DNA of 64,000 bases from Aureococcus anophagefferens (taxonomy: Eukaryota; Sar; Pelagophyceae; Pelagomonadales; Pelagomonadaceae). This document shows, one piece after another, positions 1 through 64,000 of this stretch; positions within the stretch are counted from its first letter, which is position 1, and each line of letters begins with the position of its first letter. Both the position numbers and the translations under genes were made by a program. The stretch spans positions 852,767-916,766 of the forward strand of contig NW_008705565.1 of assembly GCF_000186865.1 (NCBI RefSeq). The letters run 5' to 3'. The notes under the pieces were generated by a model, which searched no databases, was not told where the DNA came from, and saw only the letters and a program-made list of their open reading frames with translations.

Positions 1-3000
1 ACAGGCGCGCACGATCGTGGACAGCTACGAGACCACGTCGCTCACCGTCAGCTCCTCGCAGAGCGCCGTCGCGTTCATCGAGTCGTACGAGTCCCGCACG
101 GACCTCATCTTCGTCGTCGTCACGAGGCAGTGGTTCCGCCTGTACGCGGAATGGACGCTAACCGCAGCGATGAAGCGCTGCGGCGCATCCGCGGCGCTCT
201 TCAAGCTGCCCGTCCACAGGGCAGCAAAAGAGAGCGAAATTCCCAACTTCAAAGGCTCATATCTCGGCCGTTTTCCACTCGTTTTGGCTGATTTTTGGAC
301 GAGCGATCATCTCTCGGAACGGTCTCGAAGCGTGGATGCATCGCCGCGGCGGCGCCCGCGCCTTTGAGCTGTGGGCGTCCGCCGCGCGCGGATCCGGGCA
401 TCGGCGGCTTCGAGTGCGGCCTGCCGTCCGCCGGCGGCACCGACGGCGCCTGGCTGCCCCGAGGCGCCGGCGCGGCCTGCCGTCCGCCGGCGGCACCGCT
501 TTCTGGAACGCGCACGCGCGGAACACTCATGTTGAAGCGATGTTGAATCTCTCTTTTGCTGCCCAGGCCCGGAAGCGACGGCGACTGGGTCCGCGGCCAC
601 TACGCGCTCATCGGCCAGTGCGGCACGGGCGTGTCCTGGAGCTCCAGCAAGGGCCTCGAGGCTTCTTCCGTGGACGACGCCGTGACGCTGGACATCGACA
701 TCGACAGTTTCTTCAAAATTCCGAACGGAGAAGCCCTCGTCGACTTCAACTTCACCTACGACCCGAAGCTCAGTCCGACGCAGTGTCGCAGGTGCCTGCG
801 TAGGCGCCTACGAGGCTACGTAGCCTCGGCTCGAGCCTCTGGAGCCTACGTAGGCACCGCCATTGACGGGCTACGTAGGCGCGTCACAGACGCTGCCGCG
901 GCAAGGGCCCACTCAGCTATGCCCCCGTATGCTTCGGGGTGCCTGCTCGGGCCTGCGCCGTGGCGGCATCTGATGCGCCTACGTAGCCTCGTCCGGAGCC
1001 TACGATTCTATGACCTACGCGCCCTCGCAGGTCCGACGCTCACGAGCTTGAGCCGCTTCAACGGCACGACGGCCGGCGGCACGACGCTCGAGATCAACAT
1101 GACGGGCATTGAGACCCGCGTCGACCGCTGCACCGTGCCGGGTCCAAATCTCGCGCCCCGCGCAGGCATTGCCAAAGGTCTCGCGACGACAGGGAACGTC
1201 TCGGTGACGCTCGGCGGCGTCGCGTGCGCCGTCAAGTACTCGGAGATAGGCACCTATCGCGACCAGCATCTCTGCGACTGGGACGACGTCGACTGCACGA
1301 ACATTGGGATCTCCTACGACGACTATAGCAATACCACCATGATCACGTGCCTCACGAACTCCTGGGACTACTCCGGGGACGCCAAGGACGCGAACGTCAT
1401 CGTCGCGCTCGAGCCCTGGGGCAACGCTCGCAACCCCTCGGGCCTCACGTGGAGCTACATCGACCTCTGGAGCGCGCTGACGACGTGGGGCGGCGACGCG
1501 GCCAACGTGCCCGAGGCGCGAAACCGGTGTCTCTTCTTTTTGATGGGCGGGTTTGGTGGGGCTATTCGATCGTGCGGACGACGGCCCGGGACGGCGACTT
1601 CAACATTCGACGGCGACTTCAACAGCAACTACTGACGGACCGCAGCGGGAGCCGTTCGCCGGGGCTTTCCCAGAGCGGCGGTTTCCGCTCCCAGGACTCA
1701 CGCGTTCATCGCGAGAGCCCTGGGCGAAGACGGTGTGAAGTCAAAAATCGACCACCGCGAGCGGCGCCGTGAACGCGATGGTTCTGTGGGCCGAGCGCTG
1801 AAGTTCGACGCGGCGACGGTCCGGACGCCGTCGATGTGGCTCTACGACCCGACGGCCAGTGCAAAAGCTCCTCTGCAGGACAACACGGTCTGAGGCTCCG
1901 ACGACCACGATCCGAGGCTCCGACGACCACCGCGAGCGGAGGAACGCGCCGGGAATGCGCGGAGAAGGGCCGCGGCGCGGAGTCGTCCCTGGGCGAGTTT
2001 CCGGGTCGCACGGACCGTCGAGGCCCGTCGACGAGGCGCCTCGCGACGCTGCGGGTGAAAGAGGCCCTGGGTCTTGCGCGCGCTCAAGTTCAACACAGCG
2101 CCCTCCCTTCAACAAAACGACAACATGCAGCTCGCCAGTGAGAATTTGAGCAAGGCTTGGCGCTCTCCGCAATACTCGAGCGCTCGTGCGGCAAACTCAC
2201 CGGTACGTTCCCCGGCCTCCCGCGCGCGCCTCCCGCCCCCTCGTGGGCGCCTCTGGGCGCGCTTGCAGGGCCCAGGTCACTGACCTGGGTCTTGGGTCAC
2301 CCTGGCCGCCCTTCGACTTTGAGTTCGAGACGAGCGCCCCCGCCGTCGCAGGTACGCCCGGATGCTCGCGTGGGTCAAGGGCGTCGCCGGCGGCGCCCGG
2401 GGGTTCCTCGCGGGCCGTGGCCGCGGCGGCGACGCCCCCTTTGCGCTCGCGGACGCGGGCGGGTCCGCGACGTCGGGCCGCTCCGCGTCTCCGACTTCCG
2501 CGTCGGCCGCGGCGTCCGCCGCGACGGCCGAGTACCTCTACAACGTCACGACGGGCGCGACGCAGCTGCCCTCGACGCCCGTCCCGTCGAGCGCCACCGC
2601 GCTCGGCGGCGGGCCGCTCGGCGCGTTCTTCTCGGGCTTCGGCGACTGGGGCGCGGCGCGCGGCGCGCGCGGCACGTCCATGGGCACGTGCACGTCCATC
2701 TCCATGGACATGGGCGCCTTCCCGAACCTCGTGCCGCTGCTCGCCGACGCCGACGTCAAGGCGGTGCTCCAGGGCGCCGTGCTCCGCGGCGCGGCCGCGG
2801 GCGGGTCGTCGGCGACGCTCGAGTACCCCGCCGCGCGCGCGCTGGGCGCCTCCGTCTCGGAGACGCCCCGCGGCAAGCTCGCGCACCTGCTGCTCTTCGG
2901 CGCGCGGGCCTGCCTCTACGGCGGGTCCGCCGCCTGGCTCGCGCGCTGCTTGCTGACGGGCGACTTCGAGTACGACGGCGACTTCGACGTGTTCGAGAAG

Positions 3001-6000
3001 GACAGCAAGACGCTCGAAGTCATGGTCCGCAAGATCAAGAAGCTGTGCGGCGACGCGAAGTTCGACGTCAAGGAAAATTATTCCACTTCCAAGCTCACGT
3101 CCATCGACGTCGACGTCCAAGGCACGGTCATCGAGGTGCAAGTGTGCAACTACGCACAATTAAAAAAAGAGATCCCCTACGTGCAGGAGGGCGAGCTGCT
3201 CTTCGCAAAGGCGGCCGGCGGCGCCGACAAGCAGCTGTCGTTCCAGTTCAACGACTGCGTCGTCGACGACCAGCTCGACGTCGACGCGTTGGAAAACGTC
3301 GTGTGCCGCGTCGCCAACGGCATGACTTTCCAGCTCCACTCGCGCGTTTCCAGTGTCCTTCGATGATCGGTCCTGCCCGGGTCGTCGCTCGACGGGGCGC
3401 CGAGATCCACCGCGCGCGCGCGACCTTTGCGAACTTAGGTACGAGATGCTCGAGCGCGACCCCCAGCTGCGGCTCAAGGTCATCGACCGGACGGCGCACC
3501 GGAAGAACCAGTCCTGCTGGAAGCACGTCTTTTCGCAGACGTACCGCGCGACGCTGAGCAAGGACCAGGAGGACGAGTTGGACTCCGCGATCGCGCGACG
3601 CGCGGCCGCCGGGCCCAAGGGCCGGATCGGCAAGCGAACGCGATGCGAGTACGCCTCGGTGCGGCGCGTCATGGACAAGCTCTGGGAGCTCGGGGGCGAC
3701 CTGCGCCTCGTCCACGGCGGCGACGGCGACCTGAGCGACGTGTACTTGACCAACGATCTTGACGCGGTGCTCGTCGGCGACGTCCCCGACCTGACCAAGA
3801 GTGAAACAAAGGTGAAAAAGGGCCAGTGGAAGACGAGTCATGGCATTTCAGAAAAGCGAGGCTGTTTCTCTGAGAAGGAGCTACTGAATTACCGCTACCG
3901 CTTCGTTGTTGTGTACGATTACTCGACTGACGCGTACCTGTTCGCTCCTCGAGGGCAACTCATGGTGGACCTGATCAAGGATGGTCGTCGCTCAGGCAAG
4001 CAAGGGGTCCTCGGCAACCAGGGACATGGCAATAGTTCGAAGCAGCCGCGCAGTCGCACACTGAACTTGGACCGCGCCACCAAAAACGGTGCTGCGAATT
4101 GGGCGAAATTGGGTGGCCCGCTCACACTGACTGAGCTTTGCGCCAAGTTAGAGGAGTTCTTCATGAACGACACGTACCCGGCCGTCGCCTTGGGCGACGC
4201 CCCGAGCACGCGGGAGATGGACGATTTCATGCTGTTCCAAAAATTATTCGACTTCGGCCAAGTTCGCAAAACGCCGGAGGCTGGTCAAACTACGGACTTT
4301 TACTTTGATTGGGATCAGCTGTGCATTCGCGTGCAAGCAAAGGGCCGCAAAGACTTCGAGCGGCTCGGTGAGGACCCTCATAATCTGTATTTTTCGACAA
4401 ACCGAGATTACGACGAGACGAACCTCGATCTCTATTTCCTTGCCATCTATGAGCATGGCCGCGTCGCCGTGATCTTCTTAGTCCCGCGTCAAGTTCTATG
4501 GCGACACGGCTTCTTCAAGGGTCAGACGGCCCGGTATGATGCCTTTGGCCAGCCTGTCCTCAACCCGACGATGCGCCACATCTCCGTTCCGTGCATCTCG
4601 GGAATCCTGGAGATCCCAGGTCTCGCTCCCTGGGCGTCTTCCGGAAAGCAGGCCTATCTGCCCGAGGCGACCAAGGCATTCGCGAGGGACCTCAAGGCAT
4701 GCATGTTCCGTGTTCAATACGATCAATGCGGACTCGTCAAGCCACTGTCGAAAACTGATCTGGATCGCGCCCGGCGGCTGATCAAGAACTCAGGCCTGGA
4801 GCTGAACCGTGCCGATGTCCGCGACCTACCCGCTCCGAATGGCTCGAAGACGGACATGTTCGAGGCTGGCATCAGCAAACGAAACGTGATCTACGTCATG
4901 GGCTTCGAGTCGTACGAGACGGTGACGCACGCCAACTGCTCATGTCGTCCCATCAAGCTCGACTACGATGGCACAGACTTCTCCATCCCCGAATGGACGG
5001 TCGAAATCGTTGCCGACGACAGTGTTCCTGGTTGGTCTTATCGCTTCGTGCTGCCTGCGGAAATGTTCTTTCGACGGGAGTCGAAGACCACGTATGGCGA
5101 CTTAACCGAGGGAAAGGGCGAAAGTTATTACACGAAATCCCTACAAGTTGCACAACACCTCCACGCCGCGTTCTGCGCGGGTGACTATGAGAAAAGTCTG
5201 GAGAAGATCGCGCTCGACGGCGGCGCGGACCGCGCCCTCGCGGAGCTCGCCACGGTGAAGGGTCTGGAGCTGGCCGCGCGCATTTCGCAGCACAAGGACT
5301 TCGTGGGAGACCTGCGCCTCGAGGCGCCGGCGCCGAAGAAGCGCAAGCCGCCCTCGGAGCCGACGCGGAAGTCCACGCGGCCGAAGACAGCGCCGACTGT
5401 CCTGCTCCCTTCCGTGCGCCGCCAGAAGTAGACCTCGCGCCCGTCGCATTGAATTCGCCGCTGCTCCAGCCCATCCTCGGCCACCAGTCCAGCCCGCTCT
5501 CGCTCGTCGAGTGCCTATTTATAGAGCCCCGCGCTCGCCGCCGCCTCGCCGGCGCAGCCGCCGCGTCGTCCGCGCGGCCCTCATTCAAAATGCCTTGAGC
5601 GGCGCTCTCGCGTTAATATCACGCCGCCGCTGTTCGCTTCACCAGCTGGGCCACGTGGAAGCTCTAGTCGCCGCCTTGGAGCGCTAGGAGCCGGCCTCGT
5701 GGAGCTTCCGGGGCTTCGGGAGCGGTCTGGAGCGGTCCAGGGGCGGATTCGAGACGCCTGCGCGCGCTCTGAGAGGCGCTCTCGTCGCTCCGACATCGAC
5801 CTCGGCAGCGAGGCGTCGTTCGAGGCTCAGCGTGCGGCTGGCTCGTCCTACGGGTGTGGCCGGGCCGCCGGAGTCGGCCGCGGAGTGGAGCTTCCGGGGC
5901 TGCTTCTGGAGCGGCGCAGGGGCGGCTCCGAGACGCTGGTGCGCTCTCTGAGAGGCGACCCGTCGCCCCAACGTCGAGCTCGTCGGCGGGGCGCGGTCTG

Positions 6001-9000
6001 GGACCGTGGCTGGCTCTTCCTGCGAGCATGGCTGGGCCGCCAAAGTGGGCCGCGGAGTGGAGCTTTTGAGGCCGCTTCTGGAGCGGCGCAGCGGCGGCTC
6101 CGGGACGCTGGTGCGCTCTCTGGGGGGGGGCGGCCCGTCGCTCCGACGTCGAGCTCGTCGGCGAGGCGCGGTCTGTGGCTCGACGCGCGGCTGGCTGGTC
6201 CTGCGGGCGCGGCCCGGCCATCGACGCGATGCCCGTGCTCGTGGCTCGATGGGCTCGTGGAGGGGCTCGATCGGATTCTCCTTAATCTATTCCGCCCCCT
6301 CCCCGCGCCCTGACCATGGCAAACCCGTCACTTGATTGTAGGAGGGCGACAGCGTGACCATAACGCAGGGCCAATACATCGTCCTCGACGAGACGCCGCC
6401 GCCGTTGTACCTGCTCATCGTGCGTCCGGAGCGTCTTCGCCAGTGCTTCTTTGAGGCGATCTTCTAGGTCTACGGCGGAATCCTCGAGTTCTCGCCGGAC
6501 GTCGGCGACCTGGCGCTGAACGCCTCGTACATCTTCGTCTTCGGCGGCAAGCTCATCGTCGGCACGGAGGAGGAGCCGTTCCCGAGCCAGGCCCTCATCA
6601 CTCTCACGGGGGACAGAAATTCGTACGAGTTGCCCGTGTACGGGGCGAGGGCCCGGCGTACGACGAACATCTCGAGGGGGTCGCGCACGAGCGGGAGCCA
6701 CGCGTAGGCGAAATGCATCGCGGTCCGCGACGCGATCCTCGACCTCCACGGCATGCCGGCGAGGCCGTGGACGCGGCTCTCCGAAACTGTGCTCGCGGGC
6801 AACAACACAGTTCACTTGCTCGACGCCGTCGACTGGAAGGCCGGGGATCACATCTTCGTTACCTCTACGTCGTTCGACCCGTCGTTTCTCCGCGTCCGAG
6901 GCAAACGCCTCGATCTCACCGTCGTCCGCTCCGCAGGCTGGAGACGGAGGAGCGCTACATCGATTCCGTGAGCGACGACGGCCGCACCGTGACGCTCACG
7001 CAGCGACTCTACTTCCAGCACCTCGGAGATGGCTACTGGGACGAGACTGGCGAGATCGTCCCGGAGTATCGCGCCGAGGTCGGCCTTCTCACGCGAAATG
7101 TTGTCGTCCAAGGCGACGAGCAATCAAAGTCGCAGCAGTTCGGCGGGCAAATCGTCTTCGCGTCGTCGCAGATCTGGCGAGCCCGAGTGTCAAATCTCAC
7201 GTCAATCCCATCATGGCACCATATCGCCCATTTTCGTAGGGACAACCCGATCATCGGCCGGCTCAGCAACGTCGAGGTCCGCAACGCGGGGCAGGGCCTG
7301 AAACTGGGCAAATATCCGATTCACTTCCACATGGTGCGCCCTTGCCGCGTCCAATTTCATGCCTCTCGTAATCTGGCGCTCTCAGGTCGGCATCGTCGAC
7401 AAGTCGTACGTCATGAACTGCACCGTCCACTCCGCCAACAACCGCGCGATCGCCATCCACGGCGTGAACCAGCTACGAGTGACCTGGAACGTCGTGTTCA
7501 ACACGCGCGGCCACGCCATATTTATCGAAGATGGCACGGAGGTCCCTCGCCGCGCCTCCTCCCCCGGTCCGCGGTCGCCTGCTTCAGCGCGTCGTCGCAG
7601 GTTCGCAACACCATCGCGTACAATCTTGTGTCCGTCGTACGGGCGATCTGGAGTCTGCTGTTGGTCGACCAGAGCCCCGCCTGCTACTGGATCGTGAACC
7701 CCGACAACGACGTCTACGGCAACGTCGCCGCGGGGAGCAGCCACTACGGCTTCTGGTACCGCTCGCTTGAGAGGCCCGACGGCGTGTCGGGCCAGGCCAA
7801 CATCGATGAGAATATCCAGCAGTGCCCTATGTACACGCCTTTGGCTCGGTTCGATGGAAACGTGGCGCACAGCACGAAGCGCCACGGCCTGAAGCTCAGC
7901 GACTACTTCCCGGCGGTCGACGGCGCGTCGTGCGGCGCGAACACGTTCGGATCGCCCGCGACTTTCAAGGACTTCGTCGGCACTACACGGCGTGTCCTTC
8001 CGGAACGTGACGGATTCGAAAGGCGAGCCCCGACCTGTAGGCTACAACAACGGCCGCTTCGGGGTGTGGGGCGAGTTCCTCGTCGACGTCAACTTCGAGA
8101 ACTTGCGCATCCTGAATCCGGGCACGCGACCGGCGTAGGCCTTGGGAATCCTCGTTTGTTTGATTGCGGTACCCATCGTAGGCATCGGCGGCTTAGAGTT
8201 TCTCTACATGAACGGACGCGGCTCGGAGTTCGCCAAGTCGCACATCAGTAGTTCGCTGTTCGTCGGTCGAACCACGGAGATCGGCACAGCCCAGCGTCCC
8301 GCGGCCGTGACGACTTTCGAGAAATCGTTACCGGACGCACTGGCAGGCACGGCCGGCCTGGGCGACATGTGCGAGGGGTTGCAGGACGTGAACGGCGCGG
8401 TCAACCACGACGGCAACGGATGTGCGTCTCCAGCGTAGCATCGCATGCGGCTTACTTACATGACCATGCCCACAGGTATTCACGCGATCCACTTACCTGG
8501 CATCGGGTCGGAGCTCGTGGTCGCGAACACCTCATTCGTCAATTTCGAGGCGCACCCCCGCGTCGTCGGACACGTAGCCGCCCGGGTCCTCGACCGGCCG
8601 CCATGTAGGCACCTCTCTGGACGTGCTCGTGGTGCGTCGGCATAAAAGGCGGCTACGAGGTCGACTTTGGCAACATCAGTTTCACAAACGTGACGCGGCC
8701 CGCGACGTTCAAGAAGGGCTTCGGTGCGTCCCTCGGCGGATGTGGCTGCAGACCTATGACCTACGCGCCCACGCAGGCGGCGACATCGCCACGTCGGGAA
8801 TCCTCAACGACCTCGACGGGACGCTCGGCTCCGGAGCGCCCGGTGGCGTCGTCGCGCCGTACCATCCGGCGCTGCTTTCCGACTGGAACCCGGCACACTC
8901 AAAATCCCGCCCAACACAGGTACGCTGGTCACTTCGCCAACAACCCGAACTGCAAGATCGGCTACGACACGTTCGACGAGAACTACGGCGAGCCGGAGTA

Positions 9001-12000
9001 CGTCATGTGCTCGCGCACGGTCCGTCGCGTAAGCTTTTCGGGCTCCTGGACCTCCGCGTTTACCAACACGATCCGACTCTACAAGTATCCGCACATCCGC
9101 CTCGTGGACGTCACGGAATGGCAACCGTCGGAGAACGCGCAGTCGTTCTTCGAAGACCTCCCGTTTTGGCGCGTGCAGTCCGGCGACCAGAGCTGCGTCG
9201 AGCAGGCTCCCCAGGGGAAGTACCTTTTCTTGCTCGCAACGGGACGCGAGTACGCGATGATCTTCGTGGACCAGCTCGGCATTCCCGTAACGGCCAACGG
9301 CGAGATTTACGCCGCGAAAATGAAGCCGGACGAGCGCATCGTCGTGCACCTCAACCAGAAGGCGCCATTCCAGGCCGCGCACGCCTACGCTGAAGTCACG
9401 CAGAAGGCATCCAGCAACTGGGGCGAGAACACGGTCATGATCGGCTGGGAACCTGCGCCGCCAGCGCTCCCGGACTACAGCGTCGGCTCCGCTGACAGAG
9501 CCGACCAGCGTCTTGTGGCCGTGACGATTTTCGAGAGATTTGGGGTGGGAAAACAATGAGAAATCGTCACCGTCATGCTTGGTAGGCGCCGACTGCGCGT
9601 GGAACGAGTACACGAGATGCTCCGCGGATCCGCTCCACAAGATGCCCCAGCTCACGAAATCGCTGAGCCTCGACGCGTCCGGCGAGCTCGAGAACGAGGA
9701 CGCGCTGCTCGCCGTCGCCGGCGGCCGCACGGTCAGAGGCCAGTGGCTCACGGCGGCCGCCGGGCCCCTCGCGTCCGGGGACTACGAGGACTGGGTCCTC
9801 TGCGATTCGTCCGCGACGTACCTCCAGGGCTCTCAAATCGAGTTCACGGCCCTGACGTCGAGCAATTACGAGGAGACGCGCTGGCGCCACGGCTTCGACG
9901 GCGAGTACAGCCGCTTCGAGTTCTTCGAGGCCAGCGACGGCTACAAAGCGACGGGCTGGGTCGCCGGCGAGACGAACGGCACGATGACGATCTCGAACGT
10001 CATCGCGCCCATGTACTGCTGGGACGTCGCGCACGACTCGTCGACCTCCACGGAGCGCGCCGCGGACGCCGTCGGCGCCGCCGTCGAGCTCTGGTGGTGC
10101 GAGGAGAAGGACGAGACCGGCTTCCAGGACTGGGAGTGGGTCTCGACGTCGAACGGCGCGCTCCTGCGCAACGCGCGGACGCAGCTCTGCGCGGGCGTCG
10201 CCGAAGACGTCGACGAGGGCGCGGGCCTCGTGCTCTACGACTGCGCGACGATCGCGGGCGCCTCGTCCTACGGCTCGCTCGAGTTCGACGCGCGCTGGCT
10301 CGAGGAGACCGTCGTGACGCCGCGCCACGGCATCTTCCACTACGACCGCGACCAGGGCCCGGACGGCTACGACCCCGACGGCGTCACCTGGGACAACACG
10401 ACCACGGACGACTGGAACAAGATCGGCATGATCCCCTACGACGTCACGAACATCTCGACGATGTCGCTGCTCCTCGCGGGCAACTCGACCGTCGAGTTCA
10501 CGACGTCCATGTGCGGGCCCGAGGGCTGCCCCTACACGCTGCCCGTCTGCCGGACCTGCGGCACGCGCATGTTCAAGTGGACCACGGGCGACAGCGACCT
10601 CGACGCGATCAACTGGAACGTCACCGACGACCCGTCCGTCGACGTGCCCTCGCAGTCCCGCTCCGGCGCGACGCACGGGGGTTTCGCGGAGTTTGGAGAA
10701 CGCACCGCGAGTCTCACAGGTACTGGCAGGGCACGATCTGGGACGACTGGACCGTCATCATCGACGGCGAGACGCCCGTCGTGAACCGGCTCGTCGTGCG
10801 CGGCACGCTCATCTTCCAGCCCGACGCGAAAACGGACGTCGCGCTTCGCGCGCACTACGTGACCGTCGACGGCGGCCGCGTCATCATGGGCAACGAGACG
10901 GACCCCATCGACAACGAGACGACGGCGACGCTCTGGCTCCACGGCGACAAGTACTTGAGCACGATCAAGAAGGACGGCGAATGGACCCAGCTCTATAACT
11001 TCAAGCGCCTCGATCTCAACGGCAACTTTTCCATGTTCGGCGCGCCCGTCACCACCCATCGAAAGCTCGGCGCGAACGCGTTCGCGGGCGCGACCGCGGT
11101 GAACCTCAGCGCGCCGGCGGCCGACTGGCGCGCGGGCGACGAGCTCTACTTCTCGTCGTCGACGCACCACGGCGCGGGCCCCGGGTCCACGGCGGGCAAG
11201 CAGTACGCGGTCAACTACGTGAGGAACGTCTCCGAGGACGGGCTGACGGTGACGCTCGCGGAGCCCCTGACCCAGGACTACGTCGGCGCGTTGTACAACG
11301 TGTCCGCGACGGCCGTCTCCGGCGACCTGGTCGTGGACATCCGAGCGGTCGTGATGAACCGGCGCTGGAACTGCCGGGTCCTCGGCGGCGACACGACGAA
11401 GTTCGACCGCGCGTCCGGCACGACGGCCGCGCAGCAGGGCTACGGCGCGTCGATCCGCGCGCTGGACACGCGGACCGTCTCCAAGCCCGGCTGGAACAAG
11501 TTCGACGTCGGCTACGACCTCTACGGCACGGAGACGTTGCCCTACGGCCACGTCACCGTGCAGCACGCGCGCTTCGAGCGATGCGGCAAGGGCTACTTCA
11601 TGGCTCCCGACCGGGCCTGGGACGGCGTCGAGGCCGTGCCCTGCATCGGCTACAGTTCCGAGCAGGAATATGTGAAGTTCGTCGGCTCGCACGTCGTCAC
11701 GCCCTTCGTCGGCGGCGCCAAGTTCTCCTACGAGTACTTCCTGGCCGGCTACGACTCCGCGACGCTCAACTTCCGCCGGAACTTCTTCGTCGGCGAGAAC
11801 TTCTACTTCGCCGGGTCGTCCAGCGCGCCCCACGTCGTGACGGACAACGTCTTCCTCGGCGGCGCCGAGGGCTGCCCCATCGGCATGTGCCCCCAGCTCA
11901 TGATGGTCCGGCTCCTCACGTCCGAGGCCCGCGGGCTCGCGTTCTCGCGCAACTACGTCCACGGCGCCATGTACGCCGCGGTCCACGTCGGCGCGCCCTG

Positions 12001-15000
12001 CGAGGCCTTCCGGGAGTTCGAAAGCAACGTCGTCGCGAGTAGCTACATCGGCCTCAGCATCCCGTCGGGCGGCTGCGGGGCGCTCAACGCGTCCGCGCAC
12101 CGCTGCTCCGTCGGCGCGATCGTCGACCGGCCGGAGCTGCGCCACTTCTTCGGCGCGGAGAACGGCTTCGGCGCGCTGCCCATCGAGGACTCGTGGCAGA
12201 TCGGGTCGCAGATGACGCAGCCGGGCCTCAACGACTTCCAGATGCACTCGTCGCTCGCCAAGGTCGCCGACTCCGTCTTCGTCGGCGTGCTGCTCGACGC
12301 GCAGCGCGACGGCTTGCTCGACTGCGGCGCGCGCACGGGCGTGTCCTACGCCTTCGAGGACTGGCAGGTGGCCTTCCGCGACTGGGCCTACAGCGGCCTC
12401 CAGCGCGGCGGCTACGGCGGCTCCGCGGGCAACCGCATCGCCTACGGCGAGTCCGCGGTGAGCGCCTGGCTCGAGGTCCAGCGGACGGCCTTCGTCGCCT
12501 TCGCGTCGCCCCTCGACGCGTGCGCGAACCGCACGGGCGTCGCCATCGCCAACGAGGCCGCCGCGGCGGGCCAGGGGCCGTGTGCAAATCAAATCTTCAA
12601 CCCGACTTCAATGTTCGCGTATTCGAATGTTTTGACACAAGCACTTCCGCTGTGCTTCGAGAACTCGATGAGAGCAATCGATCCGTCCAAGAATCAGCCG
12701 AATCGACTTCGATTTGACCGAGCTAGAGAATTTCAAAGTTTGGTCGGGACGTCCCAGCTCACTGGTTGATTTGCACACAGGCCAGGGGTCCGGCACCGCG
12801 GCCATGGCGCTCGGCAGCGCCATGTGCTACCCAGGGCAGGACAAGAGAGCGAAATTCCCAACTTCAAAGGCCGATCTCGGCCGTTTTCCACTCGTTGTGG
12901 CTGATTTTTGGACGAGCGATCATCTCTCGGAACGGTCTCGAAGCGCGGATGCATCGCCGCGGCGGCGCCCGCGCCTTTGAGCTGTGGGCGTCCGCCGCGC
13001 GCGGATCCGGGCATCGGCGGCTTCGAGTGCGGCCTGCCGTCCGCCGGCGGCACCGACGGCGCCTGGCTGCCCCGAGGCGCCGGCGCGGCCTGCCGTCCGC
13101 CGGCGGCACCGCTTTCTGGAACGCGCACGCGCGGCGCACTCACGTTGAAGCGACGTTGAATCTCTCTTGTCCTGCCCAGGTGCTACCAGTGCCTGACGTC
13201 GGACCTCGCCTTCGTCGACACGCCCCACGACGGCCGCCTGGCCTTCTCGCCGGGCGGCGGCGGCGTGAGCGGGCTCGAGATCGACGAGGAGTACGGCGCG
13301 TGCACGCTCTACGACGAGGATGGGACGCTCTACGACACCAACAACGGGGCGTTGTACAAGGCGGACTTCGACCAGGAGTGGCCGGAAGACGTCTTAGAGG
13401 ACTGCCAGGACTACGCCGCAAACTACGACGACGCGCCTGATATGTCGCGAAATCAGTGTCGGCGCATAGGTGCCTACGTAGGCGCCTACGAGGCTACGTA
13501 GCCTCGGCTCGAGCCTCTGGAGCCTACGTAGGCGCCGCTTTTGAGGGGCTACGTAGGCGCCTACGCGCCTACGTAGCCTCGACCGGAACCTACGGACCTA
13601 TGACCTACGCGCCCACGCAGGTCGAAATGTCCCTGGTTCGTGCGCGAGAACCCCTTTTTGTTACAGGCGGCCACCGAGGATTCGCATCGCGGCTACGCGA
13701 CGCACCAGAGCGTCCGAGACGACGTCTCGAGCGATCCTTGTGTGTCCATGTCGTCTGTCAGTTCGGACAGACACGTTTCGCGGTGCTCGAAGGACTTCGT
13801 GACGATCAAGTACACGGTGCCCAAGCGGATCACTTCTGGCTCCGAAGTCCTTTGGGCCCCCGTCGCGCTGAGCACCGTTCGCTTCGAGTCGATCTGCACA
13901 TCGATCTACTACGAAGACGACACGGTCGTGGCGCTGCACTCGAACTACGGCGTCGACTCGGAGGCGGGCCAGTTCGCGAGCCGCTGGCCGCAGCCGTTCA
14001 TGCACCAAGTGCCCAATCAAGGCCAATATCACCTAGACTGGACGGGCGACGTGACCGCGTTCAGCGAGGACGGCGACTACACTTTTCAGCTTTTCGGCAC
14101 GGAAGCCCACGATCCCGTCGGCGACGACGAGTACGCGGCGATCGTCCTCGCGCTGAGTCGTAGAAATAGCTGCTGATTCCCCCGAACCAAAGCTCGTAGG
14201 TCACTTTCAAGTTCCTCAAGCCCTGCAAATTGCTGTTCTACGTCGACGGAAGAAAGGTCGACGGCGGCGTACGGCGCACGGACATCGATTTCACGAGGGA
14301 TGTTGGGTTTTCGTATCATCACGCGACGTCAGCGGCCGCGTCTGGACACTCCCTCCAACTTTGGGGAATGGCTCGCCATGTTGAAGTTTAGCCACTTTAT
14401 GTTGAACTTCAACATAGAGCCGCCGCGCGGTCCTGTGTGCGAACCCGCGTGTCTGCAGGTCAAAGATTGCGGCGGTGGTCCTCAAGGGCTCGAAGGAGGT
14501 CCGCGTCGTCGCGCTCCAGGTCGTCCAAGTCACGCTGGGCATCGCCGTCGATTTCGATGAGTTCTTCTCCGACAACCTCATCGACCCCGCCGCGATCGAC
14601 GACGAGTTTGCGGACAGCGTTCCTCCGGACTACGACGCCGATTATGACCCAAATGGCGGCAACATCGTCAAGGAGGATCCCTTCATACGAAACATGGCGT
14701 CGGTCCTGATGATCGACCCCGCTCGGATGAAAGTTACGAACATTTGCCCCGGCAACCGACGTCGCCGCCTCGCGGCGGACGGCCGCGTGCTCGAAGATTC
14801 GCAGGAGCTCGAAGTCGAGTGGGAGCTGAGCGAAGAGGACTGGTGTACGGAGACCATCGACTGCCACAACGGAGTCTGCACGACGTCCACGGGAAATTGT
14901 AACTGCGACGACGGCTGGGCGGGCTCGTACTGTAACATAACGGCTGCGAACGCCACCGCGGCCGAGAACGCGACCGCCGCGGCGAACGCGGTCTCCAACG

Positions 15001-18000
15001 CGACGTCGCAGTACGACGGTCTGCTCGCGGCAACGGCTACGCTCGAACAAAAGGCCGCAGACGGTCAGCTCGATGCCGGCTACGAGGTCACCGGGATAGC
15101 GATCGTGAAGCCAGACGACGTCTGCGGCGTCCCCGGAGGGAATGGCACGTCGTGCCTCGACGACTGCGGCGTCGCCAACGGCGACGGCACCTCCTGTGTG
15201 TCGACTCCAAGTCCCACGGCGACGTTCGAAAGCGATTTCGAGGAGTGCGGTACGGCCAGTTCCTCTAAGGGCGCGTCCGAAAAGCAGGGCGTCTGGATCT
15301 ACTCGAGCGATATCGACCCCTCGAGCTCCGACGGCTTCGGCGGCACCTACACGCTCAGCTTCGCGGGCTCCACCACGGCTCCTTTGGCCGTCTTCGCGAC
15401 GGCCGCGGACATCGAGCTGGCCCTGACGTCCCTCGACTCCGTGCGCGACAGCGGCGTGACGGTCACGGGCCTGCTCACGGACGACGGCGTCTCGAACGCG
15501 TCGGCCGTGACGGGCCTCGCGACGCAGATCCGCTTCGGCGTCGAGTTCCCGGCGAGCATGGCGACGACGGAGGAGGTCCAGAACGTCGGCGACCTGCCCC
15601 TCCTCACGCTCAACACGTCCACGCTCAGCGGCGACGTCTCCAACGACGTCGTCACCGAGCACTGCGCCGGCGCGTACCGCGCGGGCTACGACTACGCGGA
15701 GCAGACCGTGACGCTGACGTCGTCGGGCGGCCTCGTCACGGACTGTGTGGAAATCAAATATTCAACCCGACTTCAATGTGAGCGTAATCGAACGGTTTGG
15801 ACCAGACTCTTCGGCTGCGCTTCAAGAACTCGACGAGAGCAATCGATTCGTCCAAAAATCAGCCGAATCGACTTCGATTTGACCGAGCTAGAGATTTCTA
15901 AAGTTTGGCCCCGACATCCCAGCTCACTGGTTGATTTCCACACAGGTCACGGACATGACCGGTTCGTTCGCGCTCAAACTCCTCGGCTCCGGCGACTGCG
16001 GCAACGGCACGTCCCTCGCCATCGCGCCGACGTCGACGCCCCTCGAGCTCGCCCGGGCCGTCGCCGGGGGCGTCGGCGCGGGCCTCTTCGGCGGCTCGCT
16101 GCCCGCGTCGCGCGTCGAGGCGTTCCTCACGGGCTCGAGCGAGACGTCGCGGACCTGGACCGTACGGCTCTACACGCTGTCCGGCGAGGACCTCACGGGC
16201 TGCTCGGACACGGGCGCCTTCGCCGCCTTCGAGCCCGTCCTAAGCCTCGGCGACGCGCAGGCGACGGTGGCCGTCTCCGTGGCGACCGCGGGCGTCGTGC
16301 CGTCGGACGCGATGCCCGTGGACCTCACGCTCGCCGTCGCGCAGGAGGGCGCCACGGAGGCGGCGACCGTCGAGGCCGCGGAGGCGTCGAGCCTGGGCTA
16401 CGTGAAGCCCCTCGTCGTCGTCTGCGGCGACGGCGCCTACATGACGGCCGAGGGCTGCGACGACGGCAACCGGATCTCCGGCGACGGCTGCGACGCCAAC
16501 TGCACCGTCGCGGCCGGGGCCGGAGGACGGGGTGATTCCTTTTCCGCGCGCGTTCGTCCGAAATCGCTGAGAGAGAGACGCGCCCGCTTTTCCGCGCGCT
16601 TTCGTCCGAAACCGCCCCGAGAGGGATGGGGCGATTCTTTTTCCGCGCGCGTTCGTCCGAGGTGATTCCATTTCCGCGCGCGTTCGTCCGAAACCGCCCC
16701 GAGAGGGATGGGGCGATTCCTTTTTCCGCGCGCGTTCGTCCGAAATCGCTCCGAGAGAGAGACGCGCCGTTTCGCACAAAACCTTAAAACCCCTCAGGTC
16801 GAGGCGGGCTTCGTCTGCACGAAGCCCGTGTCCTGGACCTCCGTCTGCACGCTGCCCCTCGACGCGACGATCCAGTTCCAAAACGGCGGCGCGTCCCACA
16901 AAGTCGCCGAGGGCAACTCCACCGTTTTCGTCGTCGAGCGCATCGGCGACAACGCGACGGCCTGCGACGTCGCCTACACGACGGTCGACTCCACCGCGAA
17001 GCACCTCGCGCGGCAGAACACGGAGTACTCGGGCGGCTCCGTCCCCGCGGCCGGCGACTACGCGTGGATGAACGGCACGCTGCATTTCGCCGTCGGCGAG
17101 CTGACGAAGACGTTAACGGTCGCGGCCTACGAGGACGGCACCTACGACGGCGTCGCCGACGAGGTCTTCCTGCTGCGCCTGACGTCGACGACCTGCGAGG
17201 GCGGCTTCGTCGACGACGCGGCGACGCTCGAGAGCTACGTCCACGTCAAGGACCACGACCTCGTGCCCTCGCCCGCGCCGTCCGTGCCGCCGACGAACGC
17301 GCCGACGACGGCCGCGCCGTCCGCGGCGCCGACGCTGAACCCGTCCATCGACTGCGCCTCGGGCGCGCGCTTCCGCCTCAAGGGCTTCGGCAACGTTACC
17401 TGGGAGATCCGCGGCGCGGGCGATTCGTCCGCGCTCGAGAGCGGCGCCCTCGAGCGGTCCGAGAACTTCATGGACTGGGTCTGCCTCGCCGACGCGTGCT
17501 ACGACGTCGCCGTGACGAGCACGGACGACGCGGACACGGCCTGGCGCTTCGACGATTCGTCGGGCACGTCCGCGGAGGCCGCGGGCGCCAAGACGATCCG
17601 CGCCTGCGTGCTGGGCGGCCTCCTCGAGGGCTTCCCGACCTCCGCGCCGACGGCGTCGCCCCAGCCGTCGGGCATCCCGACCCCCGCGCCGAGCACGAAG
17701 CCGTCGCCGGCAGCGTCCGACGACGGGAGCGCGCGTGTTTTTATCGCCGGGAAACCGTTCCTCCTAGGTCCCCGGAGCCGACGACGGCCGCGCCGTCCGC
17801 GGCGCCGCAGCCGCTGCCCACGGCGATGCCCCTGCCGCTCCCGTCGGCCCTCCCGACGCCGTCGCCGTCGCCGGACTGCGCGTCGTCCGAGGTCATGTTC
17901 CGCTACGACGCCGACGTCGCCGCGACGGGGTCCATCTACGACCGCGTCGGCGGCGCCGGCGCCGCGGACGCGGTCGTCGCGACCGTCGCGGGAAGGAACG

Positions 18001-20180
18001 GCTACGCGTGCCTCGCGGCGGACTGCTACCTCGTGACCCTCGCCGGATCGTCGGGCACCTGGACGCTCACGAGCGACGCGGAGCCCGCGGGCCTCGCCGT
18101 CGCCGTGCCCAAGAGCTCCTTCGCGTTCTGCACGCAGGCCGACGGGTCCTTCTACGGCATCCCCTCGGCGACGCCGACGATCAGCCCGAAGCCGTCGCCG
18201 GCGCCGACGGGCGTGCCCATCCCCGCGCCGTCGCCGCGGCCCACGACGGCGACGCCCACGGGCGTGCCCGCGCCCGCGCCTTCGGCCGCGCCGTCGCCGG
18301 CGCCGTCGCCCGCGCCGTCGCGCGTGCCGACGCCCTTCCCGTCCTTCGACGACTGCAACGTCGCCGACGGCTCCGGCGGCTGGGACCGGAGCGAACTCTT
18401 CCGCTACGACGCCGACAACGCCGGCGTGTCCTTCTCGCTGTACAACGCGACGAACGGAACCACCCCGGTGAAAGAGGTCGCCGGCGGCGTCCTGGAATCC
18501 AAGGGCCACGTCTGCCTCGGCGACGGCTGCTTCCTGCTCACGCTCGGCGCCTCCGGGTCCTTCTGGATCCGCTCGGCCGTCGACGACGGCTTCGTCGCCG
18601 TCGGGCCCGTCGCGGATCTGTATTTCTGCAACGAGGGCGGCGTCATCTCGCGGAACCCGACCGCGTCGCCGTCCATCTCCCTCCCGCCGACGCCCGCGCC
18701 GTCGGCGACGCCGACGACGGCCATCCCGACGACGGCGGCGCCGTCGACGGCGATCCCGAGCACCGCGGCGCCGTCCGCGCTCCTGCCGCCGACGATCGCG
18801 CCGACGACGACGGAGACCGCCGTCGTCGTCGCGTCGACCCTCGCCATGGCCTCGAGCGCCAACGCGTCGACGATCCTCGCGAGCGCGTCGCGCATCGCCG
18901 CGTTGGAGGCGGGCATCGCGGACTGCTCGGGCTACGTCCGCGGCGACAGCGTCGACGTCACGGCGGTGTCGGACGCGCGGCGCCGCGGCCGCGCGCTCCT
19001 CGCGTCGTCCTACGACCTCGCCGTCGACTTCGAGATGACGGTCATTGGCGCGGCCTACGGCTACGACGACGACCTCGACGCGCTCGTCGACGCCGTCACC
19101 GCGAATTTGACGGACCACGTCAATTCGGGCGCGCTCGACGCGGCCGTCGCCGACTACGCGGTCTCTTACGGCGTCGCCGACTTCGCCGTCGCCGCGCCGC
19201 CCCAGGTCGTGGCGACGACCTACGACGTCGTGTCCGTCCCGACGCCCGACTGGCTGACGCCGTCGCCGACGCTGCCGCCGACGCCGTCGCCGTCGACGAC
19301 GTTCGCGCCGACGCGGCCGCCGTCCGTGCCCTACCGGGGCAAGAAGGCCGCGGGCGCCGAGGCCGACGGCCGCTTCTGGCTCATCTTCTTATTGGCGGCC
19401 ATCGCCGTCGCCGCCGTCGCCTTCGGGTTCACCTACCTCTTCATGCACGTCATGCTTGAGCGGGGACTGAAGACGCGCGGCGCGCGGACGAAGAAGCCGA
19501 CGGCCCAGGGCACGGTCGTGCCCTACATGGTCAGCGACGGGCCGGCGACGCCCAAGACGCCCAAGGTCGTCGAGACCGAGGCCGCCCGGGAGAAGCGCGA
19601 CGCGCTCGCGGAGTCGCGCGGCGCGGCGCTCGGCCGTCTAGGGTCCGTGCGCGAGCTCCGCGTCGCGCCCGGCGGCGCGCCGCGGCGCGCGTCGGACCTC
19701 CCGGACGTGCCCGTGCCCACGTCCATCCTCCCGACCAGGGCCCAGTACGAGGCGACGCAGCACGCGATCGACGACCTCTCCGAGGACCAACTCGCGTCGC
19801 TGATCCTCAAGAAGCCGCCCGCCAAGCCCAAGCACGGCGACTTCGGCCTCACGGACGCGAACCAGCCCGTCCACCACCTCGCCGTCTCCAAGACGGACAG
19901 CGCCTGGGCCCGCAAGGCGCACCTCCCGCCGATCGAGAGCGCCGCGGCGCAGGACGAACCGCTGTCGCCCAAGCTCGAGATCCTCGGGTCGTCGCGCGCG
20001 GAGAAGGTGTCGCCGCGGCTCCGGCTCGCGCCCATCGACGACCGGGGCACGGAGGAGTCCAAGGGCCACCGCGGCGACGACGCCGACGACCCCGCGCCGC
20101 CGACGTACCAGCCCGCGCTCGGCCGCAACTTCTCCGCCAAGCGCGGCGACCTCGAGAGCGGGCGCGCACCGAAGAAGTAA
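1..20180 (+). CDS. giant fibrocystin-like (G8/beta-helix) single-pass membrane protein, 5' partial, many exons
   Basis: Predicted large type I surface protein. Exons read on the plus strand; the start lies before the window and the stop is at 20178-20180. Domains in order: ILEI/PANDER-like, IPT/TIG-like, G8 plus beta-helix, second G8 plus beta-helix, PA14-like, EGF-like, myxo-type cysteine repeat, Calx-beta, Pro/Thr/Ser-rich stalk, one hydrophobic helix (about 19375-19455) and a charged tail of about 240 residues. Two G8 modules with IPT and PA14 are the plan of animal PKHD1L1. Introns I could place by frame and homology: 208-566, 773-1030, 1516-6341, 6420-6467, 6645-6707, 7333-7385, 8284-8346, 8736-8776, 9498 or 9510 to 9585, 10655-10719, 12570-12780, 12824-13179, 13444-13620, 15735-15945, 16507-16797, 17703-17767. 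Others near 6881-6937, 7543-7595, 7985, 8133-8180, 8900, 14155-14200 and 14380-14455 are less certain. Function unknown; adhesion or carbohydrate binding is a guess. Two adjacent genes cannot be fully excluded. Confidence 0.75.
208..566 (+). mobile_element. introner family A, copy 1 (element 217-566)
   Basis: The element begins CAGGGCAGCAAAAGAGAG (217-234) and ends CTCTCTTTTGCTGCCCAG (549-566), near-perfect inverted termini of 18 bases. Removing 208-566 as a GC-AG intron joins FKLP to GSDGDW in frame. The flanking duplication is decayed: GCCCG is shared by 208-212 and 567-571. Inside, a GC-rich unit beginning CGGCCTGCCGTCCGCC occurs twice. It is highly similar along its length to the copy at 12832-13179. 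Confidence 0.85.
773..1030 (+). mobile_element. introner family B, copy 1 (element 781-1030)
   Basis: A perfect 8-bp target duplication, GTCCGACG, lies at 773-780 and 1031-1038. The element begins CAGTGTCGCAGG and ends CGCGCCCTCGCAG. It is full of CCTACGTAGGC palindromes that can fold back on themselves. Splicing from the GT of the left duplication to the terminal CAG restores KLSPTLTSLS. The intron length (258) is a multiple of three and has no stop, so a naive gene model would read through it and insert 86 false residues. Confidence 0.88.
2362..5431 (+). CDS. unrecognised protein nested in the 4.8-kb intron (two exons)
   Basis: No family recognised. Two open frames are probably joined by one short intron with a 3' splice site near 3438 (CTTAG before GTACGAG); its 5' site is unresolved (GT at 3303 and GC at 3333 or 3342 fit the frame). 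The first part is Ala/Gly-rich and low complexity up to about residue 190, then a folded segment (FEYDGDFDVFEKDSK). The second part is a long globular region of about 650 residues ending in a basic Lys/Pro/Thr tail. From about 3790 to 5200 base composition is clearly less GC-rich than the flanks and codon use less biased, suggesting a different origin. A short stretch, DWDQLCIRVQAKG, loosely recalls the D...xQxK core of PD-(D/E)XK nucleases, but this is weak. The start is chosen at the first ATG of the frame; an upstream exon is possible. Confidence 0.5.
5432..6340. repeat. three tandem units of about 170-190 bp within the large intron (5697-6220)
   Basis: Units begin near 5698, 5885 and 6056, each opening with GTGGAGCTT followed by GAGCGG motifs, then GCTCTCTGAGAGGCG or a close variant and CGACCTCGG/CGAGCTCGTCGG-like stretches. 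Units differ by many substitutions, so the array is old. Frames through it are open only because of high GC. The rest of the interval (5432-5690) holds a near-palindromic CTATTTATAG at about 5516 that reads as a TATA-like box on either strand, with no gene clearly served by it. Confidence 0.7.
8284..8346 (+). mobile_element. introner family E, copy 1 (element 8292-8346, 55 bp)
   Basis: The 8-bp flanks GCACAGCC (8284-8291) and GCACGGCC (8347-8354) match at 7 of 8. The element starts CAGCGTCCCGCGGCC, contains the imperfect palindrome GTGACGACTTTCGAGAAATC..., and ends GGCAG. As a GC-AG intron (63 bases) it removes a piece with no frame change. The palindromic core recurs at 9525, in reverse at about 27775-27815 and at about 43205. 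Confidence 0.7.
8736..8776 (+). mobile_element. shrunken introner family B, copy 3 (41-nt intron)
   Basis: The 3' end ACCTATGACCTACGCGCCCA then CGCAG (8752-8776) is near-identical to the 3' end of the family B copy at 13596-13620, but nearly all of the rest has been deleted. Read as a GC-AG intron it joins GASLG to GDIATSG and repairs an otherwise broken frame. The flanks share GCGG only. Confidence 0.75.
9498..9585 (+). mobile_element. introner family E, copy 2 (element 9506-9585, 80 bp)
   Basis: Flanks GAGCCGAC (9498-9505) and GCGCCGAC (9586-9593) match at 7 of 8. The element starts CAGCGTCTTGTGGCCGTGAC, holds the inverted pair GTGACGATTT ... AAATCGTCAC, and ends TTGGTAG. The mutated left flank now begins GA, and a GT at 9510 inside the element gives an in-frame 76-nt intron, so the 5' splice site may have moved from the duplication into the element. 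Either choice links DRADQ to the ADCAWNEY exon. Confidence 0.7.
9586..12569 (+). other. second G8 domain and beta-helix exons
   Basis: After an exon with a ricin-like look (ELWWCEEKDETGFQDWEW ... LLRNARTQLCAG, 10080-10200), the frame enters CRTCGTRMFKWTTGDSDLD and, past a 65-nt intron (10655-10719), GTIWDDWTVIIDGETPVVN and VDGGRVIMGNE. This is a second G8 domain, followed by beta-helix repeats (GNFSMFGAPVTTHRKLG, FCRNYV-like turns, YIGLSIPSGGCG) up to about 12560. The fold names are from family knowledge; the ricin-like call is tentative. Confidence 0.65.
12570..12780 (+). mobile_element. introner family C, copy 1 (element 12578-12780, 203 bp)
   Basis: Perfect 8-bp duplication GCCAGGGG at 12570-12577 and 12781-12788. 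Inverted ends: CCGTGTGCAAATCAA against TTGATTTGCACACAG. The body is much richer in A and T than the exons. Splicing GC (12570) to AG (12780) gives AAAGQGSGTAAMALG in frame, so this is a GC-AG intron made by the insertion. It is closely similar to the copy at 15743-15945, sharing the internal CGAATCGACTTCGATTTGAC. Confidence 0.9.
12824..13179 (+). mobile_element. introner family A, copy 2 (element 12832-13179, 348 bp)
   Basis: Textbook case. Perfect 8-bp duplication GTGCTACC at 12824-12831 and 13180-13187; ends CAGGGCAGGACAAGAGAG and CTCTCTTGTCCTGCCCAG. The GT of the left duplication is the donor and the terminal CAG of the element is the acceptor. Splicing yields GSAMCYQCLTSD without change. 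It sits only 43 bases after family C copy 1, leaving a 43-nt exon between two introners. Confidence 0.93.
13180..15734 (+). other. PA14-like and EGF-like exons
   Basis: The exon from 13180 begins CYQCLTSDLAFVDT. After introner B2 the frame reads YHLDWTGDVTAFSEDGDYTF then, across a short intron near 14155-14200, LLFYVDGRKV and HSLQLWG: the pattern of a PA14 beta-barrel (wet-surface WTG, YTF, LYVDG). From about 14840 comes CHNGVCTTSTGNCNCDDGW, an EGF-like motif with six cysteines, preceded by an acidic segment. The final part is Ser/Thr/Ala-rich. Confidence 0.55.
13444..13620 (+). mobile_element. introner family B, copy 2 (element 13454-13620, 167 bp)
   Basis: Begins CAGTGTCGGCGCATAGG and ends CGCGCCCACGCAG. 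Flanks GTCGCGAAAT (13444-13453) and GTCGAAAT (13621-13628) look like one duplication with a two-base change. Splicing joins PDM to SKCPWFVREN in frame. It shares with copy 1 the stretch beginning GCCTACGAGGCTACGTAGCC; it is shorter because it lacks the unique centre of copy 1. Confidence 0.82.
15735..15945 (+). mobile_element. introner family C, copy 2 (element 15743-15945, 203 bp)
   Basis: Perfect 8-bp duplication GTCACGGA at 15735-15742 and 15946-15953. Inverted ends CTGTGTGGAAATCAA and TTGATTTCCACACAG. GT in the left duplication and AG at the element end give SSGGLVTDMTGSF in frame and the required frame change (211 nt). Same length as copy 1. Confidence 0.92.
16507..16797 (+). mobile_element. 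introner family D (element 16515-16797, 283 bp) with internal tandem repeats
   Basis: Flanks GTCGCGGC (16507-16514) and GTCGAGGC (16798-16805) match at 7 of 8. The element ends ACCCCTCAG. The interior is made of imperfect repeats of about 55-60 bases, each with TTCCGCGCGCGTTCGTCCGA and CGAGAGGGATGGGGCGATTC or a close variant. Splicing GT-AG reconstitutes GDGCDANCTVEAGFVC, a known cysteine-repeat motif, which fixes the boundaries firmly. No other copy of this family is seen in the window, so family status is inferred from the duplication and acceptor. Confidence 0.72.
17703..17767 (+). mobile_element. introner family E-like (element 17711-17767, 57 bp)
   Basis: Flanks GTCGCCGG (17703-17710) and GTCCCCGG (17768-17775) match at 7 of 8. 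The element starts CAGCGTCCGACG and ends TCCTCCTAG. Splicing gives TKPSPEPTTAAPSA and supplies the frame change needed between the exons. Only the left end resembles other family E copies; the body differs, so it may be a diverged or separate short family. Confidence 0.6.
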
Positions 20181-20340
20181 GGGTCCTTTTTCTAGGAGGG
20201 CGCTGCTAGGCGAGCGTGCGGATAGACTCTGGAGGGCATGGTGACGGCATGTTGAACATGACGGCCGGATGTTGAGTCGGATCAGCACAGTCTGGTCGGC
20301 AATCTACGCGAGGGGCCTCGTGCGTGCTCGCAGCCACACC

Positions 20341-21621
20341 ATGGTGTCGATCAAGGAGATGAAGGAAGTCATTCAGAACGCCGGTCTGTCCGTCGCCGAC
20401 CTACTGGAACGCCCAGACATCGAGAAGCGCTACGCCGAGGCGCTCAAGACGAGCAAGAAGAAGACGAAGCGCCTCGCGAAGGCCGTCGGGCGTGGCGCGA
20501 CGGACGGCGAGGACTGGTTCGCGAGCCCGGCCGCTGTCACTCCGACCATGATCGAGACGCCGGAGGAGCTGGAGCAACTCATCGCCAAGATCGGACCCGA
20601 AGCGTTTCAGCAGCTGGCATCGAACATGCCGGGGCCTCCGCCCGGGTGGCGGCCGGGCGATCCCGTACCCGCCGACGCCCCCGATACGGCCGCGCGGGGC
20701 GAGATCGACCGCGCGATCGCGCTGGCCAGCGCGGGAGACTGCGAGGGCGGCATCCGCGTCCTCGCGCCCGTCATCGAGCGCCTCGACACGGAGATGGAGT
20801 CGGTGGCGGCGCCCGGCCTCCACCAGGGCGGGGACGTCAAGATGGTGTCGATGCGAGTGAACGGCGATCTCACGACGGCGCTTCGGTACCGAGCGCGGAT
20901 GTATTCGAACCTCCGCGAGGACGACAAGGCGTACGCCGACGCGACAAAGCTCGTGCGCTACGTGCCGACGCTCCTGGCCATGGGGCAGCACGACCGGGCG
21001 GCGGACTACCTGATGCAGCGCGCCGAGGTCGCGCGCTTCCCGGGCAACTACTCGTCGGCCATCGAGGACGCCAAGGTGGTCATGGACCTGGGCGGCAAGA
21101 TCGATCCGGAGACCTCGGCCGCGGCCCTCAAGATGTTCCAGGAAGCCAGCGTCATGCAGCTCGCAAAAGACGTCCGCGCGCAGCCGACGCGGACGCGCCC
21201 GCACTTCCCAGACGAGGCCGCGCGGCGCGCGTTCCAGAAACGGGCCCAGATCGGCCCCTTCGCGCGAAAGCGCCTCACGGGCTGCGAGGTCTGCGGGAAG
21301 AAGGAGGCCCTCATGTTCTGCTCCGGCTGCCAGCAGGTTTGTTATTGCTCGCGCGAGCACCAAAAGAGTCACTGGAAGCGCCATAGCGCAGACTGCAAGT
21401 GCTACCCCGACGGCCGCCCCCACAGCCTGTACTCCGGGACCCGAGCGGAGCTCCTGGACCGCGTGCGCGCCGAGGGCTTCGTGTTGATGGGGCATCCGGT
21501 CAACCCGGACGCGACGCTCATCGACCCGGAGACGGGCGAGCCCTACGATCTCGTCTCGGACCTGCGCGTCTTCTGCCAGGACGACCGGGGCCGCCGGTAC
21601 CAGCAGCGGCTCGTGCCGTAG
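20341..21621 (+). CDS. MYND zinc-finger protein with TPR-like helices
   Basis: 426 residues from ATG 20341 (MVSIKEMKEV); an in-frame ATG at 20269 would add 24 residues with no obvious domain, so the later start is preferred. The middle (about residues 120-310) is helical with TPR-like spacing (ALRYRARMYSNLREDDKAYA, QRAEVARFPGNYSSAIEDA). Residues 317-354 form a MYND finger: CEVCGKKEALMFC, CQQVCYCSREHQ, HWKRHSADC, with the full Cys/His set present. MYND fingers bind proline-rich peptides; no SET domain is visible, so this is not a SMYD methyltransferase. A chaperone or adaptor role is possible but not shown. It lies 160 bases after the previous stop. Confidence 0.85.
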   Translation: MVSIKEMKEVIQNAGLSVADLLERPDIEKRYAEALKTSKKKTKRLAKAVGRGATDGEDWFASPAAVTPTMIETPEELEQLIAKIGPEAFQQLASNMPGPPPGWRPGDPVPADAPDTAARGEIDRAIALASAGDCEGGIRVLAPVIERLDTEMESVAAPGLHQGGDVKMVSMRVNGDLTTALRYRARMYSNLREDDKAYADATKLVRYVPTLLAMGQHDRAADYLMQRAEVARFPGNYSSAIEDAKVVMDLGGKIDPETSAAALKMFQEASVMQLAKDVRAQPTRTRPHFPDEAARRAFQKRAQIGPFARKRLTGCEVCGKKEALMFCSGCQQVCYCSREHQKSHWKRHSADCKCYPDGRPHSLYSGTRAELLDRVRAEGFVLMGHPVNPDATLIDPETGEPYDLVSDLRVFCQDDRGRRYQQRLVP

Positions 21622-21677
21622 ATTGCGGAGCGCGCGAGCCTCGGCGCGCGAGAGAAGGCCACCCCACGCTAACTAAC

Positions 21678-22463
21678 TTACAGCAGCTCGCTCCCCGGCG
21701 GCGGCGGCGGCGGCCCGCCGGCGCCGGCGAGCTGGCCCTGGCGGATCTTCGCGCGGAGGAGCTCGATCTTCGCGCGGCGGTCCGGGGGCAGCTGCGCGAG
21801 CTGCGCGGGCGTGAGCTTCATCGCCGCGTTGACGAGGTCCACGGACGGCGCGGCGGCGGCGGCCTCGAGGGGCGGCGGCGGCGGCGCGCCGCGCGGAGGC
21901 GCGAAGCCGCCGCCGCCGTAGGCGCCCGGCGGCGGCGGCGGCGCGAAGCCGCCCGCGTCCGGCGGCGCGCGGATCATGCCCAACTGGAGGAGCGCGTGGA
22001 CGAGCGCGTCCGTGAGCGCGCCGGAGCTCCCGAGGAGCGCGGCGAGGCGCTCGCCGTCGCCCTCCGTCGCGAGCGCCTTGGCCTCGGACACCGCGTCCCA
22101 GACCTCGCGCGCGGACAGGCCCTCGACGAGCTGCCGCGGCGTCGCCTTGGCGCGCGCCGGCTCGCCGCCGCCCTCGCGCCGCGACGCCGCGTAGTCGACG
22201 AGGGCGCTGTTGTTCGAGAAGTTGACGCGCAGCTGCCGGCCGCCGACGTCGCGGTTGTTGAGGTTCCGGATCGCGGAGAGCGCGGTCGCCGCGTCGTCGT
22301 ACTCGACGAAGCAGTAGCCCCGCGGCTTGCCCGTCTCGGCGTTGACGGCCATGCGCACGCCGAGCACGCGGCCCACCTCGCTGAAGATGCGCCGGATGTC
22401 CTCGTCCGTCGTCCCGAAGGCGATGTTGCCCACGAAGACGTCGTTGCGCATGCCGCGGCCCAT
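21678..22463 (-). CDS. CSTF2: cleavage stimulation factor 64-kDa subunit (CstF-64/Rna15) homologue
   Basis: 261 residues. In the nucleus CstF-64 binds the GU-rich element downstream of the poly(A) site. An N-terminal RRM has RNP2 VFVGNIAFGT and RNP1 RGYCFVEY. A hinge-like segment (ATPRQLVEGLSAREVWDAV ... LVHALLQLGMI) would bind the symplekin/CstF-77 side. After a Pro/Gly-rich linker, the C-terminal helix bundle LTPAQLAQLPPDRRAKIELL matches the CSTF_C domain. It is shorter than the animal protein, lacking the MEARA repeats. ATG at 22461-22463 is followed closely by the RRM. The gene is divergent from the next one, with about 240 bases between starts. Confidence 0.92.
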   Translation of the reverse strand: MGRGMRNDVFVGNIAFGTTDEDIRRIFSEVGRVLGVRMAVNAETGKPRGYCFVEYDDAATALSAIRNLNNRDVGGRQLRVNFSNNSALVDYAASRREGGGEPARAKATPRQLVEGLSAREVWDAVSEAKALATEGDGERLAALLGSSGALTDALVHALLQLGMIRAPPDAGGFAPPPPPGAYGGGGFAPPRGAPPPPPLEAAAAAPSVDLVNAAMKLTPAQLAQLPPDRRAKIELLRAKIRQGQLAGAGGPPPPPPGSELL

Positions 22464-22704
22464 GGTGTCGTGCGGCTGGGCGCGCGCGGGCGGCGCTTTC
22501 GGCGCTTTTGGCGCGCAGGGACCGCTCTCGCGCGCGCAGTCGAGAGCGTCCGCGAGCCCGAGGCGATTGATCAGCCCGGACAGCAGCAGCTTTGGCGGCA
22601 CCGTCGGATGATGCAGCCCGGAGGCTGAGTAGGTGTCGGCGGCCTGCGCCGTCGACGGAAGGGCAGCCCTCGAGGACGCCACACGACGCAAGCACAGTCC
22701 TCCC

Positions 22705-23961
22705 ATGGGCAGCCTCCGCGACACGCCGCTCTACAAGCGCTACGAGCAGGCCAACCTGCGCGGCGCGCGCTACGCGCCCCCGCCGCACGCGGGCGCCGTC
22801 GTCGTCGTCGGCGCGGCGTCGAGCCCGCTGGCGGCGGCCTGCGTGGCGGCCCTCGCGAAGACGCGCCGCGTGCGCGCCGTCGTCCGCTTCGACGACGCCG
22901 GCACGCAGGCGCTGCTCGGCGACGAGCGCATCGTCCTCGCGCACTACCGGGGCGACGGCTTCGACTGGGCGGCCGCGCTCTCGCGGCCCGTGGCCCGCGC
23001 GGCGCGGCGCGGCGGCTGCGCGGGGTTCAAGCGCGGCGCCTGCGCCGACGCCGACGCGGACGCGATCGTCGGCGTGCTCATCGTGGCCGACGACGAGCGC
23101 GCCCGCGGCGCGGCGCTCGGCGGCCTCGCCGCGGCGCTGCGGGGGCCGGCGCCCGTCGCCGTCGTCGGCCGCGAGGACGTGCCGCTCCTGCGGGACGCCG
23201 AGCGCGCGGCTTCCGGCCGCGCCGCGGTGCTCCGCTGCGCCGACACCTTCACGGACGTGCGCCGCGCGCTCTGCGCCTTTTCGCGCGCGCCGCCGCCGCC
23301 GGCCGCGACGCCGTTCGGCGCTCCAAAGGGCCGGACGCGGGCCGACGCGCTCCGCGACGCCCTGCGGGCCCTCCGCCGCGACGCGTCGCCCGTCGACGAG
23401 CGCGGCGTCGGCGACTACGTCGCGTCGCTCTTCGGCAAGGGCGGTCTCGCGCCGGGCGTCCGCCGCGTCGCGGGCCCGCGGTCGACGACGTGGGCGGCGC
23501 TCGCGCGCGAGGCCGCGGCCACGTCCCTCGGCCCGGGCCTCGTCGCGTTCGCCGCGCCGCTCCTCGACGCGTTCTGGCGCCTGTGTCGCGTCGGCCGCGC
23601 GGACGGCGACGTCGTCCGCGTCGGCCGGGACTGGCGCTTCCATTTAGCGGAGCTCGCGGACTTCGCCCCTTCCGGCGACGCGCTCGCGGCGCTCGCGGCG
23701 ACCTGCGGCTACGGCCGGCGGCCCGACATCCGGCCCGACGCGGTGGAGCGCATCCTCTACGACGTCGTCGCGCCCGCGCGCCACGTGTTCTCCGACGCGC
23801 TCGGCGCCCGCCTCGCGGCGCGCGTCCGCGCGTCCGACGGCGACGTCCCGGCGCTGCTCCTCGCCCTCTACAACGAGGCGAAACGCTCCCTCCGCGACGT
23901 CGACGCCGCCGCGGAGCTCGGGCGCGACCTGCTCGCGGCGGTGGACGCGGGGACGACGTAA
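22705..23961 (+). CDS. Rossmann-like protein of unknown function
   Basis: 418 residues from ATG 22705. The N-terminal strand VVVVGAASSPLAAACVAALA with TRRVRAVVRF and VLIVADDERARGAALGGL looks like a dinucleotide-binding (atypical SDR/NmrA-like) fold, though the glycine pattern GAASSP is not the classic GxxGxxG. The rest is Ala/Arg-rich and helical with no motif I can name. No targeting signal is obvious. A GC-rich simple repeat follows it. Confidence 0.6.
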   Translation: MGSLRDTPLYKRYEQANLRGARYAPPPHAGAVVVVGAASSPLAAACVAALAKTRRVRAVVRFDDAGTQALLGDERIVLAHYRGDGFDWAAALSRPVARAARRGGCAGFKRGACADADADAIVGVLIVADDERARGAALGGLAAALRGPAPVAVVGREDVPLLRDAERAASGRAAVLRCADTFTDVRRALCAFSRAPPPPAATPFGAPKGRTRADALRDALRALRRDASPVDERGVGDYVASLFGKGGLAPGVRRVAGPRSTTWAALAREAAATSLGPGLVAFAAPLLDAFWRLCRVGRADGDVVRVGRDWRFHLAELADFAPSGDALAALAATCGYGRRPDIRPDAVERILYDVVAPARHVFSDALGARLAARVRASDGDVPALLLALYNEAKRSLRDVDAAAELGRDLLAAVDAGTT

Positions 23962-24396
23962 CAAAGTTACTTTGCCTTCAACATGCCGATTTCAACTTAG
24001 CATTTTGCCGCGCCAGCTCGAGTCGTCTTCCTCGGTGACGGGCCCCTGCGCGACGGTCCGGCCCCGGGACGGGGGGCGGGGACGGCGGGCACGGGGGTTC
24101 CGGCACGGTAAATGCGCTCAGGGCACGCGGCCCGGCACGGGCCCGGCACGCGGCACGGCACTCGGCACGGGCCCCCGGGCACGGGCCGGGCACGGGCCAC
24201 GCGGCCCGGCACGGGCCCGGCACTCGGCACGGGCCCCGGGCACGGGCCGGGCACGGGCCGGGGAGGCCCGGCACGGGCCCGGCACGGGGCCCCGGGCACG
24301 GCCCGGGCACGGGCCGGGGACGTGGCCGGGGACCGCGGCACGCACCGTCGCGCAGGGGCCCCTTCGGTGCGCCAAAGCCAGTGGCAACGCGCAGCC
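23962..24396. repeat. GGCACGGGCC-type simple repeat array (about 24118-24330)
   Basis: About 210 bases of GGCACGGGCC / CGGCACGGGC variants with ACGCGG and ACTCGG interruptions, containing almost no T. It lies in the 5' flank of the hydrolase gene. Before it, at 23977-23999, are TTCAACATGCCGATTTCAAC elements like those seen in other gene spacers here. No gene is visible in the interval. Confidence 0.85.
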
Positions 24397-25683
24397 ATGA
24401 CAGCAATGACGACGCGCTGCATCGTCGCGCTCATCGCTGCGACGAACGCGGTTACACACACGCGCCAGAGCTTCAAGTCGAGCTTCATCTCGCTCGGCGG
24501 CGTGAAGCATCACGTGCGAGACACGGGCGAGGTCTCCGCCGACGGACCCGTGGCCATCCTGCTGCACGGCTTCGCCGGCAGCGCGGCGTCCTGGGAGGAG
24601 GTCGCGCCGCTGCTGGCGGACGGCGGCTGCCGCGCCATCGCCGTCGACCGCGTCGGCTTCGGCCGCACGGAGCGGCCCGAGGCGCCGACGCTGCCCGCGC
24701 CGGCCGCGCTGCCCTTCGGCGTCGGCGAGCCCGCGGCGGAGGCCCTGGAGGCCCTCGTCGGCGGCGGCGAGGAGGGCATCCTCAGCGGCGGCGTGCTGCC
24801 CGAGGCGCGCGCGGCGATCGCCATGGGCCTCCGGCGGCCCAAGGCGCTCGCGCCGCGGCTGCCCTGGGCGCTGTCGCGCGTCGGCGAGGACCCCTACGCG
24901 TCCAAGTTCGCCGTGTCCCGGGCGCTCTGGCCCCTCGTGCTCCGCAAGGTGCCGCCCGGCCGCGACGTCTACCTCGTGGGCCACAGCGCGGGCGGCCCCG
25001 TCGCGCTCCGCGGCGCCGCCGAGGCCGCGCGGCGCGCGGCCGCGTCGGACCGGCCCGCGCCGCGCGTCGCCGGCGTGGCGTTGATCGCCCCGGCGGCCCT
25101 GGACCCGCGCGAGGACCCGGACGCCTACGAGCGCAACGGCGACCTGCCGCCCCTTTTGGACCTGCCGGACGCGCTCCCCGCCGCCGTCCGGGAGCGCGCG
25201 GAGCTCGAGGCGCGCTACGCGGCCTTCAACGCGCTCCTCGCGCTGCCCGACGCCTTCGGCCTGCCGACGGCGCGGCGCATCGCCGAGAACCGCGACATCG
25301 AGGCCGCGGTGCTGAACCAGATGCACGACCGCATGCGCGCGCCCGAGCACGCCGCCGACGTGTCGCGCTTCGCGCGCAAGTACACGGACCCCATCGCCGA
25401 GTTCCCCGACTCCTGGGACAAGGCCCTGCTCAACGTCTACCGCGCGGACCAGTCGGCCGAGGACACGGGGCGGCGCCTCCTCGCGGACGCGAAGGACGCC
25501 GCGGGCCGGTTCCTCGTCATCACGGGCGACAGCGATTTCGTCGTGCCCGTGCGGTCGTCGCGCAAGGTCGCGGACCTCCTCGACGCGGAGCTGCGGGAAC
25601 TGGCCGAGACGGGGCACCTGCCCATGGACGAAAAACCCGGCGACGTCGCGGCGCTGCTCCTCGACTTCATGGGTAAAACTTAG
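24397..25683 (+). CDS. alpha/beta hydrolase, secretory or plastid-routed
   Basis: 428 residues. A serine hydrolase of the alpha/beta fold: oxyanion strand AILLHGFAGS, nucleophile elbow VGHSAGGP (Ser), acid in ITGDSDFVVP (Asp) and catalytic His in ETGHLPMDE. The insert between strands (residues about 100-200) is a large Ala-rich cap. The N-terminus MTAMTTRCIVALIAATNAVT is a short signal-like helix, which in this lineage can mean the ER or, with a transit region, the plastid. The substrate is unknown. The start is the ATG nearest the signal; the frame is open upstream through the simple repeat but without a plausible protein. Its stop overlaps the stop of the convergent DnaJ gene. Confidence 0.85.
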   Translation: MTAMTTRCIVALIAATNAVTHTRQSFKSSFISLGGVKHHVRDTGEVSADGPVAILLHGFAGSAASWEEVAPLLADGGCRAIAVDRVGFGRTERPEAPTLPAPAALPFGVGEPAAEALEALVGGGEEGILSGGVLPEARAAIAMGLRRPKALAPRLPWALSRVGEDPYASKFAVSRALWPLVLRKVPPGRDVYLVGHSAGGPVALRGAAEAARRAAASDRPAPRVAGVALIAPAALDPREDPDAYERNGDLPPLLDLPDALPAAVRERAELEARYAAFNALLALPDAFGLPTARRIAENRDIEAAVLNQMHDRMRAPEHAADVSRFARKYTDPIAEFPDSWDKALLNVYRADQSAEDTGRRLLADAKDAAGRFLVITGDSDFVVPVRSSRKVADLLDAELRELAETGHLPMDEKPGDVAALLLDFMGKT

Positions 25684-27071
25684 GACCGCGGGCGCCGCCG
25701 GTAGAGCGCGTCGACCTTCGCCTTCGACGCGCGGCTCGCGACGGCGCCGGCGGGCTCGCCGCCCTTCGTGCCGGCGACGGGCTTCGCGCCGCCGAGGCCG
25801 GAGAAGAGCCCCGCGAAGAGGCCGCCGCTCGCGGGCCGCGGCTGCGCCGCGGGCGCGTCGGGCGCGCCGCCGATCAAGCCCGCGAGGGCCCGGCGCCGCG
25901 CCTTCCAGTCCCCCTCGGGCAGCGCCTTGGGGAAGTCGACGATGAAGCGCACGAAGAGGTCGCCGCGCTTCGACGGGTCGCGCGCGTCGCGCATGCCCTC
26001 GCCCTTCACGACCCAGACGTCGTCGGGCGCCACGGGCAGGTCCTCCGCCGCCGCCGCGATGCGGAAGGTCCGCCCCCGGGGGTCGTGCTTCGCGACGGTC
26101 GGCGCGTCGACGGCGAAGCCCGTGAGCGCGTCGAGCAACGACACGCGCTTCGCGACCAACAAATCGTCGCCGAGGCGCTGCAGGTCCGCGCGCGGCGCCT
26201 CCTCGATGATGACCGTGACGTCGCGGCGGCCCGCGTGCTCGCCGGAGCCGTAGAAGACGTCGTCGCCGGCCTTGCGGAAGAAGAAGGACTCGCCGCCGGC
26301 CGCGCCGGGTTTCACCGACACCGACACGGAGTGGTCGCGCTCCTCGCGCGTGCCCCGGCCCCGGCACTGGTCGCAGGTCGACGCGGACACGCGGCCGGAG
26401 CCGCCGCAGGCGCCGCAGGCGCGCTGCGTGCGCATGATCTGGCTCCCGTAGCGCCGGTCCTCGAACGTCGACCCGCGACCGCCGCACGCGCCGCAGGCCG
26501 TAAAGTCGCCGCCGCGGCCGCCGCAGCCGTCGCAGGCGACGACGCGCGGCACGGCGACGCGGAAGTCGCCGCCCTCGAAGAGGTCCGACAGCGACAGGCG
26601 CAGCACGACCTCGCGCGGCGCGATGCGCGCCGCGCCGCGGCGCCGGCCGCCGCCGCCGAAGCCGCCGCCGCCGCCGCCGCCGAACATCTCCTCGAAGAGC
26701 CGGAACGCCTGGTCGAACTGCTGCTGCTGGCTCCCGCCGCCGGGGAAGCCGCCGCCGGGGAAGCCGCCGCCGCCGCCGGAGCCGGGGCCGCCCGCGCCGC
26801 CGCCCGCGTCGTAGCGCCGCCGCTTCGCGTCGTCGGATAAGACCGCGTAGGCCGCCGCGACGCGCTTGAACTCCTCGGCGTCGCCGCCGTGGTCCGGGTG
26901 CGCCTTCGCCGCCCGCAGCTTGTAGGCCCGCCGGATCTCCTCGGCGCTCGCCTTGCGGCCCACGCCCAGCGTCGCGTAGAGGTCCTCCTCGCAGCGCGCC
27001 CAGGCGCGGGCCGCGCAGGCGCCGCCGGCGGCGGCGACGGTGCGCCAGCGGACCGCCGCGCGCAGGAGCAT
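25680..27071 (-). CDS. DnaJ/Hsp40 co-chaperone, class A
   Basis: 463 residues. Stimulates Hsp70 ATPase and delivers clients. J-domain at residues about 30-95 with the essential HPD in KAHPDHGGD. A Gly/Phe-rich linker with GGGFPGGG repeats follows. The zinc-finger region has four CxxCxGxG-type repeats (CDGCGGRG, CGACGGRG, CGACGGSG, CDQCRGRG); the first two are close together. Then come the substrate-binding beta domains, with GDLFVRFIVDFP near the end. The N-terminal 28 residues are basic and Ala-rich (MLLRAAVRWRTVAAAGG), consistent with an organelle presequence, probably mitochondrial. The C-terminal extension of about 70 residues is unusual. Confidence 0.93.
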   Translation of the reverse strand: MLLRAAVRWRTVAAAGGACAARAWARCEEDLYATLGVGRKASAEEIRRAYKLRAAKAHPDHGGDAEEFKRVAAAYAVLSDDAKRRRYDAGGGAGGPGSGGGGGFPGGGFPGGGSQQQQFDQAFRLFEEMFGGGGGGGFGGGGRRRGAARIAPREVVLRLSLSDLFEGGDFRVAVPRVVACDGCGGRGGDFTACGACGGRGSTFEDRRYGSQIMRTQRACGACGGSGRVSASTCDQCRGRGTREERDHSVSVSVKPGAAGGESFFFRKAGDDVFYGSGEHAGRRDVTVIIEEAPRADLQRLGDDLLVAKRVSLLDALTGFAVDAPTVAKHDPRGRTFRIAAAAEDLPVAPDDVWVVKGEGMRDARDPSKRGDLFVRFIVDFPKALPEGDWKARRRALAGLIGGAPDAPAAQPRPASGGLFAGLFSGLGGAKPVAGTKGGEPAGAVASRASKAKVDALYRRRPRS

Positions 27072-27271
27072 GCTGCAAAGGGCTTACCGCGAGCCAGGCG
27101 GCGTGCTCATGACGACATCGGAGGCGAGCTCTGCAACGAGGAGCAGCATCAGCCTCAAGAACTGCACCTCGAGGAGTTAACGGGCGCTCTCGATCGACGC
27201 GCAAACGCTCTCCGAGGCAGCCCAAAAAGCAAAGCACACTCTCCGGAGGCAGCCCAAAAGCAAAGCACGCC

Positions 27272-27541
27272 ATGGGCTTCGACGAGCACAGCATGCGCAT
27301 CCTCATCGCCGCCACGCGCGCGAACCAGAAATACAGCGAGCAAGCCAAGAACGACCTCGTCTCCGAGTTCGACGACGTCGCCAACAGCTACATCGGTAAG
27401 CGCCTCCTCCAGCAGGCGGCGGCCAGCGAGGTGGCGAAGAAGGGCAACCAGTTCTCGCCGCGCAATTGGTCGCCGCGGTCGCAGCGGCGCTTCTTCGACG
27501 AGCGGCGGACGCACGGCAGCCGGCGGCTCTCCTTCGAGTGA
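27272..27541 (+). CDS. small basic hypothetical protein
   Basis: 89 residues, not recognised. MGFDEHSMRILIAATRANQK starts a helical N-terminal half; the C-terminal half is basic (RNWSPRSQRRFFDERR). The ATG context gccATGGG is favourable. Just upstream (27208-27268) is a direct repeat of about 30 bases containing GGCAGCCCAAAA and GCAAAGCAC, which may be promoter material. It sits between a divergent DnaJ and a convergent sulfotransferase, so it is probably real but could be a short upstream frame. Confidence 0.45.
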   Translation: MGFDEHSMRILIAATRANQKYSEQAKNDLVSEFDDVANSYIGKRLLQQAAASEVAKKGNQFSPRNWSPRSQRRFFDERRTHGSRRLSFE

Positions 27542-27569
27542 GCGCGCCCGCGCGCGGAATTAACAGACG

Positions 27570-28837
27570 CTAGTATGGCCACGCGCAGGGCTCGGCGGCG
27601 CACGCGTAGTCGGCGAACTCGGGCGCCGCGTAGTCGGTGCTCGCGAGCTCGACGCGGAGCCCCGCGCCGTGGATGAGCCGCACGAGCGCGTCGCTCCGCG
27701 GCGCGTAGAACGCGGAGAGCGGCGCCTGCGCCGGCGAGTCGTCGATGGACGCGTTGCCTACCAGGCACGTCGGCAACAATTTTTCACCCGAAATCTCTCG
27801 AACATCGTCACAGCCGCAGGACGCTGGCGGTCGCCGGGCGTTTTCTGGTTCGTCTTCGGGAGCGGCGTCGCCGTCTCCTTGCACTCGAGCCCGACGGCGC
27901 CGAGGAGCGCGCGGAGCGCGCGCGTCTGGTTCCCCGTGACTTCCGAGAAGGGCAGGAGCGTGAAGCTTGGCGCGGCGAAGCCGACGAGCCAGTGTGCGAG
28001 CTGCTCCGCGTAGAGGCCCACCCAGAGCCCGTCCGTCGGCCGGAAGCCGCAGCGGCCCCAGAGCGGGCCGTCGCCGCAGGCCGCGGCCTCGTCGAGCTGG
28101 CGCAGCGCGTAGCCCTCGAAGGTCGACTCGTTCACAAGCTCGCCGGACTTGCGCCGGTGGTGGTAGTTGCTCAGGAGCCGCGCCGACGGGTCGCGGAGGA
28201 CGACGACGAGGCGCGCGGCGTCGCCGTTGACGCCGAACGTCGCCGCGGCCCGCGGCGCGGCCGCGGGCGTCTTGAGGTAGGCCTGCGTGCTGTCGATGCC
28301 CAGGACCTTGCGGCTGCGCGGGCAGCGGGGGAAGTGGCTGACGTAGGTCTTGAGGTCGTTCGTTTCCGACTCGTCGCGGTCGTAGTAGTGCTTCTCCTTC
28401 ACGCGGAACCAGCTCTCGTCCCTGAACGCGCGGCCCTGCGTGACGCTCTGCGGGCAGGTCTTGACGACCAAGCGATGCAGCAGGGTCGTGGCGCACTTCA
28501 TGCAGCCGAGGAGCATCAGCGACGGCAGCACGTGGCCGCGGCTGCAGAGCGTCCGGTTCGGCGCCGCGCGGACCGTCGCGGCGTCCCAGCCGCGGTCGAA
28601 GCGCGTCGGCGTGATGTTTCGCAGCACGAGGCGGTGGTTCGCCGCGGCGTGGAGGCTCGGCGAATACTTCATGCGATGCTTGCGGCCGCGCGCGAGCAGC
28701 GTCTGCTTCTCGTGCAGCGTGAGATCCTTGGGAGACGGCGGCGGCCGCCGGCCGCCCGGCGACGCGCCGCGCTGCGCATCGAGGCGCTGCTGCTGCGCTG
28801 TTGCTGCGCAGAGCAGCGCGAAGCTGCACAAGCGCAT
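27570..28837 (-). CDS. secreted/Golgi carbohydrate sulfotransferase-like protein, two exons
   Basis: About 395 residues after removal of a short intron (27758-27822, or to 27834 if a GC donor is used). PAPS-dependent sulfotransferase: the 5'-phosphosulfate loop is MLLGCMKCATTLLHRLV (KxxTT form) and the 3'-phosphate motif is VVLRDPSARLLSNYHHRR. ESWFRVKEKHYYD and DSTQAYL fit the heparan/carbohydrate sulfotransferase group. N-terminal MRLCSFALLCAATAQQ is a signal or signal anchor, as expected for the Golgi lumen. Exon 2 encodes SAFYAPRSDALVRLIHGAG, a typical C-terminal motif (YxPxNxxL) that confirms the splice. ATG at 28835-28837 lies only 28 bases from the TIR element. Confidence 0.85.
27758..27834 (-). 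mobile_element. introner family E, copy in sulfotransferase (minus strand, element 27758-27826)
   Basis: Read on the minus strand the sequence is CAGCGTCCTGCGGCTGTGAC then GATGTTCGAGAGATTTCGGG and ends TGCCTGGTAG, closely matching copy 2 at 9506-9585. The 8-bp flanks have decayed (about 4 of 8 match). A GT four bases into the element, or a GC at the flank, both give the frame change needed between the two sulfotransferase exons. Confidence 0.7.
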
Positions 28838-28864
28838 CGCCTCTAATGATGGCAGCCCATCATG

Positions 28865-30424
28865 GGAGGACGCGGGGGGTTCGCGTCCGGGCGTCCGGGG
28901 TGTCCGGCCGGCGTCCGGGCGCGTCCTGGGCGCGTCCTGGGCGCGTCCGGGCGTCCGGCGGGCGTCCTGGGGGCGTCCAGCCTGGACGCATGCGGAGTCC
29001 TCAGACAGGTCCCGAGAGCCGAACGTGGGTGCTCCGGAGCTGGTCGACAGGCCGCGTCTCGCCAGACGCGGTGCAGAAAAGTTTATGTCCGCGGGTGGAT
29101 ATGGGGCGCCGGGGAAGTGCCCCCTCCCGGGGGAAGTGCGGGAAAGAGTGCTCGAGTTGGGAGGCGTCCGGCAGAGTTCGGCCGCGGGCGGGGCGGTCAG
29201 CCGCGGCGAAACGCGCCGCGCTCCTTCGCGACGGCGGCGCCTCGGTTCTTCCTCGGCACTTCGGAGCACGCGCGAGTTGGCCGCGCGATGCGTTCTCATC
29301 GGCAGAGGGCCACGGCGACCGCGGTGCGAGTTCCACTGGACGCGAACTCATGCGCGGGAGCACGGGCGTGCGAGTCGGTGAGCGCGCAAGGCTCGCAGGT
29401 GCTTGCGTCGCCGTCAGTAGAGGCCGCCGAAGGACTGGCGCCACGCGCCCGCCCACGGGCCACCGAGGCTTCCTTGTGCCTAGGGTTTGTATCGACGTGG
29501 ACTTCGGCGGCGCGCAGCGCATCCGTCGCTCGACGGCAGAGGCAGCACGCTTCTTTGGGCTGCCCGAGCCCGAGCACCTGCGTCGTGACAACCCGCTGTT
29601 CAGAGGGGCGATGGTGAAGCGGCGGGCGCGTTCTCTTGGTCTGCGACGGGCGCGCGCGGCGTCCATACGCCGGCGTTGGGCAGCCGCGCCAAGACTTGCA
29701 CAATTATAACGTGCAGCTCGGACAGTCGATCCTCGGCAGAGTGGCGGTTGCTTCGACTGGCTGTGCTGCGACACGCTGCCGCGGCCGTCGCCGTGCCCCG
29801 CAGCGGACTGGTTGAACAGGCTACGCATTTCAGGAACGCGTAGCTACAACTCGGCCCGCAGAATCGGCGGCGCGCCCCATAGCGGCGCGCGCTCGCACGC
29901 CGACTCGCACCGCATCATCTGCTCGTTCCAAGGGCTGCCCCGTAGCTCCAGGTCCGTCGGCGTGCTGCCGGGGCGTGCCGGGGCTGACGCGAGGCCCGGC
30001 GAGAGAACAACCCTCAGACCAGACGCCACGACCCACGACCCGGCGAAAAGGTTCGCGCGCGCGAACCCCGTCTCAGGAACTCCGCGAGGACCTTGTGCCG
30101 GCCGGCCGCGACCGCAAATTCACCGCTCGCAGCGCAGCGACCACGCCCCCTACGCGCGACGCGCGGTCGAGGCTACCGCCGCCCCGTCCCCCACCGACCG
30201 CCACGCGTGCTCCATTACCCGCCGCGGGAGGTGGCTGCTGGCTCCACTACAGTAATGTCAATCTATAGCTAGTCTCCAAATCGCATCAGCGAGTACTCTG
30301 GGCGCCTCGGACTGCTGCTGGGCGCGTCCTGGGCGCGTCCGGGGCGCGTCCGGGCGTCCGGCGTGTCCGCCGGGCGTCCGGGCGCGTCCGGGGCGCGTCC
30401 GGGCGCGAACCCCCCGCGTCCTCC
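28865..30424. mobile_element. 1.56-kb element with exact 21-bp terminal inverted repeats
   Basis: 28865-28885 begins GGAGGACGCGGGGGGTTCGC and its exact reverse complement (21 of 21) ends at 30424. Just inside both ends are direct arrays of GGGCGCGTCC / GGGCGTCCGG on the plus strand (28884-28985 and 30308-30400). The interior has several open frames but no protein I recognise and no transposase motif, so it looks non-autonomous. No target duplication could be fixed because flanks ATGG/CCAT merge with the ends. It covers the promoter region of the sulfotransferase and abuts the gene at 30.4-31.6 kb. Confidence 0.7.
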
Positions 30425-31562
30425 ATGGTGTCATAAGAAGATCAACACAGCATTTTTTTACACCTTGTCGTCCGCCGCGACGCTCGCGCGGCCCGCGCGG
30501 CTTGGCGAGGAGCGCCGAGAGCCCCGGGACGGCCGCGAGCGTCGCCGCGCGCTCGGCCGCGCGCGGGATCTCGATGAGCGTCTCGTCGCTCTGCGCGCAC
30601 TCGGCGACGCGTACGTCCGCGTTGAGGTAGCCGACGCCGCAGCCGAGGCCCGCGTAGAAGCACGTGCAGAATCCGCAGCAGCCGCAGCAGCCGTCGCGGC
30701 AGGCGTCGGAGACCTCGACGCGCTCGAAGCTTTTTGTCTTGACGACGAGGGACCCGGGCGAGTAGAGCGAGAGCTCGCCGCGCGGCGGCACGAGGCGCGC
30801 CTCCGTCACGTCCGCCCACCTCGTCGTCGTGCGGGATCGCCGCGTCGAGAGGGAGACGTGCGTGTCGGAGACGCGGATCGTCGCGGTCCGCTTGCCGCGG
30901 AGGACGAACAGGGCGACAGCGGGCCCGACGACCGCGAAGATGCAGGCGACGGTCACAAAGGTCGCGAGCGTGTTGTCCTCGCCGCACGCCGCCGACGCCG
31001 TGCCCCAGAGCACGTGCTTGACGACGGCGTTGGGCTTCATGAGCGAGTCGACGACCGCGAAGAAGGCGCCGGCCGCGAAGGCCGCCGGGGGCCAGAGCCA
31101 GACGGAGAAGAGGGGCGCGCGCCAGACGTCGAGGGCGTCGCCCTCGGCCGCGCCGAGCCGCGCCTCGTGGTCCTCGAAGACGTCGGCGATCCAGGGCGGC
31201 GGCGACTGGCACGGCTGCACGCAGCACGCGTTCGGGCAGAGCCGCGGGCAGCAGAGGTTCGCGCCGTCGCTCTGGTTGATGGCCGCGATGGCCGCTTCGA
31301 GCCGCGCCCTCGTCGCGCCGTCGCCGCAGTAGACGAGCTCCCACTCGGGGAAGGCGCGGTAGCTTGTTCTCCGGTTGACGCCGAAGCCGTCGGCGGCCGC
31401 GGCGTCCGGGTCGACGCCCGCGGTCTTGGGGAGGAAGAGGTTCTTGACGCGGTCGTCGAGGTGCCCCGTCTCTTCGACCTCGACCCAGTGGCGCGACCCG
31501 ACCCAGAGGCTGTGCTCGGCGCGTTGCGTGACGCCGAGGAGGGTGCGCCAGCCCGGTACAAC
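30258..31562 (-). CDS. two-helix membrane protein of unknown family; 3' end runs into the TIR element
   Basis: The open frame starts after a stop near 31568 and has no in-frame ATG before residue about 160, so a 5' exon is missing or a start has been lost. Visible: RHWVEVEETGHLDDRVKNLF, a Cys cluster LCCPRLCPNACCVQPC, two membrane helices (LFSVWLWPPAAFAAGAFFAV and FVTVACIFAVVGPAVALFVL), a beta-rich PH-like stretch (IRVSDTHVSLSTRRSRTTTR) and a second Cys cluster CRDGCCGCCGFCTC. The last about 55 residues (RTRGVRARTRPGRARTPGG on) are encoded by the repeat at the end of the neighbouring TIR element. Function unknown. Confidence 0.5.
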   Translation of the reverse strand, partial: VVPGWRTLLGVTQRAEHSLWVGSRHWVEVEETGHLDDRVKNLFLPKTAGVDPDAAAADGFGVNRRTSYRAFPEWELVYCGDGATRARLEAAIAAINQSDGANLCCPRLCPNACCVQPCQSPPPWIADVFEDHEARLGAAEGDALDVWRAPLFSVWLWPPAAFAAGAFFAVVDSLMKPNAVVKHVLWGTASAACGEDNTLATFVTVACIFAVVGPAVALFVLRGKRTATIRVSDTHVSLSTRRSRTTTRWADVTEARLVPPRGELSLYSPGSLVVKTKSFERVEVSDACRDGCCGCCGFCTCFYAGLGCGVGYLNADVRVAECAQSDETLIEIPRAAERAATLAAVPGLSALLAKPRGPRERRGGRQGVKKCCVDLLMTPWRTRGVRARTRPGRARTPGGHAGRPDAPRTRPGRAQQQSEAPRVLADAIWRLAID

Positions 31563-31585
31563 AACAACAATTTATGAGGCGCTGC

Positions 31586-32494
31586 CTAGCGCTTCCTGCG
31601 CGTGACGTATTTCGCCGTGTCCTTGACCTCGTGCTTGACGTAGGCCCACTCGCGCGACGAGTTCGAGCTCGTCGTCAGGATCGTCTGCCAGGAGTGCTTC
31701 GCCGTCGCGTCCTTGGCGAAGAGGCTGAAGTTCTGGCGCTTGAGGTCCCCCGCGAAGGCCGTCATCGGCGCCTGCGGTCCGACCATGAGGTGGCCCGGGC
31801 ACCAGCCGAAGCCGACGCCCGAGCCGTTCATGTCGTTGTGCTCGTCGTTCAGCGCCTCGGGCTCGACGTAGACGCGGATCTCGTTCGGCGCGACGACGCC
31901 GAAGCGGTGCTGCTTGACGGTGGACGCCGTGTGGCCGTCGCCGACGACGCGGACGAACTTGATCGGCGCGCGGAAGATGACGCGCTTCTCGCTCGCCTCG
32001 GTGGACGACTCGTAGATCGTGAGCTTGCCGCCGCCGAGCTTCACGAGCCGCGGGTGGCCGTCGAGCGCGAGCACCTCGGACTTGGCGACGCGGCTCGGCG
32101 CGAGGCGGCCGACGACCGTGGCCTTCGTGAGCGCCGCGGCGCGGCCGAAGAGCGCCGACGCGGAGCCGCGGCGCTTCGACGGCTCCGGTGGCGGCGGCGC
32201 GACTCCGGCGGCCGGCTGGTAGGCGACGGAGCCGCCCGCAGGCGGCGGCGGCGGCGCGACGCTCGCGACGACGACGGGCTGCTGGGCGACGACCGGGTGG
32301 CTCGCGACGACGACGGGCTGCGGCGCGACCGGGTGGCTCGCGACGACGACGACGGGCTGCGGCGCGACAGGCTGGCTCGCGACGACGACGACGGGCTGCG
32401 CGGTGGCGACCGGCTGCTGGTAGGGCGTCGCTGATGCGACCTCGAGCCGCGGGCCGCGTCGACGATTTGGGCCGGCACGAATGCGCATTGCGCG
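31586..32494 (-). CDS. PH-like protein with QPVVVVASHPVAP repeats
   Basis: About 300 residues if started at MRIRAGPNRR (about 32494); an upstream in-frame start reaches 32605 but adds a low-quality leader. The N-terminal part has about five copies of a unit like QPVVVVASQPVAP, then a Pro-rich linker. From residue about 150 on (LALDGHPRLVKLGGGKLTIYE ... KRVIFRAPIKFVRVVGDG ... FSLFAKDATAKHSWQTILTT) the strand pattern ending in an amphipathic helix resembles a pleckstrin-homology domain. The basic end is YVTRRKR. Membrane or scaffold binding is inferred only. Confidence 0.6.
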   Translation of the reverse strand, partial: RAMRIRAGPNRRRGPRLEVASATPYQQPVATAQPVVVVASQPVAPQPVVVVASHPVAPQPVVVASHPVVAQQPVVVASVAPPPPPAGGSVAYQPAAGVAPPPPEPSKRRGSASALFGRAAALTKATVVGRLAPSRVAKSEVLALDGHPRLVKLGGGKLTIYESSTEASEKRVIFRAPIKFVRVVGDGHTASTVKQHRFGVVAPNEIRVYVEPEALNDEHNDMNGSGVGFGWCPGHLMVGPQAPMTAFAGDLKRQNFSLFAKDATAKHSWQTILTTSSNSSREWAYVKHEVKDTAKYVTRRKR

Positions 32495-32686
32495 CGATGC
32501 TAGGCTCGGCGTTGCGGTCGAGACGCAGCTCTCGCAAGGAAGGTTGCGGGCGAAGCTTGAATATTCAAGAACCAATGTTGAGGTTCGCCGCAGCGCCGTC
32601 ACCACTCGAACTTCTGATGGTGGCCGCGAGCCCTACTCGGCAGGAGTACTTCGCCAATGGCAAGAAAGGCTGCCTCGTGCGGTCCG

Positions 32687-32736
32687 NNNNNNNNNNNNNN
32701 NNNNNNNNNNNNNNNNNNNNNNNNNNNNNNNNNNNN
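32687..32736. other. assembly gap (50 N)
   Basis: Exactly 50 undetermined bases, most likely a scaffold gap of conventional length rather than a measured one. The 5' end of the kinase-like gene at 32737 is lost in it. Confidence 0.99.
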
Positions 32737-34403
32737 GACCGGCGCCGCCTGGGCGAGCTCGCCGGCGCCGCGGGCTGCGTCGGCGACATGTACGGCCTGC
32801 CCCTGCCGCGGACGCCGCGGGAGGTGAGCAAGCTCGGCGCCGCGTGGCTCACGCGGTGCCTCCCAGGGCAGGAAAAGAGCGCGAAATTCCCAACTTCAAA
32901 GGCTCCTCTCTCGGCCGTTTTCCACTCGTTTCGGCTGATTTTTGGACGAGCGATCATCTCTTGGAACATGCTTTTTCCGGAACGCGCGCGCGCGGAACGC
33001 TCACGTTGAAGCGAACTTGAATCTCTCTTTTCCCGCCCAGGTGCTTCCACGCCGCGGGCACGCTGCCGAAGGACAACGCGGTGACGAAGATTGTGAAGGC
33101 CTACGAGCTGCCCGTGCACGGCGGCGCGGACTGCGCCGGCGGCGCGGGCCGCAAGCTCTTCCTCACGGTGGAGTACCTGAGCCCGGACCTCGCGCATCTA
33201 CACACGGAACTCTTCGTGAAACTGCCGTGGGAGCCCGACTGGCACATGCGCGGCGAGCTGAGCCTCGGCCTGGGCGACGGCGACGGGCTGGAGATCGCGA
33301 CCTACGTGTACCTGGAGCACCTGCTGCCCTGCCACGTGCCCAAGTACTACTTCGGGGACATCGACCGGTCCTCGACGAACTACGTGCTCGTCACGGAGCG
33401 CGTGCCCTACGCGGCGCGCGGCGCGGACCCCGAGGCCGTACCGCCCTACGCGCTGCGGCCCGCCTGCGGCAAGTACGAGGACTTCAAGCTCGCAAAGCCC
33501 GAGGCCTACTACAAGGCGCTCTTCCGCACCATGGGGCGCGTCGCGGCCTGGGACAAGCGGGGCCGCTTCGACGAGCATATGGAAATTTTCGACCAGATGA
33601 AGATGACGCAGCGCGTCGCCGGCCTGGCCGGCGACGCCTGGAAGCCCCGCCAGCGCACGAGCGAGGGCAAGTACGTCGCGGCGACGCCCGAGCGCGCCGC
33701 GGGCACGCGGAAGGCGCTCGGGTCCATCATCGACGCGGGCCTAAAATTCGTGAACGAGGTCGCGCCGTTCCTCTGCGAGCCGGCGGTGCTCGACCCGGCC
33801 TTCCAGGCGCGCTTCAAGGCCCAGATGCTCGACGCCCTCGTCTTCGCGGGGCTCGTGGGCAAGTTCGGCGCGAACGACTCCAAGTTCGTCGGGTTGACGC
33901 ACACGAACCTCCAGCTCGACAACGCGTACTTCTGGACGACGGACGACGGGGCGCTCGAGTGCGGCCTGCTGGACTGGTACATGTGCTCGCGCACGGCCAT
34001 GGCCCAGGTCTGGCTCGGCTGCCTCAGCGGCGCCGACGGCGAGTGCCTCGCGGGCCACGACCTCGACATCTTCAGAGCCTTCTCCGACGAGCACGAGGCC
34101 TTCGGCGGGCCCCGCGTGCCGCCGGAGGAGCTCCTCGAGCGCTTCACGCTCAACTTCCCGTCCTACATCATCGGCAACATCTCGAAGATCGAGACCCACA
34201 TCCTCAGCGAGGTGCCCGTGGAGAAGTGGACGGGGCTCACGTCGAAGGACGACGTCCTCGACGGGCCCTGGAACGCGCGCTGCTTCTCTCTCATGATCGC
34301 CAACGGCCTCTCCTACTGGTACCACAAGGGCGACGACCACCCGGGCGCCATCATGCTGAGGTGGGCCGCGAAGCACGACCTCGTCGTCGGGGACGCGGTG
34401 TAA
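32737..34403 (+). CDS. aminoglycoside-phosphotransferase/EcKinase-like protein, 5' truncated by gap
   Basis: About 490 residues remain once introner A3 (32856-33040) is removed, which joins AAWLTRC to FHAAGTLPKD. The order is that of the choline kinase/APH fold: LFVKLPWEPDW (the Lys strand), EIATYVYLEHLLPCHVPKYYF and YVLVTERVPY (hinge), then a catalytic-loop-like GLTHTNLQLDNAYFW and metal-site-like ECGLLDW. The usual HGD is replaced by THTN, so activity is uncertain. The long helical insert (residues about 170-290) resembles EcKinase/DUF1679-type proteins. The substrate is not predictable. The start is missing in the assembly gap. Confidence 0.65.
32856..33040 (+). mobile_element. introner family A, copy 3 (element 32864-33040, 177 bp)
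   Basis: Flanks GTGCCTCC (32856-32863) and GTGCTTCC (33041-33048) match at 7 of 8. Ends CAGGGCAGGAAAAGAG and CTCTCTTTTCCCGCCCAG. It shares with copies 1 and 2 the stretch GCGAAATTCCCAACTTCAAA through GATCATCTCT but lacks about 170 bases of the GC-rich interior, so it is a short variant. Spliced GT-AG, it restores the kinase frame. Confidence 0.9.
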
Positions 34404-34490
34404 AGCGGATGCTTGACGTCAAGGTGAAGAGGTTTTAGTGCGAGAGCTGATCGTGAGCTGCTCGGCGCGCGAGAGCTGCTCCGTTCGCAT

Positions 34491-35171
34491 ATGATGGCAT
34501 CGATGCGCCTGCTCGTGATCATCGGCGCCGCCGCGGCCTGGGTCGCGCCGCGGCCCACGGCGCGCCGGCCGTCGGCGCGCTTCTTCCTCGACCAGCTCCT
34601 GCGCGGCGCGCCCGCGAGCGTCGACGCCGAGGCGGCGGAGCTCTACGAGCTGCTCGCCGCGGCGTGGGCGCAGAACGCGCCCGTGGACGACGCGCGCGCG
34701 TCGGCGCTCGTCGACGCGCTCGCCGCCACGGAGCGCGCCTTCGACGTGGACTCGCTCGGCGGCGGGCGCTGGCTGAGCCTCTACACGCGGGGGCCGAAGC
34801 CCAAGTGGCAGAAGAACGCGGAGCTCGTGACGTTCGTGCGGAACCGGTCGGGCCAGACCTACGACGTGCAACGGCGCGCGGTCGTCAACTACGGCGAGAT
34901 CCTCGGCGAGGCGCTGAGCTTCAGCGCCGAGGGCACGTTCGCGCCGCGCAGCGGGTCGCGGACGCCCGTCGACGTCGACGTGTCCGTGACGTCCGGCGCG
35001 TTCACGGCCTTCGGGCGGCGGCTCGGCCTGCCCATCTCGGGGCCCGGCCTGCTCCGCGTCCGCTACGTCGACGACAAGCTCCGCGTCTTCGAGAGCCCGA
35101 CGGACTCGCCCGACAAGTGGGAGGAGCGCGGCCTCATGGTCGTGCAGGTGCGGGAGGCGCTCCTTACGTAA
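34491..35171 (+). CDS. plastid lipid-associated protein / fibrillin (PAP/FBN family)
   Basis: 226 residues. Fibrillins coat plastoglobules and stabilise thylakoid lipids. A bipartite leader MRLLVIIGAAAAWVAPRPTA has a signal peptide ending near AWVAP, equivalent to the ASAFAP plastid cleavage motif of algae with secondary plastids (aromatic W at the +1 position), followed by an Arg/Ser transit region. The mature part has the family core: AELYELLAA, LDSLGGGRWLSLYTRGPKPK-like, NRSGQTYDVQRRAVVNYG, then ISGPGLLRVRYVDDKLRVFE near the end. ATG at 34491, 34494 or 34503; the last (MRLLV) best fits a signal peptide. Confidence 0.85.
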   Translation: MMASMRLLVIIGAAAAWVAPRPTARRPSARFFLDQLLRGAPASVDAEAAELYELLAAAWAQNAPVDDARASALVDALAATERAFDVDSLGGGRWLSLYTRGPKPKWQKNAELVTFVRNRSGQTYDVQRRAVVNYGEILGEALSFSAEGTFAPRSGSRTPVDVDVSVTSGAFTAFGRRLGLPISGPGLLRVRYVDDKLRVFESPTDSPDKWEERGLMVVQVREALLT

Positions 35172-35186
35172 CTTCGGGAGTCGGCC

Positions 35187-36722
35187 CTAGGAGATGGCGG
35201 CGTCGGGCATGCCCGGCGCGGTGACGGGCCCCGCGGCGAGCGCGAACTTCTTGCCGAGGACCGTCGCGACGCCGTCGCCGTCGGTCTTGAGGAAGCCGAT
35301 GACCTTCTCGAGGAGCTTCTTCTTCTGGACGGCCGACGGCGCCGCGGGCGGCACCACGGGGAGGTCGCCGAAGGCGACGCGGTCGCCGTTCTTCGCGCCC
35401 GGGGGCACCTCGAGGAGCTTGACGACCGTGTGGTCCGCGTTCGACGCGCAGAGGACCATGCCGCAGGACTTGAAGCCCTGCATGGTCCGCGCCTTGAGGT
35501 TGGCGAAGATGAGGACCTTGCGGCCCCGGATGTCGTCCGCGCTCGCGTAGAAGGGCCGGAGGCCGGACGCGATCGTCCGCGGGCCGGCCTCCTCGCCGAT
35601 GTCGATCTCCTCGCAGTAGAGCTTCTCGGCCTCGGGGTGCTCCCAGCACTTGACGACCGTGCCGACGCGGATGTCGAGGGCCGGCGCGCTCGCGAGGCAG
35701 TCGCCCTCGGGCGACCCGTCGGACGCCGGGCCCGCGGCCGCGGGCGCCGCGGCCGCCTTCTTCGGCTTCTCCTTCTTCTCCTTCTTCGCCTTCTTCGGCG
35801 CGTCCGCGGGCGCGCCGGTGGGCGCCGCGCCCGTCGCCGGCGCCGCCTGGGCGGCGCCCTTGGCGGGCGCGGGCGCCGCGCGCGCGGGCAGGCGGAGCGG
35901 GCCGGGCGCGTTCCGCGGCAGGCCGAGCTCGCGGGCCGCGGGCCACGCCGCGGCCGGCGCGAGGGCGCGGCACTCGGCCTGGACCTGGTCCAGCCAGCGC
36001 GCCGCCGCCGGCGACGGCGCCGCGGCGATCTGGGCGCCGCGGGCCGCGTAGCACGCCGCGTCCGCCAGCGTGAGCCGCTCGCCCGCGAGGTAGCTCCGCG
36101 TCGCGAGCGCGGCCTCGAGCGCGTCGACGCCGCCGGCGCCGCCGGCGGCCCAGGCCATCCACATGGCCACGCGCGCCCGCTCGAGGGGCGTCGACCCGCA
36201 CAGGCCCGTGCCGGCCGCGAGCGACCGCGCGTACGCGTTGGCGGTCGCGAACGGCGCCGCGGCCGTCCGCGAGCACGCGGCCGCGAGCGCCGCGGCGACG
36301 GCGCCGTCGGCGGCCTTGGGCGGCGCCTTCGCGGGCTTGGGCGCCGCGGCCTTTGGGGCGGCGGCCTTTGGGGCCGCGGCCGCGGGCGCGGCGGGCGCGG
36401 CGGCGCCCTCCTTGTGCGCCTTCTTCTTCGCGTCCTTGAGCGCCTTCTTCGCCGCGGCCTTTTGCGCGTTCTTGCTCGGGCCGCCCTCGTCGCCGCCGGC
36501 CGCCGCCGCCGCCGCCTCCTGCTTCTTCTTCTCCTTCTCGGCCTTCTTCTTCGCCGCCTTGTCGACGAGCGCCAGCGGGTGGCCCGGGTCCAGCGCCGTG
36601 ATCTTCTCCTTGATCGCCACGAGCGCGTCGACGGCGGTCTTGATCGCTGCCTTGTCCTGTCCGGCCTTGGCCGCCTTCACGGCTTCGCCGGCAGCGGTCG
36701 CCGCAGCGACGAGCTCGTCCAT
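35187..36722 (-). CDS. Arc1p/AIMP1-like tRNA-binding cofactor (WHEP, GST-C-like, EMAP-II domains)
   Basis: 511 residues. Binds tRNA and scaffolds aminoacyl-tRNA synthetases in the cytosol. Residues 1-60 look like a WHEP helical hairpin (LVAAATAAGEAVKAAKAGQD ... AIKEKITAL). A Lys/Ala-rich linker is followed by a GST-C-like helical bundle (about 170-260: RSYLAGERLTLADAACYAA). After a second Lys/Pro/Ala linker comes a complete tRNA-binding/EMAP-II domain from about residue 345: LDIRVGTVVKCWEHPEAEKL, YCEEIDIGE, PRTIASGL, VLIFANLKARTMQG and SCGMVLCAS, then the C-terminal EMAP subdomain. Arc1p has the GST-like and EMAP parts; a WHEP here is an interesting addition. Convergent with fibrillin, 15 bases apart. 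Confidence 0.88.
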   Translation of the reverse strand: MDELVAAATAAGEAVKAAKAGQDKAAIKTAVDALVAIKEKITALDPGHPLALVDKAAKKKAEKEKKKQEAAAAAAGGDEGGPSKNAQKAAAKKALKDAKKKAHKEGAAAPAAPAAAAPKAAAPKAAAPKPAKAPPKAADGAVAAALAAACSRTAAAPFATANAYARSLAAGTGLCGSTPLERARVAMWMAWAAGGAGGVDALEAALATRSYLAGERLTLADAACYAARGAQIAAAPSPAAARWLDQVQAECRALAPAAAWPAARELGLPRNAPGPLRLPARAAPAPAKGAAQAAPATGAAPTGAPADAPKKAKKEKKEKPKKAAAAPAAAGPASDGSPEGDCLASAPALDIRVGTVVKCWEHPEAEKLYCEEIDIGEEAGPRTIASGLRPFYASADDIRGRKVLIFANLKARTMQGFKSCGMVLCASNADHTVVKLLEVPPGAKNGDRVAFGDLPVVPPAAPSAVQKKKLLEKVIGFLKTDGDGVATVLGKKFALAAGPVTAPGMPDAAIS

Positions 36723-36840
36723 AATCAGCGAGTACGCTTTGGTGCACCTTGAAGCCTTGTTGCACTTCCGGAGGGATCCAACTCCGACTAAACTCCGACC
36801 GCCCGGAGACGTCGGTGCCAGCTTTACGGTCTTCTTGTCT

Positions 36841-38337
36841 TCACGCGCCGACGGGCGGCGGCGGCGGGAGGTCCGCGGCGCCCGGCTCGGGGACGAGGAC
36901 CGCGGTGTCGTCGTCGCCCGGCCCGGAGCCCCAGTCGACGTAGTCGTCGGTCTCGGCGGCGGCGTACTCGTCGCGGAGGTCCGTGACGACGTCCCGCGCG
37001 TCGTCGAACTCGTCGAGGTTGTCGGCGAACATGGGCTCGCGGCGGTAGTTCTCCATGAACGCGTTGCGCTTGCGGATGCGGTCGTAGGCCGTGACCGTCT
37101 TCGCGAAGAGCTGGGCGATGCACGTGTGGTTCGCGAGGAGGAGGCCCGAGACCTTGTGCTTCGTCTCGACGTAGGGCGACTTGCGCGAGAGCGCGACGTT
37201 GTAGGACGCGGGGCCCCAGGGGATGAACGACACGAGGTTCCGGTCGCGGATGCGCTGGAGCGCCTTGTGGACCTGCGTCGGGTCGACGTCGCCCTGGATG
37301 ATGTTGAGGAGGCTCAGGTAGCAGCCCCGCCGCGGGTTCGCGGAGACCATGATGTTCTTGGGCTGCGTGAGCCGCCGCATGACGTCGAGGACGGACGTCT
37401 TCCGCACCGCGCCCGCGGGCCGCGCCGCGCGCGCGGCGTCGCCCTCGGGCGCCGGCGCCGGCGCCGCGGCCGGGTCCTGGGGCCGCGCCAAATCGTCCGC
37501 GGAGATGGTCAGCGGCGTGTAGCCCGTCATGAGGAAGTGGCACCGCGGCGTCGGCACGAGCGACGCGACGAGGCCCACGAGGTCGTTGTTCATGTAGCCC
37601 GGGTAGCGCAGCGTCGTCGTCGACGCGGCCATGACCGTGGACACGAGCGAGTTGATGTGGTGCACGGACGGGTTCGGGATGCGGAGCCGGTCGACGGCGA
37701 TGCGGTTCAGCGCCGTGTTGTCTAAAACGACGACGCAGTCCGCGTTGACCGTGAGTCTTTTGAGCGTGAGCATGGAGTTGTAGGGCTGGACGACGACGTC
37801 GCTCTGGTCCTCCTCCCAGTTGGGGAAGACGCTGTACGTCGACACGAGCTTCTTCGGGAAGTGGTCGTTGAGGTGCTCGAGGATGTAGGAGCCCATGCCG
37901 CTCCCCGTGCCGCCGGCGATGGAGTGGGTCAGCACGAAGCCCTCGAGGGAGTCGCTGTTGTCCGCCTCGCGGTCGAACATGTCGAGGAGCAGCTCCGAGT
38001 TCTCCTGCGCCTGCCGGTAGCCCGACGCCCAGTTGTTGCCCGCGCCGCCGCCCTCCTTGGAGATGAAGATGTTCTCCGGGTTGAAGAGGTCGCGGTGCAT
38101 GGAAGACTGGATGCTGTTGACGACGCGCGGCTCGAGGTCGAGCAGCAGCGCGCGCGGCACAAACCGCTCGTCGTCCGCCTGGTAGAAGAAGACGTCCTTC
38201 CGGTCGTCGCCCTCGACGGCGAACTCCTCGGGGAGGCCGTTGGGCTGGATGCCGTGCTCCGCCGTGATCTGCTTCCAGAACTCGCTCCCGATCTGGTTCC
38301 CGCACTGGCCCACGCAGAGCGTGATGATCTCCTTCAT
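36841..38337 (-). CDS. TUBG: gamma-tubulin
   Basis: 498 residues, no intron. Nucleates microtubules within the gamma-tubulin ring complex. N-terminal [28 protein letters not shown] and [14 protein letters not shown] are gamma-type. The GTP-binding tubulin loop is [12 protein letters not shown], and [15 protein letters not shown] is conserved. It is about 45 residues longer than usual, owing to an Ala/Pro-rich insert at about residue 280 ([20 protein letters not shown]) in the loop after helix H9-equivalent, and an acidic Pro-rich end. ATG at 38335-38337. Divergent from the next gene, with about 310 bases between the starts. No partner gene of the ring complex is nearby. Confidence 0.96.
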
Positions 38338-38648
38338 GGTCGAAGAACCGACGGCGCGGCGCGCGGCGCGCCGGCGGATGCGGACGCGGCGCGACGCGGA
38401 CGCGGCGGCGGAGTCTGCGCCCAGATGCGCGCGGGTGGTGCGCCTCGGAGCTGCGCGCGCGAGTCGCGCTGCGCAGGCAAGTCGACTAAGCTTTTGGCGC
38501 CCAGATCGATGCTCTCCGATGCCGCTCGGCGACGGTGCACGTGAAGATCGGCCTGAAAATGGGCTTTGCAGTCGGGTTGCAGCCGGGCAGCATCAAAATC
38601 TTGCCGCCGGCGAAACAATGTGCTCTGAGATCTAGCTCGGAAGCGATT

Positions 38649-41600
38649 ATGGGCACACCGATGCGCACCACGCCAAGAAACGCCATCATCTTCGCGCTCC
38701 TCGCCGGCACATGGGGGCAGCCCCACACGCGCCGTCTCGAGGACGCGACCACAATCGCGCCGACGGCCTACGAAGCCTGCAGCTACGTCCCGGACGCGTG
38801 CGTGTTTCCTTTTACGTACCTGGGCGTCGAGTACCAGACCTGCACGGACGTCGGTGCAGGCGCCACCTTCTGGTGCTCGACGACGGCGTCGTACCAATTC
38901 GGCGCCAGCGAGGACTGCGGCGGCTGCGTCCCGCCGAGCGCGGCGCCGACGACGGCGGCGCCGACGACAACAACAGCGCCGTCGAATCAACCAACAGCCA
39001 CGGTCGCGCCGACGGCGGACGCGACCACAATCGCGCCGACGGCCTACGAAGCCTGCACCTACGTCCCGGACGCGTGCGTCTTTCCTTTCACGTACCTGGG
39101 CGTCGAGTACCAGACCTGCACCGACGTCGGCGCGGGCGCCGCCTTCTGGTGCTCGACGACGGCGTCGTACCAATTCGGCGCCAGCGAGGACTGCGCCGGC
39201 TGCGTCCCGCCGAGCGCGGCGCCGTCGCCTCCGCCGAGCGCGAGCGCAGCGCCGACGGCGCCCGGCGCGACGGCCGCGCCGACGGCGACGCCCGCGCCGT
39301 CGCCCGCGCCGACGCCGCGGCCGACGCGCCGCTGCGCGACGACGACCTTTTCGGAGCGCGTCATCTACGATCAAGCGACCTACGCGCTGCACGGGTTCGT
39401 CGCGGACGTCGACGGCGACGGCGACCTCGACGCGCTGTCCGCGGCCGAGGGCGACGGCGCCCTGTGCGGGACCGGAGTTTCCGAGGTCGCGTGGTACGAG
39501 AACGACGGGGCTATGTCCTTCGCGCACCGCACCGTCAGCGACGCGCGCGAGATGGCGCGCCAGGTCTTCGCGGTCGACGTCGACGGCGACGGCGACGTCG
39601 ACGTCCTCTCGGCGTCGTTGTACGACGACACGATCGCCTGGCACGAGAACGACGGCCTCCAGTCCTTCGCCGAGCGCCTCATCTCGACGCTCGCGTCCGC
39701 CGCGCGCACGGTCTACGCCGCCGACGTCGACGGCGACGGCGACGTCGACGCGGTCGCGGGCTCCGGCAGCGACGACACGGTCGAGTGGTTCGAGAACGAC
39801 GGCTCCCAGTCCTTCTCCGGGTCCATCATCACGAGCCGCGTCCTCGTCCCCTACGACGTCAAGGTCCTCGACGTCGACGGCGACGCCGACGTCGACGTCA
39901 TGTGCGCGTCCGGCTACATGGACGAGGGACTGGACGACTACGTGCTCAACTGGTTCGAGAACGACGGGTTCCAGTCCTTCACGACGCGGGAGATGTCGAA
40001 CCAGCCCCCCGACGCCGTCACGGTCTACGCGGCCGACGTCGACGGCGACGGCGACGTCGACGCGGTCGCGGCGCTGCCCGGCGACGACGCGGTCGCCTGG
40101 TTCGAGAACGTGGGAAACTACCCTCCAGCGCGTCGTCGTGCTCGAGAACGTCGACGCCTGAGGCGTCGCCGCGCACGACGTCGACGGCGACGGCGACCTC
40201 GACCTCCTCACGGCCATCTACTGGAACCACAAGTTCGCGTGGTACGAGAACGACGGCGCTCAGTCGTTCGTCGAGCACACGCTCGTCGAGAGCAACGGAG
40301 GCCAAACCAACCTCGGCGGGGCCCGCGGCGCGCACTGGGTCGGCGCGGCGGACTTGGACGGCGACGGCGACGCGGACATCGTCGGGGTCTCCGGCTTGGA
40401 CTGCACGGTGCGCTGGTGGGAGCACGACTGCGGCTCGGCGGCGCCGACGGCGAGCTCCGCGCCCACGGCGGCCCCGTCCGCGCGGGCCACGGACCCGACG
40501 CGGACGCCGACGCCGCGGCCGACGGTGAACTGCGCGAGCGTTTCGTTCGCCGCGCGATACACGATCTCGGGAGACGTCGCGGTCGCCCAGGCCGTCTCCG
40601 CCGCCGACGTCGACGGCGACGGCGACATCGACCCCATCGCGGCCTCGAACTACGACGACGGGATCGCGTGGTACGAGAACGACGGCGCCCAGTCCTTCTC
40701 CGGGTGGGACATCACGAAGTTGGCGGCCGGCGCGCGCGCCGTCTTCGCCATCGACGTCGACCGCGACGGCGACGCGGACCTCCTCGCGGCGTCCGAGAAC
40801 GACGACACGGTCGCGTGGTACGAGAACGACGGCTCCGGGGTGTTCACGGAGCACCTCGTCACGACGCTCGCGGACGGCGCCGACGACGCCTACGCGATCG
40901 ACGTCGACGGCGACGGCGACGTCGATTTCTTGTCTGCGAACTTCGACATCGACACGGTCGCGTGGTACGAAAACGACGGGTCCGAATCCTTCACCGCGCA
41001 CGCCGTCGCGACGTACGCGGACGGCCCCGAGTCCGTCTTCGCCGTCGACGTCGACGGCGACGGCGACGTCGACGTGCTGTCGGCGTCCTCCGGCGACAAC
41101 ACGGTCGCCTGGTACGAGAACGGCGGCGCCGAGGAGACCGAATCGGAGATCGCCAGCCTCTTGGACTCTTTCGACGGCGACGAGCCGTCGCTCGCCGACG
41201 GCCCGTCCTTCCAAGCGCACGCCATCACGAACGCGGCGAGCGCCGCTTCGTCCGTCTTCGCGATCGACGTCGACGGCGACGGAGACGTCGACGCGCTGTC
41301 GACGTCCAAGGACGACGACACGGTCGCGTGGTACGAGAACGACGGCTCCCAGTCCTTCTCCGAGCGCGTCATCACCGACGCCGCGGCGCAGGCCCGCTCC
41401 GTCTTCGCGAGTCGACGTCGACGGCGACGGCGACGTCGACGCGCTGTCGGCGTCCGAGAACGACCACACGGTCGCGTGGTACGAGAACGACGGGGAGGAG
41501 AGCTTCGTGGCGCACATCATCACGACGGTCGCCGACGGCGCCTACGACGTGTTCGCGATCGACGTCGACGGCGACGGCGACGTCGACGCGCTGTCGGCGT

Positions 41601-44600
41601 CCATCAACGACGACACGGTCGCCTGGTACGAGAACGACTGCGGCACGTCTTCCCCGACGGCGACGCCCGCGCCCTCGCGCCCGCCGACGGCCGCGCCCAG
41701 CGCGACGCCGACGTCGCCCGCGCCGTCGACGCCGCCGACGGAGGCGCCGACGGCCGCGCCGACGGCCGCGCCGACGCACGCGCTCTGCCCTGCGGGCTCC
41801 TACAGCGGCGACCGCTCCGCGGCCGCGTGCGAGCCCTGCGCGCCGGGCACGTACGCCAACGGCACGGGCGCGTACGCCTGCGACATCTGCCCCGTGAACA
41901 CCTACGCCGTCGGCGGCGCCGCGGAGTGCGCCGCCTGCCCGGCCGGTCGTCAGTCGGGCCTCGGCAGCGACGGCTGCGGCTACTGCCTCGAGGGCCAGTA
42001 CCAGACGCTCGACGCGGACAGCAACAAGCTCTGCATCGACTGCGACGCGGGCTGGTACTCGCCCGTGGGCCTCACGTGCGCCGCCTGCGGCCCGGGCCTC
42101 TACACGCCGGACGGCGTCCAGTGCGTCTACTGCGAGTCCGGCCGCTTCAGCAACGGCACGGCGAACGAGGGCTGCGCGGACTGCCCCGCGGGCGCGGCCG
42201 CGGAGAGCGGCGCGTCGGCCTGCGCGCCCTGCGCCGCCGAGGCCTGCGACAACGCGACGGAGACCTGCGACCAGGGCTCCTACGGCCACGCGGCGGCGGC
42301 CGCGTCGTGCCTCGCGTGCCCCTACCCGCTCGTCGCGACGCGCGCCGCGGCGACGTTCTGCGACGGCTGCGCCGCGGGCACGTACTGGTCCGACGCCGTC
42401 CACGACGCCTGGCTCGCCAAGGGCTACCGGCACGAGGACGGGTCCCAGTGCGTCCAGTGCTGCCGCACGTGCGTCGCGGGCATGGCGTGCGACGTCGCGG
42501 GCCTCGACTCCGTCAGCCTCCGCATCGACGGCGGCTACTGGCGCGGGTCCGCCGAGTCCGTCGAGGTCTACGACTGCGCGAACCGCGGCAACTGCCCCGG
42601 CTCGGGCGCCGCGGGCGCGCTCGGCGGCGACGACCTGTGCGCGGGCCACTCCGAGGGCGTGCGCTGCAACGAGTGCGAGCGCGGGTTCTACCGCGGCGCC
42701 GACGGCGACTGCTTCGCCTGCGGCGGGTCGAGCGTCGCGCTCGTCGCCTTCTTCGCGACGGCCGCGGTGCTCGCCGCCGGCGCCTACGCGGCGCGGCCCT
42801 ACGTCGCGCGCGTGTCCTTCGGCCACTGGGACTGGTGGCTCACGACGGCGCTGACGCTCTGGTACGCGGCGCAGTCCAACGTCATCTTCTTCAAGATCGA
42901 GGAGCTCAGCACGCCGGCGCCCTTCAAGTACGTGCTCGACGCGCTCGACGTCCTGACATTCGCGTGGCTCAAGGGCCTCCTCTTCAGCCCTGCAACGCCC
43001 TCTTCGACTACTACTCGAAGATCGTCGCCGTCACGGCGGCGCCCGTCGCCGGCTTCGCGCTCTTCCTACTCGCGGGCGCCGCGCACGCGGCCGCGCGCGG
43101 CGGCGACCTCGCGGCGAAGCGCGGCGTCGTCGACGCGTACCTGCGGTCCTACGTCGTCGTCTTCCTCCTGTGCCACGTGTCTTTGTGCGTCTCCATCGGC
43201 GTCCCGCGACGAGTTTCGAGAGATGTGGGGTGGGAACACGAAGTTTATCGCGTGGCAGGTCTTCATCTTCGAGCACTTCCGCTGCGACGGGCCCTACGAG
43301 CTCTCGCCGGGGCGGAAGCGGCGCGTGCTCGCGGTCGACTACGGCGTGTCGTGCGACTCGGCGACGTACGCGCTCTACTCCTGGTACATGTCGCTCGCGC
43401 TCGCCTTCTACGTCTTCGGGCTGCCCCTCGCCGCCGTCGCCAAGCTGTGGTCGAACCGGCGCGGCGCCCAGCGCACGCCGAGCGAGCTCGCGGCCGTCGA
43501 CGGCCCGCTCGCGACGCTCACGGCCAAGTACCGCGCGCAGTTCTACTGGGTCGAGGTCGTCGACGTCTTCGAGCGCCTCACGCTCTGCGGATTGACGGTC
43601 TTCCTCTTCCCGTCCCGCCCGGGCATGCGCGTGGCCTGCTGCGTCCTGTTCCTCGTGTTCCGGCTCTGGCTCTCGGCGACGTACAAGCCCATCGTCAACG
43701 ACGCCCACCGCGCGGTCTCGCTGGCCTGCGTCGGCTACCTCGCCGTCTGCGTCGCCGTCGCCGTCATGAACCTGCCGGAGACGCCGCCGACGGCGCTCCA
43801 GGAGACCTGCTTCTCGAGCCTGCTCCTCGCGGCGTGCGCGGGCGTCGGTTTGCTCGCGCGCGCCGTCGCGTCGCGCGAGCGGGTCCACGCGCTCCTCGAC
43901 CGCATCCACCGCCGCGCGCCCTTCGACCGGGCCGACTTCGAGGCCGCCTACGGCGCCGCGGCGGCGGCGAAGGAGCTCCAGGGCGCCGCCGTCGCCGCCG
44001 CGTGCGCCGTGATCCGCGCGCCGACGGCCGCGTCCTGGGCCTACCTCAAGGCCCACCTCCAGCCGCTCCCGGTCTGGGCCGACGCGCCCGCCATCGACGT
44101 GCTGGCCCGCTGCGCGCCGTCCTTCGACGACGACGTCGCCGCGCGCGCGACGGGCGAGGGCCCGGTCGCCGACGACGTCGCGCGCGTCTTCGGCGCGGCC
44201 ATGGCCGCGACGCTCGCCGGTACGCCGGCCTTCGCCCGCGCCGAGGGCGGGGCGAGCGGCCGCGCCGACGCCCTGCGGCGCGTCGCCGCGGACCACGCCT
44301 GGAGCCCCTGGGAGGCGTTCCGCCTCGTCGCGCTCTGGGCGATGCACGGGACCAAGGCGGAGATGGACCGGCGGTGCGCCGCGTTCCTGGCGCTCGAGCC
44401 CTACGGCGACTACCTGCGCGCGGAGCGAGACGTCAAGGCGGACCTCGAGCAGCCGCTGCTCCGGCGCGCCGAGGTCGCCGCGGTGACGGACCTCGTCGCG
44501 CGCGGCCCGCAGACGGCGCGGTTCCTCGCCGAGGTCGACCGGCTCTGCTTCCCGGAACTGTTGAAAGCATTGTCGACGGCCGCCTTCGACGAGCTCGAGG

Positions 44601-45499
44601 CCCACTTCCGCGAGCTCCTGCCGGGCATCCGGACCTTCGTCCACGACGACGGCGGCGGCGAACCGGCGGCCGCGGACGACCCGCCGCCGCGGCGCGCCCC
44701 GTCCGCCAAGGCCCTCTGGGCGACGTCGACGTCGTGGTCGAACAAGGGCGTCGCCTCGGAGAAGGGCGCGCCGCCGGCGGCGGACCTCGACCGCGACGCC
44801 GTCGACCGGCTCGACGCGCCGGGCGCGCTCCCGGAGGCGCTCGACGCGCCGAGCCTGCTCCCGGGCTCGCCCCGGGACGGCGCCGACGCGCTCGAGGCGG
44901 GCGCGGCGCACCGCGCCACCGACGAGGCCTGGCTCCGCGACGTCGACCCCCGGGACGCGCCGGACGACGCCGCCGCGCGCTCGCCCCGGGACGCGCCGGA
45001 CGACGCCGCGGCGCCGGGCGACGTCGGCGTCGCGCTCCGCGAGGCGAAGCCGGCCGGCGCCGCGGCGTGGCCGACGCGGTGCCTGCTCAAGTGCTCGCCG
45101 GACGTGTCGATCAAGAAGACGACGCGCATGGCCGCGAAGATCGACGAGTACGAGAAGGAGAAGGGCGAGGGCCGCTACCCCTACTGCGCGTTCGTCGGCG
45201 ACTCGCTCCGCGCGTCCGTCGTCTGCGAGGACGCCGAGGCGTTCTGGAAGACGTACTGCGCCCTCAAAGGCGACCCGGACGACCCAAAGCAGCGGTTCCG
45301 CGTGCTCCGGCTCAAGAACAAGCTCGGCAAGGGTCGGGAGCCGTTCAACTTCCACCTGAACTGCTCCTTCCAGCCGTCGACGTTCAAGGCGCCCGTCCAG
45401 TTGGAGATCCAGATCTGGGCGTCGTCGATCATGGACCTCAACGACGTCAGCCACTGGCAGTACGAGGTCGCGCGCGCGAGCACGGCCGACGCGTTCTAA
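38649..45499 (+). CDS. FN2 / FG-GAP repeat / cysteine-rich / multi-TM surface protein, with suspected frameshifts
   Basis: A signal peptide (MRTTPRNAIIFALLAGTWG) is followed by two near-identical fibronectin-II-like modules (CVFPFTYLGVEYQTC ... FWCST), Thr/Pro/Ala linkers, about fourteen FG-GAP/VCBS-like repeats each with DVDGDGDVDAL and VAWYENDG (39400-41640), cysteine-rich GCC2/GCC3-type repeats (41780-42720: CPAGSYSGDRSAAACEPC), then about eight hydrophobic helices (42725-43880) and a long cytoplasmic tail. The tail ends with a domain (PYCAFVGDSLRASVVCEDAE ... VQLEIQIWASSIMDL) that tentatively recalls a RelA/SpoT-like fold. Reading needs a frame change at about 40110-40160 (plus a TGA near 40158), a one-base change at about 41411, another at about 42992, and the intron 43189-43258. 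Sequencing errors or decay are both possible. Confidence 0.7.
43189..43258 (+). mobile_element. introner family E, copy in multi-TM gene (element 43197-43258, 62 bp)
   Basis: Flanks GTCTCCAT (43189-43196) and GTCTTCAT (43259-43266) match at 7 of 8. The element reads CGGCGTCCCGCGACGAGTTT then CGAGAGATGTGGGGTGGGAA and ends GTGGCAG; its middle is almost the same as copy 2 at 9506-9585. GT-AG splicing joins HVSLC to VFIFEHFRC and supplies exactly the frame shift needed (70 nt). Confidence 0.82.
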
Positions 45500-46869
45500 G
45501 TGCCGTGAGACGTCGCGGCGCGCGCGGCGGCGAGGAGCGCGGCCATGGGCGCGTCGGTCTTGAGGCCCTTGCCGTCGACGTGCGTCGGCGCCGCGCGGTA
45601 GCCGAGGGCCTCGACCGCCGCGCGCATGGCCCGCCCGCCCGGCGTCGCGACGCCCGCGCGGCGCGCGACGTCGTCGAGGCTCGCGTAGAGCCGCGCGTCC
45701 AGGTCCGGCGCGTCGGCCTCGGCGACGAGGACGTCGAGGAGCCGGCCGAGCGCGCGGCCGTGGCCCCGGTCGCCGAGCCAGCCGCGGCCGGCCGCGTCCG
45801 CGCGCATGGCGAGGAGCGCGGCCCGGCCCTGGAGCGGGCCCGTCCAGACCGGGCCCGCGACGTCGCCGCCGGCATCGGGCGCGGCCGGCGCGGCCGTCGC
45901 CGCGCCGTCCGGCGAGAAGACGAGCGAGGACGTCGCGAAGGCCGCCGTCCGCGCGACCGCCGCCGGCGACGGGCGCCGATCGACGACGGCGGCGACGCGG
46001 AACACGGGGCCGTGGGCCGCGTAGAGCGAGACGACGGGCTCGAGCGCCGCGCCCTCCGCGAGCGCCGCGCGCGCGACGGCGCCGCAGAGCATGCGCAGCC
46101 CGAGCTCGTTCTGGGCCGGCGTCGACGCGGCGTCGCAGCCGAGCCGCGCCTTGAGCGCCGCGCGCGCCGCCGCGCCCCGCGCGCCCGCGGCGGCCGCGCC
46201 GGTCGTCGTCGCGAGCACGAGGCCGCCGTCGCGCGCGGCGCCGACGGCCGCGGCGACGTCGCCGCTGAGGCCGAAGGAGTCGACGTCGACGACGTCGAAG
46301 GTCCGCGGGCGGCGCGCGAGGAGCGCCGCCGCGTCGCCGGACGCGAAGTCGAAGGTCGACGTCGTCGACGCCAGCGCCTCGACGTTGGACCGGAGCCGCG
46401 TCTCGTCGTTGGGCTCGTTCGCGAGCACGTCGCAGCCGCGCGGGAGGTCGCGCGCGTAGCGCAGGGACCGCGCGCCGCTGCCCGCGCACGCGTCGACGAC
46501 GCGCGGCCGGCCGTCGACGCGCCGCGTCGCGTAGGCCGCGGCGAGGACCGCGACGTCGCGCGACAGCCGCGACTCGCTCCGGAAAAAGGCGGCGGACACG
46601 TCGAGGGCGACGCCCGGGAACTCGGACGAGTCGACGGCGCCGTCGACGGCGAGGCCGTTGTTGCCCTTGGTCGGGGTGGAGCGTGGCTGCGGTTGTGGTG
46701 CGAGCGCGGCGGCTGTTCGGAGCAGGACGAGGAGCGCGATGCGGTACCGGAGTGTTCGCGATGCTGTGTTGCAGCAGTCAAGACGCTGCGCAGTCGCAGC
46801 CTCAAGCGCCATTCTTCGCCCCATGCGACGCTGCGCAGTCGCTGCCTCAAGCGCCATTCTTCGCCCCAT
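45496..46869 (-). CDS. tRNA (guanine-26,N2) dimethyltransferase, Trm1 type
   Basis: 457 residues by the first ATG. Makes m2,2G at tRNA position 26 using SAM. The Trm1 opening FPGVALDVSAAFFRSESRLS RDVAVL is followed by the SAM site VVDACAGSGARSLRYA and acidic DVLANEPN, then DVVDVDSFGLSGD, equivalent to the family DPFGS motif, and LATTTGAA. The C-terminal half is Ala-rich and matches the Trm1-specific domain. The N-terminus carries two in-frame 15-residue repeats (MGRRMALEAATAQR), then a hydrophobic RIALLVLLRTAAALAP leader; the last looks like a signal plus ALAP cleavage point, so a plastid isoform is possible. Overlaps the preceding stop by 4 bases (45496-45499). Confidence 0.85.
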   Translation of the reverse strand: MGRRMALEAATAQRRMGRRMALEAATAQRLDCCNTASRTLRYRIALLVLLRTAAALAPQPQPRSTPTKGNNGLAVDGAVDSSEFPGVALDVSAAFFRSESRLSRDVAVLAAAYATRRVDGRPRVVDACAGSGARSLRYARDLPRGCDVLANEPNDETRLRSNVEALASTTSTFDFASGDAAALLARRPRTFDVVDVDSFGLSGDVAAAVGAARDGGLVLATTTGAAAAGARGAAARAALKARLGCDAASTPAQNELGLRMLCGAVARAALAEGAALEPVVSLYAAHGPVFRVAAVVDRRPSPAAVARTAAFATSSLVFSPDGAATAAPAAPDAGGDVAGPVWTGPLQGRAALLAMRADAAGRGWLGDRGHGRALGRLLDVLVAEADAPDLDARLYASLDDVARRAGVATPGGRAMRAAVEALGYRAAPTHVDGKGLKTDAPMAALLAAARAATSHGT

Positions 46870-46873
46870 TGCG
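46784..46873. repeat. two tandem 45-bp units at the 5' end of the Trm1 gene
   Basis: Unit: CGCTGCGCAGTCGCAGCCTC AAGCGCCATTCTTCGCCCC, repeated with two or three substitutions at a period of 45 bases. Because 45 is a multiple of 3, the repeat keeps the Trm1 frame and duplicates MGRRMALEAATAQR, giving two alternative start codons. It also lies in the 157-base divergent spacer to EMC7. Confidence 0.9.
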
Positions 46874-47026
46874 GCCCTGAATTACCACAACTTTTTGTGC
46901 AAAGGCATCTCGACGGCAAGACCCTGGAGCCTCGCCCGCCGTCGCGTTCGCGAGCAGCTCCGCCGTCGCGTCGTCGACGCGCCCTCGTCTCGCGCGCCGT
47001 CGCCGCGCGCGACGCCGAACGGAAAC

Positions 47027-47613
47027 ATGCGGTCCTCGTTGCGCCTCCTCCTGGCGGCCTGCGTCGCGCGCTGCGGCGCCGACGAGCTCGAGCTCGGCGG
47101 CGCCATCGAGTCGCACCCCGTCGAGGGCACGGTGCGGCTCCGCGGGGCCGGGGCGAGCTTGCCGACGACGGAGGTCGTGCTCAACGGCGGCGAGTACCGG
47201 ACCTACACGCGGCCCGACGGGGGCTTCGTCTTCCACGACGTCGAGCCCGGCGTCTACCTCCTCGACGTGCTCAGCGTCGACTACATCTTCAGCCAGGTGA
47301 AGCTCAACCTGCCCAAGGCCGGCGGCGAGGCGATCCGCTGCCTCGAGTACCGCTACCCCGGCGCGGCGAAGCAGCCCATGGCCTACCCGCTCGAGCTCGC
47401 GGCGCACGTCAAGCAGCAGTACTTCGAAGTCCGCGAGACGCCGGGCCTCCACACGCTCTTCCGCAACCCCATGATGCTCATGCTCCTCTTCACGGGCGCC
47501 GTCGTCGTCCTCATGCCCAAGATGATGGACAACATGGACCCCGAGGAGATGAAGAAGATGCAGGAGCAGATGGGCGCCGCGCAGGACCCCGCGTCCATGC
47601 TCAAGAACCTCTT

Positions 47614-47645
<32 letters not shown>

Positions 47646-47686
47646 ACGACGAGCCGCCGCAGAAGAAGCTCGGCGCGCGCAAGTAA
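47027..47686 (+). CDS. EMC7: ER membrane protein complex subunit 7
   Basis: 219 residues. EMC inserts tail-anchored and multipass proteins into the ER membrane; EMC7 is its peripheral beta-sandwich subunit with a membrane anchor. Signal peptide MRSSLRLLLAACVARCGA; a carboxypeptidase-regulatory-like beta-sandwich (VEGTVRLRGAGASLPTTEVV, TYTRPDGGFVFHDVEPGVYLLDV); the EMC7 signature RNPMMLMLLFTGAVVVLMPK with MDNMDPEEMKKMQEQM; and a Gly/Asp-rich cytosolic end. Length agrees with the family. ATG 47027 precedes the signal directly. Convergent with the next gene, stops 7 bases apart. Confidence 0.95.
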
Positions 47687-47693
47687 CGGCTTC

Positions 47694-48638
47694 TTAGGCG
47701 GCGACGCAGGACAGGGACACGAGGATGTTCGGCGTCGCGAGGCCCGCGGCGAAGGTCAGCGTCACCGCGGGCAGCGCGGCGCCGTCGAGGTGCGCGCGCT
47801 CGGCCTCGCGGTAGTCCCCCAGGGAGCACTTGCCGTGGGCGAGGGCGACGTCGAGGGAGACCACGTCCGCCATGGTCCGGCCGCAGTCCTCGAGGGACCG
47901 GCGGAGGTTCTCGAACGCCGCGGCGCACTGGCCCCGCGCGTCGGGCCGCAGGATGCCGCGGTCGTCGGCGCCGATCTGGCCGCTCACGAAGAGCAGGGGC
48001 GCGCCCGGCGGCGCCTCGACGGCGTCGCTCCAGCGCGCGAGCGGCACGCAGTGGCGCCGCCGCGTCGCCGCGACCTCGCCGTCGAAGCGCCGCGGCCGCG
48101 CGCGCCCCGGCGGGCTGTCCGGCGCCGCGACCTCCGCGAGGGGCGCCGCCGCGGCGTCGGCGCCCGCGGCGACCGACGCCTCGGCCACGGGCGCCGCCAC
48201 GGGCGGCGGCGCGTCCTCCGGCGGCTCCTCCGGCGGCGGCGGCGGCGCCTCCTCCTCCTCCGGCGCCGCGTCGCCCCCGACGGCCGCCTCGCGCGCGCGC
48301 CGCGGCGCGACGGCGAGGAACGTGCCGAGGGGCCCGTCCTCCGGGTCCGGCGCGCAGACGGCCTCGATGTTGCGCACGAGCGGCAAAAGCTGCGTCAGCG
48401 CGACGGCGACGACCGCGAGGCCGACGGCGAGCGCGACGGGGCTGAACGCGAGCTCGAGCGCGAGGCCCGCGGCCGGGCCGAAGAGCGACCGGTAGGAGAT
48501 GGCCGACGCCAGCGCCCGGCCCGTGGCGTCGTCGACGACGAAGTGGGGGTGCTCCCGCAGCGCGTGCGCGGCCATCTCCAGGAGCACGCCGAGGCCCTCG
48601 CCGCTGCCGAGCAGCTCGTCGACGGAGAGGCCGGGCAT
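47694..48638 (-). CDS. membrane-anchored RidA/YjgF-family protein
   Basis: 314 residues. The N-terminal half has a hydrophobic helix (FSPVALAVGLAVVAVALTQL) after MPGLSVDELLGSGEGLG, then an acidic/Pro-rich stretch (EEEEAPPPPPEEPPED). Residues about 195-314 are a RidA (enamine/imine deaminase) domain: PLLFVSGQIGADDRG, QCAAAFENLRRSLEDCG, DVVSLDVALAHGKC and AALPAVTLTFAAGLATPNIL. In place of the catalytic Arg of RidA (usually in a TRxxxxVxxLP pattern) the equivalent segment reads LDGAALPAVT, so deaminase activity is doubtful. RidA is normally a soluble protein of about 130 residues; the membrane-anchor fusion is unusual. Confidence 0.8.
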   Translation of the reverse strand: MPGLSVDELLGSGEGLGVLLEMAAHALREHPHFVVDDATGRALASAISYRSLFGPAAGLALELAFSPVALAVGLAVVAVALTQLLPLVRNIEAVCAPDPEDGPLGTFLAVAPRRAREAAVGGDAAPEEEEAPPPPPEEPPEDAPPPVAAPVAEASVAAGADAAAAPLAEVAAPDSPPGRARPRRFDGEVAATRRRHCVPLARWSDAVEAPPGAPLLFVSGQIGADDRGILRPDARGQCAAAFENLRRSLEDCGRTMADVVSLDVALAHGKCSLGDYREAERAHLDGAALPAVTLTFAAGLATPNILVSLSCVAA

Positions 48639-48828
48639 GGCTGTGTGCGTGGACGAGCTGCGCGCGCGTGCGACCCCTGCGACGGCGCTCGAGAAGTCTA
48701 GCCCGCCAGCTTGCTTGAGGTTTGGCGAGCTGTGTCATAAATGAACATTTTGCCTCTAGGCTTTCAAACCCAGCTCGGTCGACACCTTCGGTAGCGGCCA
48801 CGACTCAACCGGCAGCAGCGCGGAGCCG

Positions 48829-48985
48829 CCGACGATCGGTGCGTATAAATAAGCTAAGACTCGCCACGACTCGGCCGCAGCGACAAGGAGCCGCCGACGA
48901 TCGGTGCACGCAAACTCGCAAACGATGTCCATCTTCGCAGCGTTGCTCGACGCGCCGGCCGCCGAGGAGCCGCCGACGATCGGTA
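48829..48985 (+). repeat. three spaced copies of GGAGCCGCCGACGATCGGT, the last one coding
   Basis: Copies at about 48828-48846, 48888-48906 and 48967-48985, at intervals of 60 and 79 bases. The first two lie in the 5' flank of the HD gene; the third is inside it and codes EEPPTIG. A TATA-like GTATAAATA follows the first copy (48849). Similar CGCCACGACTCGGCCGCAG lies between, suggesting local duplication of the start of the gene. Confidence 0.75.
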
Positions 48986-49713
48986 CCGTGCACGCCGCGG
49001 CCCGCGCGTTCGTCGCCGCCGAGCTCGCGGGCCGCGGCGAGAGCCACGGCCTCGGCCACTCGCTGCGCGTGCGGAACCTCGCGCTCGCGATCTTCAACAC
49101 CAGCAGCCTCAACACACACAGCAGCACCGGCTTCGACGCGCGGCGCGTCGTCGAGCTCGCGGCGCTGCTCCACGACGTCTGCGACCACAAGTACGTCGAC
49201 GCCGCCACGGCGCCCGGCGCCGCGGCCGTCGCGCGCCGCGACGCGTTCCTCGCGGAGCACGCGACGCCCGCGGAGGCGGACGCGTGCGTGGCCGTCATCG
49301 CCGAGGTCTCCTACAGCCGCGAGGCCAAGGCGCTCCGCCGCGGCGAGGCGCCGGCGTGGCGCGCGCTCGACGAGCCCGCGCGGACGCTGCGCCACGTCGT
49401 GAGCGACGCCGACAAGATCGACGCGCTCGGGCCCGCGGGGCTCCGGCGCTGCGTCGAGTACCGCCGCGAGTCCGCGCCGCCGGGCGCGGACCTCGCGCCC
49501 GCCGCCGTCGTCGCGGACGTCGCGGCCCACTGCGACGAGAAGCTCCTCCTGCTCGCGCCGGACTTCGTCCGCACGCCCGCGGGCCGCGCGCTCGCGGCGG
49601 CGGGCCACGCGTTCCTCGCGCGCTGGCGCGAGGACGCGCGCGCCGCGCTCGACGCCGCCGCCGCGGCGAGCGCCCCGCGGCCGGGGCGCGCGGCCCCGGA
49701 GGTGTGCGCGTAA
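48925..49713 (+). CDS. HD-domain metal-dependent phosphohydrolase
   Basis: 262 residues from ATG 48925. HD superfamily: first His in SHGLGHSLRVRNLAL, the HD pair in LAALLHDVCDHKY, and the distal Asp in VVSDADKIDALG. The fold matches the YpgQ/YedJ-type HD hydrolases, which act on nucleotides or unidentified phosphate esters. The order HGxxH ... HDxxDHK ... DADKIDALG is complete, so activity is plausible. The first 15 residues are variable. No neighbour suggests the substrate. Confidence 0.85.
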   Translation: MSIFAALLDAPAAEEPPTIGTVHAAARAFVAAELAGRGESHGLGHSLRVRNLALAIFNTSSLNTHSSTGFDARRVVELAALLHDVCDHKYVDAATAPGAAAVARRDAFLAEHATPAEADACVAVIAEVSYSREAKALRRGEAPAWRALDEPARTLRHVVSDADKIDALGPAGLRRCVEYRRESAPPGADLAPAAVVADVAAHCDEKLLLLAPDFVRTPAGRALAAAGHAFLARWREDARAALDAAAAASAPRPGRAAPEVCA

Positions 49714-49793
49714 GCGCGCCGCTGGTTCAACGTGTGACCTTGACTCAGTGACGCCGCGTCAATGTATCGATCTGCCACTGGCAAAAAGGAATC

Positions 49794-50590
49794 ATGGCCG
49801 ACTCCCTCATTCCCGACACGAGCAACGACTGCTACCCGGCGCTCGTGGTCTTCGACCTCGACGCCTGCTGCTGGTGCGTTTTGGCACGCGCACGAAGCGC
49901 CGCGCGCGACGCGACCCTCATTGCGTCGACGCACCGCAACCCTAGGTACCCGGAGATGTACATGATGAGCAGCGGCGCGCCCTTCAGGAAGACGGGCGAC
50001 CTCAACGTCATGGAGTCGTGCAAGGGCGAGGCCGTGAAGCTCCTGGGCATGACGCGGCCCGTCTGGGCGCTGCTCGTCGGCACGGAGCGCTTCCGGCGGA
50101 CGCGCGTCGCCGTCGCGAGCCGCTGCGACGAGCCCGCGTGGGCGCGCGAGCTCCTCAAGATGTTCGAGGCCGAGCCCGGCGTGAGCTTCTGGGACGCCTG
50201 CGACGGCGGCGAGCTCTGCGAGATCTACAAGGGCAGCAAGAAGGACCACTTCCGCGCGCTGCAGAAGAAGACGAACGTCGCGTTCGACGACATGCTCTTC
50301 TTCGACGACGACCCGGCGCGCGCCCGAGCCTCGGCGCTTTTTTCCGCGTTCGCACGCGATGGAACGATCTTCCTCAGGCGAACATCCGCGACGTCTCGTC
50401 GCTCGGCGTCGTCTGCGTGCTCACGCCCCGCGGCGTCACGGGCGGGTGCTGGGAGCAGGGGCTCCGCGACTTCGCCAAGAGCAAGGGCCGGCCCGCGCCC
50501 ATCCTCTGGGGGCTGTCGGACGAACCGCCCGCGGACTCGGAGCCGCCCGCGGAGGCGTCGGGCGAGCCGCGCCCGTGGTACAAGGCGTAA
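49794..50590 (+). CDS. HAD-family magnesium-dependent phosphatase (MDP-1-like), three exons
   Basis: About 220 residues after removing introns 49874-49945 (GT-AG, 72 nt, in frame) and 50322-50377 (GC-AG, 56 nt). Motif I is LVVFDLDACCW (nucleophile and general-acid Asp), motif II Ser in VAVASRCDEPAW, motif III Lys in EIYKGSKKDHFRAL, motif IV MLFFDDDP. This order and FDLDxxxW are typical of MDP-1, a protein-tyrosine/sugar phosphatase of the HAD class. Exon 3 gives NIRDVSSLGVVCVLTPRGVT, which completes the fold. The first intron is a multiple of three without stop and could be misread as coding. Confidence 0.85.
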
Positions 50591-50817
50591 GTCTCGAGGC
50601 ACCGCCGAGCCCGCGCGGCCCCCGGCGCGCGCGGACGTCCGCGGGCGTCGATGGGGGCGCGGGGGTCCTCCCGCGGCGCGGCCCGAGCGCCGAGCTCCCG
50701 CGCGCCGTCGTCGACCCGCGGGCCTCCTCGGAGCTGGGGCGAGAGTTGTTAACATGGTACACCGGCGCGGCGTAAGGGGCGCACCGCTTTGCGTCGAGGG
50801 GCGGGAGCGCGTCGGCC

Positions 50818-51159
50818 CTAGACGACGGGCGTCGGCTCCGCGGCCGCGGGCTCCGCCGCGGGCTCCGCGGGCGCGGGCGCGGGCGCGGGCGCGTCGGCCG
50901 CGGGCGCGTCTTCCGCGGGCGCCTCGTCGGTCTTGGTGCCCTCTTCGTCCTTCTTGCAGAAGAAGCAGTCCCAGGCGGGGAGCCCGAAGCCCTTCTTCGG
51001 CTCCACGGGCGGGGCGTCCGTCGGCGGGGGGGGCTCCTCCTTGGTCTCCTCCTCCTTGGGCGGCTCCTCCGCCGGCTTCTCCGCCTCCTCGGCGGGCTTC
51101 TCCTCGGCGGGCTTCTCCTCCTCCTTCTTCCCGCCGAACATTGAGCTGAAGGCCTCCAT
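50818..51159 (-). CDS. small acidic Pro/Glu/Ala repeat protein
   Basis: 113 residues. MEAFSSMFGGKKEEEKPAEE starts a low-complexity chain of KPAEE/PPKEEE units, then a short conserved-looking patch GFGLPAWDCFFCKKDEEG with a CxxC pair, and a Pro/Ala/Glu tail. No family recognised; likely intrinsically disordered. Divergent from the PDZ-like gene with 145 bases between the ATGs. Confidence 0.6.
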   Translation of the reverse strand: MEAFSSMFGGKKEEEKPAEEKPAEEAEKPAEEPPKEEETKEEPPPPTDAPPVEPKKGFGLPAWDCFFCKKDEEGTKTDEAPAEDAPAADAPAPAPAPAEPAAEPAAAEPTPVV

Positions 51160-51304
51160 GGGCGCGTCGCGAGCAACTGGAAACAGTCGGTGGCAGCCCC
51201 GAAGTTTTGCTGAGTCGTGGCTGGTTGTGAATCGAGGGCAAGAAAAACTGAAAGGATACGACCACTTCACCTCGACATTTTTGGGGCAGCTCTCCGTCGT
51301 CGCG

Positions 51305-54300
51305 ATGGCGCCCGCCATCGGCACCTTCGCGTCCTTCGAGTCCGGCGACCTGGACCACGAGCACACGCCCGAGGAGCTCAAGTTCTATGAAGAAAGAAGT
51401 ATGGACAGGGAGATGATCGCCCACCGCCACAGCATGGTCGGCTACGACCCCCTGGACAAGGCGCTGCGGAACCAGCGCGTGCGCGTGACGCACAAGCGCG
51501 CGAGCCTCAAGGGCGCGGGCCACGCGAAGTCGCGCGAGCACCTCCTCGACGAGTACCACGCCAACGTCAAGCACCTGCTCCGCGACCACCTCGAGGCCGT
51601 GGCGCGCACGGGCCTCGTCTTCCACCACGTCTTCGAGCGCAAGCGCTTCGGCTTCTCCGTGCTGATCGCGCGCTACGGCGACGAGGGCCGCAGCTTCGTC
51701 GAGGTCGAGGAGACCCACGCCCACTGCGAGGTCTACCCGGGCCCGCTCAAGCCCACGGACGAGCTCATCGCCGTCGACGGCAAGCTCATCCTCGAGCCGC
51801 GGCCGCCGGGGTCCCGAGACGGCGCGCGTTCCGAGGATCGTCGGAAAAAGGCAGGCTCGCTCGTCCTAAAAAAGCAGGGGGCGCCCGCGCGTCCGACGAC
51901 GAACAAACGCCCGCAGGTCGCCGGAGACCTTCGAGTCGATCCTGGCCATGCTCGTCGCCGCGCCGCGGCCCGTGAAGCTGACGTTCATCCAGGGCGAGCG
52001 CCGCGACGAGGCCTTCCACGAGCAGGAGGAGCGCCGCGCGGCCGCGGCGGAGGCCGCGGCGCGCGACGCGGCCGCGCGCGACGCGGCCGCGGCCGCGGAC
52101 GCGGAGGCGCGCGCGGCCGCGGCGACGCGCGCGCACCGCGAGGCCGAGGCCGCGGCGCTCCTCGTCGCCGCGCGCGAGAAGCGCGACGCGGCGGCGGCCG
52201 CGCGCGCGGACGCGGACGCGGCGTCGGCGAAGCGCGGCGCCGAGGCCCGGGCCAAGGTCGCGGCGGTCGCGCGCGAGAAGCGCGAGGCCGCGGCGCGCGA
52301 GGCCGCGGCCGCGGACGCCGTCGCCGCGGACGAGGCCGCCGCGGCGCCCGTCGTGATGATGGGCGGCGGCGACGGCGACGACGACGACGACGGCCGCGCC
52401 GAGGAGGCGCTCCCGGACGACGAGCCCCCGGCGCCGGGCCTCGGCGGCCGCGTCTTCGGCGCGGGCCTCGCGGGCATCGTCGGCGCCGCCGCGCTCGGCG
52501 TCCGCGCCTTCCACAAGTTCTCGCCGGCCAAGGCGCCGGAGGCGGCGGAGCCGGCGCCGGCCGTCGCGGTCGCCGCGGCGGCCGCTCCGCCGGCCGCGGC
52601 CGCGCCGCCGCCGAAAGCGGCGGCGCCGGCGCCGAAAGCGGCCGCGCCGCCGCCGAAGGACGCCGCGCGGTCCTCCGACGGCGCGCCGACGTTCGTCGCG
52701 AAGCTAACCGACGCCGAGGAGGGCGTCGCGCTGCGCGACCGCGCGAAGAGCCGCGCGGGCGCCGCGCGCAAGGCCCTCGACGACGCGCGCGAGGCCGTGC
52801 ACTGCCTCTGCGACCCCGCGAGCCCGCGGCGCCGCGCGTCGACGACCGCGGGCCCCGGCTGGCGCATGAACGCGGCGAACAACGCGGCCGCGGCCGTGAA
52901 GCGCGCCGAGGAGGCCGCGGCGGACGCGCGCGGCGCGCGGGCCGCGGCGGAGGCGCGCGCCCGGGCCCTCGAGGGGGCCGGGGGCGTGCCCCTCGCGCGC
53001 GCGCGCGCGACGACGGACCTCGTCGCCGCGTACGCGGACGCCGCGGCGACCGACGCCGCCGCCGCCGCCGCGGCGTTCCGGAAGACGTCGGTCTTCCAGC
53101 GGCCGGCGCCGGCACCGCCGGCGCCGGCGCCCGCGGCGGCCGCAGCGGCCGCGCGCGCGGTCGCGGCCTGCGAGGCCTTCGCGCGCGACGCCCTGAAAGC
53201 CGCGGACCTCGCGGAGCGCGACGCGGCCGAGGCCTGGGACGCGGCCAAGGCCGCGAGCCGCGCGCGCGACGCCTGCCGCGCCGCCGCCGAGGGCGTCGCG
53301 GACCCGGCGGCGCGGGCCGACGCGCTCGCGGCGGCGGGCCGCGCGGACGCGGCCGCGGACCGCGCGTCGCGCGCGGCGGCCGCGGCCGCCGCCGCGACGG
53401 CGGGCGACTCGCGCTACCGGCCCTCGGACATCTCGTCGGCCTACTTCGGCGGCGGCGGCGGCGACGACGACGACGACGTCGCCATGGAGGAGGCGCCCGA
53501 CGACGACGAAAAGCCGGAGCCCGGCGGCGCGCTCGGGCGCCTGGGCCGGCTGCGGCCCGACGCCTTCGCCAAGGCGTCGACGCCCCGGCGGCCGTCGGCG
53601 GCGGGCGGGTTCCTGGACCAGCTCCTGGGCGCGGACGAGGCGGCCAAGGTCGAGGTCTACGACGAGGGCGACGGCGGCGACGCGGATTTGGTCGTCACGT
53701 ACGACGACGGCGCGCGCGCCGCGTCGCCGCCGCCGGAACCGGCGCCGGCGCCGGCCCTCGCGCCGGCGCCGAGCGGCGACGACCTCGCGCGGGCCCTCGC
53801 CGCCGCGACGGCGCCGGAGCCCGCGGCCGCGGCGGAGGGCCCGCGGCTCTTCGCGGGCGTGCTCGTGACCGTGGAGCCGTGCTGCGGCGCGGCGGCGCCG
53901 CGCCTCGGCTGGCAGGGCCTGCGCCGCGGCGCCGTCGGCGTCGTCGTGTCCGTCGAGGAGCGGCGCAACTACGCGCACTGCGTCTGCGCGTTCGCGACGG
54001 TGCCCCGCTGGGAGGGCGACGCGTTCGACCTCCGCGTCGTCCGCGAGGAGACGGACGAGGATTTGGTGGGCCGCGTCTGCGCCGCGCACCAGGCCTTCGT
54101 CGCCGCCGAGGGCGCCCAGCGGCGGGCCGTCGAGCGCGCGACGCTCGGCGACCGCGCGCCGCAATTCATCGCGAAGACGGAGCCGCCGCCGCCGCCGCCG
54201 CCGGGCCGGCTCCTCGGCGGCGTCTTCGACCTCACGCAGTGGATGGGCACGCACCCGGACCACCGCGCCGGAGCGCCCAAGAAGACGTCGCCCAAGGCGC

Positions 54301-54527
54301 CCGCGCCGCCGCATAGCCGCGCCGACGTCGACGACGGCGACGGCGACGACGACGACTACGCGACGTGCAGCAACTACGGCGCCTTCGCCGCCTGCTGCAG
54401 CTACGACGCCGACGACGGCGCCATCCTCGACGATCCCGTGGACGTCGTCGATGTCGGCGAGGAGGGCGGCGGCGCGCGCCTCGACGAGGAGCACCGCGTC
54501 TTCCGCACCTTCGCCGTCCGCGACTAG
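51305..54527 (+). CDS. PDZ-like plus Ala-rich coiled-coil protein, two exons
   Basis: About 1,038 residues. Intron 51811-51916 (106 nt, GT-AG) joins EPRPPG to SPETFESILAML. The N-terminal part contains a PDZ-like domain split by the intron: FGFSVLIARYGDEGRSFVEV, LIAVDGKLI, then ILAMLVAAPRPVKLTFIQGE. From about residue 180 a very Ala/Arg/Glu-rich heptad stretch suggests long coiled coil (AAAEAAARDAAARDAAAAAD), broken by Asp-rich and Pro/Lys-rich linkers. Near the C-terminus is RLFAGVLVTVEPCCGAAAPR ... RNYAHCVCAFATVPRWEGDA, an SH3-like or WW-like strand set I cannot name. A scaffold role is inferred from the PDZ-like domain. Confidence 0.65.
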
Positions 54528-54543
54528 GGCGCCCCCGCGCGTG

Positions 54544-55239
54544 CTATTTCGCGTCCTTAGCGGACCTCCGGCTCGACTCGCGGCCGGGGGCGTCGCCGCT
54601 CGTCGTCGATGTCGCGAAGGAGTCCGTGCCGCGCTTCGTGGGCCGCACGCGCCGCGTGCGGCTCCGCTCGCGCGCGGCCGTCTCCTTGGCCTCGGCGATG
54701 CGCTTCATGTCCTCCTCCTCGGCCTTGGACCGCTTCGGCGGGTCCCGGAGGTCCACGGATCTCAGGATGACCTTGATCGTGCCGTATTTCAGCTCCGAGA
54801 GGCAGCCGACCTCCGAGATGACGGCCTTGAGGACCTCGAGGTCGCTCCAGATGCGCCGGCCCGTCATGAGCGCCATGCGCGGCAGCTCGGCGATCTCCTC
54901 CTTGTCGAAGCCCGCGAGCTTGCCGAGGATGGAGTTGAGTTTGTCCTTGAGGTCGCCGATGAGCGACGCGGACGTGAGCTCGATCTCGATGGGCGCCACC
55001 TCCTCGACCTCCTTCTCGTAGGACACGCCGCCGTCGGCGGCCGTCGGCGGCCGCTCCTCCGCCTCCTCGCCGTCCTTGGGCTCCGCGCCCTCGTCCTCGT
55101 CGCCCGCCTCCTCAGGGTTTTCCTCGGCCTCCTCCTCCTCCTCCTCCTCCTCCTCGGCGAGCTCCTCCTCCTCCTCCTCCTCCTCCTCCTTCGGCTCGAC
55201 GCAGACCGTGAGGTAGACCTCCTTGGGCAAGTTCGCCAT
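54544..55239 (-). CDS. Glu-rich hypothetical protein
   Basis: 231 residues. MANLPKEVYLTVCVEPKEEE leads into a run of about 35 Glu with few breaks, an acidic linker, then a folded-looking middle (IEIELTSASLIGDLKDKLNS ILGKLAGFDKEEIAELPRMA LMTGRRIWSDLEVLKAVISE) and a basic C-terminus (ARERSRTRRVRPTKRG). The middle has an alternation of strands and helices reminiscent of a ubiquitin-like fold, which is only a suggestion. Tail-to-tail with the PDZ-like gene, 16 bases apart, and head-to-head with the next gene. Confidence 0.6.
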   Translation of the reverse strand: MANLPKEVYLTVCVEPKEEEEEEEEELAEEEEEEEEEAEENPEEAGDEDEGAEPKDGEEAEERPPTAADGGVSYEKEVEEVAPIEIELTSASLIGDLKDKLNSILGKLAGFDKEEIAELPRMALMTGRRIWSDLEVLKAVISEVGCLSELKYGTIKVILRSVDLRDPPKRSKAEEEDMKRIAEAKETAARERSRTRRVRPTKRGTDSFATSTTSGDAPGRESSRRSAKDAK

Positions 55240-55502
55240 GGCACGCCGCCGCGGCGCGCGTCGCGACGCTGCGGGCGGGCTGCGGTCTCCGCGCTGCGGA
55301 GAGCAGGGGCAGCGGAAACCTTTAAGAGCAGAAACATGACGGAAACTTCGCCGCCGCCGGTGGGACTGTGGTAATTCTCGGCTCAAGCCGCGTCCGCGCC
55401 GCTCCCCCAGCCGAAGCCAGCGCGCGCGGCACCGGTCCGGCCGCCGCTTGCGCCGACAAGGACCATAGATAGACACACCGCGTCTGCAACACACGCTTCG
55501 GC

Positions 55503-58500
55503 ATGGAGGCGCCTCTCGAGGGCCCGCCGGACGTGTCGCTGGCCCCCGTCGTGGCCGCGTGGACGGCGTTCGTCCTCGCGCTGGCGAATTGGGTCGTCAA
55601 CGTGACCGTGCGCCTGCCGCGCTACCTCGTCTTCGGCGGGCGGCGCGCGCGGGGCGCGTCGCAGCCGGCGCTGCGGCCCGTGTCGAGCGAGGACGCGCTC
55701 GGCGACGGCGCGCTCGACTACGAGGAGCCCGACGGCACGCCCCGGGGCTGGGTCGAGCGGAACCCGGGCCTCGGCGGCTTCCGGCTCGAGGTGCAGCTCG
55801 CCGAGGGCGGGCCCTTCGAGCCCGTGCGGTGCAACTCGCCCGAGCCCGTAGCTCTCGAGAACGCGTACTTCGCCGGGCGCATGCTCTTCCTGCTGCGCAC
55901 GGCGCCCGAGGACCCGGCCCACGCGGCGCACCTCGCGGGGAAGCCGCGCATGTTCGAGATGCAGATCCAGGGCCGGTGCAAGGAGCGGCCGACGGACGGG
56001 TTGCTGTCGCTCGGCGCGGAGCTCGCGACAAAGCCCAAGCTGAGCTTCGTGACGTCGACGCTCGTCAAGGGCGTCATGTCCTTCGTGCAGCGGCGCACGT
56101 CGGGCCTCGAGTGGAGCTTCGGGGGCAAGGGCGTCACGCCCTTTTGCGCGTTCCCGCTGACGTCGGGCGTCGACTACCTGACCGCCACCGCGCCCGGCGA
56201 CGCGCCGCCGGCGCTCGGCGGCGTGCTGCCCGAGGCCCAGGCGAGCCGCGACGCGCGGCGGTCGCCGGCGACCCTCGCGGACGTCCAGCGCCTCGGCGAC
56301 GAGGCGACGTACAGCCTGAGCTTCTACAGCTCGTTCATCGATTTCGCGGGCTGGCGCGGCGCGAACCTGCCCATGGGGTCGCCGAGCCTCGACTCCATGG
56401 TCGGCGACCAGCCCATCGACGTCGTCGTCTTCGACCACAAACCCGGGGGCGCGCCGGGCGAGAAGCGCTACTGGTTCCGCTACCGGTGCCGCTGGGACGC
56501 GGAGCTGGCCGCGTTCGCGCGGTCGCCCGCGCTGCTCGCGAAGCACGCGCGGCGCCTCGAGCGCGGGTTGGGCGACGGCGACGGCGCGGCGCGCGCGTCC
56601 ATCGACGAGACGGGCTTCGGCTACGTGCGGTCCGGCGAGCCCGCGACGTTCGCCGCGTGCGCCGGCGACGCGCGGCCGGGCCTCCGGCGGCGCACCTCCG
56701 GCGGCTGCGACTGCGTCGCCGAGGCCCGGGGCTTCGCCGTGCTGCGGGAGCAGGCCGCGGCGCCGGCGTTTCGGCTCCTGGCGACGCCGCCGCGGTCCGA
56801 CGGCGACGACGCGCTCCGCGACGGCGACGTCGTCCGGCTCCAAAGTTGCGCGTCGAAGCTCTGGCTCACGCAGGCCCGCAGCGGCTGGCTCGCCTGGCGG
56901 CGGCGCACGGACCCGCGGCACCCGAAGCCCAAGTCCTCCGAGCTCTTCCTCGTCGAGGGGCCCCGCGAGGGCAAGCGGATCCGCTTCGGCGACCCTGTCG
57001 GCCTCGCGGCCAAAGGCCACCCGGACCTCCGCGTCGCCGCGCCCGCGGCGCCGCCGTCGGCCAAGTACGGCGGCGCGCTGCTGCGGTTGCGCAAGGTGGC
57101 CCGCGGCGGCGACGACGCGGCGCTGCGGCTGCTGCCCCTCGCGGCCGCGGCCGGTGATCATCCCGAGACCGAGCCGTCGGACGACGACGAGTGCTTCGAG
57201 GAGCTCGGCGGCGAGAGCCCGCCGCCGGCCTGCGACCCGGCCTGGGTCGTCTCGCGGGCCCACGCCGCGGGCTTCGTCGAGCTCGTGGACCGCGGGCGCA
57301 TGCGCATGAAGCGCGCGTATTTGGTCGTCGCGACGCTGCGCAAGGACGGCGCGGACGACGCCGCGCCGGGTCGCGCGGCGTCGAGCGACTCGCTCGCGTC
57401 GTCCTGCGCCGAGGAGGTGCGCCACGTGAGCCGCCTGCGCACGGCCGAGGACGTGGCGGCCTGCGTGGGCCTGCCCGCGGCGTCGCTCCTCTTCGGCCGC
57501 GGCGGCGGCGCGGACGCGGCGGCGGCGCGGCGCGCGCGGCGCGCGGCCGCGCGGGAGCGGCGCGCCGAGGCGGGGCGCCTCGCGTCCAAGGCGAAGAACT
57601 TGGTGAAGGAGCGCGTCGGCGAGGGCGCGGCGCGGCTCGGGACGAAGGCGCGCGCGGCGCTCGACGCGGCCAAGGACGCGGCGCCGCCGGCTCCAAAGCT
57701 CCGGCGGCTCTTCGAGTCCGTCAAGTCCGCGGCGGGCCGGCGGACGCCGAGCGCCGACGGCGCGCCGGAGAGCGGCGAGGACGACGATGACGACGACACG
57801 GCGCTGGACGACGACGACGATGACGAAGAAGAAGAGGAACCGGAGGACGACTTCGAGGCCGCGGCGCGGTCGGCCGCGCTCCTCCGCGACTTCGACGACG
57901 AGGGCGGCGCGTCCGACGGCGACGAGCCGCCCGGGTCGGCGCCGCCCAGCGACGACGACGGCGCCCCCGAGCACGTGGCGACGCCCGTGCGCCGCGCCGC
58001 GGACGAGACCTTCGACGGCCCCGCGGAGGCGCCGGCGCCGCCGTGGGTCGCGCCGCTCGCGAGCCGCGACCGGCCGCCGCTGCACCGGTCCGCGGCGGAT
58101 ATCGGCGCGCACCGGCTCCAGGCCCGCTTCGACGCCATGGTCGCCGGCGGGCCCGCCGCGAACCGGAAGCTCGCGCTGCTTCTCGCGGAGCCGCGCCCGC
58201 TCGACGACGGCTTCCTGCGCGGCGGCGCGGCGGCCATCGGCGTCGGCGTGTCCAAGGGCGCGGGTTTGGCCGCGTTGCTGGGCAAGGGCGCGCCGGACAA
58301 CTCGTCGCCGCTCAAGCGCTTCAACTCGTCCGAGGGCGCGGCCGTCGTCGCCGTCGCGCGCGGCGAGGGCCACTGGGTCGAGGGGTTGGCGGTCCTACGG
58401 AGCGGGCGCCTCGACGTGTTCGATGCGTTCGGCTCGGCCCACGACCCGCCGGCGTTAGCCGTGCCGCTGCACGAGATTTTGAAGTGCCGCGCGCTCCGGG

Positions 58501-59411
58501 GCGCCGCGGGCGGCGACGACGCCGGCGACGGCGACGCCGCGAACGCGCGGCCGGGCGCGCCGCTGCCGTCGCCGACGCGCACGGGCTACAGCGCTTTGGC
58601 GTCGTCGCCGCGCACGGAGCGGCCGCCCCTGCCGACGCTGGTCGTGGAGACCGTGGGGCTCTGCCACTACTTGGCGTTCGCGACGGCCGCGCGGCGCGAC
58701 GCGTTCTCGCGCGCGCTCGCGGTCGCGCGCGCGTGCTCCGACGGGTTGGGCAACGACGAGGCGGACCACCGCGTCGCCGCGGCGGCCTGCAAGGACCCGC
58801 GGGAGAACTTCGTGCTGAAGCCGCGCGCGTACCGCGGCGACCGGCTCATCCTGAACGCGCGGCGCCTCGCGTTCGACGCGGACTTGCACCTCGCCGTGCC
58901 CAAGAAGCCCTGGGAGCTCGCGCGCGATCTCCTGCGGCGCGTCTTCGCCGCGTCGCCGGACGCGGGCAGCGACGACATGGCCGCGATTTTGGACGAGGCC
59001 GCGGCGCTCCGGAAGCTTCCGCTCGCGGCGCTCGACGACGAGCCCCCGAAGCGCGCGCTCTGCTTCTTCCTCAACCTGCACCACGCCCTGCTCCAGCACG
59101 CCTTCCTCGTGCTCGGGGCGCCGGCGCGGGCCCAGGACCTCGCGGCGTTCGCGCCCGCGGTGTCGTACGACGTCCTCGGCGACGTCTTCAGTTTGAACGA
59201 GCTGAGCCACTGCGTCATCCGCGGCAAGCTCCACGCGAACCTGCGGGCCGCGCGGAGCGCGCCGCGGGCGCCGACGCCGCCGCCGGACGACGAAGGGGAC
59301 GCGCCGCCGCCGGCGAAGCCGTCGACGCTCAAGGACCGCGCGAAGCAGAAGCTCCGGGAGAAGGGCGACCGCTTCAAGGAGGTGCTCCGGCGCACGAAGG
59401 CGAGGTGTTGA
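55503..59411 (+). CDS. large DUF1769-like protein with membrane-anchor N-terminus
   Basis: 1,302 residues in a single open frame. N-terminal MEAPLEGPPDVSLAPVVAAW TAFVLALANWVVNV is a likely membrane anchor. Residues about 80-290 contain MFEMQIQGRCKERPTDGLLS, GLEWSFGGKGVTPFCAFPLT and SLSFYSSFIDFAGWRG, resembling the DUF1769 family of fungi and algae, in which an FxxQxQGRFK motif and a W.FG.. segment are conserved. Then come beta-rich segments that could be PH-like, an Ala/Arg basic helix, an acidic DDDDE run (about 57780-57850), a region ILKCRALRGA ... VVETVGLCHYLAFATAARRD that looks like a lipid/PH-like fold, and a basic tail. Function unknown. Confidence 0.65.
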   Translation: MEAPLEGPPDVSLAPVVAAWTAFVLALANWVVNVTVRLPRYLVFGGRRARGASQPALRPVSSEDALGDGALDYEEPDGTPRGWVERNPGLGGFRLEVQLAEGGPFEPVRCNSPEPVALENAYFAGRMLFLLRTAPEDPAHAAHLAGKPRMFEMQIQGRCKERPTDGLLSLGAELATKPKLSFVTSTLVKGVMSFVQRRTSGLEWSFGGKGVTPFCAFPLTSGVDYLTATAPGDAPPALGGVLPEAQASRDARRSPATLADVQRLGDEATYSLSFYSSFIDFAGWRGANLPMGSPSLDSMVGDQPIDVVVFDHKPGGAPGEKRYWFRYRCRWDAELAAFARSPALLAKHARRLERGLGDGDGAARASIDETGFGYVRSGEPATFAACAGDARPGLRRRTSGGCDCVAEARGFAVLREQAAAPAFRLLATPPRSDGDDALRDGDVVRLQSCASKLWLTQARSGWLAWRRRTDPRHPKPKSSELFLVEGPREGKRIRFGDPVGLAAKGHPDLRVAAPAAPPSAKYGGALLRLRKVARGGDDAALRLLPLAAAAGDHPETEPSDDDECFEELGGESPPPACDPAWVVSRAHAAGFVELVDRGRMRMKRAYLVVATLRKDGADDAAPGRAASSDSLASSCAEEVRHVSRLRTAEDVAACVGLPAASLLFGRGGGADAAAARRARRAAARERRAEAGRLASKAKNLVKERVGEGAARLGTKARAALDAAKDAAPPAPKLRRLFESVKSAAGRRTPSADGAPESGEDDDDDDTALDDDDDDEEEEEPEDDFEAAARSAALLRDFDDEGGASDGDEPPGSAPPSDDDGAPEHVATPVRRAADETFDGPAEAPAPPWVAPLASRDRPPLHRSAADIGAHRLQARFDAMVAGGPAANRKLALLLAEPRPLDDGFLRGGAAAIGVGVSKGAGLAALLGKGAPDNSSPLKRFNSSEGAAVVAVARGEGHWVEGLAVLRSGRLDVFDAFGSAHDPPALAVPLHEILKCRALRGAAGGDDAGDGDAANARPGAPLPSPTRTGYSALASSPRTERPPLPTLVVETVGLCHYLAFATAARRDAFSRALAVARACSDGLGNDEADHRVAAAACKDPRENFVLKPRAYRGDRLILNARRLAFDADLHLAVPKKPWELARDLLRRVFAASPDAGSDDMAAILDEAAALRKLPLAALDDEPPKRALCFFLNLHHALLQHAFLVLGAPARAQDLAAFAPAVSYDVLGDVFSLNELSHCVIRGKLHANLRAARSAPRAPTPPPDDEGDAPPPAKPSTLKDRAKQKLREKGDRFKEVLRRTKARC

Positions 59412-60040
59412 GCTCGTCGGCGCCGTCCGACGGCGCCGCGACGCCGCCGGTTCCGGGCGACGCGGCCGCGTCGCCGCCGCGGCCGCCGCCGCCGAGGGCG
59501 GCGGCCGCGACGCCCGCGGCGACGCGCTGGGGCTGGCCCGCGCCGCCGCCGCCGCCGCGCGACGACGACCACTGGGACCTGGCGCTGAGCGCCGCGGACT
59601 GCCGCGTGGCCCTCGCGCTCCACCCGGGCACCGCGGACTTTCCCCGCGAGGTGCTCGAGTTCACGCCCGACGACCTCGCGCACCAGCTCAACGACGCCGC
59701 GACGACGTTCCTCGAGGCGCCGGGCGCCTTCCACGTCGACGAGGCGAAGCGCGTCGTCACGCTCCCGGCGCCCTGCGAGTTCCTGCTCAACCCCGCGGCC
59801 GCCGGCGACGACGCCGCGGCGCGCGACGTCCTCAAGACGTGCCTCCGCTTCGTCGGCAAGCGGCGCTGGCGCCAGCTGTCGCTGCTCCTGAACGGCGCGG
59901 CGAAGATCGAGGTCCGCTTCAGGCCGCCGGCGTCCAAGTGCCACGACGCGCTCGCGCTCGTCCGCGCGGCGCCGCGGTCGCCGGTCGCCGCGCCCGGGCC
60001 GCCGCGGACGCCGGAGCGGGCGAAGCTGGAGGCGGTGTAA
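59412..60040 (+). CDS. probable 3' exon of the DUF1769-like gene, or separate gene without visible start
   Basis: An open frame of about 205 residues follows directly after the TGA at 59409, in another frame, with no ATG. It has a Pro/Ala-rich leader then a compact sequence: DHWDLALSAADCRVALALHP, FPREVLEFTPDDLAHQLNDA, CEFLLNPAA and KRRWRQLSLLLNGAAKIEVR. A GT at 59404 (GAGGTGTTGAG) just before the stop could be a 5' splice site into this frame. Not recognised. Codon use is as biased as in the flanking genes, supporting a coding role. Confidence 0.45.
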
Positions 60041-60214
60041 TTTTGTAAGTTCGCACGCGTGGGCATGGTTCTCGCGTACCCGCGACGTTTGCAGATGGCG
60101 TTGCAGAGGCTGTGCACGTCGTGCCCGAGGTAATTTTGCCGATCGCCGAGGCTCGAGACGGAGAGGTGACCCGGGTCCGCCTCTGTGGATAAGCAACCCC
60201 CTCTCGCCGCGCCC

Positions 60215-61169
60215 ATGGCTTTCACGATCACCATGCCTTCGGGCGAGGTCCGCACGGTTTCGAGCCGGGAAGAACAGGCCCGTGCGAACGAGGTGCTGGA
60301 GATGGTGCGCCGCGGCATCTCCCTCAACAGCAGTGTCGATTCCACACATAGGGCCAGGGGCCCCCATAGGAATTAAGTAACTAACTATCTTGGCCGGCCG
60401 GAGTACGGCTAGGGAGCTATCCTGGGCCGCCAGTACGCCTAGGGAAGGCCGTGGTCGTCGAACCTCGGCAAAATTGGTCGCCTATATCAAATCATGTCAA
60501 CATAAGCTCGTTATATGTCGAAAAAAGGCGATTTGGAGGTGTTTGGGGGGCAAAGAGATCGGGGAAACGTGGTAATTGAACTTCAACATTGCACTTCAAG
60601 TGCAAACTTTTTGATTCAACGGATCTCGGGTTATCTCACGAAAATATTTGGAATCGACACTGCTCAACAGCTTCCCCCCGAAAGGCCACACGCCGCTCGT
60701 GAACGCGATCCTTCACTTCCCCATGGACCGCGATCGCAACCTCATCGGGCTAATCATGGATCTGGGCGCGGACCCGAACGCGCCGGACTCGTGCGGCACG
60801 ACGCCGCTCTGGCTGGGCGTGGGCGCGGGCCGGCTCGACATCAAGCTCATCAAGGCGCTTGTGCGATACGGCGCCGACCCCGCAGCGTCCTGCCCCGATG
60901 CCTGGGGAAAAGACGAAGCCATCGTGCACGTCGCGTGGCGCTACGGCCGGCAGGACGTGATGAACTTTTTCCGCTCCCGCGGCATCGAGGCGCCGGAGGG
61001 CCCGTCGCCCGACAATTCGGATGGGATGGGCGCCTTCATGGCCAGCGTTCCCGGTCGGGCTGCGGGACCCAAGACGAAGCCGAACGAGCCCTGCCCTTGC
61101 GAATCCGGCAAGAAGTACAAAAAATGCTGCGGCCTCGCGAAAAAGAAGACGGATACCGGCCCCGAGTAG
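60215..61169 (+). pseudogene. ankyrin-repeat plus SEC-C motif gene interrupted by a 332-bp transposon
   Basis: The 5' part reads MAFTITMPSGEVRTVSSREE QARANEVLEMVRRGISLN up to 60331. The 3' part resumes at 60663 with NSFPPKGHTPLVNAILHFPM, continues through ankyrin repeats (LIMDLGADPNAPDSCGTTPL WLGVGAG, LVRYGADPAA) and ends with a SEC-C motif PNEPCPCESGKKYKKCCG, a zinc-binding tail. Skipping the insert at the duplication gives one continuous frame, GISLNSFPPKGHTPL. No GT or GC at the insert edge gives that frame by splicing, so this copy is probably broken, unless rescued by unusual splicing. Also different from its neighbours in being less GC-biased. Confidence 0.7.
60331..60662. mobile_element. 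332-bp TIR transposon with perfect 8-bp target duplication, inside a coding exon
   Basis: CTCAACAG occurs at 60323-60330 and 60663-60670. The element begins CAGTGTCGATTCCA (60331-60344) and ends TGGAATCGACACTG (60649-60662), exact 14-bp inverted repeats. The body is AT-richer than the genome and has no coding capacity. CAGTGTCG is also how family B introners begin, and CAGGG/CAGCG start other families. The 8-bp duplication and CAG-type ends are hAT-like. Confidence 0.9.
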
Positions 61170-61201
61170 ATCGCGCTGTACTAAATCTGGCGAGAGTCAT
61201 C

Positions 61202-62699
61202 TTACTTCGCCGTCGCCGGGCGCGACGACGAGAACGAGCCCGACCGCATGTCATTCACGAGGGCGCCGCGCCGGAAGGCCGTGAGGTCGAGCTTGGAGAA
61301 CTCGAAGGAGAGGTCGTCGAAGAGCCCGAACGCCTCCGGCGCGTTCTTCAACACGAAGAACGCCTCCGCGGCGCTGTCGTTGCTCGCGTCCGCGCCCTGG
61401 AGCCTGCCAAATTTCAGATCCCCCTCGTTGACGCAGAGCTGGAAGCAGCTCTGGTGCGCCTGGATGTCCACGACGATGTCGAGGTCGAAGTACTCCGCGC
61501 TCCGTCCGACGGGCAGCGCGCAGCACGCGCACGCGCGCTTCTTGTCGCGGGCCGCGGCCGCGGCCGCGCGCCGCGCGACGACGCGGTCGTAGGCGTGGAC
61601 CGAGGACCCGAGCGCGCAGCAGCACTCGCGCGCGACGCCCCGCGCGCAGTGGAGGGGCGCGCAGCAGAGCGACGACGGGCTGTCGCAGGGGTACCAGTAC
61701 TCCCAGTCCGTGAAGACGACGCGCTCAGACGTGATCTTGTACCTGCATCGATAAATGTAAGTTGAATTGATGAATCCAGGACGCTGAGTAGAATACGCGG
61801 GCGCGCAGCACCACTCGCTGTTGCGCACGCTCCCGAGGCACGTCCGCGCGGCGCCCTCGGAGTCGTAGTACGTGAACTCGCGCTCCCCGTGGAAGGGCTT
61901 CGCCGGCGGCGCGTCGTGCCTCGCGTCGAGGCGCCAGACCGTCGCGCCCATCCGCGCGCCCAGGACCTGCGCCGCGCCGCCGCGGACGTCTACTTTGGAG
62001 AGCTCGAACGTGAGCTCGTTGAAGACGTCCAGGGGCTTGTATACGTCCGAGACGACGAAGAGCTCGTTGGGGTCACTGAGGTCCGCGCCGGATTTGCGGT
62101 ACAACACGAGGTCGCCCTCGCCGCGGCAGATCTGGCAGAGCGTCTGGTGCGCGGACGCGTCGACGACGATGTCGCTGTCGAACGTGTCGAGCGTGCGGCC
62201 GACGGGCACGCGCGGGCACGCGCCGCCCTCGTCCGCCGCGCCGGCGGGCGCGATGGCTTCCCAGCCCGTCGACGCGCCGTCGCAGCAGCCGAAGAAGCCC
62301 AGGCACAGCATCGGCGCGGCGCGCTCCAGGGGCACGAGGTCCCACCGCGAGTAGACGACGCGCTCCGTCGTGACCTTCGACCAGCCGGGACAGGACAGGC
62401 AGTAGTGGAGCTTGCCGAGCATGGTCCGCTTCACGCGAGCACTGTCGTAGAAGACCTGTGATAGGATGACGGTCGCGATCTTTCGGAGGCTCCGGACGAC
62501 GCGGGCGCCGAGCCTTCTCCTTTCGTCGGTGCATCGTCGAGCGCGTCGCGGTGCCGCAACCGAAGCAGGAAGCGCAGGCGACGCCCAGCGCGCTCGCGAC
62601 GCCTCGCTCCGGTAGCTCCGGCTCGACCGTCACGTGCTTCACCTCCACCGCGTCGCCGCGATCCATGCGCTGCATCACGAGCGGGTTGGATGCCTCCAT
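61202..62699 (-). CDS. protein with an internally duplicated Cys-rich domain, unknown family
   Basis: Exon 1 begins MEASNPLVMQRMDRGDAVEV (ATG at 62697-62699) and is joined near 62464 to a frame that runs to 61202; the donor of that intron is uncertain. A second intron, 61743-61796 (54 nt, AT-rich, GT-AG on the minus strand), is supported by the duplication, since it aligns CCAPAYKITSERVVF with the first copy. Two copies of about 170 residues share [KV/KI]T[TS]ERVV, F.D.DIVVD..AHQ, GEGDL/NEGDL, FVVSD/FFVLKN and F.LSK.D. Each has Cys-rich strips (CLGFFGCCDG; CCAPLHCARG) that could be membrane-associated or palmitoylated. Not recognised as any named family. Confidence 0.6.
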
Positions 62700-62838
62700 G
62701 GCCGTCGTGAAGGGCAGCCTCTTGCTGTGCAACTTTCACCTTCAAGGAAAATGACGCCTGCCTATTGTAGGCTGTCGATCATGCGCTCGCTCTACCCCGC
62801 GGGAAGTATGTTTCGGTTCTAAGCAGCCCCCAAACACC

Positions 62839-64000
62839 ATGGCGAACCCCTTCGCCCCCGGGGCGGCCATGGACGTCCGCGAGCCCCTCCTGGGCTTCGA
62901 CCGCGCGGCGTCCCGGCGGCGCACGCTCCAGGGCCGCGCCCTCGTCATGGCCGTCGCCTTCGCGTCCGTGTCGCTGGCGCTGCTCAACACGCGGCCTCGC
63001 GCCGAGCCCGTGTCGGCCCTGGACCAGTCCTACCCCGTGCTGTCGCTCGAGCGCGAGGTCGCGACCCTGCGCGACGAGTCGACGACGGGCTGGCTGACGC
63101 TCGCGCTCGAGTTCCTGGCCGCGGTCCTCGCGTGCCTCGTCGCCCTGGACGCGCGCGAGCTGCTCCGGGCGCCGGCCGTCGCCGCCGAGGAGGTGGAGGG
63201 CGGCAAGTCCGCGGCGGCGTTCCAGCTCACGCGGGGCATCGCCGTCGCGCCGAGCGAGGCGAAGATCCTCCGCCGCCCGGTCGCGGACTCCGACGACGGC
63301 GGCGCGGCGCGCGCGCGCGAGCTCGCCCGGAGCGCGGCCCTCGTCGTGCTCTACATGGCCGCGGCCATCGGCATCGTCTACGTCAACGCCTACGTGCTCC
63401 ACGTCTGGCGCTACGCGGCGACGCTCTGCTTCGCGCAGATGACGTTTTGCTCCGCGTGCGCGGCCGCGTGCTGCCGCCTCGGCCTCGGCGACCCGGCGGC
63501 CTGCGCGCTGGCGAACCGGCGCACCTACGCGACCATCGCGCTGCCCCTCGCGGGCCTCTACGCGACCTTCCTCTACGGGTCCAACGCGGTCTACGCGTAC
63601 CTGCCCGTGGGCTACATTCAGGTGCTCAAGGTGTCGCAGGCCTTCGTCGTCTACGTGCTCCTGGCCTGCGCGGGCGAGGAGGCCGTCGCGCCGAAGCCGT
63701 TGCTGAACCTGGCGGTCATCTTGGGCGCCGTCGCCGTCGCGTCCGTCGCGCAGGCGCGCCTCGAGGGCTTCTCGGCGGCGGGCTTCGTCTTGATGATGGT
63801 CTCGAACGCGGCCTACGCGCTCTACCTCGTCGGCCAGCAGCTCGTGCTCAATGGCCGCGCGGGCGCGTCGCCGGGCGGCAAGCGCCGGCCGCTGGACGCG
63901 CTGACGACGCTCTACTTCCTCGGGCCGCCGACGGCGCTCGCGCTCGGCGTCGGCGCGTGCGCGACGGAGTGGACGGCGCCGGGCTTCTCGCTCGCCGACG
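62839..64000 (+). CDS. DMT-superfamily (TPT/nucleotide-sugar type) transporter, 3' partial
   Basis: 387 residues are present and the frame is open to the window end. MANPFAPGAAMDVREPLLGF is a cytosolic head with a di-leucine-like REPLLGF. Hydrophobic segments: ALVMAVAFASVSLALLN, WLTLALEFLAAVLACLVAL, AALVVLYMAAAIGIVYVNAY, ATLCFAQMTFCSACAA, ATIALPLAGLYATFLYGSNA, VGYIQVLKVSQAFVVYVLLA, LLNLAVILGAVAVASVAQA and AGFVLMMVSNAAYALYLVG. VYVNAYVLHVWRYAATLCFA and YLPVGYIQVLKVSQAF fit the TPT/NST pattern (conserved K in the second). The likely compartment is the Golgi or plastid envelope. The two N-terminal helices before the core are an extension relative to the ten-helix family. Confidence 0.7.
   Translation, partial: MANPFAPGAAMDVREPLLGFDRAASRRRTLQGRALVMAVAFASVSLALLNTRPRAEPVSALDQSYPVLSLEREVATLRDESTTGWLTLALEFLAAVLACLVALDARELLRAPAVAAEEVEGGKSAAAFQLTRGIAVAPSEAKILRRPVADSDDGGAARARELARSAALVVLYMAAAIGIVYVNAYVLHVWRYAATLCFAQMTFCSACAAACCRLGLGDPAACALANRRTYATIALPLAGLYATFLYGSNAVYAYLPVGYIQVLKVSQAFVVYVLLACAGEEAVAPKPLLNLAVILGAVAVASVAQARLEGFSAAGFVLMMVSNAAYALYLVGQQLVLNGRAGASPGGKRRPLDALTTLYFLGPPTALALGVGACATEWTAPGFSLAD

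Follow-up and report, generated by a model that had tools for sequence, protein, structure and literature searches.

Known introner systems

According to passages of other papers, Huff, Zilberman and Roy (2016) described introners of Aureococcus and Micromonas pusilla in which the element bears one splice site and the gene sequence supplies the other; a length of about 210 bp is given in one of these papers, insertion in both orientations in a review, and direct repeats with terminal inverted repeats of constant length in PMC7789003. Introners with target-site duplications (TSDs) and terminal inverted repeats (TIRs), in which the 3′ splice site lies on the element and the 5′ splice site is derived from the TSD, are described in passages of PMC9860276 (Gozashti et al., 2022), where rare GC and GA donors are also noted. 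In Amoebophrya, introners carry direct repeats at their borders and inverted repeats able to form an RNA hairpin that joins the intron ends, as stated in a passage of PMC7789003.

Here, a stretch of 64,000 nucleotides of the Aureococcus anophagefferens genome (the window) was analysed together with genome-wide scans of the 49-Mb genome, and it is highly probable that the introner elements found are small non-autonomous DNA transposons that generate 8-bp TSDs. The TSDs, TIRs, element-borne 3′ splice site and TSD-derived 5′ splice site are common to these families and those in the passages of PMC9860276; in family 4 of Aureococcus sp. described there, however, both splice sites lie on the element and the transcript gains 12 bp, whereas the families in this genome add nothing, as judged by the frame test below. 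Compared with the length of about 210 bp attributed to Huff et al. (2016), full-length introns of family F3 are 211 bp and those of family F1 usually 200 bp. Highly variable splice motifs and repeats of 3–5 nt are reported for Amoebophrya in the passage of PMC7789003, in contrast to the 8-bp repeat and GY...AG borders found here. Reverse-splicing (fungal-type) introners have no TSD, whereas the present elements duplicate 8 bp. The mechanism is already published for Aureococcus, as far as passages of other papers convey it. The sequence-only reading of the window, which is supported here in kind, had credited it to Huff et al. (2016), and this citation suits the organism, as an open reading frame of the window is 97% identical over 178 aa to a protein named as from Aureococcus anophagefferens. 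Two-way insertion is likewise credited to that study in a review, and its novelty is not claimed. For the share of GC donors, the flipped F1 sublineage (F1R) and the co-variation of element ends, nothing nearer was found in the literature searched, a comparison made with papers other than Huff et al. (2016) itself.

Introner copies in the window

Coordinates and flanks were checked anew against the sequence. A search by similarity to nine element copies identified 12 recognisable copies of four families (F1, F2, F3 and F5), a search that more decayed copies may escape, and the earlier proposal of several introner families in the window is borne out. The ten copies in one gene that had been proposed are not supported: the same search counted seven, one of them a remnant, between 6.3 and 20.2 kb, a region that is possibly a single gene. 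Flanks identical at 8/8 positions, as had been claimed, were found at four introns on the + strand: an F2 intron at 773–1030 (element 781–1030; GTCCGACG; GT donor), an F3 intron at 12570–12780 (element 12578–12780; GCCAGGGG), a long F1 intron at 12824–13179 (element 12832–13179; GTGCTACC; GT donor) and a second F3 intron at 15735–15945 (element 15743–15945; GTCACGGA; GT donor). Three further + strand introns have flanks at 7/8, as had been listed, namely an F1 intron at 32856–33040 (element 32864–33040; GTGCCTCC/GTGCTTCC; GT donor), whose host gene is conserved in other eukaryotes, an F5 intron at 43189–43258 (element 43197–43258; GTCTCCAT/GTCTTCAT), and an intron at 16507–16797, provisionally called F4. 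The flanks of the intron at 43189–43258 are common to a paralogue at C8:677415, and the insertion was therefore inherited via gene duplication. Matches of 7/8 also flank two more F5 introns on the + strand, a short one at 8284–8346 (element 8292–8346; GCACAGCC/GCACGGCC) and one at 9498–9585 (element 9506–9585, 95% identical to another F5 copy; GAGCCGAC/GCGCCGAC). Donors in the window vary, with GC at 208, 8284 and 12570 and a GA that would serve 9498. As read beforehand, the acceptor is CAG or TAG, and the donor lies in the duplication and the acceptor in the element; this holds for F1, F2, F3 and F5 alike, both for the window copies and for those sampled from the genome.

Poor duplications were observed in some copies of the window (208, the in-register 8-mer at 13446, and 27758). 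The long, 350-bp F1 element at 217–566 (+; intron 208–566) has a degraded duplication, matching at 3/8 in register and at 5/8 with a one-base shift, and an F5 element at 27758–27826 on the − strand (feature 27758–27834) has a duplication of just 4/8. The duplication of the F2 element at 13454–13620 (+; intron 13444–13620) is 6/8 in register, and its donor is probably at 13444. This element is identical to C17:548886–549052, which lies in another gene with different flanks and its own exact duplication, GTCTACGA. An F2 remnant at 8746–8776 (+) retains only the right end (ACGCGCCCACGCAG).

The four exact flank matches are far beyond chance, given that random GY...AG|GY pairs 50–360 bp apart in the window match at 8/8 with a frequency of 0.0022 and at 7/8 or better with a frequency of 0.013; the lone 7/8 match at 16507 carries little weight on its own. 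Ordinary old introns, whose flanks agree fortuitously or because of a proto-splice-site consensus, would account for 16507–16797, since this frame-restoring intron is single-copy and chance gives at least 7/8 in about 1.3% of pairs. The remaining introns have tens to hundreds of similar copies, each with its own duplication, which makes an old-intron origin most improbable as an account of the families. Of the seven introns that had been listed as mobile, six belong to multi-copy families with 8-bp duplications; the mobility of the seventh, at 16507, is not supported, and a mobile family F4 was rejected because the genome has a single copy.

Reading frames across the junctions

When the left duplicate and the element were taken out together, the frame was open across the junction in all seven listed introns, as the uninterrupted protein proposed earlier would demand. 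The best upstream and downstream frames, picked independently, agree for these seven and also for 208, 8284, 9498 and 13444; at 8284, the agreeing frame is closed by stops less than 150 bp away in both directions, and at 13444, a shift of the donor to the in-register 8-mer at 13446 breaks the frame. In a genome sample of 83 copies with flanks, excision restored the frame in 78 (one third being expected by chance), and the five failures all had low coding scores. Alignments with relatives are free of gaps across two junctions: L011 after splicing aligns with human xylulokinase (4bc2) over the junction ± ten residues, and the predicted spliced product at 32856, AAWLTRCFHAAGTL, is the same as in the orthologue P0002.

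Families in the genome

Searching the genome with the family ends, as the sequence-only reading had proposed, yielded 1295 exact matches to the F1 right-end pattern, against 0 for the same pattern read backwards, as well as 439 matches to a strict F3 pattern, 69 F5 matches and 40 F2 candidates. Many similar introns in unrelated genes are therefore found for the families, but not for 16507. Duplications of at least 7/8 were present in 38/41 F1 copies (8/8 in 32, 7/8 in 6) and in 40/42 F3 copies (8/8 in 38, 7/8 in 2), and a clean fit was obtained in 17/25 F2 regions and 14/15 F5 regions. F1R, a sublineage of F1 with flipped ends, showed the predicted ends and duplications (at least 6/8) in 13/13 readable regions.

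Origin of the donor and orientation of insertion

In the proposed mechanism, the acceptor (CAG or TAG) is carried by the element end destined for the 3′ side. Insertion into an exon would duplicate the target, and the left duplicate would serve as donor if, read along the coding strand, the duplicate adjoining the AG starts with GT or GC, or in rare cases GA; the spliceosome would then cut out the left duplicate with the element, and the right duplicate would remain as the original exon sequence. Insertions that cannot be spliced would be lost. F3 is found in both orientations because its mirror-image ends put an acceptor at either end; F1 occurs in one orientation and F1R in the other.

The duplicate starts with GT or GC in 266 of 269 listed copies (the first 100 listed of F1, the first 100 listed of F3, and 69 of F5), scored on the expected strand for F1 (99/100) and F5 (67/69) and on at least one strand for F3 (100/100), against a background in which GY makes up 0.19 of window dinucleotides and the either-strand chance is 0.36. 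GC donors account for 57/99 (F1), 55/100 (F3) and 50/69 (F5) among the matches listed, whereas a passage of PMC7789003 terms the splice motifs of Aureococcus canonical. The coding strand was as the rule predicts in all 74 decidable copies among the 83 with flanks.

The near absence of exceptions, 3 of 269 in three families, would also be expected if the transposase picked targets starting with GY, the donor being secured by target choice rather than by the loss of bad insertions. Such a preference leaves the agreement of the coding strand (74/74) unexplained, and GT is enriched relative to 0.25 in F1 (42/99) and F3 (45/100), as if GT splices better, but not in F5 (17/67); target choice is accordingly considered very unlikely. 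Spread through RNA, in which a spliced-out intron would enter other transcripts by reverse splicing and reach DNA through reverse transcription, would account for the genic location, exact borders and sense orientation of the copies, including the 74/74 strand agreement. However, each intron begins with 8 nt that match the next exon in its own gene and not the donor intron, whereas reverse splicing would bring the old 8 nt, and the internal orientations of F3 are equal (36 : 36, with 28 undecidable, among the first 100 listed). RNA-based spread is already contradicted by these observations and is barely credible.

Terminal repeats and a possible hairpin

The ends of F3 are mirror images (CTG...CAG) with an inverted repeat of 15 bp, and those of F1 (CAG...CAG) form an inverted repeat of about 14 bp save base 2, where an A–A mismatch is kept; the F2 and F5 ends are loosely inverted at most. 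An intron-end hairpin was previously proposed for the introners of Amoebophrya, according to a passage of PMC7789003. For the present families, it is conceivable, though rather doubtful, that the terminal repeats, beyond binding a transposase, pair in the pre-mRNA and bring a nearly consensus-free GY donor beside the AG acceptor, and that the intron is defined by a terminal hairpin, not by U1 pairing, is an equally tentative suggestion. A terminal hairpin would explain both the prevalence of GC donors and the co-variation of the ends. It is favoured by donors that lack a GTRAGT pattern or any consensus beyond the first two bases; by the fold of the F3 intron at 15735, which has the shape of a terminal hairpin with the donor 8 nt outside the stem and the AG at its base (z −4.5); and by co-variation, the two ends matching at repeat positions 9 and 11 of F1 in 45/54 and 42/54 copies (27 expected) and at position 8 of F3 in 40/43 (30.6 expected), with position 9 of F1 tied only weakly to lineage. 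The hairpin is weakened by F1 positions 15 and 17, which are variable yet do not co-vary, by the fold of the F1 intron at 32856, no better than shuffles (z −0.16), by the mismatch at base 2 and by the poor inverted ends of F2 and F5.

Transposase and related observations

Members of the hAT superfamily generate 8-bp duplications, and both of their ends read YARNG. An 8-bp duplication is also found here, and in F1, F2 and F5 the left end seen most often (CAGNG) fits this pattern; the right ends and F3 do not. hAT genes are present in the genome (four PF05699 matches, E 0.001–0.004), but no transposase with the ends of these elements was found: the one hAT transposase region inspected, at C1:943540 (one copy), had no F1 or F3 ends and no convincing ends with 8-bp duplications, where the search for a left end covered the first 2.7 kb and that for a right end reached 0.9 kb from the end of the open reading frame, a region in which short F2- or F5-like strings are too frequent to be informative. 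A check for spread to viruses, made with a single end pattern each of F3 and F1, found no exact match in IMG/VR contigs.

The two long F1 copies lie 12.6 kb apart, and segmental duplication was rejected for them by eye, as their duplications and flanking protein pieces differ; the sequence makes it more likely that they are separate insertions. Both contain a 156-bp insert, which was examined as a possible host-gene capture; it is 81–93% identical to sequence in a tandem array at C18:46212–46613 and has one short match on C10.

Implications

Introners are a well-supported route to rapid genome-wide intron gain, and in the Aureococcus genome the donor rule can be counted and has very few exceptions. 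The genome also makes it testable whether an insertion needs nothing but splicing to survive, and how a donor with only two fixed bases is defined.

Introner Families in the Window and Across the Genome

The genome searched comprises 49.05 Mb in 86 contigs, with the window at G000:C5:852767-916766; an assembly of Aureococcus anophagefferens of 49.9 Mb and 70.5% GC is described in PMC11237714. The GC content within the window is 62–84% per 2-kb segment. An ORF on the minus strand (35187-37310) is 97% alike, over 178 aa, to a protein named Aureococcus anophagefferens, and the host is thus this species or a very close one. The sequence-only reading had interpreted seven introns (773, 12570, 12824, 15735, 32856, 16507 and 43189) as mobile elements between matching 8-bp flanks whose splicing restores an uninterrupted protein. 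Their positions and flanks proved correct on re-reading, and all seven are open across the junction, with independently chosen frames of the two sides in agreement. Per compatible pair, a flank match by chance has a probability of 0.0022 for 8/8 and 0.013 for at least 7/8. Mobility is supported by multi-copy families, but not for the element of intron 16507 (F4, 16515-16797), which is single-copy in the genome.

The window holds 12 element copies: three of F1, three of F2 (including one remnant), two of F3 and four of F5. F1 (ends CAGGGCAGSAMAAG...CTTKTSCTGCCCAG, usually 192 bp) has 1295 right ends genome-wide, against 0 matches to the same pattern read backwards. F3 (ends CTGTGTGGAAATCAA...TTGATTTCCACACAG, usually 203 bp) gave 1704 first-look candidates, of which 40 were scored, and 439 matches to a strict pattern; its interior is related to that of F1 and oppositely oriented. 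F2 (ends CAGTGTCG...CGCAG, with internal TACGTAGGC repeats) has 40 candidates, and F5 (ends CAGCGTCC...GGTAG, about 80 bp) has 69 strict matches. A 156-bp insert in both long F1 copies (12955-13110 and within 217-566) resembles a tandem array at C18:46212-46613. Outside this genome, NZGT01000054.1, titled as a Spirochaeta MAG, has a right end resembling that of F3 (82% over 40 bp) with GT after it, and an ORF that by eye looks like acetyl-CoA carboxylase; it is perhaps a eukaryotic contig in a bacterial bin, and may point to a relative of F3 in a different marine alga.

Target-Site Duplications and Donor Supply

Duplications were 8/8 in 32, 7/8 in six, 6/8 in one and 3/8 in two of 41 unique F1 copies, and 8/8 in 38, 7/8 in two and 6/8 in two of 42 unique F3 copies, all within the set of loci retrieved. 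By manual reading of at most the three best rows per region, a GY-starting duplication of at least 7/8 stands right behind the AG in 14 of 15 small F5 regions (the miss is L088; one region, L075, is dependent on the window copy at 43189) and in 17 of 25 small F2 regions (the misses are L004, L008, L092, L098, L099, L102, L107 and L108). The F2 element of the intron at 13444 is identical over 167 bp to C17:548886-549052, whose own exact duplication is GTCTACGA, and this identity is sequence evidence of recent movement. The F5 insertion at 43189 and its 7/8 flank mismatch are common to a paralogue of the 43-kb gene at C8:677415 (L075), and this element was therefore copied along with its gene.

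The sequence-only reading had called for a genome search by family ends with flanking 8-mers, which upheld for F1, F3 and F5, in counts among the matches listed, the rule that the duplicate supplies the donor (GT or GC, GY) and the element the acceptor. The samples were, in contig order, the first 100 listed of 1052 F1 matches, the first 100 listed of 439 F3 matches, and all 69 F5 matches, the F1 and F3 patterns each making one element end visible. Among the matches listed, F1 right ends of the CTG type (CAG in gene orientation) had GY on the sense strand in 66/66, those of other types had antisense GY in 33/34, and F3 had GY on at least one strand in 100/100 (chance 0.36); GY makes up 0.19 of window dinucleotides. 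The 69 F5 duplicates start with GC in 50, GT in 17 and GA in 2. The F5 intron at 9498-9585 has a predicted GA donor, as do these two right-hand duplicates at their start. GT donors exceed background in F1 and F3, an excess that F5 does not show, and no donor consensus was found at bases 3–8 among the F1 and F3 matches listed or the 69 of F5.

Taken together, passages of PMC9860276, PMC9481584, PMC7789003, PMC12768974, PMC9612004 and PMC10228655 show that the mechanism, in this alga and with both orientations, has been published before.

Coding Context and Restored Proteins

Coding strand was scored without splice signals in 83 copies with 180-bp flanks, a non-random set drawn from searches ranked by similarity to window copies. 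It coincided with the strand predicted by GY/AG in 74/74 decidable cases, eight fitting both strands and one neither. Separately chosen left and right frames joined correctly in 78/83 copies; the coding score was below 0.1 in all five failures, and also in two successes. By a lax GC3 measure, 74% of 117 kb (3.3 kb double-counted) is coding-like. If a quarter of insertions were non-genic and unselected, about 17 of 100 F3 copies would be expected to have GY on neither strand; there were 0 among the matches listed, although exact end patterns would miss old decayed copies.

The spliced product of the F1 intron at 32856 reads AAWLTRCFHAAGTLPKDNAV, the same residues that P0002 has at that place, and P0004 and P0016 are, by eye, ungapped through the junction; the records of these three related proteins may be DNA- or RNA-derived and thus do not establish empty sites. 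After splicing, the product of region L011 aligns with human xylulokinase across the junction, with no gap within ten residues. A run of 50 N (32687-32736) adjoins the gene that holds intron 32856, so the 5′ end of that gene may be missing. Window 33042-34400 encodes a conserved protein with no Pfam match; its 68 relatives come from environmental, MMETSP and other records and include one labelled Effrenium voratum.

Candidate Transposase and RNA Shape

PF05699 has four matches in this genome (E 0.001-0.004); 14 control genomes gave none. Two of the four fall in hAT-type transposase genes within copies 98.6% alike over 2.7 kb (L111, C1:943540; L112, C13:599794), the N-terminal part being read on C1 alone. 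The 5.7 kb read around one copy contained neither F1 nor F3 ends, nor a repeat convincingly paired with a duplication; similarity to the element library was short and weak, and short F2- and F5-like strings were too frequent to be judged. Judged by the rule for hAT ends, the left ends most frequent in F1, F2 and F5 resemble such ends; right ends do not.

Two introns were folded. In that of F3 at 15735, the 8-nt duplicate is unpaired and the element is closed end to end (z -4.5), and in that of F1 at 32856 the stem is shorter and the stability excess absent (z -0.16). The two ends co-vary at repeat positions 9 and 11 in F1 and at position 8, more weakly 11, in F3, with none at F1 positions 15 and 17; lineage accounts for F1 position 11, and for position 9 only weakly. 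RNA pairing of the element ends is possible.

Orientation and the End-Flipped F1 Sublineage

F3, whose ends are mirror images, had 36 sense, 36 antisense and 28 insertions fitting both among the matches listed. F1 is one-way, and base 2 of its left end in gene orientation (54 copies) is A in 49, G in three, C in two and T in none. About a third of F1 right ends (34/100 among the matches listed) belong to an end-flipped sublineage, F1R, in which the interior is reversed, yet the ends in gene orientation are still CAG...CAG. Of 15 regions chosen to test this anatomy, 13 were readable and all 13 fit it; their duplications are 8/8 in nine, 7/8 in two and 6/8 in two. F1 and F1R interiors form separate clusters (same-type nearest neighbour 0.84 against 0.52, 50 copies). 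A simple reading, for which no ancestor was found, is that the ancestral element had CAG...CTG ends, in which a single substitution at one or other end would have created the acceptor; in F3, both ends would have changed.
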